A DNA stretch of 47,847 bases from assembly GCA_017965765.1 (NCBI GenBank), contig JAGCPJ010000037.1:1-47847 (forward strand), given 5' to 3'. The stretch's first letter is position 1. Every line of letters begins with the position of its first letter. This document shows, in pieces, positions 1 through 47,847 of this stretch. The stretch is from Bacteroidales bacterium. GTDB lineage: Bacteria > Bacteroidota > Bacteroidia > Bacteroidales > F082. The translations under genes and the position numbers were made by a program. Below the pieces are notes generated by a model. The model did not search any database, was not told the DNA's origin, and saw nothing but the letters and a program-made list of their open reading frames with translations.

Positions 1-333
1 AAGAGCATCGAGGCTGGAAAGATGTATAAGATCAAGGCCAACTCGGAATGCACCCTCGCCCTCACAGGATCCACCACCCTCCCAGAAAACTTCTCCATCA
101 CCATCAAACCCGGTTTCAACTGGATCGGATTCCCCGGCACCGAGGGTATCACCATCAGCGAAGCTTTCGCCAACTTCGAACCCGCCAACGGCGATGTCAT
201 CAAGCTAAAGTCCGGATCCTCTGCAACCTACGTCTCAAATATGGGCTGGCTTGGTGGAAGCACTCTCCTTCAACCAGGACAGGGCTATATCTATCAATCC
301 AAGGCAACAACCACTAAAAGCCTGTCGTTCTGA
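1..333 (+). CDS. C-terminal part of a secreted Bacteroidota protein (5' end outside window)
   Basis: The reading frame is open from base 1, so the start lies upstream. The visible 110 residues hold the pattern FNWIGFPGTEG, then GDVIKLKSG, then LQPGQGYIYQSK. That W-I-G-(F/Y)-P ... PG(Q/K)GY(I/M)Y arrangement recurs as a beta-sandwich module at the C-termini of secreted Bacteroidota proteins. There is no clear type IX sorting domain; the protein ends in SLSF. A strong hairpin terminator follows at once. The specific function is not recognisable. A secreted or surface location is inferred from the module type and from the next gene, which carries a similar module. Confidence 0.7.
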   Translation, partial: KSIEAGKMYKIKANSECTLALTGSTTLPENFSITIKPGFNWIGFPGTEGITISEAFANFEPANGDVIKLKSGSSATYVSNMGWLGGSTLLQPGQGYIYQSKATTTKSLSF

Positions 334-345
334 TGGGAAAAAACA

Positions 346-388
346 CTTTTTGTCTGTGGCCATAAAAACATGGCCACAGACAAAAAAA
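346..388. terminator. Bidirectional rho-independent terminator
   Basis: A perfect 16-bp stem (347-362 with 371-386, core TGTCTGTGGCCA) has an 8-nt loop and T/A runs at both feet. It closes the transcript of the first, partial gene and insulates the next promoter. Confidence 0.85.
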
Positions 389-390
389 GA

Positions 391-420
391 TTGTCAGAAA
401 AAGAAAAAATAGTATCTTTG
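391..420 (+). promoter_or_regulatory. Bacteroidota promoter for the T9SS-sorted protein
   Basis: The -7 box TATCTTTG (413-420) fits TAnnTTTG. A TTG element at 391-393 lies 19 bp upstream, near the expected -33 spacing. The start codon at 455 is 35 bp downstream. Confidence 0.7.
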
Positions 421-454
421 CACCCAATTGAAAACAAACATAATTTTTAATAAA

Positions 455-2041
455 ATGAAGAAAAATTTATTCCTTCTTATTGCATCCTTGTTCCTTTGTG
501 GATCAATTTTTGGTCAAGAGCATCACTTTATCTGCAATGCTGATGACTACTCAGGCAACATGTCTTTCTATGCTGCAGTGACTATTGACGGAACCTATGT
601 CAACTCCACCAATTACGAGGTAGGAGCCTTCGTAGGCGACGAGTGCAGAATGAGCGCATTCTTTAATTATGAGATTTTGCCCTCGAGTCCTGTTATCTGG
701 AGCGCAGTGAATTTTACTAATACAGGAGAAGTAGTCACCTTCAAGTTGTATGACCACAACACGGGACGTACTTATGAGCAATGTTCATTTACTGCAATCA
801 CATCTGAGGATGGTTATACGGGTATCAACGGAGATTATACTGGATTGAATATATCTGGCATCGAAGATCTCGTTGTTTTACCATTCACGACCCCTACGCA
901 CACTTTGGAAATCGACGGTTATGGTAATACTGAAGAAGCCAGCAACTACTATCTCGTCTCCTCACCCATCGGAGAAGTGAGCCCTACTGCAGTAGCAAAC
1001 ATGATTCCTAGCGACAACAATTTCGACTTGTTCTACTTCGACCAAGCACAGGATTTGGAATGGATCAACTACAAACATAGTAGCTTCAACCTGGAAGTTG
1101 GCAAAGGCTACCTCTATGCCAACAAAGCTGGAGAAGATCTCATCTTCACAGGCTTCCCCTATGAAGAAGCTGTCACGGTCACCTTGTTCAAAGACAAAGG
1201 CAACAACGAAGTAGGCTTTGAAGGTTGGAACCTCATCGGCAACCCTTACGGCGTAGCTGCCACCATCGACCGTAGCTACTACGTGATGAACGAAGGTGGC
1301 ACCGAACTATTGGCCACCATGCAGAGCGGCGACATCCCGGCGATGAATGGTGTCTTCGTGCTTGCCAACAGCGATGGAGAGCAGATGGCCATTACTCCTG
1401 GATCCAGCAAAGCTTCCAGCAACATGGTCTCCGTTGATCTTTGCAATGAGAACAGCCAGGTCATCGACCGTGCCATCGTCCGCTTCGGCAATGGCGACCT
1501 GCTGCCCAAGTTCCAAATCAACGAAAACAGCACCAAGATCTACATCCCGCAGAACAATGTGGATTACGCCATCTTGAACGCCAACAACGAAGGCCAGATG
1601 CCCGTCAACTTCAAACCCGCCAAGAATGGCAACTACAGTTTGATCGTGACTCCTGAAAACCTCGAGATGGAATACCTCCACCTGATTGACAACCTGACCG
1701 GCACTGACGTGGATCTCCTCGCCAACCCCAAATACAACTTCAGCGGCAACACTGAAGATTACGCCGCACGTTTCACCCTCCGTTTCCGCGCCAACAACAG
1801 CGTTGACATCAACGAAACGTTCTGCCCCATGACCTATCGTCAGGACGGCACCCTCGCCATCAACGGCATCCAGGGCGAAAGCGAGCTGATGCTCATCGAC
1901 ATGCTGGGCCGCGTGGTCAGCAAAGAATCCTTCAACATCATCGACGGTATGGTTCGTAACATCAACACCACTCCCGGCGTGTATGTCGTTCGTCTGATCA
2001 ACAACAACAACATTTACACCCAGAAGATCGTTGTGGAATAA
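455..2041 (+). CDS. Secreted protein with type IX secretion (T9SS type A) C-terminal sorting domain
   Basis: The protein has 528 residues from the ATG at 455. An in-frame TTG at 428 would put a hydrophilic stretch before the signal peptide, so it is rejected. Residues 1-21 (MKKNLFLLIASLFLCGSIFGQ) form a signal peptide. A beta-rich N-terminal region follows (about 25-150). Next come modules with YYLVSSPIG, GKGYLYANKAG and GWNLIGNPYG, the last resembling the module in the preceding partial gene. The final ~75 residues (LMLIDMLGRVV ... PGVYVVRLI ... QKIVVE) match the T9SS type A sorting domain, which directs export through the Por secretion system and usually cell-surface attachment. There is no enzymatic signature. 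It is likely a surface or adhesin-like protein; its ligand is unknown. Confidence 0.85.
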   Translation: MKKNLFLLIASLFLCGSIFGQEHHFICNADDYSGNMSFYAAVTIDGTYVNSTNYEVGAFVGDECRMSAFFNYEILPSSPVIWSAVNFTNTGEVVTFKLYDHNTGRTYEQCSFTAITSEDGYTGINGDYTGLNISGIEDLVVLPFTTPTHTLEIDGYGNTEEASNYYLVSSPIGEVSPTAVANMIPSDNNFDLFYFDQAQDLEWINYKHSSFNLEVGKGYLYANKAGEDLIFTGFPYEEAVTVTLFKDKGNNEVGFEGWNLIGNPYGVAATIDRSYYVMNEGGTELLATMQSGDIPAMNGVFVLANSDGEQMAITPGSSKASSNMVSVDLCNENSQVIDRAIVRFGNGDLLPKFQINENSTKIYIPQNNVDYAILNANNEGQMPVNFKPAKNGNYSLIVTPENLEMEYLHLIDNLTGTDVDLLANPKYNFSGNTEDYAARFTLRFRANNSVDINETFCPMTYRQDGTLAINGIQGESELMLIDMLGRVVSKESFNIIDGMVRNINTTPGVYVVRLINNNNIYTQKIVVE

Positions 2042-2062
2042 TCCACGGATTTACCTGATACA

Positions 2063-2097
2063 AATAGAGCGGCCCGATTGGACCGCTCTATTGTTTT
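2063..2097 (+). terminator. Rho-independent terminator between the convergent secreted-protein gene and infB
   Basis: A 10-bp stem AATAGAGCGG / CCGCTCTATT (2063-2072 / 2083-2092) is followed by GTTTTT on the plus strand. It probably also limits read-through from the infB side, where the U-tract is weaker. Confidence 0.75.
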
Positions 2098-2116
2098 TCA
2101 TGAAATCGCCCGAGGC

Positions 2117-5035
2117 TTAGAGCTTGCGGGCGATTTCCTTTTCAGTGTAACCTTCGATGATGTCACCGACCTTGATGTCGTTGAAGTTCTCGATGTTCAG
2201 ACCGCAGTCCATGCCAGCGGGAACTTCCTTGACGTCATCCTTGTAACGCTTCAGGGATCCGAGTACACCTGTGTAGATCACGATACCGTCGCGGATGATA
2301 CGGATCTTGGTGTTACGGGTGACCTTGCCGTCGAGCACCATACAACCGGCGATGGTACCCACCTTGCTGATCTTGAAGGTCTCACGGATCTCCAGGTTGC
2401 AGGTGACCACCTCTTCGATCTCAGGCGCCAACATACCTTCGATGGCCGCCTTGATCTCTTCGATAGCCGTGTAGATGATGGAATAAATACGGATGTCGAT
2501 CTTCTCTTGGTCGGCCAGTTTACGGGCCTGAACCGTAGGACGCACGTTGAAGCCCACGATGACCGCATTGGAAGCCGAAGCCAACATGATATCGGATTCG
2601 CTGATGGCACCCACCGACTTGTGGATGACGTTGACCTGAACCTCTTCGGTGGAGAGTTTCAGCAGGGAGTCTGACAAGGCCTCCACGGAGCCGTCCACAT
2701 CCGCCTTGACGATGATGTTGAGTTCCTTGAAGTCGCCGATGGCGATACGACGACCAATCTCGTCGAGGGTGATGTGCGGGTTGGTACGGCGGGTCTGTTC
2801 ACGTTGCAGCTGTTCACGACGGTTGGCGATGTCCTTCACCTCACGTTCGTCGGTCATGACGTTGAACGTATCGCCAGGCTGCGGAGCGCCATTGAGGCCC
2901 AGCAACAGCACCGGAGTGGAAGGACCAGCCGACTTGATCTTCTGGTTGTGGTCGTTGAACATGGCTTTTACCTTGCCGTAGGTCGTGCCAGCGAGCACCA
3001 TGTCGCCGATGCGAAGCGTGCCGCTTTGCACCAGGATCTTGGCCACATAGCCACGGCCCTTGTCGAGTGCCGACTCGATGACGGTACCCTTGGCGAGTTT
3101 GTTGGGGTTGGCCTTCAGGTCGAGGAATTCAGCCTCAAGCAACACCTTTTCAAGCAAGGCGTCCACGTTGAGGCCCGTCTTTGCTGCGATTTCCTGTTCC
3201 TGGTACTTACCTCCCCAACTTTCCACCAGGATGTTCATCTTGGAGAGTTGTTCACGAATCCTATCAGGATTGGCCGTGGGTTTATCTATCTTGTTCAATG
3301 CGAACACGATAGGCACACCAGCAGCCTGGGCATGGTTGATAGCCTCAACGGTCTGCGGCATCACATTGTCATCGGTAGCGATGACGATGATGGCGACGTC
3401 GGTCATCTTGGCACCACGGGCACGCATGGCCGTGAAGGCTTCGTGACCAGGGGTGTCGAGGAAGGTGATCTTCTTGCCGCTCTCCGTGGTCACCTCGTAG
3501 GCACCGATATGCTGGGTGATACCACCCGCCTCACCGGCGACGACGTTGGTATTACGGATATAGTCGAGGAGCTTGGTCTTACCATGGTCCACGTGACCCA
3601 TGACGGTGACGACAGGTGCACGAGGAATCATATCCTCCTCGCGGTCCTGCTCTTCCGTCTCGGCGATGGCTTCCTGGACATCGGCACTGACGAAATCGAC
3701 TTGATAGCCGAACTCGGAAGCGACCACGGTCAGAGCCTCAGCGTCAAGACGCTGATTGATGGACACGGGCATGCCGAGGCCCATGCAGGTGGCGATGACT
3801 TTGGTTACGGGGACACCCATCATGACGGCCAAGTCGTTCGCGGTGACGAACTCGGTGACCTTGAGGATGGACTTCTCTTCTTGCTGACGCAGTTGTTCTT
3901 CCATCATGCTGCCAGCGACCTGCTGACGCTTCTCGCGGCGGTGTTTGGAAGTTTTGGACTTACCCAACGGAGACAGTCTCGCCAAGGTATCCTTGATCTG
4001 TTTCGAGATCTCTTCGTCGGACAGTTCCACTTTCTCCTCGTGTTTGCCTTGAGGTTTGTTTTTGTCCTTCTTGAGATTCTTTCTGGGATCAGGTTGGTTT
4101 TGGCCTTTGGGTCCTTTGCCTTTGTTGGCGGCGTTTTTATCTGCAGGCATATCCGACGAGCCTTCCGGTTTGCCGGCGATGCGTTTGCGTTTCTTTTTCT
4201 TGGAGCCTTCGCCATCCGAAGAGGCCACGGGCTGTGGTTTCGAGCGTTTCCGTTCTTCGGGAAGTTCGATCTTGTCGAGGATCTTGGGGCCTTCCAGCTT
4301 CTGGACCTCCGTCTTGATGAACTTAGGTTCCGTCACAGCCGGTTCTTCCTTCTTGGCCTCTTTGGCTTTCCTTTCCTCTTCAGCCTTGCGGGCTTCCTCT
4401 GCCTTACGGGCGGCTTCAGCTTCTTTGGCTAGGCGTGCTTCTTCCGCTTTTTTGGCTTCGGCCAGTTTCTCCGCTTTTTGGCGCTCTGCTTTCTCTTTGG
4501 CTTCGCGTTGTTTCTCTTCTTTCGACTTCTTGTCGGGACGGGTCTTGGCATTCAGGCTGTCCAAGTCGATCTTGCCCAGCACCTTGATGGGACTGTTGCT
4601 GTCCTCCTCCGGTTGGGTCTCCGGTTCTGGTGTGGTCTCGACCGGTTTGGCAGGTTCTTGGGCCTTGGCCGGTTTTTCCTCACGCTTCTCTGGAGCGGGA
4701 GTCTGTTTATGGCTGAGGGTGCTGGTGCGGATGAACACCTCATCGGTATCCTCTTCCTCTTGTTTGTTGGTCAATGACTGCACGGCCGAATCCACAGAAA
4801 CGGAGCCTCCTTTATAGGAGAGGTCCCCGAGTTTCTTTGCTTCGTTCTTCACATCCCTTTCGCTCTGGTATTCCTTCACGAGCAGCTGGACCATCTCAGG
4901 TGTCAGCTTCGTATTGGGGGACGGGTCCACCTGGAATCCCTTTTTCGTGAGGAATTCTACGATGGTTTCCCTACCCACATTGAATTCTTTTGCCGCTTTC
5001 GACAATCGAATGGAGACATTTGATTCTTCGGACAT
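2117..5035 (-). CDS. infB: Translation initiation factor IF-2
   Basis: This 972-residue GTPase delivers initiator tRNA to the 30S subunit and promotes subunit joining. Residues ~5-55 form an IF2_N module. Residues ~110-390 are a long Lys/Glu/Ala/Pro-rich linker. A second IF2_N-like stretch ([16 protein letters not shown]) precedes the G domain. G motifs are visible: GHVDHGKT (~475), DTPGHEAF (~526) and NKID (~580). The usual beta-barrel and C-terminal domains follow, with the end at EIARKL. The length is normal for Bacteroidota, where the linker is long. It is the last gene of the rimP-nusA-infB operon, 44 bp after nusA. Confidence 0.98.
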
Positions 5036-5079
5036 GATTTCTTCTCTTCGTTAATAATTATGTGATTCGAGCCTAAGCA

Positions 5080-6339
5080 TCATTCGGCATCGTTTTCAAA
5101 TTCCGCCTTGAGGATGCGGAACACGTTGTTGACGGTCTCCATCTCAAGGTCGGCGCGTGAGGCCACCTCTTCGGGCGTATAGGAAAGCACGTCCTTAGCG
5201 GTGTCGCAGCCCATGTTATAGAGGGCGTCGAGGATCCACTGGTCGATTTCATCGGCGAATTCCTTGAGGTCCACGTCTTCTTCGCTGGTGTTGGCTTCGC
5301 TGTTGCGATAGACATCGATATTGTAGCCAGTGAGTTTGCCGGCCAGCTTGATATTGTTGCCGCCTTTACCGATGGCGAGGCTGACCTGGTCGTTTTCCAT
5401 ATAAACGTTGGCAAGCATGTTCTCGTTATCGAGGACGATGCTGGAGATCTTGGCGGGGCTAAGCGCTCTGGTGATGAGCAGTTGCGGGTTAGTCGTCCAG
5501 TTGATGACGTCGATGTTCTCATTGCGCAATTCACGGACGATGCCATGGATACGGGAGCCCTTCATACCGACGCAAGCGCCAACGGGGTCGATACGGTCGT
5601 CGTAGGATTCCACGGCGATCTTGGCTTTCTGGCCAGGTTCGCGGACGATCTTCTTGATGGTGATGAGTCCGTCATAGACTTCAGGCACTTCCGCTTCGAA
5701 GAGTCGCTGCAGGAACACCTCGGAGGTACGGGAGAGGGTGATGACCGGTGAGCCATTGACGTTTTCCACGCTCTTGACGATGGCGCGGACGCTTTCACCT
5801 TTTTTATAAATGTCAGAGGGAATCTGTTCGCTACGGGGCAGGATGAGTTCGATGTTCTCATCGTCGATGGCCACAATCTCGCGTTTCCACACATGGTTGA
5901 CTTCGGCATTGATGATCTCACCCACTTTGTCCTTGTACTTCTGGAAGATGTTTTCCTTCTGGTACTCGCTGATCTTAGTCTGAAGGTTCTGGCGCAGGGC
6001 GAGGATATCGCGGCGGCCGAAGCTTTCGATCTTCAGGATCTCGGAGACATCGTCGCCCACTTCGAAGTCAGGCTCGATGCGAATGGCATCGGAAAGCTTG
6101 ATTTGGCGCAACGGGTCCTCCAGTTCGTCATCGTCAACCACGGTGCGGTTGTGATAGATCTCGAAGTCACCCTTATCGACATTCACGATGATGTCGATAA
6201 AGTCCTCCGTATCGGTATCGAACTTCTTGTTTAACATACCTCTGAACACGTCTTCGATGATACGCATCATCGCTTCACGGTCAATGTTCTTAAATTCCTT
6301 AAACTCTGAAAAAGTTTCTACTAATTTATAGTTTTCCAT
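5080..6339 (-). CDS. nusA: Transcription termination/antitermination factor NusA
   Basis: A 419-residue RNA polymerase-binding elongation factor. The order is an N-terminal polymerase-binding domain, then an S1 domain (~130-200, GEIINAEVNHVWKREIV), then two KH domains. The first KH domain holds DPVGACVGMKGSRI and the second holds VSLAIGKGGNNIKLA. A short helical C-terminal region (WILDALYNMGCDTAKDVLSY) resembles a helix-hairpin-helix module. It is the middle gene of the conserved operon. The 40-bp gap to rimP is filled by short GATTT repeats. Confidence 0.97.
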   Translation of the reverse strand: MENYKLVETFSEFKEFKNIDREAMMRIIEDVFRGMLNKKFDTDTEDFIDIIVNVDKGDFEIYHNRTVVDDDELEDPLRQIKLSDAIRIEPDFEVGDDVSEILKIESFGRRDILALRQNLQTKISEYQKENIFQKYKDKVGEIINAEVNHVWKREIVAIDDENIELILPRSEQIPSDIYKKGESVRAIVKSVENVNGSPVITLSRTSEVFLQRLFEAEVPEVYDGLITIKKIVREPGQKAKIAVESYDDRIDPVGACVGMKGSRIHGIVRELRNENIDVINWTTNPQLLITRALSPAKISSIVLDNENMLANVYMENDQVSLAIGKGGNNIKLAGKLTGYNIDVYRNSEANTSEEDVDLKEFADEIDQWILDALYNMGCDTAKDVLSYTPEEVASRADLEMETVNNVFRILKAEFENDAE

Positions 6340-6346
6340 TATATAA

Positions 6347-6384
6347 GATTTATGATTTCAAGATTTAAAGATTTCAAGATTTAA
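6347..6384. repeat. Short 7-8 bp tandem repeat between rimP and nusA
   Basis: GATTT starts at 6347, 6354, 6362, 6370 and 6378, alternating GATTTCAA and GATTTAAA. The array fills the intergenic gap and overlaps the last bases of rimP, whose C-terminus reads KPAIIF. It is less regular than the 7-bp arrays elsewhere in the window. Confidence 0.75.
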
Positions 6385-6836
6385 AAGATGATTGCTGGTT
6401 TGATTTCGGTGTTTTTACGTTCCAGAACGAGATTGGCCGGTGTTTCAACTGGTTTTTTCTTGGTGGCTTTCTTGGGAGCGGGGGCAATTTCCACTTTTTC
6501 GGCGTCGAAGCTGACAAGTTTGCCTTGGATCTTGCCAAGTTCCTTGGATTTCACCTCCACGTCCTTGCCAAGATACTTTTGGAGTTGCCGGTCCAATTTA
6601 AGGGCGCCGCTGAGGCCCCAGGAGAGCACACTCAGCTCGAAGTCTTCCGCATCGCGGTCCAACTTGCTTTCCACATAGCGGCTGATGGCCACACACTGGT
6701 CGATGTTCACGGCAGTGTCGGCATCGACATACACTTCGATGACGTTGGCGGGTTTCACCTTCACCTCCACGAGGAACAAGTCGCTTTCCGCGAGCGTTTC
6801 CTCCACGAATACAGCAATTTGGTTTTTATCAATCAT
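6381..6836 (-). CDS. rimP: Ribosome maturation factor RimP
   Basis: A 151-residue protein needed for 30S subunit maturation. The family pattern is present: EVYVDADTAVNIDQCVAISR in the N-terminal half, SVLSWGLSGALK at the domain boundary, then an SH3-like C-terminal domain with a Lys-rich tail. It is the first gene of rimP-nusA-infB. The start ATG at 6836 is the only sensible one, because the tRNA terminator lies just upstream. Confidence 0.93.
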   Translation of the reverse strand: MIDKNQIAVFVEETLAESDLFLVEVKVKPANVIEVYVDADTAVNIDQCVAISRYVESKLDRDAEDFELSVLSWGLSGALKLDRQLQKYLGKDVEVKSKELGKIQGKLVSFDAEKVEIAPAPKKATKKKPVETPANLVLERKNTEIKPAIIF

Positions 6837-6875
6837 ACGTTTTGTCTGTCGTATTCACTGGTTAAAACTAGCAAT

Positions 6876-6905
6876 AAAAAAACCTGTTACATTCGTAGCA
6901 GGTTT
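6876..6905 (-). terminator. Terminator of the tRNA-Gln transcript
   Basis: On the minus strand, AAACCTGCTAC / GTAACAGGTTT form a stem with one mismatch around a GAAT loop, followed by a run of T. It separates the tRNA from the rimP operon. Confidence 0.8.
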
Positions 6906-6925
6906 CTAATCTTCCACACGATAAG

Positions 6926-6996
6926 TTGTCGAGCAAGGATTCGAACCTTGACAGGCAGAACCAAAATCTGCAGTGCTGCCATTACACCACTCGACA
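6926..6996 (-). tRNA. tRNA-Gln (anticodon TTG)
   Basis: The minus strand folds as a complete cloverleaf of 71 nt. The acceptor arms are TGTCGAG / CTCGACA with discriminator A. The anticodon stem is GCAGA / TCTGC around TTTTGGT, giving anticodon TTG for CAA codons. The T arm is CAAGG TTCGAAT CCTTG. No CCA is encoded, as is usual in this phylum. A promoter box lies 25 bp upstream and a terminator about 20 bp downstream. Confidence 0.95.
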
Positions 6997-7020
6997 CCTT
7001 CATTCATCAGAATGCGGGTG

Positions 7021-7050
7021 CAAAGATACGACATTTTCCGTTTATTGCAA
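7021..7050 (-). promoter_or_regulatory. Promoter of tRNA-Gln
   Basis: On the minus strand TATCTTTG (7021-7028) is a perfect -7 box. A TTG (7048-7050) lies 19 bp upstream. It is divergent from the promoter of the DUF2723 gene. Confidence 0.7.
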
Positions 7051-7070
7051 GTTTTTTTTGATATTTTTTA

Positions 7071-7078
7071 TATCTTTG
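7071..7078 (+). promoter_or_regulatory. -7 promoter box of the DUF2723 gene
   Basis: TATCTTTG lies 21 bp upstream of the ATG at 7099. No well-spaced TTTG element is obvious; T-runs occur upstream. Confidence 0.6.
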
Positions 7079-7098
7079 CACTTTCAATCCCAAGGAAT

Positions 7099-10000
7099 AT
7101 GACCTTTAAGAAGCTGAACAACATCATTGGATGGTCGGCGGGCATCATTGCCACGGCCGTTTATTTCATCACCATGGAGCCTACAGTAAGTTGGTGGGAC
7201 TGTGGTGAATACATCTCAACCTCCTTTAAATTGCAAGTGGGTCACCCGCCTGGGGCGCCTTTGTTCCAGTTGATTGCGCGTTTCTTTACCCTGTTTGCTG
7301 CGGGTGATGTCACCAAGGTGGCCATGATGGTCAACGCCATGTCGGCGATTTGCAGTGGACTCACCATCACCTTCTTGTTCTGGAGCATCACGATGATTGC
7401 GCGTAAGATCTGGATGAAGGAGGGAGAGGAATCCCCGATGCGCAACAAGATCGGCGTGTTGGTCGCTGCTTTTGTCGGAGCCATGGCTTACACCTTCTCC
7501 GAGTCGTTTTGGTTCAACGCCGTAGAAGGCGAAGTCTATGCCATGTCCTCCTTCTTCACTGCGGTCACCTTCTGGGCGATCCTGAAATGGGAGCGTGTAG
7601 CCGACGAGCCAGGCAGTTCGCGGTGGATCATCTTCATCGCCTTCCTCATCGGCATGTCCATCGGCGTGCACCTGCTCAACCTCTTGTGCATCCCCGCGTT
7701 CGTGTTCGTGGTGTATTTCAAGAAATGGCCGAAGACCACCTTCAAGGGATTCTTGCTGGCCGGATTGGTTTCATTGGCCTTGCTGTGGTTCCTCAACATG
7801 TTCCTCATCCCGCAGATCGTCAACCTGGCGGGCAAGATGGAGCTCTTCTTTGTCAACGATCTTCACCTCCCGTTCAACATGGGAACCATCGTGTATTTTG
7901 CCCTTATCATCGGACTCATCACTTGGGGACTGGTCTTCACCAGCCGGAGAAAGAAAGTCATCGGCAACATCGCTCTGCTGTCGCTGATGTTTATCTTGAT
8001 CGGCTATTCCTCCTTCTTCATGTTGGTGATCCGTGCCAACACCAACACACCTATTAATGAAAACGAGCCCAAGGATGCCCTTTCCATGCTCTCCTACCTC
8101 AACCGTGAGCAGTATGGTTCCTGGCCTCTCCTCTACGGTCCTTACTATAACGCCCCCATCATCGATCTGAAAGACGGCAAGCCCATCTATGTGAAGGACA
8201 AGGAGACCAAACGCTATGTCATCACCGACCAGCGCAAGTTCACCGAGCCGGTTTACGACAAACAGACCAAGACCCTGTTCCCGAGGATGTGGAGTTCGCA
8301 GTCGCGTCATGCCTCCATGTACGAGACATACCGCAAGGACGGCAAAGGTGCAATGAAAAGCCATAGGGTCAATGTCAAACGTATTGACGGCAGTACTCAA
8401 CAGGTCAACCTTCCGACTTTCAGACAAAACCTGAGGTTCTTCATCAGCTACCAATGCAACTGGATGTATTGGCGTTATTTCATGTGGAATTTTGTCGGCC
8501 GTCAAAACGACATCGAGAGTCAGGGCGAGTTGGATCACGGCAACTGGATCAGCGGCATCAACTTCATCGACGAGGCCCGTCTGGGCGACCAACGCAACAT
8601 CCCCGACAGCTTGCAGAACCCTGGCAGGACGCGTTTCTATTTCCTGCCGTTGATTTTGGGACTCTGCGGCCTGTTCTGGCTGCTCCGCAAGGACCTGAGG
8701 TGGAGTTGGGTCGTCTTCCTGCTGTTCTTCCTGACGGGTCTCGCCATCGTCATCTACCTGAACCAGACCCCCTACCAGCCTCGTGAGCGCGACTATTCAT
8801 ACGCAGGTTCGTTCTATGCCTTCGCCATCTGGATCGGCCTTGGCGTCCTAGCCATCATCGACTGGATCGAGCGACTCACCAAGCGCAAGAACCTGGTGAC
8901 CACCGTCTTGGTCGGCTTGGTGTGCCTCCTCGCCGTGCCTTGCCTGATGGCCTCGGAAGGCTGGTCAGAGCACAACCGTGGTGGCAAGACCTCGGCACAC
9001 GACTGGGCCAAGAATTACCTGGCCCAACTTCCGCCCAACGCCGTCATCTTCACCCGTGGCGACAACGATACTTTCCCCTTGTGGTACATCCAAGAGGTGG
9101 AGGGATTCCGCACCGATGTGCGTGTGGTCAACTACATGCTGTCATCCGGCTACTGGTATGCCCACCAAATGGGTCGCAAGGTGTATGACTCAGAGAAACT
9201 GCCCTTGACGCTCACTCCTAAGGAATACGACAACGGCGTCAACGAGAGCATCCGCCTCTATGAGGAAGAAAGTCTCAAAGGCCGGTATGTGGAGCTACAA
9301 GACATCATCAACTTCATCCATAACCCCAAGATGGTGAAATACTACACCAGCGGCGCCTCAACGCACTACCTGCCGGTCCGTACACTGAAGCTGACCGTCG
9401 ATAAGGAAGCCTGCATCCGCAACGGCATTGTTCCCGAAAGCATGAAAGACCAGATCGTGGACGAGATTCGTTGGGAAATCAAAGATGAAGTGATTTACAA
9501 GAACGCCTTGTTACTGCTTGACTTCATGGCCACCAACAACTGGGAACGCCCCGTGTATTTCACGAGCTTCAGCGATATGTCCTCGGTGCTGGGCATCCAG
9601 GAATACCTCCACATGGAAGGCCTCTCCTACCGTTTCATCCCCGTCAAGGCGGAGGACTATTACAGAGGACTCGGCGGTGTCTATCGTGAAGGCAGCTACG
9701 ACCTGTTGGTCAACAAAGCCCAATGGGGCAGCTTGAACGAAGAGGGCGTGGTGCCTGACCGTGAGAGCATCCGTAACAGCGAATTTGCCCGTCAAAGCTA
9801 CACCCGTCTCGCCCAAAGCCTGGTGAACCATCAGGAGTTCGACTCCGCCGTCATCGTCATGGACAAGTACCAAGAGTTCTTCCCGAACGAGAAGTTCCCG
9901 TATGAGATCCGCCTCTACCAATTCCCAGAGATGTACTATGCCGCCGGCGAGACAGAGAAAGGCGACACCTTCATGGAGAAGCTCGTGAAGAACGCCTGCG

Positions 10001-10188
10001 ACAAAGTGGAATACTATGGCAACATGAAACCTAAGTTCGCCATGTACTATCACGACGTCATCGAGGAACAGCTCACCCTGTTACGACAGATGCAGCTCAC
10101 GGCCGAGAGATACGACCGCAAAGCGCTGGAGAAACAAACGGGAGACCTGCTCGACGAATACGTCAGAAAGTATTACATGTATGATTAG
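7099..10188 (+). CDS. DUF2723 / GT117-family polytopic membrane glycosyltransferase-like protein
   Basis: 1029 residues from the ATG at 7099. The frame is open further upstream, but it runs through the tRNA and promoter region, so that extension is rejected. The family hallmark EPTVSWWDCGEYI and VGHPPGAPLF occurs near residue 30-55, in the first extracytoplasmic loop. Many hydrophobic segments follow to about residue 310, and another group lies at about 510-630. The soluble C-terminal half carries GDNDTFPLWYIQEVEG and ends in a helical, TPR-like region. The family resembles protein O-mannosyltransferases and is thought to work in Bacteroidota envelope O-glycosylation using a lipid-linked sugar donor. 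The exact substrate cannot be read from sequence. Confidence 0.9.
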   Translation: MTFKKLNNIIGWSAGIIATAVYFITMEPTVSWWDCGEYISTSFKLQVGHPPGAPLFQLIARFFTLFAAGDVTKVAMMVNAMSAICSGLTITFLFWSITMIARKIWMKEGEESPMRNKIGVLVAAFVGAMAYTFSESFWFNAVEGEVYAMSSFFTAVTFWAILKWERVADEPGSSRWIIFIAFLIGMSIGVHLLNLLCIPAFVFVVYFKKWPKTTFKGFLLAGLVSLALLWFLNMFLIPQIVNLAGKMELFFVNDLHLPFNMGTIVYFALIIGLITWGLVFTSRRKKVIGNIALLSLMFILIGYSSFFMLVIRANTNTPINENEPKDALSMLSYLNREQYGSWPLLYGPYYNAPIIDLKDGKPIYVKDKETKRYVITDQRKFTEPVYDKQTKTLFPRMWSSQSRHASMYETYRKDGKGAMKSHRVNVKRIDGSTQQVNLPTFRQNLRFFISYQCNWMYWRYFMWNFVGRQNDIESQGELDHGNWISGINFIDEARLGDQRNIPDSLQNPGRTRFYFLPLILGLCGLFWLLRKDLRWSWVVFLLFFLTGLAIVIYLNQTPYQPRERDYSYAGSFYAFAIWIGLGVLAIIDWIERLTKRKNLVTTVLVGLVCLLAVPCLMASEGWSEHNRGGKTSAHDWAKNYLAQLPPNAVIFTRGDNDTFPLWYIQEVEGFRTDVRVVNYMLSSGYWYAHQMGRKVYDSEKLPLTLTPKEYDNGVNESIRLYEEESLKGRYVELQDIINFIHNPKMVKYYTSGASTHYLPVRTLKLTVDKEACIRNGIVPESMKDQIVDEIRWEIKDEVIYKNALLLLDFMATNNWERPVYFTSFSDMSSVLGIQEYLHMEGLSYRFIPVKAEDYYRGLGGVYREGSYDLLVNKAQWGSLNEEGVVPDRESIRNSEFARQSYTRLAQSLVNHQEFDSAVIVMDKYQEFFPNEKFPYEIRLYQFPEMYYAAGETEKGDTFMEKLVKNACDKVEYYGNMKPKFAMYYHDVIEEQLTLLRQMQLTAERYDRKALEKQTGDLLDEYVRKYYMYD

Positions 10189-10189
10189 A

Positions 10190-10218
10190 AAAAGAGACGC
10201 TCAGCGAGCGTCTCCTTT
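10190..10218. terminator. Bidirectional terminator overlapping the lgt stop codon
   Basis: A perfect 9-bp stem GAGACGCTC / GAGCGTCTC (10194-10202 / 10206-10214) with a 3-nt loop has AAAAA on one side and CTTTTC on the other. The TGA of lgt lies inside the hairpin. Confidence 0.85.
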
Positions 10219-11055
10219 TCTAAAAGCCAGGATGATCATCGCGACCCCGACGAGTACGAAGGGAACGCTAAGCCATTGTCCCATGTCAAGCACCATGCTC
10301 TTCTCGAATTCCACTTGCACATTCTTCAAGAATTCGATGCAGATGCGCGAGCCAAAGATGATGATCAGGAAGGTGCCGAACATCAGCCCGGGACGCTTGT
10401 CACCCAACCCGCGTTTGAACATCCAAAGGAGCAACACCATGGCCACCAAGCAGAAGAACGCCTCATAGAGGCCTGTGGGATGGCAAGGCAGAAGCTGACC
10501 ATCGGGACCCTGGAACTGTTCATTGCCGCGAACGAAGACGAATCCCCAGGGCAAGGTGGTTGGCGTACCGTAGATCTCGCTGTTGCAGACATTGCCCACG
10601 CGGATCAAGGCACCGACCAAACACACGGGAATGACGATGCGGTCTAAGATCCACAGATAGGAGATCCGCTGTTTGTCCGTTTTCTCTTTCTTGGTGGACT
10701 TGTTGAAACGGCGGACATAGAGCCACAGGCCAATAAGAATGCCGATGGCACCGCCATGGCTGGCCAATCCCCCTTCCCAGATCTTCAGGATATCCAACGG
10801 ATGGGAGAGGTAGTACTGGGGCTCGTAAAACAGGCAATGTCCGAGACGGGCGCCGATGACCGTGGAGACCAGCATATAGATCAACAAGGAGTCGAGGGAA
10901 CCTTCCGGCATCCTCTCCTTCTTATAGACCTTATTCATCAAGAGATAGCCCAGCAAGAATCCCAAGGCCCAGCAGATGCCATACCAGCGAACCGACAAGG
11001 GGCCGACGGAGAATGCTACGGGATCAAGGTTCCAAGTAATGTAGTTCAAGACCAT
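10201..11055 (-). CDS. lgt: Prolipoprotein diacylglyceryl transferase
   Basis: A 284-residue polytopic inner-membrane enzyme that moves diacylglycerol from phosphatidylglycerol to the lipobox cysteine of prolipoproteins. Family signatures are present: VRWYGICWALGFLLGYLL near the N-terminus, GARLGHCLFYEP, WEGGLASHGGAIG, and GALIRVGNVCNSEIYG. The C-terminal segment has HPTGLYEAFFCL. Lipoproteins elsewhere in the window are plausible substrates. It is convergent with the DUF2723 gene, and the two share one hairpin. Confidence 0.96.
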   Translation of the reverse strand: MVLNYITWNLDPVAFSVGPLSVRWYGICWALGFLLGYLLMNKVYKKERMPEGSLDSLLIYMLVSTVIGARLGHCLFYEPQYYLSHPLDILKIWEGGLASHGGAIGILIGLWLYVRRFNKSTKKEKTDKQRISYLWILDRIVIPVCLVGALIRVGNVCNSEIYGTPTTLPWGFVFVRGNEQFQGPDGQLLPCHPTGLYEAFFCLVAMVLLLWMFKRGLGDKRPGLMFGTFLIIIFGSRICIEFLKNVQVEFEKSMVLDMGQWLSVPFVLVGVAMIILAFRKGDAR

Positions 11056-11072
11056 AGCTGTGAAAATTTTGG

Positions 11073-11080
11073 CAAAGATA
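11073..11080 (-). promoter_or_regulatory. -7 promoter box for lgt
   Basis: TATCTTTG on the minus strand lies 17 bp upstream of the lgt ATG. It suggests that lgt is transcribed separately from the sigma-factor gene pair upstream. Confidence 0.6.
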
Positions 11081-11090
11081 GGTCTTTTTT

Positions 11091-11111
11091 AGAAGAAAGA
11101 AGTCAGAAGTC
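11091..11111. repeat. Heptamer array (AGAAGAA/AGAAGTC) at a gene end
   Basis: Three 7-bp units, AGAAGAA AGAAGTC AGAAGTC, on the plus strand. Read on the minus strand, they supply the last codons and the stop of the gene ending at 11103. This belongs to the same GAAGTxx class as 31241-31275 and 24957-24991. Confidence 0.75.
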
Positions 11112-11765
11112 GGATGTTTTTTGCTTGAAGGCAGAGAAACTTTCAGAAAACGATTCATTCAGTTGGGCGAGCTCCACCTTGACCGAGCGCCAGCTTTCTT
11201 TCAACAACTCGCCGAAACCTTCAAATTGTCCATCCGTGGCTTTTAGGAAACTCCGGCGCATGAAGGGCAGTTCCTCCTCCTCAGAGGGCAACTGGTAGGC
11301 CAGGTGTTCCGTATCCATCATGTCAGGCCATAGCAGTGTGGCAGGTGACGGTTGGGCAGGAAGACCCGAAGCCGTCTTGGGTTGCAGGTTCGCCAAGAGA
11401 GGCATTTCAGTCCGGCCAAGCACGGGAGACTGCTCAGGAGCCTGAGGCTTGTGGCTGGTTTTGGCTGAAGTTTTCTTGGCCGACTTGGGGACGAGGAAGC
11501 AAGCTTGACTCTCCGCCAAGATTGCAGGCTCTTCTGTCACGACATGGACAGCCTTGACAGGATCCAACTCAGCCATCAGCGCTTGTTGGGGCGTCATGGA
11601 GCGGATCCAAAAGAGGCCAAAGAGCAATGCCACAGCGGCGGCTGCAGTGACGATCTTGGCATACATGGGAATCACGACAGGCTTTTTCAGCGAGGCCTTG
11701 TGTTCGTAAACCACATCGGGTGGCACGAGGCGTGGATATTCTTCAGGGTTGGCGTCTGTTTTCAT
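11103..11765 (-). CDS. One-TM protein paired with an ECF sigma factor (possible anti-sigma or regulatory partner)
   Basis: A 220-residue protein with a short cytoplasmic N-terminus and one TM segment (about 33-54, IVTAAAAVALLFGLFWI). A long low-complexity Pro/Ser/Lys-rich region follows, then a helical C-terminal segment. The gene starts inside the stop codon of the sigma-factor gene (ATGA overlap), so the two are translationally coupled. The topology and coupling fit a membrane anti-sigma partner, but no zinc-binding or FecR domain is visible. The role is inferred from context only. Confidence 0.6.
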   Translation of the reverse strand: MKTDANPEEYPRLVPPDVVYEHKASLKKPVVIPMYAKIVTAAAAVALLFGLFWIRSMTPQQALMAELDPVKAVHVVTEEPAILAESQACFLVPKSAKKTSAKTSHKPQAPEQSPVLGRTEMPLLANLQPKTASGLPAQPSPATLLWPDMMDTEHLAYQLPSEEEELPFMRRSFLKATDGQFEGFGELLKESWRSVKVELAQLNESFSESFSAFKQKTSDF

Positions 11766-12259
11766 GGTTCAATGTCGATAAGGTTGTCCATATTCTTGAT
11801 TACATTACGAAGGGCAGTCCGGGCGCGAAAGATGTTCGTCTTGACCTGCGCCTCGGTCTGGCCAGTGATGTCTCCGATTTCCTGGTAGCTATAGCCTTCA
11901 TAGTCTCGAAGCAGGACCGCGGAGCGCTGGGCTTCCGGTAAGGTGGCCACGGCTTTATGAAGGATCTCGTTGACATCGGGATAGGCATTGGCGCCTTTGT
12001 CCGGCAGCTGGAAGAGTTGTTCCACAGCAACCTCTTGATGGCGTTTTCTCGTCTGATCGACGACAAGGTGATAGGCGGTGGTGAAGAGGTACGACTTGGC
12101 CTTGTCGTACTCCACCTGATGACGGCGTTCCCACACCCGGGCGAAGCAGTCCTGTACAACGTCTTCGGCCTCCATGCGGTTGCGCAGGGAGGCCAAGACA
12201 AAACGGAACAGTCCGTCAGCGTACTGATCGACGCAGGTGTTGTATTGGAAACGGTTCAC
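11762..12259 (-). CDS. ECF-type RNA polymerase sigma factor
   Basis: About 165 residues from a GTG at 12259, giving (M)NRFQYNTCVDQYADGLFRF. The frame stays open upstream, but that stretch lies inside the preceding gene and is not sigma-like. Region 2 holds AEDVVQDCFARVWERRHQV. Region 4 holds LPEAQRSAVLLRDYEGYSYQEIG followed by QVKTNIFRARTALR, the helix-turn-helix for -35 recognition. It sits 16 bp after the surface-protein gene and overlaps the one-TM partner gene, so the three are probably co-transcribed. The stimulus it answers is unknown. Confidence 0.9.
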   Translation of the reverse strand: MNRFQYNTCVDQYADGLFRFVLASLRNRMEAEDVVQDCFARVWERRHQVEYDKAKSYLFTTAYHLVVDQTRKRHQEVAVEQLFQLPDKGANAYPDVNEILHKAVATLPEAQRSAVLLRDYEGYSYQEIGDITGQTEAQVKTNIFRARTALRNVIKNMDNLIDIEP

Positions 12260-12275
12260 AAGGTATGTTTCTATA

Positions 12276-13649
12276 TTAGAACAGCAAGCTAAAGCCAAAG
12301 CTAAGGGTGTGGCAGTCAGGGCTGGTTCTTCCGTCAAACAGTGGCAGCAAGTCAAAGCTGGCGAAGAAGCCCATGTCGTCACCTCCAGCGCGTAGCGTGG
12401 CATCGAGTTTCAGAGGATACACATAATAATCGCCATGGTGTTTTTCTTTGAAGCCGTCACGGAATTTGACTTTCGTCCAAGCATCTATCCTGAAACCTCC
12501 TGTAACACCGGCAGCGATGAAGAAGTCATGGGAGGGATTGATTTCAAGCATCAAAGGGGCTTGGATATAGAGCACGCCGAGCTTGCTCTTTTTCACGCGA
12601 CCTTCCACGCTCTCGTCGATCCATTCGCCTTCGATGCCATTTTGGCCCTTATAGAGACGCACCGGATTGTTAAGGCTGTAGTTGTTCCAGCCCAAGCCGA
12701 TACCCGTATAGAGACCCGCCACATGGTTACGGCTGAAGGCGATACCTACATCGGCCAGGTTGAAGTTGAAGACCCAGCTCTTCATGGGACGTTGTTCCAG
12801 AAAAGCATATTGTCCTTCGAAATTGGCTGCCGATCCTGGGCCGAGCAGCAGGTTGATACCCGCATCGAAGCCGTTCCAATGGCCGTCATAGAGGAGGCTC
12901 CTCTTTTGCGGTTTGGGTTGCGGTTTGGGTTCTGGTTGGGGTTGGGCTTTCGGTCCGTGATTGGGTTTGTCCCAACTCTCATGACGGCCATGGTTCTTTT
13001 CACGGCCTTCCATACGACGTTCCATCTGGTTGCCCCATTCTTCCATGTGGCGGCCCCATTCTTCCATACTCTCGCCCCAACGCTCCATGTCGTACTCGAA
13101 TTGATCCCAATCCACCGAGTCGGAGAGCATTTCCAGGTTGGTACCCAACTCAGCCAAGAGTTCAGAAAGACCGGCCATGCTAGGAACAGCACGAGACTCG
13201 TTTTGTGAGTTTCTCTCCAGCCGCTTAGTGATCAGGTCGCCGCTACCACTATGATCATAATCAAAGGTATTGCATTTCCCTCTGAGTTCAAGGTCCCCGC
13301 TACCCACCATCATCACATAGATATTGTCGTAATCCAGGTCCAGTCTGGAATCTCCTGAGCCGTTGAAATTAACGGACAGGTCTTTCCCATGGAACGTGTT
13401 TTCGGTGATCACATCACCCGAAGACATAATGGTCAGATAGTTCAGTTCCTCAACGGTTACCACATAGTCGTTAGAACCTTTAAGCATGAGCACGCTATCT
13501 GTTTTCACATAGTCGCCTCCGCGACAGGAGAATTCGTTTCCTTGACGTAAGGTCACATCTCCGCTGGTTTTGATAACAATGGTGTTGACTTGGGCCGACA
13601 TGGCGCTCACTGTAAGGAGCACCATAGCAATTAAAAAAAGTCTTTTCAT
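12276..13649 (-). CDS. Secreted DUF2807-like (GIN-domain) protein with C-terminal outer-membrane beta-barrel
   Basis: 457 residues from the ATG at 13649, starting MKRLFLIAMVLLTVSAMSAQ, a signal peptide. Residues ~20-150 carry repeated SGDV/GSGD turns spaced like strands of the beta-helical head GIN (DUF2807) domain. A region rich in EEWGRHMEEWG-type motifs and a Pro/Gln/Lys linker (PQPEPKPQPKPQK) follow. The last ~190 residues alternate hydrophobic and polar, contain GIGLGWNNYSL, and end in SFGFSLLF, typical of a small outer-membrane barrel. It appears to be a natural fusion of a surface beta-helix to a barrel. It lies directly upstream of the ECF sigma gene. Confidence 0.7.
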   Translation of the reverse strand: MKRLFLIAMVLLTVSAMSAQVNTIVIKTSGDVTLRQGNEFSCRGGDYVKTDSVLMLKGSNDYVVTVEELNYLTIMSSGDVITENTFHGKDLSVNFNGSGDSRLDLDYDNIYVMMVGSGDLELRGKCNTFDYDHSGSGDLITKRLERNSQNESRAVPSMAGLSELLAELGTNLEMLSDSVDWDQFEYDMERWGESMEEWGRHMEEWGNQMERRMEGREKNHGRHESWDKPNHGPKAQPQPEPKPQPKPQKRSLLYDGHWNGFDAGINLLLGPGSAANFEGQYAFLEQRPMKSWVFNFNLADVGIAFSRNHVAGLYTGIGLGWNNYSLNNPVRLYKGQNGIEGEWIDESVEGRVKKSKLGVLYIQAPLMLEINPSHDFFIAAGVTGGFRIDAWTKVKFRDGFKEKHHGDYYVYPLKLDATLRAGGDDMGFFASFDLLPLFDGRTSPDCHTLSFGFSLLF

Positions 13650-13658
13650 GATCAATCT

Positions 13659-13684
13659 GTTTATTTGTTCATTTGTTATTTGTT
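13659..13684. repeat. ATTTGTT heptamer array in the upstream leader
   Basis: ATTTGTT occurs at 13663-13669, 13671-13677 and 13678-13684, within the 78-bp gap before the DUF2807-like gene. The unit is AACAAAT on the coding strand. Confidence 0.65.
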
Positions 13685-13727
13685 GCTTTCCGAAAAACAA
13701 CTATAAGACGAACAAACAGAGAAAAAG

Positions 13728-15989
13728 TTACAGGTTTTGTGAAAAAATCACAAAGCGTTTGGCGATGACGGTATCGCCTTCGGTTAGCTCAAGTGTGACG
13801 GAAACCTGCTGTTTATCGACATTGAGCAGGAATTCCCTCAGACCTTTTACCTCGTATTTTTTGTTTTCATTGGCTTTCTGTTGGGCCTTTACCTTATGCT
13901 CAAACAGCTTGTTGCCATGATCATTGACCGAGACGGTCAGCAGGCCCTCGATATCGCGCAACAAATCGGAGGTCACGAATACCTGATGGTCGTCCTGGTC
14001 CAAACTCAACAGCACCGGGGCATAGAGCGTCTTGAGCCGGTCATGAAACGCTTTGGGATTGTTGAAATAGTCGATAGACGACCATGAAGTCACGGGCCAG
14101 GCATCGTTGAGTTGCCAGTAGAGCGTACCCATGTTGTAAGGCTTGGCCGTGCGATGGGCCTCGATGGCCACCTCCATGCCGTAGGCTTGCGAGAGCTGGC
14201 TGAGATAGACATAGTCTTCGAAGGACTCGGATTGGATGGTCGGGAAATAACGTTGGATGAAATCGTCGATTTGTCGCGTGCCACGGGCATGTTTCTGATG
14301 CGCTGCGATGACCTTAGCGTCTTTTGAAAGCGGTTCCCCTTGGGCTATCTTCTGTAATGTGGAATAGGCAGGATAGCTTTGGTAGCCGTATTCGCTGTTG
14401 AAACGGCCCACCTTGTCGCGATAGACTTCGTAAGGCTGTTCGCCCCACCAAACGCCCCAGTAGTGGACATCACCTTGGGTCAGGCTTTCGGGTCTGCCCC
14501 ACCCTTTCGAAGGTGAACTTGGCCAATAAGGCCTAGTACCGTCGTAGAGATCGACCACCATGGGCAAGAGTTCTTCAAAGAGCCGGTCATAGCCCGCCTT
14601 GATGGCTTGGTCTTCTTCTTCGGACCAGCCCAACGACTGCTGCCAGCCCCAGTTGTAATAGCCTTCGGAGATCTCGTTACCCCCGCACCACAGGGCCAAC
14701 GAGGGGTGTGAGGCAAGACGTTTCACCTGTTCCAAGGCCTCCATCTTGGCGTTTTCCAGGAAAGCTTCGTCATAGGGATACATCGTACCGGCATACATGA
14801 AGTCCTCCCAGACCAGGATGCCCAACGAATCACAAATATTGAAGAAGTCGTCCGAGGGATAGATACCTCCGCCCCAGACGCGTAGCATATTGAAGTGGGC
14901 GTCTTTGGCCATCTGGAGCAGTTTCACCGTCTTTTCGGCGTTGATCCAGGTCTCGATCATCTCCTCGGGGACATAATTGGCCCCTTTGACATACATCGGG
15001 ATACCGTTCACCTTAAAATAAAATGAGGAGCCATAAAGATCCGGTTCCTGTACCAGCTCAACGGTCTTGATACCCGTACGGATGGTTCTGGTATCGAGCC
15101 GTTTTTTCCCGATGACAAGGTTGACCTCAAAGTCATAGAACGGCTGCGTGCCCATCTCGTTAGGCCACCATAGTTCAGGATGAGGAAGCTCGAAATCGAA
15201 CATCTTATGATGGTCTCCCTGTTCCAACGGGAAAAGAAAACCATGAAGGGTGCGTCCGTTGGCTTTCAATTCGACGCAGGCCTCTTGGGCTACCATGCTG
15301 TTCAGATCGAGATGAAGGGTAAGTGAGGCCATCTTGTCGTCGGCTGCATGGGTCACCACGTAGGCGTTTTCGAGCTTTGCTTCAGACCAAGCGACGAGTT
15401 TCACCGGCTTCCATAGACCCACGTTCTTATACTTCGGAGCCCAGTCCCATCCGTGTTGGTAGGGGGCTTTGCGGGTGACGGCATATTTCTCAGGAAGCTT
15501 GGGCTGATGTGCCTCATACAAGGCAAGTTGCGTACTGTCATACCTGGGGAAATCCACAACGAGGAGGTTGTCATTTGCCTTCAGTATGGACTTCACGTCC
15601 TGTTTCCAGGTCCGGAACTGGTTATCAGCCTCGAAGAGTGGTTGTCCGTTGAGGGTCACCGAGGCGTAAGTGTCAATGCCTTCAAAGACCAGTTCCACCA
15701 CGTCGTTGTCGAGCAGTCCCTGGTCCACATTAAAGCGCGTGCTATACCTCCAGGGATGGTCAGAGATCCAAAGCAAGTCTTCTTCCACGGTACCGTAGTA
15801 AGGATGGGGGATCAGCCCGGCATCGTAAAGGTTCTGTTGCACCACGGAAGGCACTTCCACTGGGATATGGATATCGAGGGTGTCGCCGGACAGGACCCAA
15901 CCTTGGGAAAGGAGCTGTTCATGGGGAAGCTGCTGCCGCGTGCAGGCCGCCAGCAAGATGATCAACCCGAATAATATGGTTTTTTTCAT
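13728..15989 (-). CDS. Beta-mannosidase, glycoside hydrolase family 2, lipoprotein
   Basis: 753 residues. The N-terminus MKKTILFGLIILLAAC is a lipoprotein signal (Lgt substrate), so the enzyme is membrane-anchored, probably facing the periplasm. It removes terminal beta-mannose from mannan- or N-glycan-derived oligosaccharides. The GH2 order is a jelly-roll sugar-binding domain (~30-190), an immunoglobulin-like domain, then the TIM barrel. The acid/base Glu is in WCGGNEISEG (~434) and the nucleophile Glu is in NSEYGYQSYPA (~531). It is somewhat shorter than many relatives (~820-860), mostly after the barrel. It overlaps cutC by 4 bp. No SusC/SusD pair is nearby. Confidence 0.9.
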   Translation of the reverse strand: MKKTILFGLIILLAACTRQQLPHEQLLSQGWVLSGDTLDIHIPVEVPSVVQQNLYDAGLIPHPYYGTVEEDLLWISDHPWRYSTRFNVDQGLLDNDVVELVFEGIDTYASVTLNGQPLFEADNQFRTWKQDVKSILKANDNLLVVDFPRYDSTQLALYEAHQPKLPEKYAVTRKAPYQHGWDWAPKYKNVGLWKPVKLVAWSEAKLENAYVVTHAADDKMASLTLHLDLNSMVAQEACVELKANGRTLHGFLFPLEQGDHHKMFDFELPHPELWWPNEMGTQPFYDFEVNLVIGKKRLDTRTIRTGIKTVELVQEPDLYGSSFYFKVNGIPMYVKGANYVPEEMIETWINAEKTVKLLQMAKDAHFNMLRVWGGGIYPSDDFFNICDSLGILVWEDFMYAGTMYPYDEAFLENAKMEALEQVKRLASHPSLALWCGGNEISEGYYNWGWQQSLGWSEEEDQAIKAGYDRLFEELLPMVVDLYDGTRPYWPSSPSKGWGRPESLTQGDVHYWGVWWGEQPYEVYRDKVGRFNSEYGYQSYPAYSTLQKIAQGEPLSKDAKVIAAHQKHARGTRQIDDFIQRYFPTIQSESFEDYVYLSQLSQAYGMEVAIEAHRTAKPYNMGTLYWQLNDAWPVTSWSSIDYFNNPKAFHDRLKTLYAPVLLSLDQDDHQVFVTSDLLRDIEGLLTVSVNDHGNKLFEHKVKAQQKANENKKYEVKGLREFLLNVDKQQVSVTLELTEGDTVIAKRFVIFSQNL

Positions 15990-16717
15990 GGATTAATCAA
16001 TTTCTCCATTTCGTAGATAATGTCGTAATTCGACTCGGTCCACACCATAGAAGCGCCGGTGTTGTCTTTCTGGTCAGGATAGAGTTTCTCGTTGAATCGC
16101 GGCACCCAGTGACCCAAGGAGGCATGGACGTTGACCACACCGGTTTGGTTGACGATGTCCATCACGTTGCCAAGGTTGATGCCGCCCCCAGGCATGATGG
16201 CGATGCGATCGCCATAGCGCAATTGCATCTCGGCGATCATGGGGATACCTTCTTCGGCGGTAGGTTTTCCTCCAGAGGTAAGTACTTTGTCGAAGCCCAG
16301 GTCGATGATTTGTTCCATGGCTTCCAGCGGTTTCACGCAGGCGTCGATGGCCCGATGGAAGGTAAACTTCATTCCTTCGCCCGCTTCCATGAGCGCTTTC
16401 AGGGAGTCGATGTCCGGCATCCCTTCGTTGTTGAGGGCCCCGATAACGACACCTTCGAAGCCCAACTTACGGCAAAGCATGATGTCGGTTTTCATCAGGT
16501 CTATTTCCTCCTCATCGTAGCAATAGTTGCCTGGACGAGGGCGGATCAGCACCCGCATGGGGATGAACGAGATGTCGATGGCTTTGGCCAGGGTGCCAAA
16601 AGAAGGTGTGAGGCCCCCAACTTCGAGGGCCTCACAGAGTTCCACACACTGGGCACAGCCGTCCATGGCATTGCGCAGGCTAGGGATGCCATTCGCGCAG
16701 ATTTCAAGACGGATCAT
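15986..16717 (-). CDS. cutC: CutC-family TIM-barrel protein
   Basis: 243 residues matching the CutC family in full: MIRLEICANGIPSL, IPMRVLIRPRPGNYCY, EGVVIGALN, FHRAIDAC, KVLTSGG, IAIMPGGGIN and VVNVHASLG. The family was named for copper homeostasis in E. coli, but its biochemical role remains uncertain. It overlaps the beta-mannosidase by ATGA, so the two are translationally coupled. In Bacteroidota CutC is often next to glycosidases, which suggests a carbohydrate link rather than copper handling. Confidence 0.92.
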   Translation of the reverse strand: MIRLEICANGIPSLRNAMDGCAQCVELCEALEVGGLTPSFGTLAKAIDISFIPMRVLIRPRPGNYCYDEEEIDLMKTDIMLCRKLGFEGVVIGALNNEGMPDIDSLKALMEAGEGMKFTFHRAIDACVKPLEAMEQIIDLGFDKVLTSGGKPTAEEGIPMIAEMQLRYGDRIAIMPGGGINLGNVMDIVNQTGVVNVHASLGHWVPRFNEKLYPDQKDNTGASMVWTESNYDIIYEMEKLINP

Positions 16718-16738
16718 GATACGAGTGTTTTAGATTCC

Positions 16739-16990
16739 TTACTTTTTCTTCCTTCTGAACAGCGAAAGAATGAAGAGGAGCAACACTGCGCCGAGGGTAC
16801 CCACCAGCAGTTGTCCCAAGAAAGAGCCACTGCCGCTCAGTCCGAGAAGACTAAACACCCAGCTGCCCAGGAAACCGCCGATGACACCGACGATGATACA
16901 TGCTAACAGGCTCATGCCTCTTTTCATAATGATACCGGCGAGCCATCCGGCCAATGCGCCGATAACCAAGGATACAAGAATTCCCCACAT
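16739..16990 (-). CDS. GlsB/YeaQ/YmgE-family small membrane protein (copy 1)
   Basis: 83 residues from the ATG at 16990. The longer frame runs back into the palindromic element and is rejected. Three hydrophobic, Gly-rich segments (ILVSLVIGALAGWLAGIIM, LLACIIVGVIGGFLGSW, GQLLVGTLGAVLLLFIL) and a basic RRKKK tail fit the transglycosylase-associated/YeaQ family. That family is stress-induced, with unknown biochemistry. A paralogue of equal length lies at 21468-21719. Confidence 0.9.
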   Translation of the reverse strand: MWGILVSLVIGALAGWLAGIIMKRGMSLLACIIVGVIGGFLGSWVFSLLGLSGSGSFLGQLLVGTLGAVLLLFILSLFRRKKK

Positions 16991-17030
16991 AATAAAATGA
17001 TTTTTTAAAGTTAAAAAGTATATTTCTTTG

Positions 17031-17038
17031 CAAAGATA
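17031..17038 (-). promoter_or_regulatory. -7 promoter box for the YeaQ-like gene (copy 1)
   Basis: TATCTTTG on the minus strand lies 40 bp upstream of the ATG. A TTTC stands about 20 bp further up, inside the arm of the adjacent inverted repeat. Confidence 0.6.
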
Positions 17039-17044
17039 ATAAAT

Positions 17045-17251
17045 GTTACTTTTCTCTTGAAAGAAAAGTAACCAAAAGTTCAAGGCCAAAAATAACGGCC
17101 CACCGCACAGCCGCCCTAAGTGGGTGATTCTCAAGGCGGGGAGTGCCTTCGTGCCGAAGGCAAACGCTCCGCTGAAGCTCCGCGCCCCGCCCTGAGTCTC
17201 ATCCCACTTAGTTCGGCTTTTGGGCAAGCGCTGCCCCGATTTTTGGCCTTG
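17045..17251. repeat. Large nested palindrome (candidate MITE or structured element)
   Basis: No ORF is credible here. Part 1 is a hairpin GTTACTTTTCT / AGAAAAGTAAC (17045-17055 / 17062-17072). Part 2 is a long arm running almost end to end: CAAGGCCAAAAAT with ATTTTTGGCCTTG (17081-17093 / 17239-17251), GCCCA with TGGGC, AGCCG with CGGCT, CTAAGTGGG with CCCACTTAG (17116-17124 / 17203-17211), and CTCA-GGCGGGG with CCCCGCC-TGAG. At the tip is a perfect hairpin TGCCTTCG / CGAAGGCA (17144-17162). It looks like a mobile palindromic element or a structured RNA. Which it is cannot be told from one copy. Confidence 0.75.
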
Positions 17252-17307
17252 GCCCACGCGCCCAGCCCGTGGCAGTGACGACCTGCTTATTAAAAACAAA
17301 TACTTGA

Positions 17308-17721
17308 CGTACCGTCATCAAGGATGAGTTTTATACTCAATTAGTTGATATTGAGAATGAACTGAAACACTATAAAGCACATTTTAATGGTAAAATAGTA
17401 CTCTGCAATTGCGATGATCCTCGTGTGAGCAATTTCTTCCATTATTTCAGCTACAACTTTGAGCAATTGGGGTTGAAAAAGTTGATCACTACTTGCTATA
17501 AAAATCAGAACAGAGACCTTTTTAGCCAAAACGATTCAGAACGTGCAATTTGGTTGGAGTATTTCGGCGACCGCAATGGCAATCGTGTGCCCGATCCAGA
17601 AGAAATCGGCATCCACTACTTCAATGGTGATGGAGATTTCCGTTCCAAAGAGTGTATTGAACTTTTAAAACAAGCTGATGTCGTTGTTACCAATCCGCCA
17701 TTCTCCCTATTTCGGGAATAG
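17308..17721 (+). pseudogene. Remnant of an EcoRI-type adenine-specific DNA methyltransferase (N-terminal half)
   Basis: The frame reads DEFYTQLVDIENELKHYK, then VLCNCDDPRVSNFFHYFSYNF, LKKLITTCYKNQN, IPDPEE-like VPDPEEIGIHYF, and QADVVVTNPPFSLFRE, then TAG. This is the start-to-motif-IV part (NPPF catalytic motif) of the EcoRI-like N6-adenine methylase family, which protects restriction sites. No start codon survives: the frame is closed by TGA at 17305, just before DEFYTQ. The C-terminal half is missing. The stop falls exactly at the join to the next remnant, so the gene is dead. Confidence 0.85.
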
Positions 17722-18439
17722 GCACTTTTGAGATCATCGACGGCCAACAACGCACCATCAGCGTTTGCCAGTACGTCAACGGTGACTTCGCCTTCAACTT
17801 CCGTTATTTCCACAACCTCCAGCCCGATGAGCAGGAAGAGATCCTCAACTATCCCTTGCAGGTGTATATCTGTAGCGGCTCCGACAGTGAGAAACTCAAG
17901 TGGTTCAAGACCATCAACATCGCTGGCAAGGAACTCACCGAGCAGGAGCTGCGCAACGCCGTGTATGCTGGCACGTGGGTGAGCGATGCCAAACGCTATT
18001 TCAGCAAGAACAACTGCGCCGCTTACGGCTTGGCCAGCAAATATGTCTCGGGCGAAGTGAACCGCCAAGCCTATCTCGAAACCGCCATCCGATGGATTTC
18101 GAACGGCAACATTGAAGTCTATATGGGTAATCATCAGCATGACCCGAATGCCGTCGCCCTATGGAACCACTTCAGCAGCGTTATCAATTGGGCGAAAGCC
18201 GTGTTCCCGAATTATCTGATCACGACGAACATCATCTCGACATCCGCGCTTTTGACGACAACATGAAACGAGAGGTCTATGAACGGCAAAATGGAATCTG
18301 CACCATCTGCGGCAAACATTTCAAAATCGAACAAATGGAGGCGGACCATATCACCCCATGGCGCAACGGAGGAAGGACAGTGGCTGAAAACTGCCAGATG
18401 CTGTGTAGAGAATGTAACCGAAGGAAGAGCGGCAAATAA
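17721..18439 (+). pseudogene. Remnant of a DUF262 (GmrS/ParB-like) - HNH endonuclease
   Basis: The frame from 17721 opens in mid-domain with GTFEIIDGQQRTISVCQY, the DUF262 DGQQR nucleotide-binding motif, and runs to VINWAKAVFPNY. The N-terminus is missing. Near 18205-18215 the reading frame changes. The rest continues in another frame (DIRAFDDNMKREVYERQNG) into a complete HNH domain: CTICGKHF, EADHITPW, ENCQMLCRECNRRKSGK. Compared with intact DUF262-HNH proteins, a linker of some tens of residues appears lost at the shift. The native protein would be a DNA endonuclease of the GmrSD-like type, plausibly partnered with the methylase next door. Confidence 0.82.
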
Positions 18440-18460
18440 AAGCAGGCCTTGATTTTTTCG

Positions 18461-18488
18461 GTTCCTTTTGTATCAAGACAAAAGGAAC
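18461..18488. repeat. Perfect inverted repeat upstream of the lipoprotein promoter
   Basis: GTTCCTTTTG / CAAAAGGAAC, 10-bp arms with an 8-nt loop, lies between the HNH remnant and the TATCTTTG box. It covers the -33 region, so it may be an operator or a decayed terminator. Confidence 0.6.
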
Positions 18489-18494
18489 AATCAT

Positions 18495-18502
18495 TATCTT
18501 TG
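18495..18502 (+). promoter_or_regulatory. -7 promoter box for the lipoprotein-mutS2 pair
   Basis: TATCTTTG lies 30 bp upstream of the ATG at 18533. Confidence 0.6.
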
Positions 18503-18532
18503 CCGCCGCAAATAAAACCAACAATTTTTAAG

Positions 18533-19063
18533 ATGAAAAAAGCATTCTTTATCGCAGCAGCCGCTGCCATGCTGTTCGCCGCCTGTGGCAACAACAACAC
18601 CAAAACTGACAACAAACAAGCCCAAAACGAGCCTGCCGTAGAAGAGGCCGTCACGCAAGAACCCGTCGCAGAAGAGCCCGCCGCTCCTGAAACCACTACT
18701 TGGGACCATTACGAGTGGACGCTGACCATGCCCAACGAGGGCTGGAAAGTCAGCAACGCCTATTCAGAGATGGGCGTCGAGACCAAAGCCGACTACAAGT
18801 ATTTCCAAGTGAAGGACTATACCAAGACCACTGTCGAGGAATGCACCAAGAACTATCCTGCCGAAAGCCATCTTGAAGACATCGTCACGGGCGATTACAC
18901 CTGGACCGTCATCTCCAATGCCGGCAAATACAAACTGGCTTGCTACTCCTACGACCCCAGCCGTGAAATGGTGATCCGCGTCGCCACCGAAGACATCGAC
19001 GACCCCAAAGACGAGCGCCTGATGACCATCCTCAAGGGCTTTAGCTTCAAACCCAAACAATAA
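18533..19063 (+). CDS. Hypothetical lipoprotein
   Basis: 176 residues from the ATG at 18533, the first codon that gives a signal. MKKAFFIAAAAAMLFAAC ends in a lipobox Cys at residue 18. A low-complexity Asn/Glu/Pro/Ala spacer (to ~60) precedes a compact domain with WDHYEWTLTMPNEGWKV and RLMTILKGFSFK. That resembles small domains that hold a modified fatty-acid- or stress-type fold, but no family is recognised. It is 2 bp upstream of mutS2 and probably co-transcribed with it. Confidence 0.85.
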   Translation: MKKAFFIAAAAAMLFAACGNNNTKTDNKQAQNEPAVEEAVTQEPVAEEPAAPETTTWDHYEWTLTMPNEGWKVSNAYSEMGVETKADYKYFQVKDYTKTTVEECTKNYPAESHLEDIVTGDYTWTVISNAGKYKLACYSYDPSREMVIRVATEDIDDPKDERLMTILKGFSFKPKQ

Positions 19064-19065
19064 CA

Positions 19066-21459
19066 ATGATCTATCCAGAACGCTTCGAGCAGAAGATCGG
19101 TTTCACCCATATCCGGGAAGCCATCAAGAAGCATTGTATCAGTGCCATGGGGTTGGAACGCGCCGAGACGATGGACTTCAGCGACCGCCGCGAAGCCATC
19201 GAACGTAGCCTCGACCAGACCGTGGAGTTCATGCAACTGCTGCAAAACGGCGTGCCTTTCCCCGTGAGGGACTACCACGACCTGCGCGAAGCGTTCCAAC
19301 ATATTAGGATTCCCGGGACCAGCATCAGCTTGGAAGACCTCTTCGCCCTCAAACCTTCGTTGAATGCCCTGAGCTATATCTTGAAGTTCGGACAGAGCGA
19401 GGCCCGCGAAGACTATCCCGAGCTCTGCTCCCTCACCGATGGCATCGCGGTGGATCCCATCGTATTCAGCGAAGCCAACCGCCTCGTGGATGACAAGGGA
19501 GAAATGCCCGACAACGCCTCGCCGGAACTCGCCGAGATCCGTCGCGACATCCACCGCAAGTCAGGTGGCATCGAACGTCGCATCCGGCAGATCATGAGCG
19601 ATGCCAAGACCTCAGGATGGGTCGATCCGAAAGCTGAGATCACCATCCGCGACGGACGCATGGTCATCCCCGTCCACGCCGGTGACAAACGCGCACTCAA
19701 AGGCTTCATCCACGACGAGTCGGCCACAGGACAGACCGTCTATATCGAGCCCTCTGAGATCGTGGAGACCTCCAACGAAATCAAGGAGTTGGAATACGCC
19801 GAACGCCGTGAGGTACAACGCATCCTGATGCAGTTCACCAACCAGATTAGGCCCTCCCTACCCGAATTGCTGAAAGCCTGGGAACTGTTGGGGCAACTCG
19901 ACTTCATCCGCGCCAAGGCCCTGCTCAGCCAAGATATTGGCGGTATCAAGCCCTTGATCCATGACGAACCATGCTTCCACTGGATCCAGGCCCGACATCC
20001 AGTGCTTGAAAAGAAACTGAAGACGGAAGGCAAGAGCATCGTGCCCCTTGACCTCAACCTCAACGCCCAAGAACGCATCCTCGTCATCTCCGGACCCAAT
20101 GCCGGCGGCAAGTCGGTGTGCCTCAAGACCACGGGACTCATCCAGTACATGCTGCAATGCGGGCTGTGCGTGCCCATGCATGTGGACTCGGAATGCGGAC
20201 TCTTCGAGAGCCTGTTCATCGACATCGGCGACGAACAGAGCATCCTCGACGACCTCTCCACCTACAGCTCGCATCTCCGCAACATGAAGGTGCTGCTCGA
20301 AAATGCCAATCAACACTCCCTCTTCCTCATCGACGAGTTCGGCACCGGTACCGAGCCCCAACTGGGTGGAGCCATCGCGGAGGCCATCTTATTGGAACTC
20401 AATAGGAAACAAGTCTTTGGCATCGTCACCACACACTATGCCAACCTGAAGCTGCTGGCCGACAACCACGAAGGCATCGTCAACGGCGCCATGTTGTTCG
20501 ACACGAAGTTCATGCAACCGATGTACATCATGATCACAGGAAAGCCTGGAAGCTCTTTCGCCTTTGAGATAGCCCGCAAGACAGGTTTTCCGCAACGCAT
20601 CCTCGACGAAGCCTCGACGATCACCGGCGAACAGCACCTGAAGTTTGAGCAACAGTTGCAACAGCTGGAAGTCGATAAGAAAGCCATCAAGAAGAAAGAG
20701 CGGGAACTCCAGGTGGCCGACACGCTCCTTTCGGAAGTGGTGGCCAAATACAAGAACCTGCTCAGTGAGCTGGAGAGCAAGAAGAAGCAATATCTTCGCG
20801 AGGCCGCCAATGAAGCCCAGGAGCTCATCGACAAGGCCAACAGCAGCATTGAGCGTACCATCCGGGAAATCAAGGAGGCGCAGGCTGAGAAAGAACGCAC
20901 CAAAGAGGTTCGGCAGGAGTTACGTCAGGCCAAAGAAGAAATCGCTGAAACCGCCAAGAAAGCCACAGAGCCCAAGAAACCCAAACCAGAAACCGAAACC
21001 ACCCTCAAGGTGGGGGATACCGTGTGCATCGACGAGATGGAGATCGTGGGAGAGCTCCTTGCCATCAGCGACACCGATGCCACCATCCTGTTCGACACGG
21101 TCAGGCTCCGTACTTCGCCTGAAAAATTGCGTAAAGTGAGTCGCGCCGAAGGTCGCAAGACCTTGCGTAGATGGCAGTCGGGACTTGCCGACGAGCTTAG
21201 CGAGAAGGCGGAGCATTTCGACCTTACTTTGGATGTCAGAGGGCAACGTGCCGAAGCAGCCTTGGATAGCGTCGCCAAGTACCTTGACGAAGCTAAATTA
21301 CTCAGTATCAAGGAAATAAGTATTTTACACGGGAAGGGAAACGGGATATTGAGAAAACTCATCCGTGAGTATCTCAGTCACGACCATGAGGTGCAAAACT
21401 TCTGCGATGCCTCTTTGGAAACCGGAGGCAGCGGCATCACTAGAGTTCAGCTAAAATAG
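19066..21459 (+). CDS. mutS2: Endonuclease MutS2
   Basis: A 797-residue member of the MutS2 branch, which lacks the mismatch-recognition domain. MutS2 suppresses homologous recombination and, in some bacteria, rescues collided ribosomes. The core/lever region spans ~1-310. The ATPase holds Walker A GPNAGGKS (~343), Walker B LFLIDEFGTGTEP (~420) and the H-loop TTHYANLK. A Glu/Lys-rich coiled coil lies at ~520-640. The C-terminal Smr nuclease domain has LDVRG (~722) and HGKGNGIL (~753). All parts are intact. Confidence 0.97.
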   Translation: MIYPERFEQKIGFTHIREAIKKHCISAMGLERAETMDFSDRREAIERSLDQTVEFMQLLQNGVPFPVRDYHDLREAFQHIRIPGTSISLEDLFALKPSLNALSYILKFGQSEAREDYPELCSLTDGIAVDPIVFSEANRLVDDKGEMPDNASPELAEIRRDIHRKSGGIERRIRQIMSDAKTSGWVDPKAEITIRDGRMVIPVHAGDKRALKGFIHDESATGQTVYIEPSEIVETSNEIKELEYAERREVQRILMQFTNQIRPSLPELLKAWELLGQLDFIRAKALLSQDIGGIKPLIHDEPCFHWIQARHPVLEKKLKTEGKSIVPLDLNLNAQERILVISGPNAGGKSVCLKTTGLIQYMLQCGLCVPMHVDSECGLFESLFIDIGDEQSILDDLSTYSSHLRNMKVLLENANQHSLFLIDEFGTGTEPQLGGAIAEAILLELNRKQVFGIVTTHYANLKLLADNHEGIVNGAMLFDTKFMQPMYIMITGKPGSSFAFEIARKTGFPQRILDEASTITGEQHLKFEQQLQQLEVDKKAIKKKERELQVADTLLSEVVAKYKNLLSELESKKKQYLREAANEAQELIDKANSSIERTIREIKEAQAEKERTKEVRQELRQAKEEIAETAKKATEPKKPKPETETTLKVGDTVCIDEMEIVGELLAISDTDATILFDTVRLRTSPEKLRKVSRAEGRKTLRRWQSGLADELSEKAEHFDLTLDVRGQRAEAALDSVAKYLDEAKLLSIKEISILHGKGNGILRKLIREYLSHDHEVQNFCDASLETGGSGITRVQLK

Positions 21460-21467
21460 ACCTGCGC

Positions 21468-21719
21468 TTATTCGTATTTGTTCCTGAACAGCGAGAGGAT
21501 GAAAAGGAGCAAAACTGCCCCGATGGTGCCAACGAGCAACACAGCCCAAAACTTGTTGCTGACATTCAAGCCCAAGGTGCTGAACATCCAACTGCCGAAG
21601 GCAGCGCCGATGATACCGACGATGATACAGACAATCAGGTTCATGCTCTTGTTCATGATTTTACCGGCGATGAAACCCGCCACGGCACCAACCACGATTG
21701 AAATGAGAATTCCCAACAT
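21468..21719 (-). CDS. GlsB/YeaQ/YmgE-family small membrane protein (copy 2)
   Basis: 83 residues, MLGILISIVVGAVAGFIAG at the start and LLLFILSLFRNKYE at the end. It aligns over its whole length with copy 1 at 16739-16990, with the basic tail replaced by RNKYE. It is convergent with mutS2 with an 8-bp gap and lies 22 bp downstream of engB, so it may be read from the glsA-glsB-engB transcript. Confidence 0.9.
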   Translation of the reverse strand: MLGILISIVVGAVAGFIAGKIMNKSMNLIVCIIVGIIGAAFGSWMFSTLGLNVSNKFWAVLLVGTIGAVLLLFILSLFRNKYE

Positions 21720-21741
21720 AGTTCCTAATAGTTAGTTTAGT

Positions 21742-22365
21742 TTACAATCCGTTAGTTTTCAAATATTGATCTAATTCTTTGTTCTGTTGTTCAATATAGT
21801 CAAGCAGTTCTTCCCTGCCCAACTTGGTTTCTGAGGAGGTAACAAACACTGGCGGCAGTTCTTCCCAGTCTTGGAGCAAGCGTTTCTTATAGGCCTCCAC
21901 ATTGATCTCGAGGGCGCTTTTGCTCAGTTTGTCCGCCTTGGTGAAGACAATGCAGAAGGGCACTTCATTTTCGCCGAGCCATTCCATGAAGCCGATGTCG
22001 CTATCCTGGGGTTCGATTCTGGCATCCACGAGCACGAAGGTGCAGATGAGGTTGCGTCGGCGGGAGATATAGTTGGAGAGCATGCTCCGCCATTCCTCGC
22101 GCGACTTCTTGGAGCGTTTGGCGTAGCCGTAACCGGGAAGGTCCACGAGATACCACTGGTTGTTGACGACGAAGTGGTTGATGGAGATGGTCTTTCCCGG
22201 GGTTGCCGAGGTCTTGGCCAAGCCGTTGCGTTGCACGAGTGTGTTGATCAGGGAGGACTTCCCGACATTGGAGCGACCGATGAAGGCATACTCCGGCATG
22301 TTGTCCTTGGGCAGCTTGTCGAACTTGTTATTGCTTGATAGGAATCGGGCGTCCTTGATGATCAT
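21742..22365 (-). CDS. engB: Ribosome biogenesis GTP-binding protein EngB/YsxC
   Basis: 207 residues from the ATG at 22365; a TTG two codons earlier overlaps the previous gene. The GTPase acts in 50S subunit assembly. G1 is GRSNVGKSSLINTL (~30), G2 is in KTSATPGKT, G3 is DLPGYGYA, and G4 is TKADKL. Size and motif order are standard. It starts 2 bp after the glsB stop, so it is in the same operon. Confidence 0.96.
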   Translation of the reverse strand: MIIKDARFLSSNNKFDKLPKDNMPEYAFIGRSNVGKSSLINTLVQRNGLAKTSATPGKTISINHFVVNNQWYLVDLPGYGYAKRSKKSREEWRSMLSNYISRRRNLICTFVLVDARIEPQDSDIGFMEWLGENEVPFCIVFTKADKLSKSALEINVEAYKKRLLQDWEELPPVFVTSSETKLGREELLDYIEQQNKELDQYLKTNGL

Positions 22366-22367
22366 GT

Positions 22368-23324
22368 TCAACTCAGGTGTAAGGGTTTGGCGTTATGGTC
22401 GTAATTCAAGTGTCTTTCCGCCTTCTCTTGGGAGATATCCTTCATGGTGATGAGGATTCCCGTTTCCTCGACGTTTCCGAAGGGAGCGTTAAGAGCGGTT
22501 CCAAAGGAGCGCATGGTAGAGGAAAGGCTCATGTAAGCGTTCACCAGCGGAGGCACAGCTGCACCGCGTTGGCGCACGTTTTTGACCAATATCTTGTAAT
22601 TCTCGTGGTAGTTCGTTCCGGTGAAGATGGCCTTCAGCGCTTCCTCGTCCATCTTGATGGGAAGTTCCAGTTCAGGATGAGGATAGACCAGACGGTCGGG
22701 ATCCGCGAAGTTCGACTTCATGAAGTAGAGGATCAGGTCGCGCGACTCGCGTTCCAGTTGTGAGTACATGGTCACCTTTCCGAAGAAATACTTGGCTTGT
22801 GGCAGGAGGTTGATCAGTGCCCCCAGTCCATCCCAAAGGTTATCCAGCGAATAGATGCCTTTGGCGAGGCTTTTCGAGGGCTGGTAGTCAGGTTGGACGA
22901 AGGAGCGTCCCAGTTCGATGGTATAGGGAAGATACTCTTTGACGAAGCGTTCCGAGTAGTGGAAGAGTTCGGAGGTAGGCGTGTTGACTTGTCCTTGGGC
23001 ATCCACCTTAAGCTTGTCGCAAAGCAGGAAGCGATAGCCTCCGACGATGGCCTTGTCGTATGGATTCCATACGATGAGCTGTTCAAAATGGCATTCTTCG
23101 TCCAGGTCAAACTCGTCCAAGTCGCAGTCCAGTCCTGTTCCGCCGCCTGAGTCGCGGAAGCTGATCTCGCGCAGACGGCCAATCTCGCGCATGGTGTTGG
23201 GTGCGTTGAGGGCGTTGACGATATAGATCTCGTTTTTGCCGTTGTTCGTCATTCTGAGGAACCGATCCATGGTCAGTTCTTCCAGGATCTTTTCGGTTGG
23301 GATGGGGTCAATAATCGTATTCAT
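22368..23324 (-). CDS. glsB: GNAT-family acyltransferase, probable glycine-lipid N-acyltransferase GlsB
   Basis: 318 residues of the hemolysin-like/OlsB-like GNAT group. Marks are ALNAPNTMREIGRLREISFRD, then FEQLIVWNPYDKAIVGGYR, YTIELGRSFVQPDYQ and a C-terminal extension. In Bacteroides thetaiotaomicron a protein of this type (GlsB) makes N-acyl-glycine, and a PlsC-type partner (GlsA) adds the second, O-linked acyl chain. Both genes are adjacent here. The name is not related to the GlsB/YeaQ stress family also present. Assignment rests on pairing and family pattern. Confidence 0.7.
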   Translation of the reverse strand: MNTIIDPIPTEKILEELTMDRFLRMTNNGKNEIYIVNALNAPNTMREIGRLREISFRDSGGGTGLDCDLDEFDLDEECHFEQLIVWNPYDKAIVGGYRFLLCDKLKVDAQGQVNTPTSELFHYSERFVKEYLPYTIELGRSFVQPDYQPSKSLAKGIYSLDNLWDGLGALINLLPQAKYFFGKVTMYSQLERESRDLILYFMKSNFADPDRLVYPHPELELPIKMDEEALKAIFTGTNYHENYKILVKNVRQRGAAVPPLVNAYMSLSSTMRSFGTALNAPFGNVEETGILITMKDISQEKAERHLNYDHNAKPLHLS

Positions 23325-23344
23325 AGCCTAGTGTATTTTGATGC

Positions 23345-24223
23345 TCAGGGCATGGTGTAATTCTTTTCAGGATCAAAAACCAAATCGGGGTCGTTGGCCA
23401 GGTGGTAGGAGAAGCAGCGCAGCATCTCTGCCCATTCGGCATCGGTGCGTCTGTTGTCGAAAGTCTGATATGGGATGGGCTTCCCGAAGATGATGGTCAA
23501 GGTCTTGTTGCGTTGCTTGAAGAACTCTTTGGGGAGGAAGGCCATCTCGATATTCACTTTGATTTTGAGACGTTTGCGAAGTCTGGCCAAATTATAGAAG
23601 AAGCGGGTGTTGTGTCCGTCGATATGGGTGGGGATGATATCTCTTTGGTATTCTTTTGCCTTGCTGATAAAGGTCTTTTTCCAGTCGAGATCCATGATCT
23701 TGCCGCCCTTGACTTTGCGGGAGCACAGTCCGAAGGGGAAGTAGCAGATGGCGCGGTCGCCGGCAAAGGTCTCGTTGAAGAGCCTCAGGTTTTCCTGACG
23801 GTTGGCGACGCCCTTCCCTACTTTGTTGACAGGGATGAAGATGGGCTTGAGGTTCTTGATGTACATCAGGAAGTCGTTGACTGGAGTGACGGGGTCGGGG
23901 CAATATTTGCCGACGGTACCGATGAGTGCGATGCCGTCGAGTCCGCCCAGGGGATGGTTGGATGCCACCACGATACGTTGGGAAGCGGTGAGGTTCTCCG
24001 AGCCTTTTTCCACCACTTGGAGATTGAAATCCTTGACCACGGCTTGGTCGAACTCCACACCCTCAAGGTCGCCGTATTTGCTGAGGATGGTGTTGATATC
24101 CTCCTCGTGCAGCAGGCGTTGGATGCGACGGAACAGCCAGTTGGGCATCCGTTTCATCAATTTCGGGGCTTTTGCCTCGAAAATCTTTCGAAGATCGATC
24201 AGATTGTTGTATTTGTCCTCCAT
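23345..24223 (-). CDS. glsA: PlsC-type acyltransferase, probable glycine-lipid O-acyltransferase GlsA
   Basis: 292 residues. The acyltransferase motif I is degenerate but readable: VVASNHPLGGLDGIAL, an HxxxxD variant (H-P-L-G-G-L-D). Motif III-like PIFIPVNKVGKG follows, then ICYFPFGLCSRK and the family end FGKPIPYQTFDNR. The enzyme would O-acylate the monoacylated glycine lipid in the inner membrane. It is first in glsA-glsB-engB, 20 bp before glsB. A role as a 1-acylglycerol-phosphate acyltransferase is the alternative, less likely given the partner. Confidence 0.72.
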   Translation of the reverse strand: MEDKYNNLIDLRKIFEAKAPKLMKRMPNWLFRRIQRLLHEEDINTILSKYGDLEGVEFDQAVVKDFNLQVVEKGSENLTASQRIVVASNHPLGGLDGIALIGTVGKYCPDPVTPVNDFLMYIKNLKPIFIPVNKVGKGVANRQENLRLFNETFAGDRAICYFPFGLCSRKVKGGKIMDLDWKKTFISKAKEYQRDIIPTHIDGHNTRFFYNLARLRKRLKIKVNIEMAFLPKEFFKQRNKTLTIIFGKPIPYQTFDNRRTDAEWAEMLRCFSYHLANDPDLVFDPEKNYTMP

Positions 24224-24246
24224 ACCTACATCAGGTTTGAACCTAC

Positions 24247-24254
24247 AAAAATAC
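24247..24254 (-). promoter_or_regulatory. -7 promoter box of the glsA-glsB-engB operon
   Basis: TATTTTTG on the minus strand lies 23 bp upstream of the glsA ATG. It is divergent from the dcw promoter. Confidence 0.5.
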
Positions 24255-24374
24255 GAACTAAAAGCATATCAACCTCCGTTTATGGAATTTTTTTTGCCGT
24301 TGTTCATAACATTTGTTTAAAAAAATGTATTTAACTTATTGATTTTCAAGTATGTTAAATTGAATTAACTTACC

Positions 24375-24396
24375 TGTTGATAAAGTTGTTGATAAA
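24375..24396 (+). promoter_or_regulatory. Two TGTTGATAAA direct repeats upstream of mraZ (DnaA-box-like)
   Basis: TGTTGATAAA occurs at 24375-24384 and 24387-24396, one helical turn plus 2 bp apart. TTATCAACA, the reverse complement of TGTTGATAA, differs by one base from the DnaA box TTATCCACA. It could be a DnaA or other regulator site controlling the division cluster. This is inference from similarity only. Confidence 0.4.
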
Positions 24397-24422
24397 TTTT
24401 CGGTCAAAAACCATCAAAAAAG

Positions 24423-24465
24423 TGGGATAAAGTGGGGGAATTTGGGAGAAAATGCAGTAATTTTG
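24423..24465 (+). promoter_or_regulatory. dcw promoter with three MraZ boxes
   Basis: TGGG occurs at 24423-24426, 24433-24436 and 24443-24446: exact 10-bp spacing, same face of the helix. That matches the TGGGN-N5 repeats bound by MraZ in other bacteria. The -7 box TAATTTTG lies at 24458-24465, so the boxes cover the -33 region. This indicates autorepression of mraZ and of the whole cluster. Confidence 0.8.
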
Positions 24466-24491
24466 TCTCGTTTTTAAAAAGAAGCACAGCG

Positions 24492-24956
24492 ATGAGCAAC
24501 CCAACTGGAACATTTACTTGCAAACTCGACGCGAAAGGCCGACTGATGCTGCCCGCCGATTTCAGGGAACAGCTGGGAAGCCAGGCAGAAGAAGACTTCA
24601 TCCTGCGCCCAGGTCTCCACGGCACCTACCTTGAGCTTTACACCAACAGCGACTGGAACCACCGCCGCGAGATCCTGATGCAGGTCAACACCTTCGACCG
24701 CAGAAAGCTCGACATCATGCGCAAATACCTCGACGGCGTCAAACGCGCCAAACTCGACGCTAGCGGACGTCTGCAGATCCCCAAAGACCTGATGGAACGC
24801 TGCGGACTCAACAAAGACGTCGTCATCACTTCCATGTTCACCAACATGGAAATCTGGGACAAGACGAAGTACGAGGAGCATGTAGCGGAAATCGATGCAG
24901 AAGCTCTGGCCAAAGGTGCAGAAGAACTCTTCTCCAGCCTCAACTTCAGCTTGTAA
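24492..24956 (+). CDS. mraZ: Transcriptional regulator MraZ
   Basis: 154 residues from the ATG at 24492; the frame upstream crosses the promoter and is rejected. Two AbrB-like DNA-binding halves each carry the DxxGR core: CKLDAKGRLMLPADFRE (~10-26) and RAKLDASGRLQIPKDLME (~85-102). MraZ forms a ring that binds TGGG repeats and represses the dcw operon. Three such repeats stand at this gene's own promoter. The gene is first in the cluster, as in most bacteria. Confidence 0.95.
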   Translation: MSNPTGTFTCKLDAKGRLMLPADFREQLGSQAEEDFILRPGLHGTYLELYTNSDWNHRREILMQVNTFDRRKLDIMRKYLDGVKRAKLDASGRLQIPKDLMERCGLNKDVVITSMFTNMEIWDKTKYEEHVAEIDAEALAKGAEELFSSLNFSL

Positions 24957-24991
24957 CTTCTTGATTCTTACTTCTAAATTCTGACTTCTAA
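24957..24991. repeat. Heptamer array between mraZ and rsmH
   Basis: Units of 7 bp ending in TTC/TTCT (such as TTCTTAC, TTCTAAA, TTCTGAC, TTCTAAA) fill the whole gap. The units carry stop codons in the forward direction and are not translated. Confidence 0.75.
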
Positions 24992-24995
24992 AAAA

Positions 24996-25895
24996 ATGTA
25001 CCATAAGCCCGTATTGTTGAGTGCTTGCATCGAAGGGTTGAACATCCAACCCGAGGGCATCTATGCCGACGTCACCTTTGGCGGCGGCGGCCACTCACGC
25101 GCCATCCTCGAAAGGCTTAGCACCGGGCACCTCTACGCGTTCGACCAGGATGAAGACGCCGCCAAAAACGTCATCGATGACCCCAGGTTCACCTTCATCC
25201 CACAGAACTTCAAATACTTCAAGAACTTCATCCAGCTCTACCATAACGGCAAGATCGACGGCGTGCTTGCCGACCTTGGCGTGTCGTCACACCAGTTCGA
25301 CACCCCGGAGAAAGGCTTCTCTACCCGCTTCGAAGGGAAACTCGACATGCGTATGAGCCAAACCAACCCCGTCGATGCCGCCACCGTGGTCAACACCTAC
25401 GACCATGCCGCCCTCACCCGAATCCTGAGCCTCTACGGCGAAGTCCAAAATGCACACCTCTTCGCCGCCGACATCGTCAAGGCTCGGAGCGAACAGCCCA
25501 TCGAGACCACTGCACAGCTGAAGGAAGCCGTCGCGAAACGCCTCCCCAAAGGCAGGGAAAACAAGACCCTCGCCCAGGTGTTTCAGGCCCTTCGCATCGA
25601 AGTCAACCAGGAGATGGAAGCCCTCACCAGCTTCCTTTCCCAATGTCCCGACGTGCTCAAACCCGGCGGACGCCTCGTCGTCCTTTCCTACCACTCCCTC
25701 GAAGACCGCCTGGTCAAGAACTTCACCCGGACGGGCAACGCCGAGGGCAAGGAAGAAAAAGACTTCTTCGGCAACCTGCTGACACCTTATACATTAGTAA
25801 ACAAAAAACCCATCGTCCCTTCGGAAGAAGAGACAGCGGAGAACAGCCGCGCCCGGAGCGCCAAACTGAGAATCGCAGAAAGGAGGCCGGAATGA
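24996..25895 (+). CDS. rsmH: 16S rRNA (cytosine(1402)-N4)-methyltransferase RsmH
   Basis: A 299-residue enzyme that methylates N4 of C1402 in the 16S decoding centre. The SAM site is DVTFGGGGHSRAILE (~24-38). Family motifs follow: LADLGVSSHQFDTPEKGFS, then LDMRM, AKRLPKGRENKTLAQVFQALRI and VLSYHSLEDRLVKNF, with the end SARSAKLRIAERR. It overlaps the ftsL start by 4 bp (ATGA). Confidence 0.97.
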   Translation: MYHKPVLLSACIEGLNIQPEGIYADVTFGGGGHSRAILERLSTGHLYAFDQDEDAAKNVIDDPRFTFIPQNFKYFKNFIQLYHNGKIDGVLADLGVSSHQFDTPEKGFSTRFEGKLDMRMSQTNPVDAATVVNTYDHAALTRILSLYGEVQNAHLFAADIVKARSEQPIETTAQLKEAVAKRLPKGRENKTLAQVFQALRIEVNQEMEALTSFLSQCPDVLKPGGRLVVLSYHSLEDRLVKNFTRTGNAEGKEEKDFFGNLLTPYTLVNKKPIVPSEEETAENSRARSAKLRIAERRPE

Positions 25896-26269
25896 AAAGA
25901 GTAAGAAAAAGCAAGACCGCCAGAAGAGGCACCGTGATGAGTGTGCTGGGCGGCAGCTTCCTGACAAGAGAGGACTTCTCCAAGATCTTCCCCTTCCTCG
26001 TCTATCTCACCGTACTGCTCATGCTCATCATCACCAATGCCTACATCGCCGAGAGCACCAGCAGGGCCATCAAGAAAAACGCCTTACAGCTGCGCGACTT
26101 GCGCGTGGAATACATCTATACGAAATCCGCCTATACCAAGGAATCCACACAGACCATCATGATCGACAAACTCGCCGGAGATGGACTGAAGGAGTCGCTG
26201 GACACGAGGGTGGTAACGGAGAACGGAGAACGGAAAACGGAAAACGGAGAACAGAGAACAGAACAATGA
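25892..26269 (+). CDS. ftsL: FtsL-like divisome protein with heptamer-encoded C-terminal tail
   Basis: 125 residues from the ATG at 25892, which overlaps the rsmH stop. A basic cytoplasmic N-terminus, one TM segment (~32-52, FPFLVYLTVLLMLIITNAY) and a short helical periplasmic part (ALQLRDLRVEYIYTKSAY) fit the FtsL-like proteins of Bacteroidota, which link FtsI/FtsW to FtsQ. Residues ~109-125 ([17 protein letters not shown]) come entirely from a 7-bp tandem repeat and are not expected in the family. The stop overlaps the ftsI start (ATGA). Synteny supports the name more than sequence does. Confidence 0.8.
   Translation: MKRVRKSKTARRGTVMSVLGGSFLTREDFSKIFPFLVYLTVLLMLIITNAYIAESTSRAIKKNALQLRDLRVEYIYTKSAYTKESTQTIMIDKLAGDGLKESLDTRVVTENGERKTENGEQRTEQ
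26216..26264. repeat. ACGGARA heptamer array (7 units) inside the ftsL 3' end
   Basis: ACGGAGA x2, ACGGAAA x2, ACGGAGA, then ACAGAGA and ACAGAAC. It is translated in frame as the FtsL tail and directly abuts the ftsI start codon. Confidence 0.92.
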
Positions 26270-28410
26270 AAAGGGATCCTAATACGAGTTGCATCAACAG
26301 GACCTTCCTGGTTTACCTCGCCGTGCTGGTGGTGGGGCTCATCATCCTGCTCAAGGCAGTGTTGGTGCAGACCCGTGAAGGCGACGAACTGCGTGCACTG
26401 GCGAACAAGGTAGAGACACGTTTCGACACAGTCCAAGCCTCCAGAGGTGACATCCTCGCTTCCGACGGCAGTTTGCTCGCCACCGACGTCCCGATCTTCG
26501 TAGTCGGCATCGACCCCTCCGTCATCAGTGACACGCTCTTCAACAACAACATCGACCAACTCAGCAAACAATTGGCTGGCCTCTTCCCGAAACGCTCGGC
26601 AGCAACATGGAAGAAAGGCCTCATCGAAGCCAAGAACAACAACAAACGGTACTTCCTCGTTGATCTCAACGTTACCTTGGGCCAGTACCGTGAGATGGAG
26701 ACTTTTGCCATCCTCAATCAAGGGAAAATGAAAGGCGGTCTTTCCAGGTCACAACCCAAGTTCAAACGCATCCACCCCTACGGTAACCTCGCCGGACGTA
26801 CCGTCGGCTATGTCACCGAGGACAAGATTGTGGGCATTGAAAGCGCTTACGACTCCATCCTCCGCGGACAGGATGGGCGTCATAAGCAACGCCACCTGCA
26901 TCACGGCGTATGGATCCCTGTTGAAGACGAAAACAACATTGAAGCCGTCAACGGCAACGACATCGTCACCACGATCGACATCGGCATCCAGGACATCGCC
27001 GAACGCGCCTTGCGACACGCCATCACGGAAAACAAAGCCGAACAAGGATGCGCCATCGTCATGGAAGTCGCCACCGGCGAAGTCAAAGCCATCACCAACC
27101 TCCAACGCAACAAGGAAACCGGTGCTTGCAACGAGTTCTACAACTTCGCCATGGGCGTCGGCATCGAACCCGGTTCCACCTTCAAACTGGCCTCCATGCT
27201 CGTGTTGCTCGAGAACTACCCAGACCTCGACATCAACTCGCACATCAACATCGGCAGCGGTCCCCTCGTCTTCTCCAACAAGAAGATGTTTGACGACCAC
27301 ACCATCCATGCCGACGGGCGAGTCACCATCCGCGAGGTGTTCGAGCAGTCCTCTAACAAAGGTACGGCAAAACTCATCACCGACTATTTCGGCAGTCACC
27401 CGGAAAAATATGTCAACAGCCTCTACGCCATGGGGCTGAACATCCCGCTGGGCACCGGGATGGCCGGAGAAGCCAAACCCTATATCAAGCACCCTGTCTT
27501 AGACAAGCAGCATTGGGCCAAGACCTCCCTCCCCTGGATGTCCATCGGCTACGAGTTGCGCCTCCCACCCTTGCAGATCCTCACCCTCTATAACGCCGTG
27601 GCCAACAACGGAACGATGCTCAAGCCACAGTTTGTCAAAGAGATCCGCAAGGAAGGCGTCACCATCGAAACCATCCAGCCTACCGTCCTGAAAGAACACA
27701 TTGCCTCCCAAAAGACCATCGACTCCATCAAGAGCATGATGGAAGGCGTGGTGTTGCGTGGCACCGCCAAGATGCTGCGCGGCACGGAATACGGCATCGC
27801 GGGAAAGACCGGCACCGCACAGCTGTACAACGTGGAAAAGAAAGCCTACAAGTGGGTCAACGCCGAAGGCAGACTGGAACGCGACTATAACGTGACCTTC
27901 GTGGGATATTTCCCCACAGAGAAGCCCATCTATAGCTGCATCGTCGTCATCAGCAAAGCCAAAGGCCGTTTCTACTCCGCGGGCAAGGTAGCCGCCCCCG
28001 CTTTCAAAGAAATCGCCGACCGCGTGTATGCCACTAAGATCAAAGGCATGATGGAAGCCCAACAATACAATGAAAAACTGGCCGACAGCACCATACGCCA
28101 CCAAACCGAGATGGTTCCTTACCTCCAAGGCATCGGCGTGGACTACAGCGACCTCTCGCTCGGCAGCGAATGGGTCACCACCGCCTATTCCAAGGAAGAA
28201 GGCAAATACCTGGTGGAACCCATGCGGTTCGACTCCGCACGCGTTCCCAACGTGAAAGGCATGAGCGTCACCGACGCCGTCTATCTGCTTGAAGACCTCG
28301 GATGGAACATCGCCGTCGAAGGCCAAGGCAAAGTCATCAAACAATCCGTTGCCGCCGGCGACTCGTTACGTCCTGGTGGATTGATCACCTTAACACTTGG
28401 AAAGAAATGA
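26266..28410 (+). CDS. ftsI: Division transpeptidase FtsI (PBP3) with C-terminal PASTA domain
   Basis: 714 residues. A single N-terminal TM (~12-33), then the PBP dimer/pedestal region ([17 protein letters not shown]). The transpeptidase holds SxxK at Ser304 (GSTFK), SxN at ~363 (SSN) and KTGT at ~514. The last ~70 residues ([22 protein letters not shown]) form a PASTA domain. The enzyme cross-links septal peptidoglycan with FtsW. Start and stop codons overlap ftsL and murE by 4 bp each. Confidence 0.96.
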
Positions 28411-29960
28411 AAATCAAAGAGATCATAGTAAACTGCAACCTGCTGGAGCTTATCGGGGATAAAGACTTGGACATCACCCGAGTGTCGTTCGACTCACGCA
28501 CCGTGGAGCCCGGGACCTTGTTCTTCGCCGTGAAAGGCACGCAGGTGGACGGACACGACTACATCGAAAAGGCCGTAGAGAAAGGCGCCAGCGCCATCGT
28601 CTGCGAGAAAATGCCCGAGAAACTCCACCCGAACGTCACCTATATCCGTGTGGACAACAGCGCCTACGTGCTTGGAGTAGGTACCGCCAACTTCTACGGC
28701 AACCCTTCCCATAAGCTGAAACTCGTCGGCGTCACCGGCACCAACGGCAAGACCACCATCGCCACCCTGCTCTACCGCCTGTTCACCGACGCCGGCTATG
28801 CCTGTGGACTGCTCTCCACCATCGAGAACATCATCGATCGCGAAGTCATCCCTTCCACCCATACCACCCCCGACCCCATCGAACTCAACGAGTTGCTGAA
28901 CAAAATGGTTGAACACCAGTGTGAATACGCCTTCATGGAGGTCAGCTCCCACTCCATCGACCAAAACAGGATCGCTGGACTGCAGTTCGCTGGTGGCATC
29001 TTCACCAACCTAACTCGCGACCACCTCGACTACCATAAGACCATGGCCAACTACCGCAACGCGAAGAAGAAATTCTTCGACGACTTGCCGGCCAATGCCT
29101 TCGCGCTGACCAACCTCGACGACAAGAACGGCAGTGTGATGCTCCAGAACACCAAAGCCAAGAAACTGGGCTATGCGCTGAAACACGACGCCGACTTCAA
29201 AGGTTTGATCCTGGAGAGCCATTTCGACGGCATGATGATGAAAGTCAACGACACCGAGATGTTCACCCGACTGGTGGGCAACTTCAACGCCAGCAACATC
29301 CTGGCCATCTATGGTGCCGCGGTTGCCTTGGGGTTCGATAAAGACGAGCTGCTGGTGGAGATCAGCAAACTCAAAGGTGCCAATGGCCGATTCGACATGA
29401 TCCAAAGCGACTGTGGCATCGTAGGTATCGTGGACTACGCCCACACCCCCGATGCACTGGAGAATGTGCTCAAGACCATCAATGAGGTGATGAAAACGGA
29501 AAACGGAACCCCGAAGGGCTCACCGACCGAACGGGAGGTAAAACGGAGAACGGAAAACGGAAAACGGAGAACGGAAAACGCTCAACTCTCAACTCTCAAC
29601 TCTCAACTCATCACCGTGGTGGGCTGCGGCGGCAACCGGGATGCCGGAAAACGTCCCCAAATGGCCGCTGCGGCAGTGAAGCTCAGCGACAAGGTCATCC
29701 TCACCAGCGACAACCCCAGAGACGAAGACCCCGACGAGATCATCCGACAGATGAAGGAAGGCATCGCTGAAGAAGCACTTCGCAAGGTACTCTGCATCAC
29801 CGACCGCCGTGAAGCCATCCGCACAGCCACTGCACTCGCCAAGAAAGGCGACATCATCCTGCTTGCCGGCAAGGGTCATGAAGACTACCAGATCATCAAA
29901 GGCGTAAAAAGACATTTCGACGACAAAGAAGAACTGACTAAAGCATTAAAGGAGAGATAA
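28407..29960 (+). CDS. murE: UDP-MurNAc-tripeptide synthetase MurE with a repeat-derived insertion
   Basis: 517 residues from the ATG at 28407, overlapping the ftsI stop. The ligase adds the third residue of the stem peptide. The P-loop is [10 protein letters not shown] (~111-120), and the central domain has [12 protein letters not shown]. The DNPR signature ([10 protein letters not shown]) indicates meso-diaminopimelate as substrate. Residues 364-401, between KTINEVMK and [11 protein letters not shown], are an insertion encoded by two heptamer arrays and a shared 43-bp module. Canonical MurE has only a few residues there. Flanking motifs are intact, so the enzyme is probably functional with a surface loop. 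Confidence 0.95.
29496..29609. repeat. Composite repeat insertion in murE (ACGGARA array, 43-bp module, CTCAACT array)
   Basis: Order: two ACGGAAA-type units; the module 29504-29546, sharing 42 of 43 bases with 33121-33163 in ftsW; five ACGGARA units; four CTCAACT units (29581-29608). All are stop-free in the reading direction and in frame. Confidence 0.92.
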
Positions 29961-29963
29961 GCC

Positions 29964-31241
29964 ATGTTGTACTACCTGTTTTCCTACCTGCAATCCATCC
30001 ATTTCCCAGGAGCACGTGTGTTCACCTACGTTTCCTTCCGTGCCGTGATGGCCGCCATCATCGCCATCATCGTTTCCGTATGGTTCGGCAAACGATTCAT
30101 CCAACGGATGAAAAGCAAGCATATCGAGGAAACCCAACGCGACGAGAAGCTGGATCCCTTCAACGTTTCGAAGACAGGCGTCCCCACCATGGGCGGCATC
30201 ATCATCATCGCGGCAACGCTCATCCCCTGCCTGCTCATCAGCAAGCTGCACAACATCTACATGATCCTCATGATCATCACCACCCTCATCCTGGGCGCCA
30301 TCGGCTTTGCCGACGACTATATCAAGACCTTCAAGAAAAACAAGGAAGGCATCAATGGATGGGTGAAGATCGGCGGACAGGTGATGCTGGGGCTCATCGT
30401 AGGTCTGACCTTGCGTTTCAGTCCTGCCGCACAAATGAACGAGGCCGTCCAAATCGGCATCCTCGACAACACCGAAGTCCTTTACAAGACCCCTGACGTG
30501 AAATCCACCCGCACCACCATCCCCTTCGTGAAGAACCATAACCTGAACTACGCCGACCTGTTCAAATGGGCGGGTCAGAAATGGATGTACATCCTGGGAT
30601 GGGCCTTCTTCGTGCTGGTCACGGTGTTTGCCGTGGCTGCCGTCTCCAACGGTTCCAACCTGAATGACGGCATGGACGGCATGTCCGCCGGCAACACCGC
30701 CATCATGGCGCTCACTGTAGGCATCCTCGCCTACCTTTCCAGTAACGGAAGGATGGCGAGTTATTTCAACATCATGTATATCCCCGGAACAGAGGAGATC
30801 GTGGTGTTCCTCAGCGCCTTCGTCGGCGCCCTTCTAGGCTACCTGTGGTACAACTCCTTCCCCGCACAGGTCTTCATGGGCGACACCGGAAGCCTGACCA
30901 TCGGAGGCATCATCGCCGTGGCCGCAGTCATCATCCACAAGGAGCTGCTGCTGCCCATCATCTGCGGCGTGTTCCTCTTTGAGAGCCTCTCCGTCATCCT
31001 CCAACGGCTCTATTACAAGACGGGAAAGAAAAAAGGCGTCCACCGAAGGATCTGGAAACGGACCCCTGTTCACGACCATTTCCGCACCTCGCTCGACTAC
31101 ATCGCCAAGGTCGATCCGGGTTGTACCGTGAAATACAAAGGCAGCCCGCAACTGCACCACGAAGCGAAGATCACGTTACGCTTCTGGATTGTGAGCATCC
31201 TGCTGGCGGCGTTTACGATTTTGACACTGAAGATTAGATAG
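29964..31241 (+). CDS. mraY: Phospho-MurNAc-pentapeptide transferase MraY
   Basis: A 425-residue polytopic enzyme that makes lipid I from UDP-MurNAc-pentapeptide and undecaprenyl phosphate. Motifs include GVPTMGGIIIIAA (Mg/uridine region), GFADDYIKTFKKNKEG with the DD pair, NLNDGMDGMSAG and FMGDTGSL. The C-terminal cytoplasmic HHH-type loop is VHRRIWKRTPVHDHF. An extra loop (about 170-210) before the fifth helix is usual in Bacteroidota. It starts 3 bp after murE. Confidence 0.97.
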   Translation: MLYYLFSYLQSIHFPGARVFTYVSFRAVMAAIIAIIVSVWFGKRFIQRMKSKHIEETQRDEKLDPFNVSKTGVPTMGGIIIIAATLIPCLLISKLHNIYMILMIITTLILGAIGFADDYIKTFKKNKEGINGWVKIGGQVMLGLIVGLTLRFSPAAQMNEAVQIGILDNTEVLYKTPDVKSTRTTIPFVKNHNLNYADLFKWAGQKWMYILGWAFFVLVTVFAVAAVSNGSNLNDGMDGMSAGNTAIMALTVGILAYLSSNGRMASYFNIMYIPGTEEIVVFLSAFVGALLGYLWYNSFPAQVFMGDTGSLTIGGIIAVAAVIIHKELLLPIICGVFLFESLSVILQRLYYKTGKKKGVHRRIWKRTPVHDHFRTSLDYIAKVDPGCTVKYKGSPQLHHEAKITLRFWIVSILLAAFTILTLKIR

Positions 31242-31275
31242 AAGATAGAAGACAGAAGTAAGAAGTAAGAAGTAA
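31241..31275. repeat. GAAGTAA heptamer array where the 5' part of murD should be
   Basis: GAAGATA, GAAGACA, GAAGTAA x3, starting at the last base of the mraY stop. Some frames contain TAA/TAG, so the array is not coding. Confidence 0.88.
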
Positions 31276-31291
31276 GAAAAATTATATAGAT

Positions 31292-31864
31292 ATGAGGTAT
31301 TTGTTTGAATCCACGGAAAAGATGCAGAAGCGCAAGCCGGAAGGCATGGCGTCGAGTATCACGAAAAAAGTACTGGAGATTCGTAAGGAAAGCATCAAGA
31401 ACTGCATGGGCGACCTCAACACCATGCCGCATCGCCAGCACTATCTGGGAGCCGTTGACGGTGTCATGTACTACGACGACTCGCAGGCCGAAAGCGTCAA
31501 CGCCACCTGGTTCACTTTCGAGAACATCGTCAACCCAGTGGTCTGGATCGTCGGCGGCTCTTGCCACAGCAACTACAGCGATTTGATCGCCACCGCCAAG
31601 AAGAGTGTGAGAGCCATCATCAGCCTCGGTTCGGAGCAAGAAAACATCGAGATGACCTTCAAGGGCGTCGTAGAGGAGATCCATGCTGCAGCCTCCATCT
31701 CGGAAGCAGTGCAACTTGCCAGCAAAATCGCCCACAAGAACGACATCGTGCTCTTCTCCCCCTCTTGCAAGGACCTGGAGATGAGCTATGACAAACGCGG
31801 GACATGCTTCATTGAGGAAGTGAACAAACTCTCATTCAACTTTAAAAATACAATTCTCAGCTAA
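31292..31864 (+). CDS. Truncated MurD-like protein: Mur ligase C-terminal domain only
   Basis: 190 residues, against ~440-450 for full MurD, in the murD position between mraY and ftsW. Residues ~45-185 follow the MurD third domain: MPHRQHYLGAVDGVMYYDDS (usual PHRLE..G.V.F.NDS), WIVGG, RAIISLG and IVLFSPSCKDLEMSYDKRG (usual LLSPACASFD.F..YE.RG). The UDP-binding and ATP-binding domains are absent: no GxxGKTT P-loop. The D-glutamate-site stretch DSKATN reads DSQAES. The first ~40 residues are unplaced. As it stands it cannot ligate D-Glu alone. The frame is clean and well used, which suggests an expressed protein with another role. Confidence 0.8.
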   Translation: MRYLFESTEKMQKRKPEGMASSITKKVLEIRKESIKNCMGDLNTMPHRQHYLGAVDGVMYYDDSQAESVNATWFTFENIVNPVVWIVGGSCHSNYSDLIATAKKSVRAIISLGSEQENIEMTFKGVVEEIHAAASISEAVQLASKIAHKNDIVLFSPSCKDLEMSYDKRGTCFIEEVNKLSFNFKNTILS

Positions 31865-31869
31865 TTGCC

Positions 31870-33240
31870 ATGGCTTGGATCAACAGGATATTGAAAGGCG
31901 ACAGGGTCATTTGGGTGGTGATGTTCATCTTAGGCGTCATCTCCCTGCTGGCGGTCTATAGTGCCACGAGTTCGGAGGCCCATGTCAAAGTCGGCGCCTA
32001 CAACGAGAAGGTGCTGATCAAACATGCTGCCACTTTGTTGGGCGGTTTCATCATGATGTTTGTGGCCTCCAAGATCAACTACCGTCGTTATTCAAGAGCC
32101 ATCGAGCTCATCCTGTTGTTCTGCTTCGTCCTGCTGATCTTCACCTATTTCTTCGGCAGTCGTATCAACGGCGCTTCGAGAAGCATCATGGGCTTCCAGA
32201 CCAGCGAACTCGCCAAGATCGTGCTGATTACCTATCTGGCCAAATACATCGTGGTGTGGAACCAAAAAGACTACACCTTCAAAGACCTCATCGTCCCCAT
32301 CTTCTTGCCCATCATCCTAATCGTAGGCCCCATCTTCCCTGAGAACCTCTCCACGGCAGCCATGCTGTTCGTAGTCTGTATCGTGATGCTGTTCATCGGC
32401 CAGATCAAGTTCAAGTACATCATGATGCTGATCGGCATCGTGGTGTTGGGCATGGCATTGTACATCCTCACCGATGACATGGTGGCCAACGTCAGGAACC
32501 GTCGTCATGAAAAAGTGGTGCTTGCCGCAGAGAAACATCCCGAAGACGCCAAATTGCAAGAACGCGCCTTGAAGAAGCCTAGGGTAAGCCGTGTGAAGAC
32601 CTGGCAAGGCCGTATCGAAGCCGCACGTCTGGAGCGAGAAGCCCAAAAAGCCAATGGCGAGAGCCAAGAGAAGCCCCAATTACAGATCGACGACCGCAAC
32701 GCGCAGAAAACCTACGCCAAGATCGCCGTCGCTCGCGGAGGCATCTTCGGCAAAGGCTCAGGAAAGAGTACCCAACGCAACTTCCTACCCCAGCCGTTCT
32801 CGGACTGCATCTACGCCATCATCATCGAGGAATATGGACTGGTGGGCGGCGCCTTCGTCATGCTGCTCTACATCATCTTGCTGACCAGATCGTGCAGGAT
32901 CATGAGGAAACGGCCTTTGACCTTCGGGGCGCTGATGGCCTTCGGTATCGCCTTCATCATCATCATGCAGGCCATGATCAACATGGGCGTCTCCACTGGA
33001 CTCATGCCGGTGACCGGACAGCAGTTGCCCTTCATCAGCAAGGGCGGATCTTCCATGCTCACCACAGGATTCGCCATAGGCATGATCCTGAGCGTGACGA
33101 GGGGAGCGGAAAACGGAGAACGGAACCCCGAAGGGCTCACCGACCGAATGGGAGGTAAAACGGAAAACGGAGAACTGACAACGGAAAACGGAGAACTGAC
33201 AACGGAAAATGGAGAACTAATCATAAACGAGCAACTATGA
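31870..33240 (+). CDS. ftsW: Peptidoglycan glycosyltransferase FtsW with repeat-derived tail
   Basis: A 456-residue SEDS polymerase for septal glycan strands, partner of FtsI. Hydrophobic helices span the N-terminal 210 residues; SEDS signatures include GASRSIMGFQTSELAKI, RGGIFGKGSGKSTQRNFLP, IIIEEYGLVGG and GQQLPFISKGGSSML. The loop at ~215-290 is enlarged by a charged stretch (RRHEKVVLAAEKHPEDAKL). Residues ~413-456 after the last helix are encoded by a heptamer array plus the 43-bp module shared with murE (TENGELT repeated). The stop overlaps the murG start (ATGA). Confidence 0.95.
   Translation: MAWINRILKGDRVIWVVMFILGVISLLAVYSATSSEAHVKVGAYNEKVLIKHAATLLGGFIMMFVASKINYRRYSRAIELILLFCFVLLIFTYFFGSRINGASRSIMGFQTSELAKIVLITYLAKYIVVWNQKDYTFKDLIVPIFLPIILIVGPIFPENLSTAAMLFVVCIVMLFIGQIKFKYIMMLIGIVVLGMALYILTDDMVANVRNRRHEKVVLAAEKHPEDAKLQERALKKPRVSRVKTWQGRIEAARLEREAQKANGESQEKPQLQIDDRNAQKTYAKIAVARGGIFGKGSGKSTQRNFLPQPFSDCIYAIIIEEYGLVGGAFVMLLYIILLTRSCRIMRKRPLTFGALMAFGIAFIIIMQAMINMGVSTGLMPVTGQQLPFISKGGSSMLTTGFAIGMILSVTRGAENGERNPEGLTDRMGGKTENGELTTENGELTTENGELIINEQL
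33106..33218. repeat. ACGGARA/ACTGACA heptamer array with 43-bp module in the ftsW 3' end
   Basis: Two ACGGARA-type units, the module (33121-33163), then a 21-bp period ACGGAAA-ACGGAGA-ACTGACA repeated about 2.5 times. All is read in frame as the FtsW tail, in a different frame from the murE copy. Confidence 0.92.
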
Positions 33241-34337
33241 AATTTGTCATCAGCGGAGGCGGAACCGGCGGGCACATCTTCCCTGCCATAGCGATAGCGG
33301 ATGCGTTGAAACGCAAAGATCCGAACACGGAGATCCTGTTTATCGGCGCAAAGGGCCGTATGGAGATGGAGCGCGTGCCCAAGGCGGGATATAAGATTGA
33401 AGGCCTTTGGATCAGCGGTCTCACCAAAGACCTGCGGTCGCTGACCCTGCCTTTCAAGCTCATCAGCAGCTTGACCAAGGCACGGCGTATCTTGAAGCAA
33501 TTCAAGCCCGATGCCGTCATCGGCGTCGGCGGCTTCGCCAGCGGACCCACCCTGAAAGCCGCCAACTGGCTTGGCATCCCCACCATCATCCAAGAGCAGA
33601 ATTCCTACCCTGGCAAGACCAACCGCAACGTGGGACATCAAGCCAAGGCAATCTGCGTGGCCTACAATGGCTTGGAGCAGTGGTTCCCGAAAGAAAAGAT
33701 CCACTTCACCGGCAACCCGCTGAGGGGCAACATCAACGGCAACTGCGACCGTAACGAAGCTGCCGCCTACTTCGGCGTGAACGCTGAGCTGCCCGTGGCG
33801 TTACTCGTAGGAGGCAGCCAAGGCGCGCTGGGCATCAACAAAGGCATTGCGGCCCAGATCGAACGCTTCAAAGACGGACCGATGCAACTGATCTGGCAGA
33901 CCGGGAAGACCTACCACGACGAGGCCGTGCGCCTGGTGCAGGAACACCATCTGGAAGACAAAGTCAAACCCGTGGTCTTCATCGACCGGATGGACTTCGC
34001 CTACTCGCTGGCCGACGTGGTGATCTCCAGAGCTGGTGCCATGTCGATCTCGGAACTCGCACTGGTCCGCAAACCCGTCATCTTCGTCCCCCTGCCCACC
34101 GCAGCCGAGGACCATCAAACCAAAAACGCCAAACAACTGGTGGACGCCGGTGCAGCACTCATGGTAAAAAACAGCGAGACGGAAGCCAAACTCGTCCCTG
34201 CCTTGCAAGAACTGCTGGCCGACCCCGCCAAGCAGGAAGCAATGAAAAACAATATCGGAAAGTTCGCTAGACCCAACGCAGCGGAGGAAATCGCGGAGAT
34301 AATAATTCGGAATGCGGAATTCGGAATGCGGAATTAA
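33237..34337 (+). CDS. murG: UDP-GlcNAc:lipid I GlcNAc-transferase MurG with repeat-derived C-terminus
   Basis: A 366-residue GT28 enzyme that makes lipid II. The N-terminal GGGTGGHIFPAIAIADAL loop is canonical. Further motifs are GVGGFASGP, EQNSYPGKTNR, LLVGGSQGALGIN, VISRAGAMSISELAL (UDP-GlcNAc site) and PTAAEDHQTKNAKQL. The last ~11 residues (RNAEFGMRN and neighbours) come from a TTCGGAA/TGCGGAA heptamer array. The start overlaps ftsW. Confidence 0.96.
   Translation: MKFVISGGGTGGHIFPAIAIADALKRKDPNTEILFIGAKGRMEMERVPKAGYKIEGLWISGLTKDLRSLTLPFKLISSLTKARRILKQFKPDAVIGVGGFASGPTLKAANWLGIPTIIQEQNSYPGKTNRNVGHQAKAICVAYNGLEQWFPKEKIHFTGNPLRGNINGNCDRNEAAAYFGVNAELPVALLVGGSQGALGINKGIAAQIERFKDGPMQLIWQTGKTYHDEAVRLVQEHHLEDKVKPVVFIDRMDFAYSLADVVISRAGAMSISELALVRKPVIFVPLPTAAEDHQTKNAKQLVDAGAALMVKNSETEAKLVPALQELLADPAKQEAMKNNIGKFARPNAAEEIAEIIIRNAEFGMRN
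34306..34333. repeat. TTCGGAA/TGCGGAA heptamer array at the murG-murC junction
   Basis: Four alternating units TTCGGAA, TGCGGAA. They encode the murG tail, and in another frame they extend the murC ORF upstream of its likely start. Confidence 0.92.
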
Positions 34338-34347
34338 AGATACGACA

Positions 34348-35688
34348 ATGGAAGGGATGAAACATTTGTACTTTTTAGGCATCGGCGGCATCGGGATGAG
34401 CGCCTTGGCAAGGTATTACCACAGCCAAGGAGCCCAGGTGTCAGGGTATGACCTCACCCCTTCACCATTGACGAAACAGCTGGAAGATGAGGGTCTGGCA
34501 ATCCATTATGAAGACAGACCCGATTTATTGCCGACCCTCATCGATGCCGTCATCTATACCCCAGCGGTACCCAAGGATCTCAAAGAATACCAAGAGATCC
34601 AACGGCGTGGCATCCCCATCCTGAAAAGGGCGGAGGCCCTGGGCATGATCTCCAAGAAGCACTTCACCATCGCCGTCGCAGGCACGCACGGCAAGACCAC
34701 CACGACCGCCATGGTGGCCCATATCCTGAATGAAAACGGCGTCGATATGACGGCCTTCATCGGAGGCATCGCCAACAACTTCAACAGCAACCTGCACCTC
34801 GGTCGCACCGAAGAATCCGTGTTCGTCGTGGAAGCCGACGAGTTCGACCGTTCCTTCCTCCATCTGTCACCCGACATCAGCATCATCAACTCCATCGACG
34901 CCGACCATCTCGACATCTATGGCGATCGGAAACACGTGGTGGAGGGCTTCAACGATTTCGCCCGCCTGACCAGCCGCCGTGTCATCAGCAAGGAACAGCT
35001 TCCACTGGACTTCGAAGGAGCGCTGCACCAGCACTTCGGCTTCGACGAAGACAACGACTTCAAGGCAACGGATATTCAGATGCATGAAGGAGAGACCGAC
35101 TTCGTGATCCGCCATGATGAGACGGCTACCGCAGTGCATCTCCGCATGGCTGGCATGCACAACGTGCTGAACGCTACCGCCGCCTTCGCCGCCACCCTGT
35201 CACTCGGTATCGACGCCAACGGCATCGCCGAAGCCCTCTCGTCCTTCCTGGGCGTGAAACGCCGCTTCGACGTCAGGGTGAAAAACGAAAGATACTGCTA
35301 CATCGACGACTATGCACATCATCCAGAAGAAATAAAATCTTGTCTGTCGGCCATTAAAGCGTCATTCCCCACCAGGCGTCTGACGCTGGTCTTCCAGCCG
35401 CACCTCTTCACTCGTACACGCGATTTCATGGAAGACTTCGCCAAGAGCTTGGCGATGGCCGACGACCTGATTTTACTCGACATATACCCTGCCAGGGAGA
35501 AGCCCATCGAAGGCATCACCTCACAGGCCCTCCTCGACAGGATTGACAGCAACAGCAAGTGCCTATGCCAAAAAGAAGCACTACTCGACACCATCAGCCA
35601 ACGCAAGCCAACGTTGCTGGTGACCATGGGCGCAGGCAACATCGACCGTTTTGTTGAACCGCTTGAAACAATGATACGACAATGGTAA
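34348..35688 (+). CDS. murC: UDP-MurNAc:L-alanine ligase MurC
   Basis: 446 residues from the ATG at 34348 (MEGMKHLYFLGIGGIGMSAL); 34357 is an alternative. The frame is open back to 34312, but those codons are heptamer repeat. Motifs: GIGGIGMSA nucleotide-binding loop, VAGTHGKTTTTAM P-loop (~112), VVEADEFDRSF, NSIDADHLDIYGD and IDDYAHHPEEIKS. The ligase starts the stem peptide. Gene order after murG is standard. It overlaps ftsQ by 7 bp. Confidence 0.97.
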   Translation: MEGMKHLYFLGIGGIGMSALARYYHSQGAQVSGYDLTPSPLTKQLEDEGLAIHYEDRPDLLPTLIDAVIYTPAVPKDLKEYQEIQRRGIPILKRAEALGMISKKHFTIAVAGTHGKTTTTAMVAHILNENGVDMTAFIGGIANNFNSNLHLGRTEESVFVVEADEFDRSFLHLSPDISIINSIDADHLDIYGDRKHVVEGFNDFARLTSRRVISKEQLPLDFEGALHQHFGFDEDNDFKATDIQMHEGETDFVIRHDETATAVHLRMAGMHNVLNATAAFAATLSLGIDANGIAEALSSFLGVKRRFDVRVKNERYCYIDDYAHHPEEIKSCLSAIKASFPTRRLTLVFQPHLFTRTRDFMEDFAKSLAMADDLILLDIYPAREKPIEGITSQALLDRIDSNSKCLCQKEALLDTISQRKPTLLVTMGAGNIDRFVEPLETMIRQW

Positions 35689-36449
35689 AGAAGATATTGA
35701 GCATCATATTGTGGGTCATCACGGCTGGAGCCATCGTCGTGCTTTTCGTCATGGGACGGAAAACCTATCTCGACACGCCCCTACAAGGGATCGTCTTCAG
35801 TCTGGAGCAATCCAGCAAGAGAGGCTGCGTTGAGAGAGACACCATGCTGTCCCATATTGAAAAGCGCTGCGACCTGGAACATCAAGCCAAGATCTCCAGC
35901 ATCGACATGATGGGACTCAAGCAGATGCTCACCAAGAACCCGTGGATCGAGCAAGCTGGCGGCTACATCGGACTCAATGACACCCTCGTCATCAAGGCCA
36001 AGGAACACAAGCCCGTTGTCCGCATCTTCAACAAACAAGGACGGTCGGTATTCGTCACCGAACACGGTACCATCATCCCCTTCAGCCCCAAGCACACGCC
36101 ACGTCTGATCATCGCCAACGGCGATTTCAACTTCCCCACTCCTAGGGACAATGCCGACATGAACGACAGCATCTATGCCGGCGTACCCGAAGCGCTGCAC
36201 ATCGCCCAAGCCATCAACAACAATCCGTTCCTGATGGGCAACATCGGACAAATCTGCAAAACCGGCGATGAATACGAACTGGTGGTCAACAACCTCTCTG
36301 CCAGGGTCATCTTCGGCGACACCTGTGCGACCAACGACAAAATGCAACGGCTCCGTACACTGCTGGAGAAATACAGCGGCACCAGCGAGCTGGAACCCTA
36401 TAAAACCCTGAACTTGAAATACAAAAATCAAATCGTGTGTACAAAATAA
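35682..36449 (+). CDS. ftsQ: Cell division protein FtsQ/DivIB-like
   Basis: 255 residues. One N-terminal TM (~5-25, ILSIILWVITAGAIVVLFV), then a periplasmic POTRA-like part with MMGLKQMLTKNPWIEQAGGYIGLNDTLVIKAKEHKPVVRIF. That matches the usual N.P(W/Y)(V/I)..A.V......L.I.V.E..P.A pattern. It links FtsL to the rest of the divisome. It lies between murC (7-bp overlap) and ftsA (7-bp gap). Confidence 0.88.
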   Translation: MVKKILSIILWVITAGAIVVLFVMGRKTYLDTPLQGIVFSLEQSSKRGCVERDTMLSHIEKRCDLEHQAKISSIDMMGLKQMLTKNPWIEQAGGYIGLNDTLVIKAKEHKPVVRIFNKQGRSVFVTEHGTIIPFSPKHTPRLIIANGDFNFPTPRDNADMNDSIYAGVPEALHIAQAINNNPFLMGNIGQICKTGDEYELVVNNLSARVIFGDTCATNDKMQRLRTLLEKYSGTSELEPYKTLNLKYKNQIVCTK

Positions 36450-36456
36450 CAAAACT

Positions 36457-37818
36457 ATGAGTGAAGAAAAAATCATTGTCGGACTAGACATCGGCACCAC
36501 CAAGATCGCATGCATCGTGGGTAGAAAAGGCGCCAATGGCAAAATCGAAATCCTGGGCTACGGCAAAGCAGCCTCCACAGGAGTGAGCAGAGGTATCGTT
36601 ACCAACATCGAAGAGACCGTCAACGCCATCAAGACCGCAGTTGACATGGCTTCGGCACAGTCTAACGTCGATATCAAGTCGGTGAACGTAGGTATCGCCG
36701 GCCAACACATCAAGAGCCTCCAGCACCGGGGCGTGATGATGCGCGACGACAAAGACAAGGAAATCTCCAACGAAGAGCTTGAGAAACTGCGTCAGGACAC
36801 CTACAAGATCAACATGATCCCTGGCGAAGAAATCATCGACGTCATCCCGCAGGAGTATTTCGTGGACGGCGAGATCGGCACAACACCCAAAGGCATGTTG
36901 GGAAGCAAGTTGGAAGCCAACTTCCACGTGATTATCGGCCAAAACGCCGCCGCCATGAACATCGTCAAATGCATCCAGAAGGCAGGACTTGAGATGGACC
37001 ACATGATCCTGGAGCCCATCGCCTCTGCGGAAGCCGTACTCGACGAAGAAGAGAAGGAAGCCGGCGTCGCCCTGGTCGATATCGGAGGCGGCACCACCGA
37101 CATCGCCATCTTCCATGAAAACAAGATCTACCATTCGGCCGTCATCCCCTTCGGAGGCAACATCATCACTGACGACATCATGAAAGGATGCACCATCATC
37201 CGCCGCTACGCTGAAGACGTGAAGGTGAAGTTCGGATCAGCCGTGGCCAGCGAGAACCGCGATGACGAAGTAGTCGCCATCCCGGGCATCAGAGGCAGAA
37301 AAGCCAAAGAGATCTCCTTCAAGAACCTCGCCAACATCATCCAAGCCAGAATGGAAGAGATCTTCGAACTGGTGAACTACGAAATCCAGAAAGTCAACTC
37401 ACAACACAAGCTCATCGCCGGCATCGTGCTGACAGGCGGTGGCGCCATGATGCGGCATATCCAGCAACTGGCCGCCTTTAAGACCGGCCTTGACGTGCGT
37501 ATCGGCTACCCCAACGAACACCTCGCCAAGGAAACCGACGAAGAACTGGCCAGCCCGATGTATGCCACCGGTATCGGCCTCGTCATTGAAGGCATCGCAA
37601 GGGCGGAGCATCAGGAAAAGATGGAGAAAGCCAAGCACAAGGAATCCATCCGTGTGATCCCAGTGCAACCCACCGAAGACACAGAGGAAAGCCCTGAACC
37701 GGAAGGAGAACCGAGAGAAAGAGGCAGAAGACGTCCTGCGAAGAAACCGCACCGCAGGTTCGACCTCCCGCAAATCATCACCAAGTTCTTCTCCGAAGAG
37801 AACGAAATCAACGAATAA
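36457..37818 (+). CDS. ftsA: Cell division protein FtsA
   Basis: A 453-residue actin-like ATPase that anchors FtsZ to the membrane. The phosphate-1 loop is IVGLDIGTTKIACIVG, the 1C subdomain holds the NVGIAGQHIKS region, phosphate-2 is VALVDIGGGTTDIAIF, and the adenosine motif is LTGGGAMM. A Glu/Arg-rich linker (~395-435) precedes the amphipathic end FDLPQIITKFFSEEN, the likely membrane-targeting helix. Confidence 0.97.
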   Translation: MSEEKIIVGLDIGTTKIACIVGRKGANGKIEILGYGKAASTGVSRGIVTNIEETVNAIKTAVDMASAQSNVDIKSVNVGIAGQHIKSLQHRGVMMRDDKDKEISNEELEKLRQDTYKINMIPGEEIIDVIPQEYFVDGEIGTTPKGMLGSKLEANFHVIIGQNAAAMNIVKCIQKAGLEMDHMILEPIASAEAVLDEEEKEAGVALVDIGGGTTDIAIFHENKIYHSAVIPFGGNIITDDIMKGCTIIRRYAEDVKVKFGSAVASENRDDEVVAIPGIRGRKAKEISFKNLANIIQARMEEIFELVNYEIQKVNSQHKLIAGIVLTGGGAMMRHIQQLAAFKTGLDVRIGYPNEHLAKETDEELASPMYATGIGLVIEGIARAEHQEKMEKAKHKESIRVIPVQPTEDTEESPEPEGEPRERGRRRPAKKPHRRFDLPQIITKFFSEENEINE

Positions 37819-37839
37819 TAACAAAAAAAACAAGATACT

Positions 37840-39495
37840 ATGGAAAACTACATTGACGACATGTTCAAGCCCCTCTGCGAGAAACCTGCCAACTACATCA
37901 AAGTCGTGGGTGTCGGAGGAGGCGGCGGAAACGCCGTGAACCACATGCTTGAAGAAGGCATCCAAGGTGTTGACTTCGTGTTGTGCAACACCGACTACCA
38001 AGCCCTGATGAGAAGCACGGTCCCCACCAAGATCCATCTCGGCAAACGCGAACTCGGCGCAGGCAACGACCCCAACGTGGGACGTGAGGCCGCCATGAGC
38101 AGCAAAGACGAAATCGACAAGATCCTGGACGACAAAACCAAGATGCTGTTCGTCACCGCCGGTATGGGTGGCGGCACGGGTACTGGAGCCGCTCCCGTGG
38201 TGGCTGGCCTTGCCAAGGACAAAGGCATCCTCACCGTGGGCATCGTCACCATCCCCTTCGAATGCGAAGGCAGAAGACGCAAGCAACAAGCCCAGGCTGG
38301 TATCGAAGAACTCAGAAAGAATGTCGATACCCTCATCATCATCAGCAGCGATAAACTGCGCGACTCCTACGGCAACATGAAACTCACCGAAGCCTTCAAG
38401 AAAGCCGACGACATCCTCACCACCGCTGCCAAAGGCATCGCCGAGATCATCACCGTCACCGGCTATGTCAACGTGGACTTCGAAGATGTGAAGACCGTCA
38501 TGAAAGACAGCGGCAAGGCCATCATGGGTACCGGTCGCGCCAGCGGCGAAAACAGAGCCGAGGAAGCCATCAAACTCGCCATCAACTCACCGCTGCTCAA
38601 CGACTCCGACATCGAAGGTGCCAAGAACATCCTGCTCTATATCACCTCAGGTTCCGACGAGGTATCCCTCGACGAAGTGGTCGAGATCACCGAATATGTC
38701 CAAAATACCTGCGGCAACTGCTCCGACGTCATCTGGGGTAATGGCATCGATGAATCCCTCGGAGACGACATCAGCGTCACCCTCATCGCCACTGGCTTCG
38801 AAAGCAAAAAAACCAAAATTGAAGAGCTGATGCCCAAAGAGCCAAAGACCGAGCCTCACACCAAAGAGGACAAACCCGCAACCAACCCCGACCACCGCAC
38901 CATACACGTCCTGGGTGAAGACGAGAACCAAGTCCATGACGAAGTCCCGGCCCCTAAGACCGAGGAACTACCTCAAGTGGAGACGCCCAAAGTGGAAGGC
39001 CCCAGAGTGCACACCCTCGACGAGAAGGAAGAAAGCTTCAACTTCAGCGCTCCTTCCTTCAAGAGCGAGCCAGAACCGGTGAAGGAAACCTCCACACCCG
39101 TCCCGACACCCGACCCCATCCCCACCGTCAAAGTCTTTGACAACCCCTTCACCAACAACGGCAACGACGACGATAGCTTCGAGTTCAGCAACTACAGCGA
39201 CAACAACACACACGCCCAGAGAGAAGCTGAAGCCGTGGAGACCATGGTGATGGAAGAACCCAAAGTGCAACAGCCAGACCCGAAAGACGAACTGATCCGC
39301 AACCGCCTCAAAGCCCTTAGCCTCAACTATAGGACCCAAAAAGGACTTGAGGAGCTGGAACGCCAACCCGCTTATATGCGTAGAGACAAAAACTACGAAG
39401 AGATTGTCACCGAGGAAGAAGAAGTCTCCCGCTACTCCACCACAAGCAAGGGCATCAGCACCGAGAACTCCTTCCTGCACGACAATGTCGATTGA
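37840..39495 (+). CDS. ftsZ: Cell division protein FtsZ with extended C-terminal region
   Basis: 551 residues. The tubulin-like GTPase core spans ~15-325: GVGGGGGNAVNHM, the tubulin signature GGGTGTGAAPVVAGLAK (~108-124), and NVDFEDVKTVMKDSGKAIMGTG. After the core, a ~190-residue acidic, Pro-rich linker leads to a conserved C-terminal helix region (LIRNRLKALSLNY) and the end FLHDNVD. The long linker is typical of Bacteroidota. The stop TGA is directly followed by the next gene's ATG. Confidence 0.97.
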   Translation: MENYIDDMFKPLCEKPANYIKVVGVGGGGGNAVNHMLEEGIQGVDFVLCNTDYQALMRSTVPTKIHLGKRELGAGNDPNVGREAAMSSKDEIDKILDDKTKMLFVTAGMGGGTGTGAAPVVAGLAKDKGILTVGIVTIPFECEGRRRKQQAQAGIEELRKNVDTLIIISSDKLRDSYGNMKLTEAFKKADDILTTAAKGIAEIITVTGYVNVDFEDVKTVMKDSGKAIMGTGRASGENRAEEAIKLAINSPLLNDSDIEGAKNILLYITSGSDEVSLDEVVEITEYVQNTCGNCSDVIWGNGIDESLGDDISVTLIATGFESKKTKIEELMPKEPKTEPHTKEDKPATNPDHRTIHVLGEDENQVHDEVPAPKTEELPQVETPKVEGPRVHTLDEKEESFNFSAPSFKSEPEPVKETSTPVPTPDPIPTVKVFDNPFTNNGNDDDSFEFSNYSDNNTHAQREAEAVETMVMEEPKVQQPDPKDELIRNRLKALSLNYRTQKGLEELERQPAYMRRDKNYEEIVTEEEEVSRYSTTSKGISTENSFLHDNVD

Positions 39496-41913
39496 ATGAA
39501 CCGTGTCAAACACAAGATAATCACCCTACTCGTCTTGATATCTGCTGGGCTTCAACTGCAAGCCCAGCAGTTTAAAGACGACTTTGAGAACCAATATACC
39601 TGGTACCCTCCCTGGTCCTACATCCACATCGTGCCGGATAGTACCGCTGCCGAAGGACGTTTCGTGTGCCTGTGCGACACCACGATGGAATACGGACTGG
39701 GTATCGCCTACACCCTGCCCGACAGCCTGCTGGGCAATAATATCCACCTGGACTACCAAGCCGACTTCCGATGGCCAGATACCTTAGGCAGCGGATCCCT
39801 AGTCGTCAGCATCAAGAAAAAAGAAGGCGACTACAGGTTCTGGCAAAGCTTCAGCCTCAACCAATACGCCAATGACAGTGCTGCGTGGTTCCCCGTTCGG
39901 ATCACAATGAACCTACCTACCGACTATTTGAAGAAAGAGGATGCCATCGGGGTATTCCTTTGGAATACAAATAGATGCAACATTTTGATTAACAATGCTT
40001 TATTTAGCATTAAACCCATTCAGCAAAGCTATCTACCGAAACTAGAGGTAACGGAGAACGGAGAACGGAGAACGGAAAGTTTGCAGCTTTCAGTTCAAGA
40101 CGAACCCCTTACCAAGCCCATCGGCATGTTGGTCGAATATATTCTAGACGGGGATACCTTAACTGACTATCAGCTTTTTGAGGAAACGGAAGATGGAAGG
40201 TGGATGGCCGTCACCGCAATAGACACCACCTACCTCGGCATCATTGAACGGGATGGCCTCGTCAGCTTGCATCCCTGGTCCCTATTCCATAAAAACTGTT
40301 TGCTGTTGCGCCAAGCCCTAGTCGTTCCGTTCATCGACAGCACCATGACCGTGTATCGAAGAAATATGGAAAAGGAAAACGGGAAGCCGTCGCAGAAAGA
40401 GTACTATTTGGACAGGGAAGGGTTCAAGATCGGCGAAGGCGAGCGGAGCGTGATTTCCTATCACCAGGGATGGATTTCCTCCACACAGCTCGACGCCGAG
40501 AACCGCACTGCTTATTTCAACCTCGACTACTGGCGCGACCATCCGATGATCCATTATCCTATGAGCGACACTTTGACGGACTATTTCGAGGACCGCTCCT
40601 GCCGCCACATCCATGAAGGGATGCAATGGACCCATATCATCGTTCTTTACGTGGGAAGCGACCTTAGGGACATGCCCCGAATCATGCCCGTCCCCTACGG
40701 TTACGAGTCGGGCATCATCTTCACCGAACATGCCGATTGGACTGACCTTCGTACCCATCGCGCCGTGCTCTTCGGCAACGAGCATGTCACCAAAGTGAAG
40801 AATGCCACAGGGGGCTTCGTCTATTACGGCATCCCCGTGACCAAGAGCGTGTTTTACAACAATCCCGACAAGGTGACCAACGATGAAATCAGCCATGGCG
40901 CCTTTACCGGGCCCATTGCCACCATCAAAACCCACCGCAAGTTCGAGAAACTGTTGTTCCAACTCCATGACATCGGTTTCGACCTCTGTCTGCACACCCC
41001 CGAGCAATACACCACAACCCGAAACAACCTCGAGGCAGCGCTGACCTATATGCAAAGGTATTTCAGATCCACCACCTGGATTGACCACGGATACAACAAC
41101 GGTCCCGAACACAATCGTGAAGACATGGTCTGCGACGGATTGGACAGAAGCTCAGCGTCTCACTCCGCTTGGGTGCGGTTTGGAGTACAGTACCTGTGGA
41201 ATCCCTATTATGAGGAAAACCGCTTGGAACAATGGAGTTTCGACAACAACCTCACCCAGCCCTATCCAGGGTTCGGCGATGCCCTGCCGAACCGGCAGAT
41301 TACTGCCATTCCAGGCGTATTCCATGACTATTACATCGGAAGCCTCTCACCGATTCAGTCTCCCGCGATCTGGCTCGACTACCTCACTTGGTCCACACCA
41401 AACACACTGGAGGTTTACAGCGACCTGGAATGGGACTATTATTTCAGCGAGGAGCGCCTGCAACGGCTCGTTGACCAGCACCAGGTCCACATCATCCACG
41501 CCTATCCTGCCTGGGTCAACCCCAAAAAGGGTTTCTGGACCTACGATGCCGACAGCACCCTCATCGCCAGGCCAGGCTTCAACCGCGCCTTAGAACGGAT
41601 CGCCAACTTGCGTGATGAACAGAAAATACTCCCCATGACCATCCGAACCTACCTCGACTACTACAGCGGCCTGCTCAACGTCAGCTATGAAATCATCGAC
41701 GCAAACCATATCCGGCTGCGCAACCATGGCGGAAAAATCAAAGGCTTCACGCTACTTTGTTCCTGCCCCATCCGTTTCGAGGACAACCGCTATTACGAGT
41801 TTAGAAAAGTCGGCGACCAGTATTATGTTTGGTTCGACCTCAAGGCGGGGGAGGAAGTCGGGATTGAAATTCGGAATTCGGAATGCGGAATTCGGAATGC
41901 GGAATTAGACTAA
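39496..41913 (+). CDS. Large secreted protein of unknown function, directly downstream of ftsZ
   Basis: 805 residues. Residues 1-24 (MNRVKHKIITLLVLISAGLQLQAQ) are a signal peptide. The region to ~170 looks like a beta-sandwich. The central and C-terminal part has HADWTDLRTHRAVLFG, DLCLHTPEQYTTTRNNLEAAL and STTWIDHGYNNGPEHNRED. The spacing of Asp/His residues recalls NodB-type polysaccharide deacetylase barrels, but this is weak. Residues ~186-194 (TENGERRTE) and the last ~14 (RNSECGIRNAELD) are heptamer-derived. There is no gap to ftsZ, so it belongs to the dcw transcript. A cell-envelope role is inferred from position. Confidence 0.75.
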   Translation: MNRVKHKIITLLVLISAGLQLQAQQFKDDFENQYTWYPPWSYIHIVPDSTAAEGRFVCLCDTTMEYGLGIAYTLPDSLLGNNIHLDYQADFRWPDTLGSGSLVVSIKKKEGDYRFWQSFSLNQYANDSAAWFPVRITMNLPTDYLKKEDAIGVFLWNTNRCNILINNALFSIKPIQQSYLPKLEVTENGERRTESLQLSVQDEPLTKPIGMLVEYILDGDTLTDYQLFEETEDGRWMAVTAIDTTYLGIIERDGLVSLHPWSLFHKNCLLLRQALVVPFIDSTMTVYRRNMEKENGKPSQKEYYLDREGFKIGEGERSVISYHQGWISSTQLDAENRTAYFNLDYWRDHPMIHYPMSDTLTDYFEDRSCRHIHEGMQWTHIIVLYVGSDLRDMPRIMPVPYGYESGIIFTEHADWTDLRTHRAVLFGNEHVTKVKNATGGFVYYGIPVTKSVFYNNPDKVTNDEISHGAFTGPIATIKTHRKFEKLLFQLHDIGFDLCLHTPEQYTTTRNNLEAALTYMQRYFRSTTWIDHGYNNGPEHNREDMVCDGLDRSSASHSAWVRFGVQYLWNPYYEENRLEQWSFDNNLTQPYPGFGDALPNRQITAIPGVFHDYYIGSLSPIQSPAIWLDYLTWSTPNTLEVYSDLEWDYYFSEERLQRLVDQHQVHIIHAYPAWVNPKKGFWTYDADSTLIARPGFNRALERIANLRDEQKILPMTIRTYLDYYSGLLNVSYEIIDANHIRLRNHGGKIKGFTLLCSCPIRFEDNRYYEFRKVGDQYYVWFDLKAGEEVGIEIRNSECGIRNAELD
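40051..40078. repeat. ACGGAGA heptamer array (4 units) inside the post-ftsZ gene
   Basis: ACGGAGA x3 and ACGGAAA, read in frame in a predicted loop between two N-terminal domains. Confidence 0.9.
41863..41904. repeat. TTCGGAA/TGCGGAA heptamer array at the end of the post-ftsZ gene
   Basis: ATTGAAA, TTCGGAA x2, TGCGGAA, TTCGGAA, TGCGGAA, then the TTAGAC end. It encodes the C-terminal tail. Same family as 34306-34333 and 42541-42582. Confidence 0.9.
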
Positions 41914-41923
41914 GTTCAATGGT

Positions 41924-41958
41924 GGATTGCCAACCGAAAGGGAGGCAATCCTCCCTCG
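41924..41958. terminator. Palindrome/terminator at the end of the dcw transcript
   Basis: Two competing hairpins occur: GGATTGCC / GGCAATCC, and CCGA..GGGAGG / CCTCCC.CGG around a CAAT loop. It lies between the convergent post-ftsZ gene and purN. The left arm ACCGAAAGGGAGG matches part of the module in murE and ftsW at 12 of 13 bases. No strong U-tract, so termination is likely but not certain. Confidence 0.55.
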
Positions 41959-41972
41959 GAAGCAACGGATGG

Positions 41973-42536
41973 CTATTGTTTTAAAAGCATCTCAATAATC
42001 ACTGGGAAATTGGCCTGTTCCAGCAAGTGAATCTTTGCTGCAACGCTGTCGGGCGTCTCATCGGACGTCAGGGCGACTTTAGCCTGGAAGATGATCTCAC
42101 CGCTGTCGTAGATCTCGTTCACATAATGGATGGTGATGCCAGAGTAAGCCTCCTTAGCGGCCACCACCGCTTCGTGAACATGCTCCCCATAAAAGCCTTT
42201 GCCGCCGTATTTGGGCAAAAGCGCCGGATGGATGTTTATGATCTTCTTAGGATAGACCTGGATCAAGCTCTCAGGGATCTTCCATAGAAACCCCGCCAAC
42301 ACGATGAAATCCAGCTGCAAGTCTGCCATTTCTTGGGTAAACGCAGTGCTGTTGAACTCTTGCTTGTTGACCATCCTCACCGGGATCCCCAAATGCTTCG
42401 CCCTTTCAATGGCGTAAGCCTTGGGGTTGTTACAGACCACGTTGACAATCTCAACCTCGGGGTTGCCTTTGAAATACTCCGCAATCCGCTGTAGGTTAGT
42501 GCCATTCCCCGACACAAATATCGCTATCCTCTTCAT
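41973..42536 (-). CDS. purN: Phosphoribosylglycinamide formyltransferase (GAR transformylase)
   Basis: 187 residues. The enzyme transfers a formyl group from 10-formyl-tetrahydrofolate to GAR in purine synthesis. Motifs: IAIFVSGNGTNLQRIAEYF at the N-terminus, FIVLAGFLWKIP, the catalytic IINIHPALLPKYGGKGFYG (Asn, His), and SGITIHYVNEIYDSGEII with the catalytic Asp. Length is typical. It stands alone, with a heptamer array at its upstream side. Confidence 0.96.
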   Translation of the reverse strand: MKRIAIFVSGNGTNLQRIAEYFKGNPEVEIVNVVCNNPKAYAIERAKHLGIPVRMVNKQEFNSTAFTQEMADLQLDFIVLAGFLWKIPESLIQVYPKKIINIHPALLPKYGGKGFYGEHVHEAVVAAKEAYSGITIHYVNEIYDSGEIIFQAKVALTSDETPDSVAAKIHLLEQANFPVIIEMLLKQ

Positions 42537-42540
42537 CGTT

Positions 42541-42582
42541 TAATTCTTAATTCCGAATTCCGCATTCCGAATTCCGCATTAT
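42541..42582. repeat. Heptamer array (GAATTCC/GCATTCC) between purN and the YitT-family gene
   Basis: Six 7-bp units, TAATTCT, TAATTCC, GAATTCC, GCATTCC, GAATTCC, GCATTAT: the reverse complement of the TTCGGAA/TGCGGAA family. It fills nearly the whole gap between the two minus-strand genes. Confidence 0.9.
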
Positions 42583-42586
42583 TCTC

Positions 42587-43531
42587 TCACTCGCTCGGCA
42601 ACGCCTTAAACCCGTTGCCCATGATCTCTGAGCTCTCAATCACGTTGATGAAGGCATTGGGGTCAAGGAAACGAAGGTTGGCTTTGAGTTTTACCAAATC
42701 GGAGCGGTTCAACGTCACATAGATCATCTTGCGTTCCGCACCTTTATAGAGGCCGCTGCCGGCAAAAACGGTACCGCTGCGGTCCAAATCCTTGATGATG
42801 AAGTCACGCACCTCTTCGATCTTGTCCGTAACGATGAATGCCGTCTTGTAGCTCTTCACGCCTTCCACCACCAAGTCGATGATCTTGCTCTCGATGAAGA
42901 TGAGGATGATGGAATAGATGGGCAGGCGGATGTCTTCGAAAGCCAACAGCGTGGTCAACGAGATGATGCTATCCACGATCAGGACGAGGGTTCCAAGGCT
43001 GATCTTGGTATATTTATGGATGATCATGGAGATGATGTCGGATCCACCTGAAGTGGCTCCGGAACGGAAGATGACACCGATGGCCAAACCATAGATGAGG
43101 CCAGATACCACGGTGTTCAGGAAGAAGTCAGGCATGAAATAGCGTTCAACCTCTCCGTCCATGAAGAACAATGACGACTGGGTGGCCGTATCAAAGAAAG
43201 CCCCGTCGTGGATCACCGGCGCATAACCCCAAACGGTTTCAAGGATGAAGGTGAACACGGGGATCAAGATGACCGAGATGATGGTCTTGATGCCAAACTT
43301 GGGCCCCAAGATGATCGTACCGATGATCAGCAAAGGAATGTCCATGCAGATACCGGCAAGGGAGATCTTCCAACCCCATAGCGCATTGAAGACGTTGGCC
43401 AGACCATAGACGCCGCCAGGAGCCAGATGGTAAGGATTCACGAACATCACATCGCCAACGGCGAACAACGCTGAGCCTATCACCAAATACAGATAGGCAA
43501 GGATATTCTGCTTCAGTTTTTCGTTCTTCAT
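42587..43531 (-). CDS. YitT-family (DUF161/DUF2179) membrane protein
   Basis: 314 residues from the ATG at 43531; the frame extends 8 codons further, but MKNEKLKQNILAYLYLVIG is the usual start. About five or six TM segments occupy residues ~10-215, with FVNPYHLAPGGVYGLANVF and RSGATSGGSDIISMI typical of the YitT repeat. The soluble C-terminal DUF2179 domain (~220-310) has FIVTDKIEEVRDFIIKDLDRSGTVFAGSGLYKG. A transport role has been suggested for the family; the substrate is unknown. Confidence 0.93.
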   Translation of the reverse strand: MKNEKLKQNILAYLYLVIGSALFAVGDVMFVNPYHLAPGGVYGLANVFNALWGWKISLAGICMDIPLLIIGTIILGPKFGIKTIISVILIPVFTFILETVWGYAPVIHDGAFFDTATQSSLFFMDGEVERYFMPDFFLNTVVSGLIYGLAIGVIFRSGATSGGSDIISMIIHKYTKISLGTLVLIVDSIISLTTLLAFEDIRLPIYSIILIFIESKIIDLVVEGVKSYKTAFIVTDKIEEVRDFIIKDLDRSGTVFAGSGLYKGAERKMIYVTLNRSDLVKLKANLRFLDPNAFINVIESSEIMGNGFKALPSE

Positions 43532-43552
43532 AGGACAAGGATTTTGATGCGG

Positions 43553-43560
43553 CAAATGTA
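43553..43560 (-). promoter_or_regulatory. -7 promoter box of the YitT-family gene
   Basis: TACATTTG on the minus strand lies 21 bp upstream of the ATG. Confidence 0.5.
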
Positions 43561-43581
43561 GGAATTTTTCTCTGAACGGTT

Positions 43582-43612
43582 TTTGCAGTATGATGTTTTT
43601 TCATTAACTTTG
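43582..43612 (+). promoter_or_regulatory. Complete Bacteroidota promoter for the outer-membrane barrel gene
   Basis: TTTG (43582-43585), a 19-bp spacer, and TAACTTTG (43605-43612): both consensus elements at consensus spacing. The start codon is at 43633. Confidence 0.8.
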
Positions 43613-43632
43613 CACAAATAGCAATCAAGGTC

Positions 43633-45741
43633 ATGGCCCGCTACTTTCATATTCTCTTTGCCTTGCTAACACTACTACTCAACTTGCCGTTGGCCGCCCA
43701 GGAACCCTCAGAAGGCCCGCTGTTCGTCAACGAAGGCGAGACGGTGGTCTATCACCTCAGCCGTGACCCAGAAGGACGCAAAGGCACCGTCTCCGACGCC
43801 CTGCAGAACGTGCCTGGGGTTAAGGTCGATACCGAAGGACAAATCAACCTGCGCGGCGTGAGCCAAGTGGAGATCTTCATCAACGGCAAGCCCTCGCATT
43901 TCGACGAGGAAAGCCAAAAGAACTACCTCCAACAAGTGTCAGCCGCCGCTATCCTCCGCATCGAGGTGATGACCAACCCCTCGGCACGCTACACCACCGC
44001 CACCAACACCGGGGTCATCAACATCATCACCGATGCACAAAACCAATCCGAACGGCACTTGAGCATCGGCCTCCAAAGCAACACCCAACCCGAAGTATCC
44101 CCCTGGATCTCCTACATCTGGAGCACCCCAAAAACATCCTTCACCGCCAACCTGAAAGGCACCTGGTACAACACCCGCAAACATACCGAGAGCTACAGCT
44201 ACTCCTTTGTCGATGCCCTTGACCGCGCCTTGGACACGGCCAACTACATCCTCTCCCATAGGGACGATACCGCACGTTACGCCAGCATGGAAGTCTTCCT
44301 CAAAGGCGAATACCATCCCGATGACAACAACGACTTCATGGTTTATTTCAGCATCACCCCTAGAAAATCAAAAACTATCTCACTTTCAAATACTTACAGA
44401 AAAGAATTCATTGATGACATAGGGGAATACGAGTATGATGTCTTCTCCGACAACGACCAACTCATGACCTACGGCTCCGTAGGAGCGAGCTGGCATCATC
44501 GATTTCCCAAGGGGGGCCACAGCTTGGGGTTGCAGCTGTATTCCGGCTATGACTTCGGAGGGGGTACAGCCAAAGAGATACGCACATTCAAGGAACAGCC
44601 CTACTTGAATCGCGACATCTATCAAACCAACGACTTCATCGATATCGGCAACGAGGCCAAGTTGGAATACACCTATCCCTACCACCAAAACGGTGAACTG
44701 TACGTAAGTCTGACCAATACTTTCATGCCCGACAACAACATAGGCCTTTACGACACCATGGGCACCGATGGCTATGTCACCGACTGGATGCGGTCCGAAA
44801 ACCGCAAGTTCAGCAGGGACTTCCTGTCAGGTACTATAATGGTTCAGCACCGTTTCGACAAGCTGACCGTGAAGCCCGGGCTGAGTTACGAGACCTCCTT
44901 TATGCGGGCACGCTATTACGACACCCCTGAATACGACACGCTGATGTGCTTCTCCCACTGGCTGCCATCGCTGCACCTCTCCTACCGCACCGAGTCGCAG
45001 CACAACTTCAGCCTAGGTTATACCCGAAAGACCAACTATCCTTGGATGAGATACTTCACGAGACGTATCAACTATGAGGAAGAGAGTTTCTCCACGGGCA
45101 ACCCTTTGCTGAAGCCCACGCTCATTGACGCTTTCGAGTTGTCTTGGGCAAAGTATTGGGAAAGTTTCGGCTCTGCAAATATCAAAGGCTATTACAACAA
45201 CTCCATCAACGCCATCAACCAGGTGAGAGATGTTACCTACGATGCATTCTTTGGACGCGTGGTGCCTTACTCCAAGCCCGTCAACCTGAACAAATACTAC
45301 GAGGTAGGTGGCGAGGTCAACCTCACCTATCGGCCCAGCGCCACGTTCAATGTGCGTTTAGAGGCCAACGTGTTCGACTCGTATATTGAGACCTTGTACG
45401 ACAAGACCCAGGACAGTGTGATCATCAGCGAGCTTTGGGCCTACAACCTCCGGCTCAGCACCTGGGCAAAGCTCTGGGATAAGCTCGAGGTCCACGCCTC
45501 CGCCTACTACAACTCGCCTACGCAGACCCTCTTCGCCACCAGCCAAACTGCTTATGGCATCGACTGTGGCCTACGCGCCGACTTCTTCAACAAGCGGCTT
45601 TCGGTATTGCTGAACGCCTACGACATCTTCAACTGGAACAAGGAAGACAATTACACCTTCAACCCCTATTATATTTCCTACAGCTCCTATAAGGCCAATA
45701 GCCGGTATGTGAGTTTGGAGGTGGTTTACAGGATCCTATAA
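43633..45741 (+). CDS. Outer-membrane beta-barrel family protein (TonB-dependent-receptor-like)
   Basis: 702 residues with a signal peptide (MARYFHILFALLTLLLNLPLAAQ). A plug-like domain follows: SDALQNVPGVKVDTEGQINLRG, VEIFINGKPSHF, RIEVMTNPSARYTTATNTGVINI. The remaining ~530 residues form a barrel and end in SRYVSLEVVYRIL. This is the OMP_b-brl_3 type, related to TonB-dependent receptors. The usual N-terminal carboxypeptidase-like domain and an evident TonB box are absent, and there is no SusD partner. The substrate is unknown. Confidence 0.88.
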   Translation: MARYFHILFALLTLLLNLPLAAQEPSEGPLFVNEGETVVYHLSRDPEGRKGTVSDALQNVPGVKVDTEGQINLRGVSQVEIFINGKPSHFDEESQKNYLQQVSAAAILRIEVMTNPSARYTTATNTGVINIITDAQNQSERHLSIGLQSNTQPEVSPWISYIWSTPKTSFTANLKGTWYNTRKHTESYSYSFVDALDRALDTANYILSHRDDTARYASMEVFLKGEYHPDDNNDFMVYFSITPRKSKTISLSNTYRKEFIDDIGEYEYDVFSDNDQLMTYGSVGASWHHRFPKGGHSLGLQLYSGYDFGGGTAKEIRTFKEQPYLNRDIYQTNDFIDIGNEAKLEYTYPYHQNGELYVSLTNTFMPDNNIGLYDTMGTDGYVTDWMRSENRKFSRDFLSGTIMVQHRFDKLTVKPGLSYETSFMRARYYDTPEYDTLMCFSHWLPSLHLSYRTESQHNFSLGYTRKTNYPWMRYFTRRINYEEESFSTGNPLLKPTLIDAFELSWAKYWESFGSANIKGYYNNSINAINQVRDVTYDAFFGRVVPYSKPVNLNKYYEVGGEVNLTYRPSATFNVRLEANVFDSYIETLYDKTQDSVIISELWAYNLRLSTWAKLWDKLEVHASAYYNSPTQTLFATSQTAYGIDCGLRADFFNKRLSVLLNAYDIFNWNKEDNYTFNPYYISYSSYKANSRYVSLEVVYRIL

Positions 45742-45742
45742 G

Positions 45743-45838
45743 GCTAGGCCGTTAGGCCTTGCTAGCCCGGTAGAAAACGGAATCCCATGTCCCATTGCTA
45801 GGCCGTTAGGCCTTGCTAGCCCGGTAGAAAACGGAATC
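45743..45838. repeat. Two 42-bp REP-like direct repeats left of the transposase
   Basis: Copies at 45743-45784 and 45797-45838 are identical. Each contains GGCC-GTTA-GGCC flanked by (G)GCTAG / CTAGC(C), a small nested hairpin. The last base of the second copy is the first base of the transposase stop codon. Confidence 0.92.
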
Positions 45839-46311
45839 TATTGGTTATGATGATAAATGTCTTTAAAAATATACCTTGGATCATACTCCACGCCGGCTCT
45901 AGTTAATATGTCAACATATTCTCCGATGAATGATTGCCTTTTGTGATGTTCCTCCTGATTTTCGATATAATTACATACAACAGGTATCTGGCTTTTGCTA
46001 TAAGAAAAAGCACCATAGCCGACCTGCCATGAGAAACGGCCTTTTACCAAATGCTGATTGTTGATCCAAAGCGCCGAACACCTTTTTAATTCCTGAACCA
46101 GAAGAGAAAGGGATTCTTCAGGCCGAAACCCAAAGAAAAGATGGATATGGTCAGCCATCCCACCAATAGCCAACATTTTATGACCTTTGTTTTGTAGAAC
46201 AGCAGTCATATATTGGGAGAGACGGTCTTTCCATTCGTTTCGAATAAGGGAGAGACGGTCTTGGACAGCAAAAACGGTTTGAATATGGATTTGAGAATAT
46301 GTATTTGCCAT
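45838..46311 (-). CDS. Y1 (HUH) transposase, IS200/REP-associated (RAYT-like)
   Basis: 157 residues. The HUH motif is in GGMADHIHLFFGF (~48-60) and the catalytic Tyr in VVCNYIENQEEHH (~112-124); WQVGYGAFSYSKSQI is typical of this Bacteroidota group. The family nicks and joins single-stranded DNA at hairpins. There are no IS605-type TnpB and no IS200-type subterminal ends, but REP-like palindromes lie on both sides, which favours a domesticated REP-associated transposase. The ORF is intact and carries its own promoter-like box. Confidence 0.9.
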   Translation of the reverse strand: MANTYSQIHIQTVFAVQDRLSLIRNEWKDRLSQYMTAVLQNKGHKMLAIGGMADHIHLFFGFRPEESLSLLVQELKRCSALWINNQHLVKGRFSWQVGYGAFSYSKSQIPVVCNYIENQEEHHKRQSFIGEYVDILTRAGVEYDPRYIFKDIYHHNQ

Positions 46312-46331
46312 TAGTATAATTAATTTATTCG

Positions 46332-46339
46332 CAAAAATA
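46332..46339 (-). promoter_or_regulatory. -7 promoter box of the Y1 transposase
   Basis: TATTTTTG on the minus strand, 20 bp upstream of the ATG, in an AT-rich stretch. A second identical box lies at 46374-46381. Confidence 0.45.
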
Positions 46340-46412
46340 AATATATTCTAATTATTAATACAATATTTTTAAACAAAAATAATTTTCCAACCGCTGACCC
46401 ATTTCTCCACCA

Positions 46413-46526
46413 TTCTACCGAGCTTTAACCCCTAAAGGGGTATTGTTTGTTATGATTTGTTTATCTACCGTTTCTACCGAGCTTTAACCCCTAAAGGGGT
46501 AAGGCCGTTAGGCCTTGCTAGCTCGG
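46413..46526. repeat. REP-like palindromes right of the transposase
   Basis: A 30-bp unit occurs twice (46413-46442 and 46472-46501), each with the hairpin ACCCCTAAAGGGGT. After the second copy comes AAGGCC-GTTA-GGCCTT-GCTAGC, also found left of the transposase. CCGAGCT (46477-46483) pairs with AGCTCGG (46520-46526) and encloses both hairpins. Confidence 0.9.
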
Positions 46527-46529
46527 GAC

Positions 46530-46567
46530 AAAACAAAAGCGAAGGCTATCGCCTCCGCTTTTGTTTT
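46530..46567. terminator. Bidirectional terminator after the threonine dehydrogenase gene
   Basis: A perfect 12-bp stem AAAACAAAAGCG / CGCTTTTGTTTT extends inward by AGGC / GCCT around a TATC loop. It lies 18 bp after the stop of the minus-strand gene. Confidence 0.88.
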
Positions 46568-46585
46568 CCATAGACCGCTGTCAAA

Positions 46586-47533
46586 TTACAGCAGCTTCTT
46601 CTTCAGGGTTTCGATCATATCGACCGTCATCTTGTCGAGGTCGTATTTCGGGTTCCAGCCCCACTCGTTGCGGGCGCAGCTGTCATCCATCTTATTCGGC
46701 CAGCTGTCGGCGATAGCTTGACGGATCGGATCGAACTTGTATTCCATCTCAAAGTTGGGGTAGTACTTCTTGATGGCGTTGTAGATGATCTCCGGATCAA
46801 AGCTCATGGCCGTCACGTTGAAGGAGTTGCGGTGCACCAGCTTGCTCGGGTCGGCTTCCATGATATCGACCATGGCATCCAAAGCGTCGGGCATGTACAT
46901 CATGTCCATGTAGGTGCCCTTGCTGATGGGGCAATAGAACTTCTCACCCTTCACAGCAGCATAGTAGATTTCCACAGCGTAGTCGGTAGTGCCGCCGCCA
47001 GGCAAGGTCAGGTTGCTGATGAGGCCCGGGAAACGGACGCTACGAGTATCCACACCAAAGCGGGTGAAGTAGTAATCGCTCAACAACTCGCCCGTGACTT
47101 TGGTCACACCATAGATGGTGTTCGGGCGCTGGATGGTGTCCTGAGGCGTGTTGTCGTGCGGTGTGGAGGCACCGAAGGCACCAATGGAGGAAGGAGTAAA
47201 CACGGCGCAGTTGAAGACGCGTGCCGTTTCAAGGCAGTTCACCAACGAGCCGATGCCGACATTCCAACCCAACATGGGGTTCTTCTCGGCCGTGGCCGAA
47301 AGGATGGCAGCAAGGTTATAGATCGTATCGATGTTGTAACGCTTCACCACATCGACAATCTGCATGATTTGGGTTGAGTCGATCCGTTCAAAGGGGCCAT
47401 TCTCGGCAATCTCACCAGTCAAAGGGCGAAGATCCGAAGCCACCACATTCTCATTACCGTAGGTGGCACGAAGCTTCTTCACCAATTCCGTTCCGATCTG
47501 TCCACCGGAACCAACGATCAAAATCTTTTTCAT
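46586..47533 (-). CDS. L-threonine 3-dehydrogenase, SDR (NAD-epimerase-like) type
   Basis: 315 residues. The Rossmann start is ILIVGSGGQIGTELV, and the catalytic Tyr-Lys pair is in IYGVTKVTGELL (~140-151). PSSIGAFG and FPGLIS follow. The C-terminal part (MMYMPDALDAMVDIM, NVTAMSF) matches the extended-SDR threonine dehydrogenases, which oxidise threonine to 2-amino-3-ketobutyrate. The partner Kbl ligase is not in the window. A plain nucleotide-sugar epimerase is the alternative, less likely given these motifs. Confidence 0.88.
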   Translation of the reverse strand: MKKILIVGSGGQIGTELVKKLRATYGNENVVASDLRPLTGEIAENGPFERIDSTQIMQIVDVVKRYNIDTIYNLAAILSATAEKNPMLGWNVGIGSLVNCLETARVFNCAVFTPSSIGAFGASTPHDNTPQDTIQRPNTIYGVTKVTGELLSDYYFTRFGVDTRSVRFPGLISNLTLPGGGTTDYAVEIYYAAVKGEKFYCPISKGTYMDMMYMPDALDAMVDIMEADPSKLVHRNSFNVTAMSFDPEIIYNAIKKYYPNFEMEYKFDPIRQAIADSWPNKMDDSCARNEWGWNPKYDLDKMTVDMIETLKKKLL

Positions 47534-47572
47534 TTTATGCTGTTATTGTATGATTCTTCTGTTAGAACTTGC

Positions 47573-47580
47573 AAAATTAA
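47573..47580 (-). promoter_or_regulatory. -7 promoter box of the threonine dehydrogenase gene
   Basis: TAATTTTG on the minus strand lies 39 bp upstream of the ATG. Confidence 0.5.
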
Positions 47581-47636
47581 AGATTTTTCGTATTATTGCA
47601 TTCAGTTTCTTTAATTATTAACCAAAAACAACGAAA

Positions 47637-47847
47637 ATGAAAGCAAAACTCTTATTAGTATTGGCTGCCGTAGCCATGTTGTTCACCGCTTGTGGCAAAG
47701 ATAAAACCTATAAGAACGAACTGACTTGGAACGGGGAAACCCGTCAATTGATCAGTAACGTGCAAATCCGTCATAATGGCACAGCGTATTACATTAGTGG
47801 CTGGACCGATCTGGAAGAAGGACATGATCATCCAGAGTACTCCTTCG
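47637..47847 (+). CDS. Lipoprotein, 5' part only (runs off the window)
   Basis: The first 70 codons are visible. MKAKLLLVLAAVAMLFTAC gives a lipobox Cys at residue 19, so it is an Lgt substrate. The mature part starts GKDKTYKNELTWNGETRQL and includes HNGTAYYISGWTDLEEG, with no family recognised. Confidence 0.85.
   Translation, partial: MKAKLLLVLAAVAMLFTACGKDKTYKNELTWNGETRQLISNVQIRHNGTAYYISGWTDLEEGHDHPEYSF

Follow-up and report, generated by a model that had tools for sequence, protein, structure and literature searches.

Heptameric tandem repeats recurring with changing units in and around the dcw-cluster genes of a Bacteroidales bacterium and its relatives

Introduction

Tandem arrays with a 7-bp period lie between and within the dcw-cluster genes of a Bacteroidales bacterium (the window: 47,847 nucleotides, contig JAGCPJ010000037.1), including genes for essential enzymes whose reading frames stay open through the repeat. 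This raises the question of how such arrays arise and how conserved genes accommodate them. An earlier note had proposed repeat elements able to spread into essential genes while keeping frames open, comparable in effect to Rickettsia palindromic elements. Here, the arrays of the window are compared with those of the rest of the genome and of related genomes, which derive from bacteria of animal guts.

Results

Period-7 arrays within and beyond the window

The observation of period-7 tandem repeats is real, both within the window and beyond it. Seven is the sole strongly enriched short period in the window and in 375 kb of the same genome; the latter sample, whose contigs were partly chosen for AACGGAR matches and which is biased towards contigs bearing that unit, contained 55 arrays at period 7 (31 of AACGGAR and 24 of other units), 9 at period 8, and at most 4 at any other period below 14. 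A single triplet shuffle used as a control yielded no period-7 arrays. When at least three perfect copies were demanded, the genome's own sample and the window together gave 20 arrays of period 7 and 0-3 for each of periods 4-6 and 8-13. At the main score of 12, the window holds 8 arrays of period 7, one of period 8, two of period 12, and none of periods 2-6, 9-11, or 13. Between 24,958 and 42,580 there are ten segments of period 7, a result with which Tandem Repeats Finder agrees. The arrays at 24,957 and 11,091 are weak (the latter also with a score of 10), and that at 13,661 is detectable by Tandem Repeats Finder only with indels; the strict period first claimed overstates these three. The segments and the modules associated with them are as follows.

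24,958-24,989, + strand: weak ACTTCTN (TTCTnnn) array (score 10) in the mraZ-rsmH gap, beginning at the mraZ stop
26,215-26,262, + strand: AACGGAR array that makes up the C-terminal tail of FtsL
29,492-29,508, + strand: AACGGAA units, 5' flank of the murE composite insert
29,509-29,541, + strand: 33-bp core module CCCCGAAGGGCTCACCGACCGAACGGGAGGTAA, in frame within murE
29,542-29,609, + strand: AACGGAR array running in register into an AACTCTC array, within murE
31,236-31,278, + strand: hybrid array passing from AGATAGA to AGTAAGA in the mraY-murD gap, beginning at the mraY stop codon
33,126-33,158, + strand: the 33-bp core again, this time in the C-terminal tail of FtsW and in a frame different from that of the murE copy
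33,157-33,216, + strand: AACGGAR/AACTGAC array, FtsW C-terminal tail
34,304-34,334, + strand: AATTCGG/AATGCGG array forming the MurG C-terminus
40,050-40,076, + strand: AACGGAG array within the gene after ftsZ (LEVTENGERRTESLQLS)
41,868-41,905, + strand: AATTCGG/AATGCGG array, C-terminus of the gene after ftsZ
42,540-42,580, - strand: array of the AATTCGG/AATGCGG type, reading AATTCCG on the + strand, in the gap that separates the YitT-family gene from the formyltransferase gene

The arrays of ftsL, ftsW, and murG thus stand at gene ends, and those of murE and the first in the post-ftsZ gene are internal. The murE insert is a composite of array, 33-bp core, array, and second family; its AACGGAR/AACTCTC arrays and core correspond to residues about 368-399, which are absent from the best-matching solved MurE. 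Known RNA families gave no hit at gathering score between 24,000 and 43,000 of the window.

The arrays are genome-wide and not peculiar to the dcw cluster: an AACGGAR triple pattern alone has 214 overlapping matches across the 2.0-Mb genome, against 0 when the pattern is read backwards. By home-made gene calls, 39 of 60 arrays are intergenic, lying in the non-coding 17%. All 60 sampled genomes match a period-7 pattern and 54 have counts above the reversed control, which is sometimes non-empty elsewhere (4 control matches in G008). The genus also carries period-8 families that outnumber period 7 in 4 of the 60 genomes, and seven is therefore a strong preference rather than a law. In a phylum-wide scan with an AACT pattern, 134 of 296 genomes matched, but control matches were also many and the scan informs on distribution only. 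Of 53 distinct units, 17 contain the tetramer AACT, compared with 4.7 when the letters of the units are permuted (0 of 400 permutations), but since units within the clade are not independent, AACT as a common unit core is a lead only. In 71 of 164 arrays one strand is at least 80% purine; here the background of 0.4%, taken from non-repetitive DNA, is too low a yardstick because a random repeated 7-mer reaches 6/7 about 12.5% of the time (binomial).

Reading frames and stop content

Mixes of AACGGAR and of AATTCGG/AATGCGG are free of stops in all six frames, in each case for 32 of 32 arrangements, as the earlier note had stated for its ACGGARA and TTCGGAA arrays. CTCAACT is open in the sense direction only, and each sense frame of AGAAGTA and AGATAAA contains a stop. 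Across species, all 8 arrays of the murE loop (the window and seven loci) consist of sense-open units, and stop-bearing units fill the mraY-murD gap in 8 of 8 and the mraZ-rsmH gap in 5 of 5 cases, counts that include the mutually close relatives L035 and L036. The placement of stop-bearing units in gaps, and of arrays in essential genes with the frame kept, was thus upheld. Relatives do carry stop-containing units inside genes, in the ftsW tail of L035 and L036 and in the post-ftsZ gene of L037 and L039, where one frame is still left open. Non-hairpin AACGGAR arrays that overlap genes are all in sense orientation (10/10), and 22 of 30 codirectional intergenic arrays lie within 6 nt of a stop codon, where 9.5 would be expected. 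A gain or loss of 7 bp moves the frame, but as a uniform array encodes the same cyclic heptapeptide in every frame, only the total insert length modulo 3 counts, and this makes heptamer arrays unusually tolerable near gene ends.

Recurrence at orthologous sites

Of the 41 arrays in 11 related dcw loci, 33 occupy sites orthologous to arrays of the window, mostly with other heptamers. A null for orthologous sites, which treats loci without modelling descent, gave a mean of 2.8 and a maximum of 10 in 5,000 draws, none reaching 33; shared ancestry contributes to this sharing, and shared sites may in part be inherited arrays. The mraZ-rsmH gap holds AACTTCT, AACTCCT, or AACTGTA arrays in L033, L035, L036, and L041 (L035 and L036 are near-duplicates), the ftsL-tail site holds other units in L031, L035, L036, and L037, the MurG junction has AGAAGNN or AGTGAAG units in six relatives, and the internal post-ftsZ site has GGAGTGA arrays in L037 and L039. 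At the mraY-murD gap, AGATAAR is common to the loci of six relatives. The unit of the murE loop varies by species and its presence is patchy on the tree, with arrays also in two out-of-clade lineages (L053; L062, L063, and L068). A loop of an S41 peptidase in G022, G019, and G009 is likewise a recurring site with changing units. At the murE and mraY-murD sites some close relatives have no array. The earlier note had named, as a finding against its reading, orthologous proteins of distant relatives that bear identical peptides at matching positions; half of this is seen, in that positions do recur but the peptides mostly differ.

Such recurrence makes an assembly artefact barely credible: short arrays are difficult to assemble and the source genomes are, by their record titles, mostly metagenome assemblies, but records from different projects show arrays at the same sites and open frames persist through them, although single arrays may have a wrong length. 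Selection of the repeat itself, as a functional cis-element (a translation-coupling spacer, an mRNA 3'-end hairpin, or a phase-variation switch), would fit the stop-codon adjacency, the sense orientation, and the hairpins that form between arrays, some at gene 3' ends; a study of a Beggiatoaceae genome also places most TAACTGA arrays just upstream of start codons (PMC4679880). This reading is nevertheless improbable given that close relatives do without arrays at the two sites named above, that units differ, and that some arrays sit within enzyme loops.

Probable local origin and 7-nt steps

Many arrays look to have been born in place. Native sequence resembles the local unit at three sites where some species have arrays and others do not: the mraY end AGATAA and AGATAAR arrays, the MurG tail GAAGTCAGAAG and AGAAGTN arrays, and the mraZ end AACTTCTAA and AACTTCT arrays. 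These short matches could be remnants of lost arrays rather than seeds. Between L035 and L036 (94.9% identical) in-array gaps are 14, 9, and 42 nt long, and between L062 and L068 (97.3%) they are 14 and 7; when these two pairs are pooled, 4 of 5 gaps are divisible by 7. The full set of nine aligned pairs (the 82-97% class, two pairs sharing a member with another pair) has 10 in-array gaps, of which just 5 are so divisible, and four pairs have no in-array gap. Copy-number change in 7-nt steps between close relatives is found here, as in heptameric simple sequence repeats.

The AACGGAR family and the 33-bp core

AACGGAR, a unit open in all six frames, has spread through this genome, in places forming hairpins or surrounding the 33-bp core. 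There are 32 distinct, near-exact copies of the core, a count that omits more diverged copies (e.g., L160, L161, L191, L192, L194, L150, and L141). Heptamers adjoin the left edge of 24 copies, all in one phase as read by eye. Two of these 24 have AGTGGAA/AGTTGAA-type units instead of AACGGAA on both sides, and the remaining 8 of 32, all intergenic, adjoin no heptamers and represent a second, non-heptamer context. Of the heptamer-flanked copies, 15 of 24 are in frame inside predicted genes, including murE and ftsW. The host genes of composites are unrelated (MurE, FtsW, an S41 peptidase, MBOAT, LptD, FtsK, ATP synthase A, Vsr, an ABC-2 transporter, and an RNB ribonuclease).

These composites argue for a mobile element resembling Rickettsia palindromic elements (RPE) or MITEs, with heptamer-array ends and a transposase acting in trans, the other arrays being decayed or simplified copies: AACGGA-type units stand at both junctions in 22 of the 32 distinct core copies, the hosts are unrelated, and 14 of 15 in-gene copies share one orientation. 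Such an element is nonetheless unlikely, since most arrays listed from the 375-kb sample and the window lack the core, different families occupy one site in different species, and native sequence matches site-specific units. Neither terminal repeats nor target duplications were observed; at orthologous array-free sites a few codons are replaced with no clean duplication, although the species compared are diverged. The native-sequence units and the missing clean target duplications argue against a transposon-only origin as a general account. Spreading elements, as the earlier note's general account, are likewise not supported, given the native-sequence units, the intergenic majority of arrays, and the stop-containing units in relatives' genes.

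Discussion

The reading that we favour, and consider probable, is that these are heptameric simple sequence repeats born in place by 7-nt steps and filtered by selection, plus one copied open-frame family. Judging from the length differences of close relatives, tandem duplication in 7-nt steps would make arrays locally, with slippage or template switching as the presumed cause. Selection would then leave arrays at permissive places (just past stop codons, in C-terminal tails, and in surface loops), and internal sites would retain units with an open sense frame. The species comparison suggests that arrays gain, lose, and swap units in 7-bp register, such that the site persists and the unit turns over. 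In the window's genome, AACGGAR seems in addition to have been copied from one locus to another, whether on its own, in the form of inverted hairpins, or with the 33-bp core at its centre; array-templated recombination or template switching is the probable mechanism. Slippage alone leaves one unit at dozens of loci, the hairpins, and the core unexplained.

More tentatively, and with considerable doubt, heptamer arrays could form a self-propagating system that needs no transposase, in which arrays serve as both target and donor, exchange units in register, capture other small repeats such as the core, and place recurrent frame-tolerant translated peptides in essential genes, repeatedly in the same loops. 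The 7-nt register could be set by a single-strand binding protein that covers 7 nt of pyrimidine-rich DNA, which would be consistent with the purine/pyrimidine asymmetry of the arrays as well. One monomer of the cold-shock protein CspB is reported to bind per heptamer, with TTCTTTT preferred (PMC4679880). That a telomerase-like enzyme or another reverse transcriptase adds templated heptamers at breaks is very unlikely: a genome-specific unit at many loci fits an RNA template, but several unrelated units occur within one genome. RVT_1 had no match in G009, G029, and G031, AACT-heptamer-rich drafts that are 84-93% complete, and reverse-transcriptase templating was rejected on that absence.

The genus is a natural experiment with many species, shared sites, and different units. 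It illustrates a way for repeats to invade essential genes while the frame stays open, and offers a source of new loops and tails for conserved enzymes. Cultured relatives or long reads would make step size, seeding, and unit exchange measurable.

Comparison with known systems

The unit size of contingency-locus microsatellites is not divisible by three, and their length changes shift the frame. The heptamer unit is likewise not divisible by three, but when a heptamer is open and lies in a loop or close to a gene end, its predicted effect is to damp rather than switch expression. MITEs and REP elements are similarly short dispersed repeats, and the core also occurs outside its heptamer context; terminal inverted repeats or target duplication were not seen for the present arrays in a comparison of diverged species.

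Rickettsia palindromic elements, described as about 150 bp long and in ten families, are also translated in frame, yielding a recurring peptide in numerous unrelated genes (PMC10969869). The likeness first drawn to them holds for the AACGGAR/core class, which is dispersed and alone is present in frame in unrelated protein genes, but not as a general account. Instead of a conserved palindromic element of about 150 bp there is a variable-length heptamer array that is only sometimes a hairpin or joined to the 33-bp core; hairpins are a subset with varying loops, and array length and unit vary.

The arrays are of a known kind, namely heptameric simple sequence repeats: both consist of head-to-tail 7-bp units that are dispersed and mainly intergenic, and here too the 7-bp size is over-represented relative to others. 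The literature records bacterial heptamer over-representation as early as 2007, with polymerase contact length as a guess (cited in PMC4692102), TAACTGA arrays in Beggiatoaceae, cyanobacteria, and Bacteroidetes (PMC4679880), and GGGAATC-type arrays in Xanthomonas and Nostoc (PMC4692102). AACTGAT, a rotation of TAACTGA, is present in L035 and L036. It is also reported that indels between close cyanobacterial strains are mostly 7-nt increments and that a few arrays lie at protein ends, including that of MurG (PMC4679880). In two xanthomonads most repeats lie between the same genes with extensive length and sequence variation, a site persistence milder than that seen here (PMC4692102). Compared with these known repeats, the present genomes have many unit families each, differing at orthologous sites; arrays also occupy internal loops of essential enzymes, some are hybrids that keep the register, hairpins occur in coding sequence, and a core module is shared. 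Site recurrence with changing units, together with the predicted translated composite modules, looks new.

Period-7 arrays and genes of the dcw cluster

The period-7 repeats that the earlier note had described in the dcw cluster are real. When the window was scored for bases that match at a fixed offset, eight arrays passed the main threshold at period 7, versus one at period 8, two at period 12 and none at periods 2-6, 9-11 or 13; periods 14 and 21 appeared as multiples of 7. With a lowered threshold, ten period-7 segments were found between 24,958 and 42,580, and Tandem Repeats Finder was consistent with the scorer on the window arrays. The window also has one 8-bp array, AAGATTTA, at 6345-6385. 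Gene names in the cluster were assigned from Pfam family and gene order:

mraZ, rsmH, ftsL, ftsI, murE, mraY, MurD C-terminal fragment, ftsW, murG, murC: matched by Pfam
31292-31864: the murD fragment, C-terminal domain alone (190 aa, Mur_ligase_C)
35,682-36,449: putative ftsQ, no Pfam match, named from position
ftsA, ftsZ: after putative ftsQ, in that order
39,496-41,913: gene after ftsZ, no Pfam match
formyltransferase gene and YitT-family gene: beyond the gene at 39,496-41,913

A search for the cluster proteins covered 59 related loci, L031 to L089. The open frame matching the window murD is 179-222 aa long in 57 loci of L031-L088, with none in L067, versus 446 aa in L089. A full-length murD-family match occurs elsewhere in the same genome (G000:C65:28442-29641), and relative G022 (97% complete) has no murD-family match above the family cut-off.

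Abundance in the genome, genus and phylum

The window is contig C29 of a 2.0-Mb genome, 76% complete. A search with MurG left 80 loci, and the closest of these (MurG up to 84% identical) belong to Bacteroidales or Bacteroidia genome records, many of them, by title, from ruminant or horse gut. A sample of 20 stretches (375,432 bases), drawn mostly from contigs already known to hold AACGGAR, yielded 55 period-7 arrays, versus 9 at period 8 and 0-4 at each remaining period under 14; after shuffling by triplets, the sequence yielded none. AACGGAR made up 31 of the 55, and the other 24 had units including AATGCGG, AATTCCG, AAGACAG, AAAAGAT, ACTCCTC, AACTCTC and AAGAAGT.

A looser pattern, AACT every seven bases, was present in all 60 genus genomes sampled, with 3,194 matches versus 808 in a reversed control, and exceeded the control in 54. 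Its period-8 counterpart gave 671 matches versus 164 across the 60 genomes and outnumbered period 7 in four; thus, octamers also exist. Period-8 families, with AACTGAAC and AACTCAGC types among those listed, were seen in G025, G076, G078, G009 and G004. In a phylum sample, 134 of 296 genomes matched the period-7 AACT pattern. RVT_1 matches were found in 33 of 60 relatives, with none in the array-rich drafts G009, G029 and G031 (84-93% complete).

Same sites, different units

Array positions were compared across eleven loci, L031-L039 plus L041-L042; the short contig L040 was excluded, and L038 has no array. Between flanking aligned codons within the window range, 41 relatives' arrays could be placed, and for 33 of them a window array was no more than 20 nt away. 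Over 5,000 random placements the corresponding number averaged 2.8 and never exceeded 10; this null takes no account of common descent, and L035 and L036 are closely related (94.9% identity). In the murE loop, the window carries AACGGAR followed by AACTCTC; the unit is AACTGCC in L032, L035 and L036, AACTCCC in L034, AACTCTC in L041, an AACGGAA hairpin (an array and its inverted copy) in L037 and an AGTGGAA type in L042. The loop is short and array-free in L031, L033, L038 and L039. Set against a tree built from four other proteins, these arrays are patchy within the clade, since L031, L033 and L039 lack what their sisters have; outside it, L053 and the group L062, L063 and L068 likewise have them. 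Among solved chains 8f5d matches MurE best, and the alignment to it skips from query residue 367 to 400; therefore, that enzyme lacks the insert. The pattern recurs in a second gene: a loop of an S41 peptidase, following SGRCIQEIDYS, holds AACGGAA and a 33-bp core in G022, AACGGAA and AACTCYC in G019, and AACTCTC in G009. This motif was recovered in 24 of 30 loci tried (L247-L252 gave no match), and the other 21 motif-bearing loci have no array there.

Reading frame, orientation and gene boundaries

A codon-usage gene finder, trained on the window and giving a coding fraction of 0.83, placed 39 of the 60 merged arrays from window and sample between genes, 11 at gene ends and 10 inside genes. 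From 40 rows, convergent, divergent and edge arrays were excluded to leave 30 codirectional intergenic arrays. For 22 of these a stop codon was at most 6 nt away, where even placement within their gaps predicts 9.5; 20,000 simulations never gave as many as 22. All ten non-hairpin AACGGAR arrays overlapping genes were in sense orientation, consistent with selection in favour of the hydrophilic reading TENGERK.

The earlier note's claims on how heptamers are read in the different frames are upheld. Arrays have sense-open units in the murE loop (8/8) and stop-bearing units in the mraY-murD and mraZ-rsmH gaps (8/8 and 5/5). A strict rule of this kind has exceptions in the ftsW tail (L035, L036) and the post-ftsZ gene (L037, L039), where a stop-bearing unit leaves one frame open.

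AACGGAR and the 33-bp core

The AACGGAR triple pattern was found in five of the 60 genomes, the own genome included (overlapping matches: own 214, G022 151, G019 51, G009 28, G033 5), frequently with an inverted copy of the array lying a short loop away. In an aminotransferase class V protein, presumably cysteine-desulfurase-like by its motifs, both hairpin arms are translated and the Pfam model is matched over its full length. At L197:380-543 (G009:C71) AACGGAR is repeated about 23 times, a very long array. Two near-identical hairpins with the same loop, 1.1 kb apart (L144:15937-16030 and L144:17033-17118), are perhaps a recent local copy.

The core, present in murE and ftsW of the window, has 19 copies with at most one mismatch in the own genome, 13 in G022, three in G012 and one in G033, and none in the other 56 genomes. 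In 32 of 36 places, classed by edge pattern and checked by eye, 24 copies abut heptamers at the left edge in a single phase throughout; AACGGA follows on the right in 22, and the other two have AGTGGAA-type units on both sides. Eight copies lack an adjoining heptamer, seven with GTCATTGCGAG on the left. Outside the heptamer setting, the core thus forms part of another dispersed repeat, which is intergenic and has GTCATTGCGAG to the left of the core (L201, L204, L205, L210, L227, L229); several copies of it carry GGCAATCC on the right.

Fifteen of the 24 heptamer-flanked cores are in frame within predicted genes (8 internal, 7 near an end), 14 of the 15 in one orientation, versus 0 of the 8 heptamer-free cores. 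Nine core-bearing genes and the hairpin gene all matched Pfam families (S41 peptidase, MBOAT in two proteins, LptD, FtsK, Vsr, ABC-2 transporter, ATP synthase A chain, RNB ribonuclease and aminotransferase class V). The distribution of core and AACGGAR therefore indicates copying between loci by an inferred route, besides birth in place. In-register hybrid arrays occur in murE (AACGGAA, AACGCTC, AACTCTC) and at 31,236 (AGATAGA, AGACAGA, AGTAAGA); such register-keeping suggests that units may be exchanged by pairing, a reading tempered by the scorer itself favouring in-register hybrids.

Probable birth in place and comparison with known systems

The gene mraY ends in AGATAA with no array after it in L039, L043, L045 and L046, and in L031, L032, L034, L035, L036 and L042 this end continues as AGATAAR units to the murD start. 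Similarly, where L034, L041 and L042 have AGAAGTN arrays, L031 has no array but the MurG tail codons GAAGTCAGAAG; AACTTCT units in L033 correspond to the mraZ end AACTTCTAA. The direction would probably run from native seed to array, rather than from array to remnant. In-array differences are 14, 9 and 42 bp between L035 and L036, and 14 and 7 bp between L062 and L068. Over all nine relative pairs, two of which share a locus with another pair, five of ten in-array gaps are multiples of 7, and four pairs have no in-array gap.

This is a genus-wide heptamer system with persistent sites and changing words, in which, in some genomes, one open-frame word spreads into essential genes. In-place duplication in 7-nt steps, filtered by selection and joined by AACGGAR copying between loci, is a mechanism that we think probable with moderate confidence, lowered slightly because the sample contigs were chosen partly for AACGGAR.

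By titles and abstract openings, with most subscription papers outside coverage, no paper was found that describes heptamer arrays of several families in Bacteroidales of the rumen. Heptamer arrays as such are of a known kind (PMC4679880, PMC4692102): the former treats them in cyanobacteria and Bacteroidetes, together with repeats within reading frames, and the latter cites a 2007 survey and its guess that polymerase contact length favours seven. Rickettsia palindromic elements, to which the earlier note had likened the arrays in their effect, are treated in PMC10969869 and PMC2635572.
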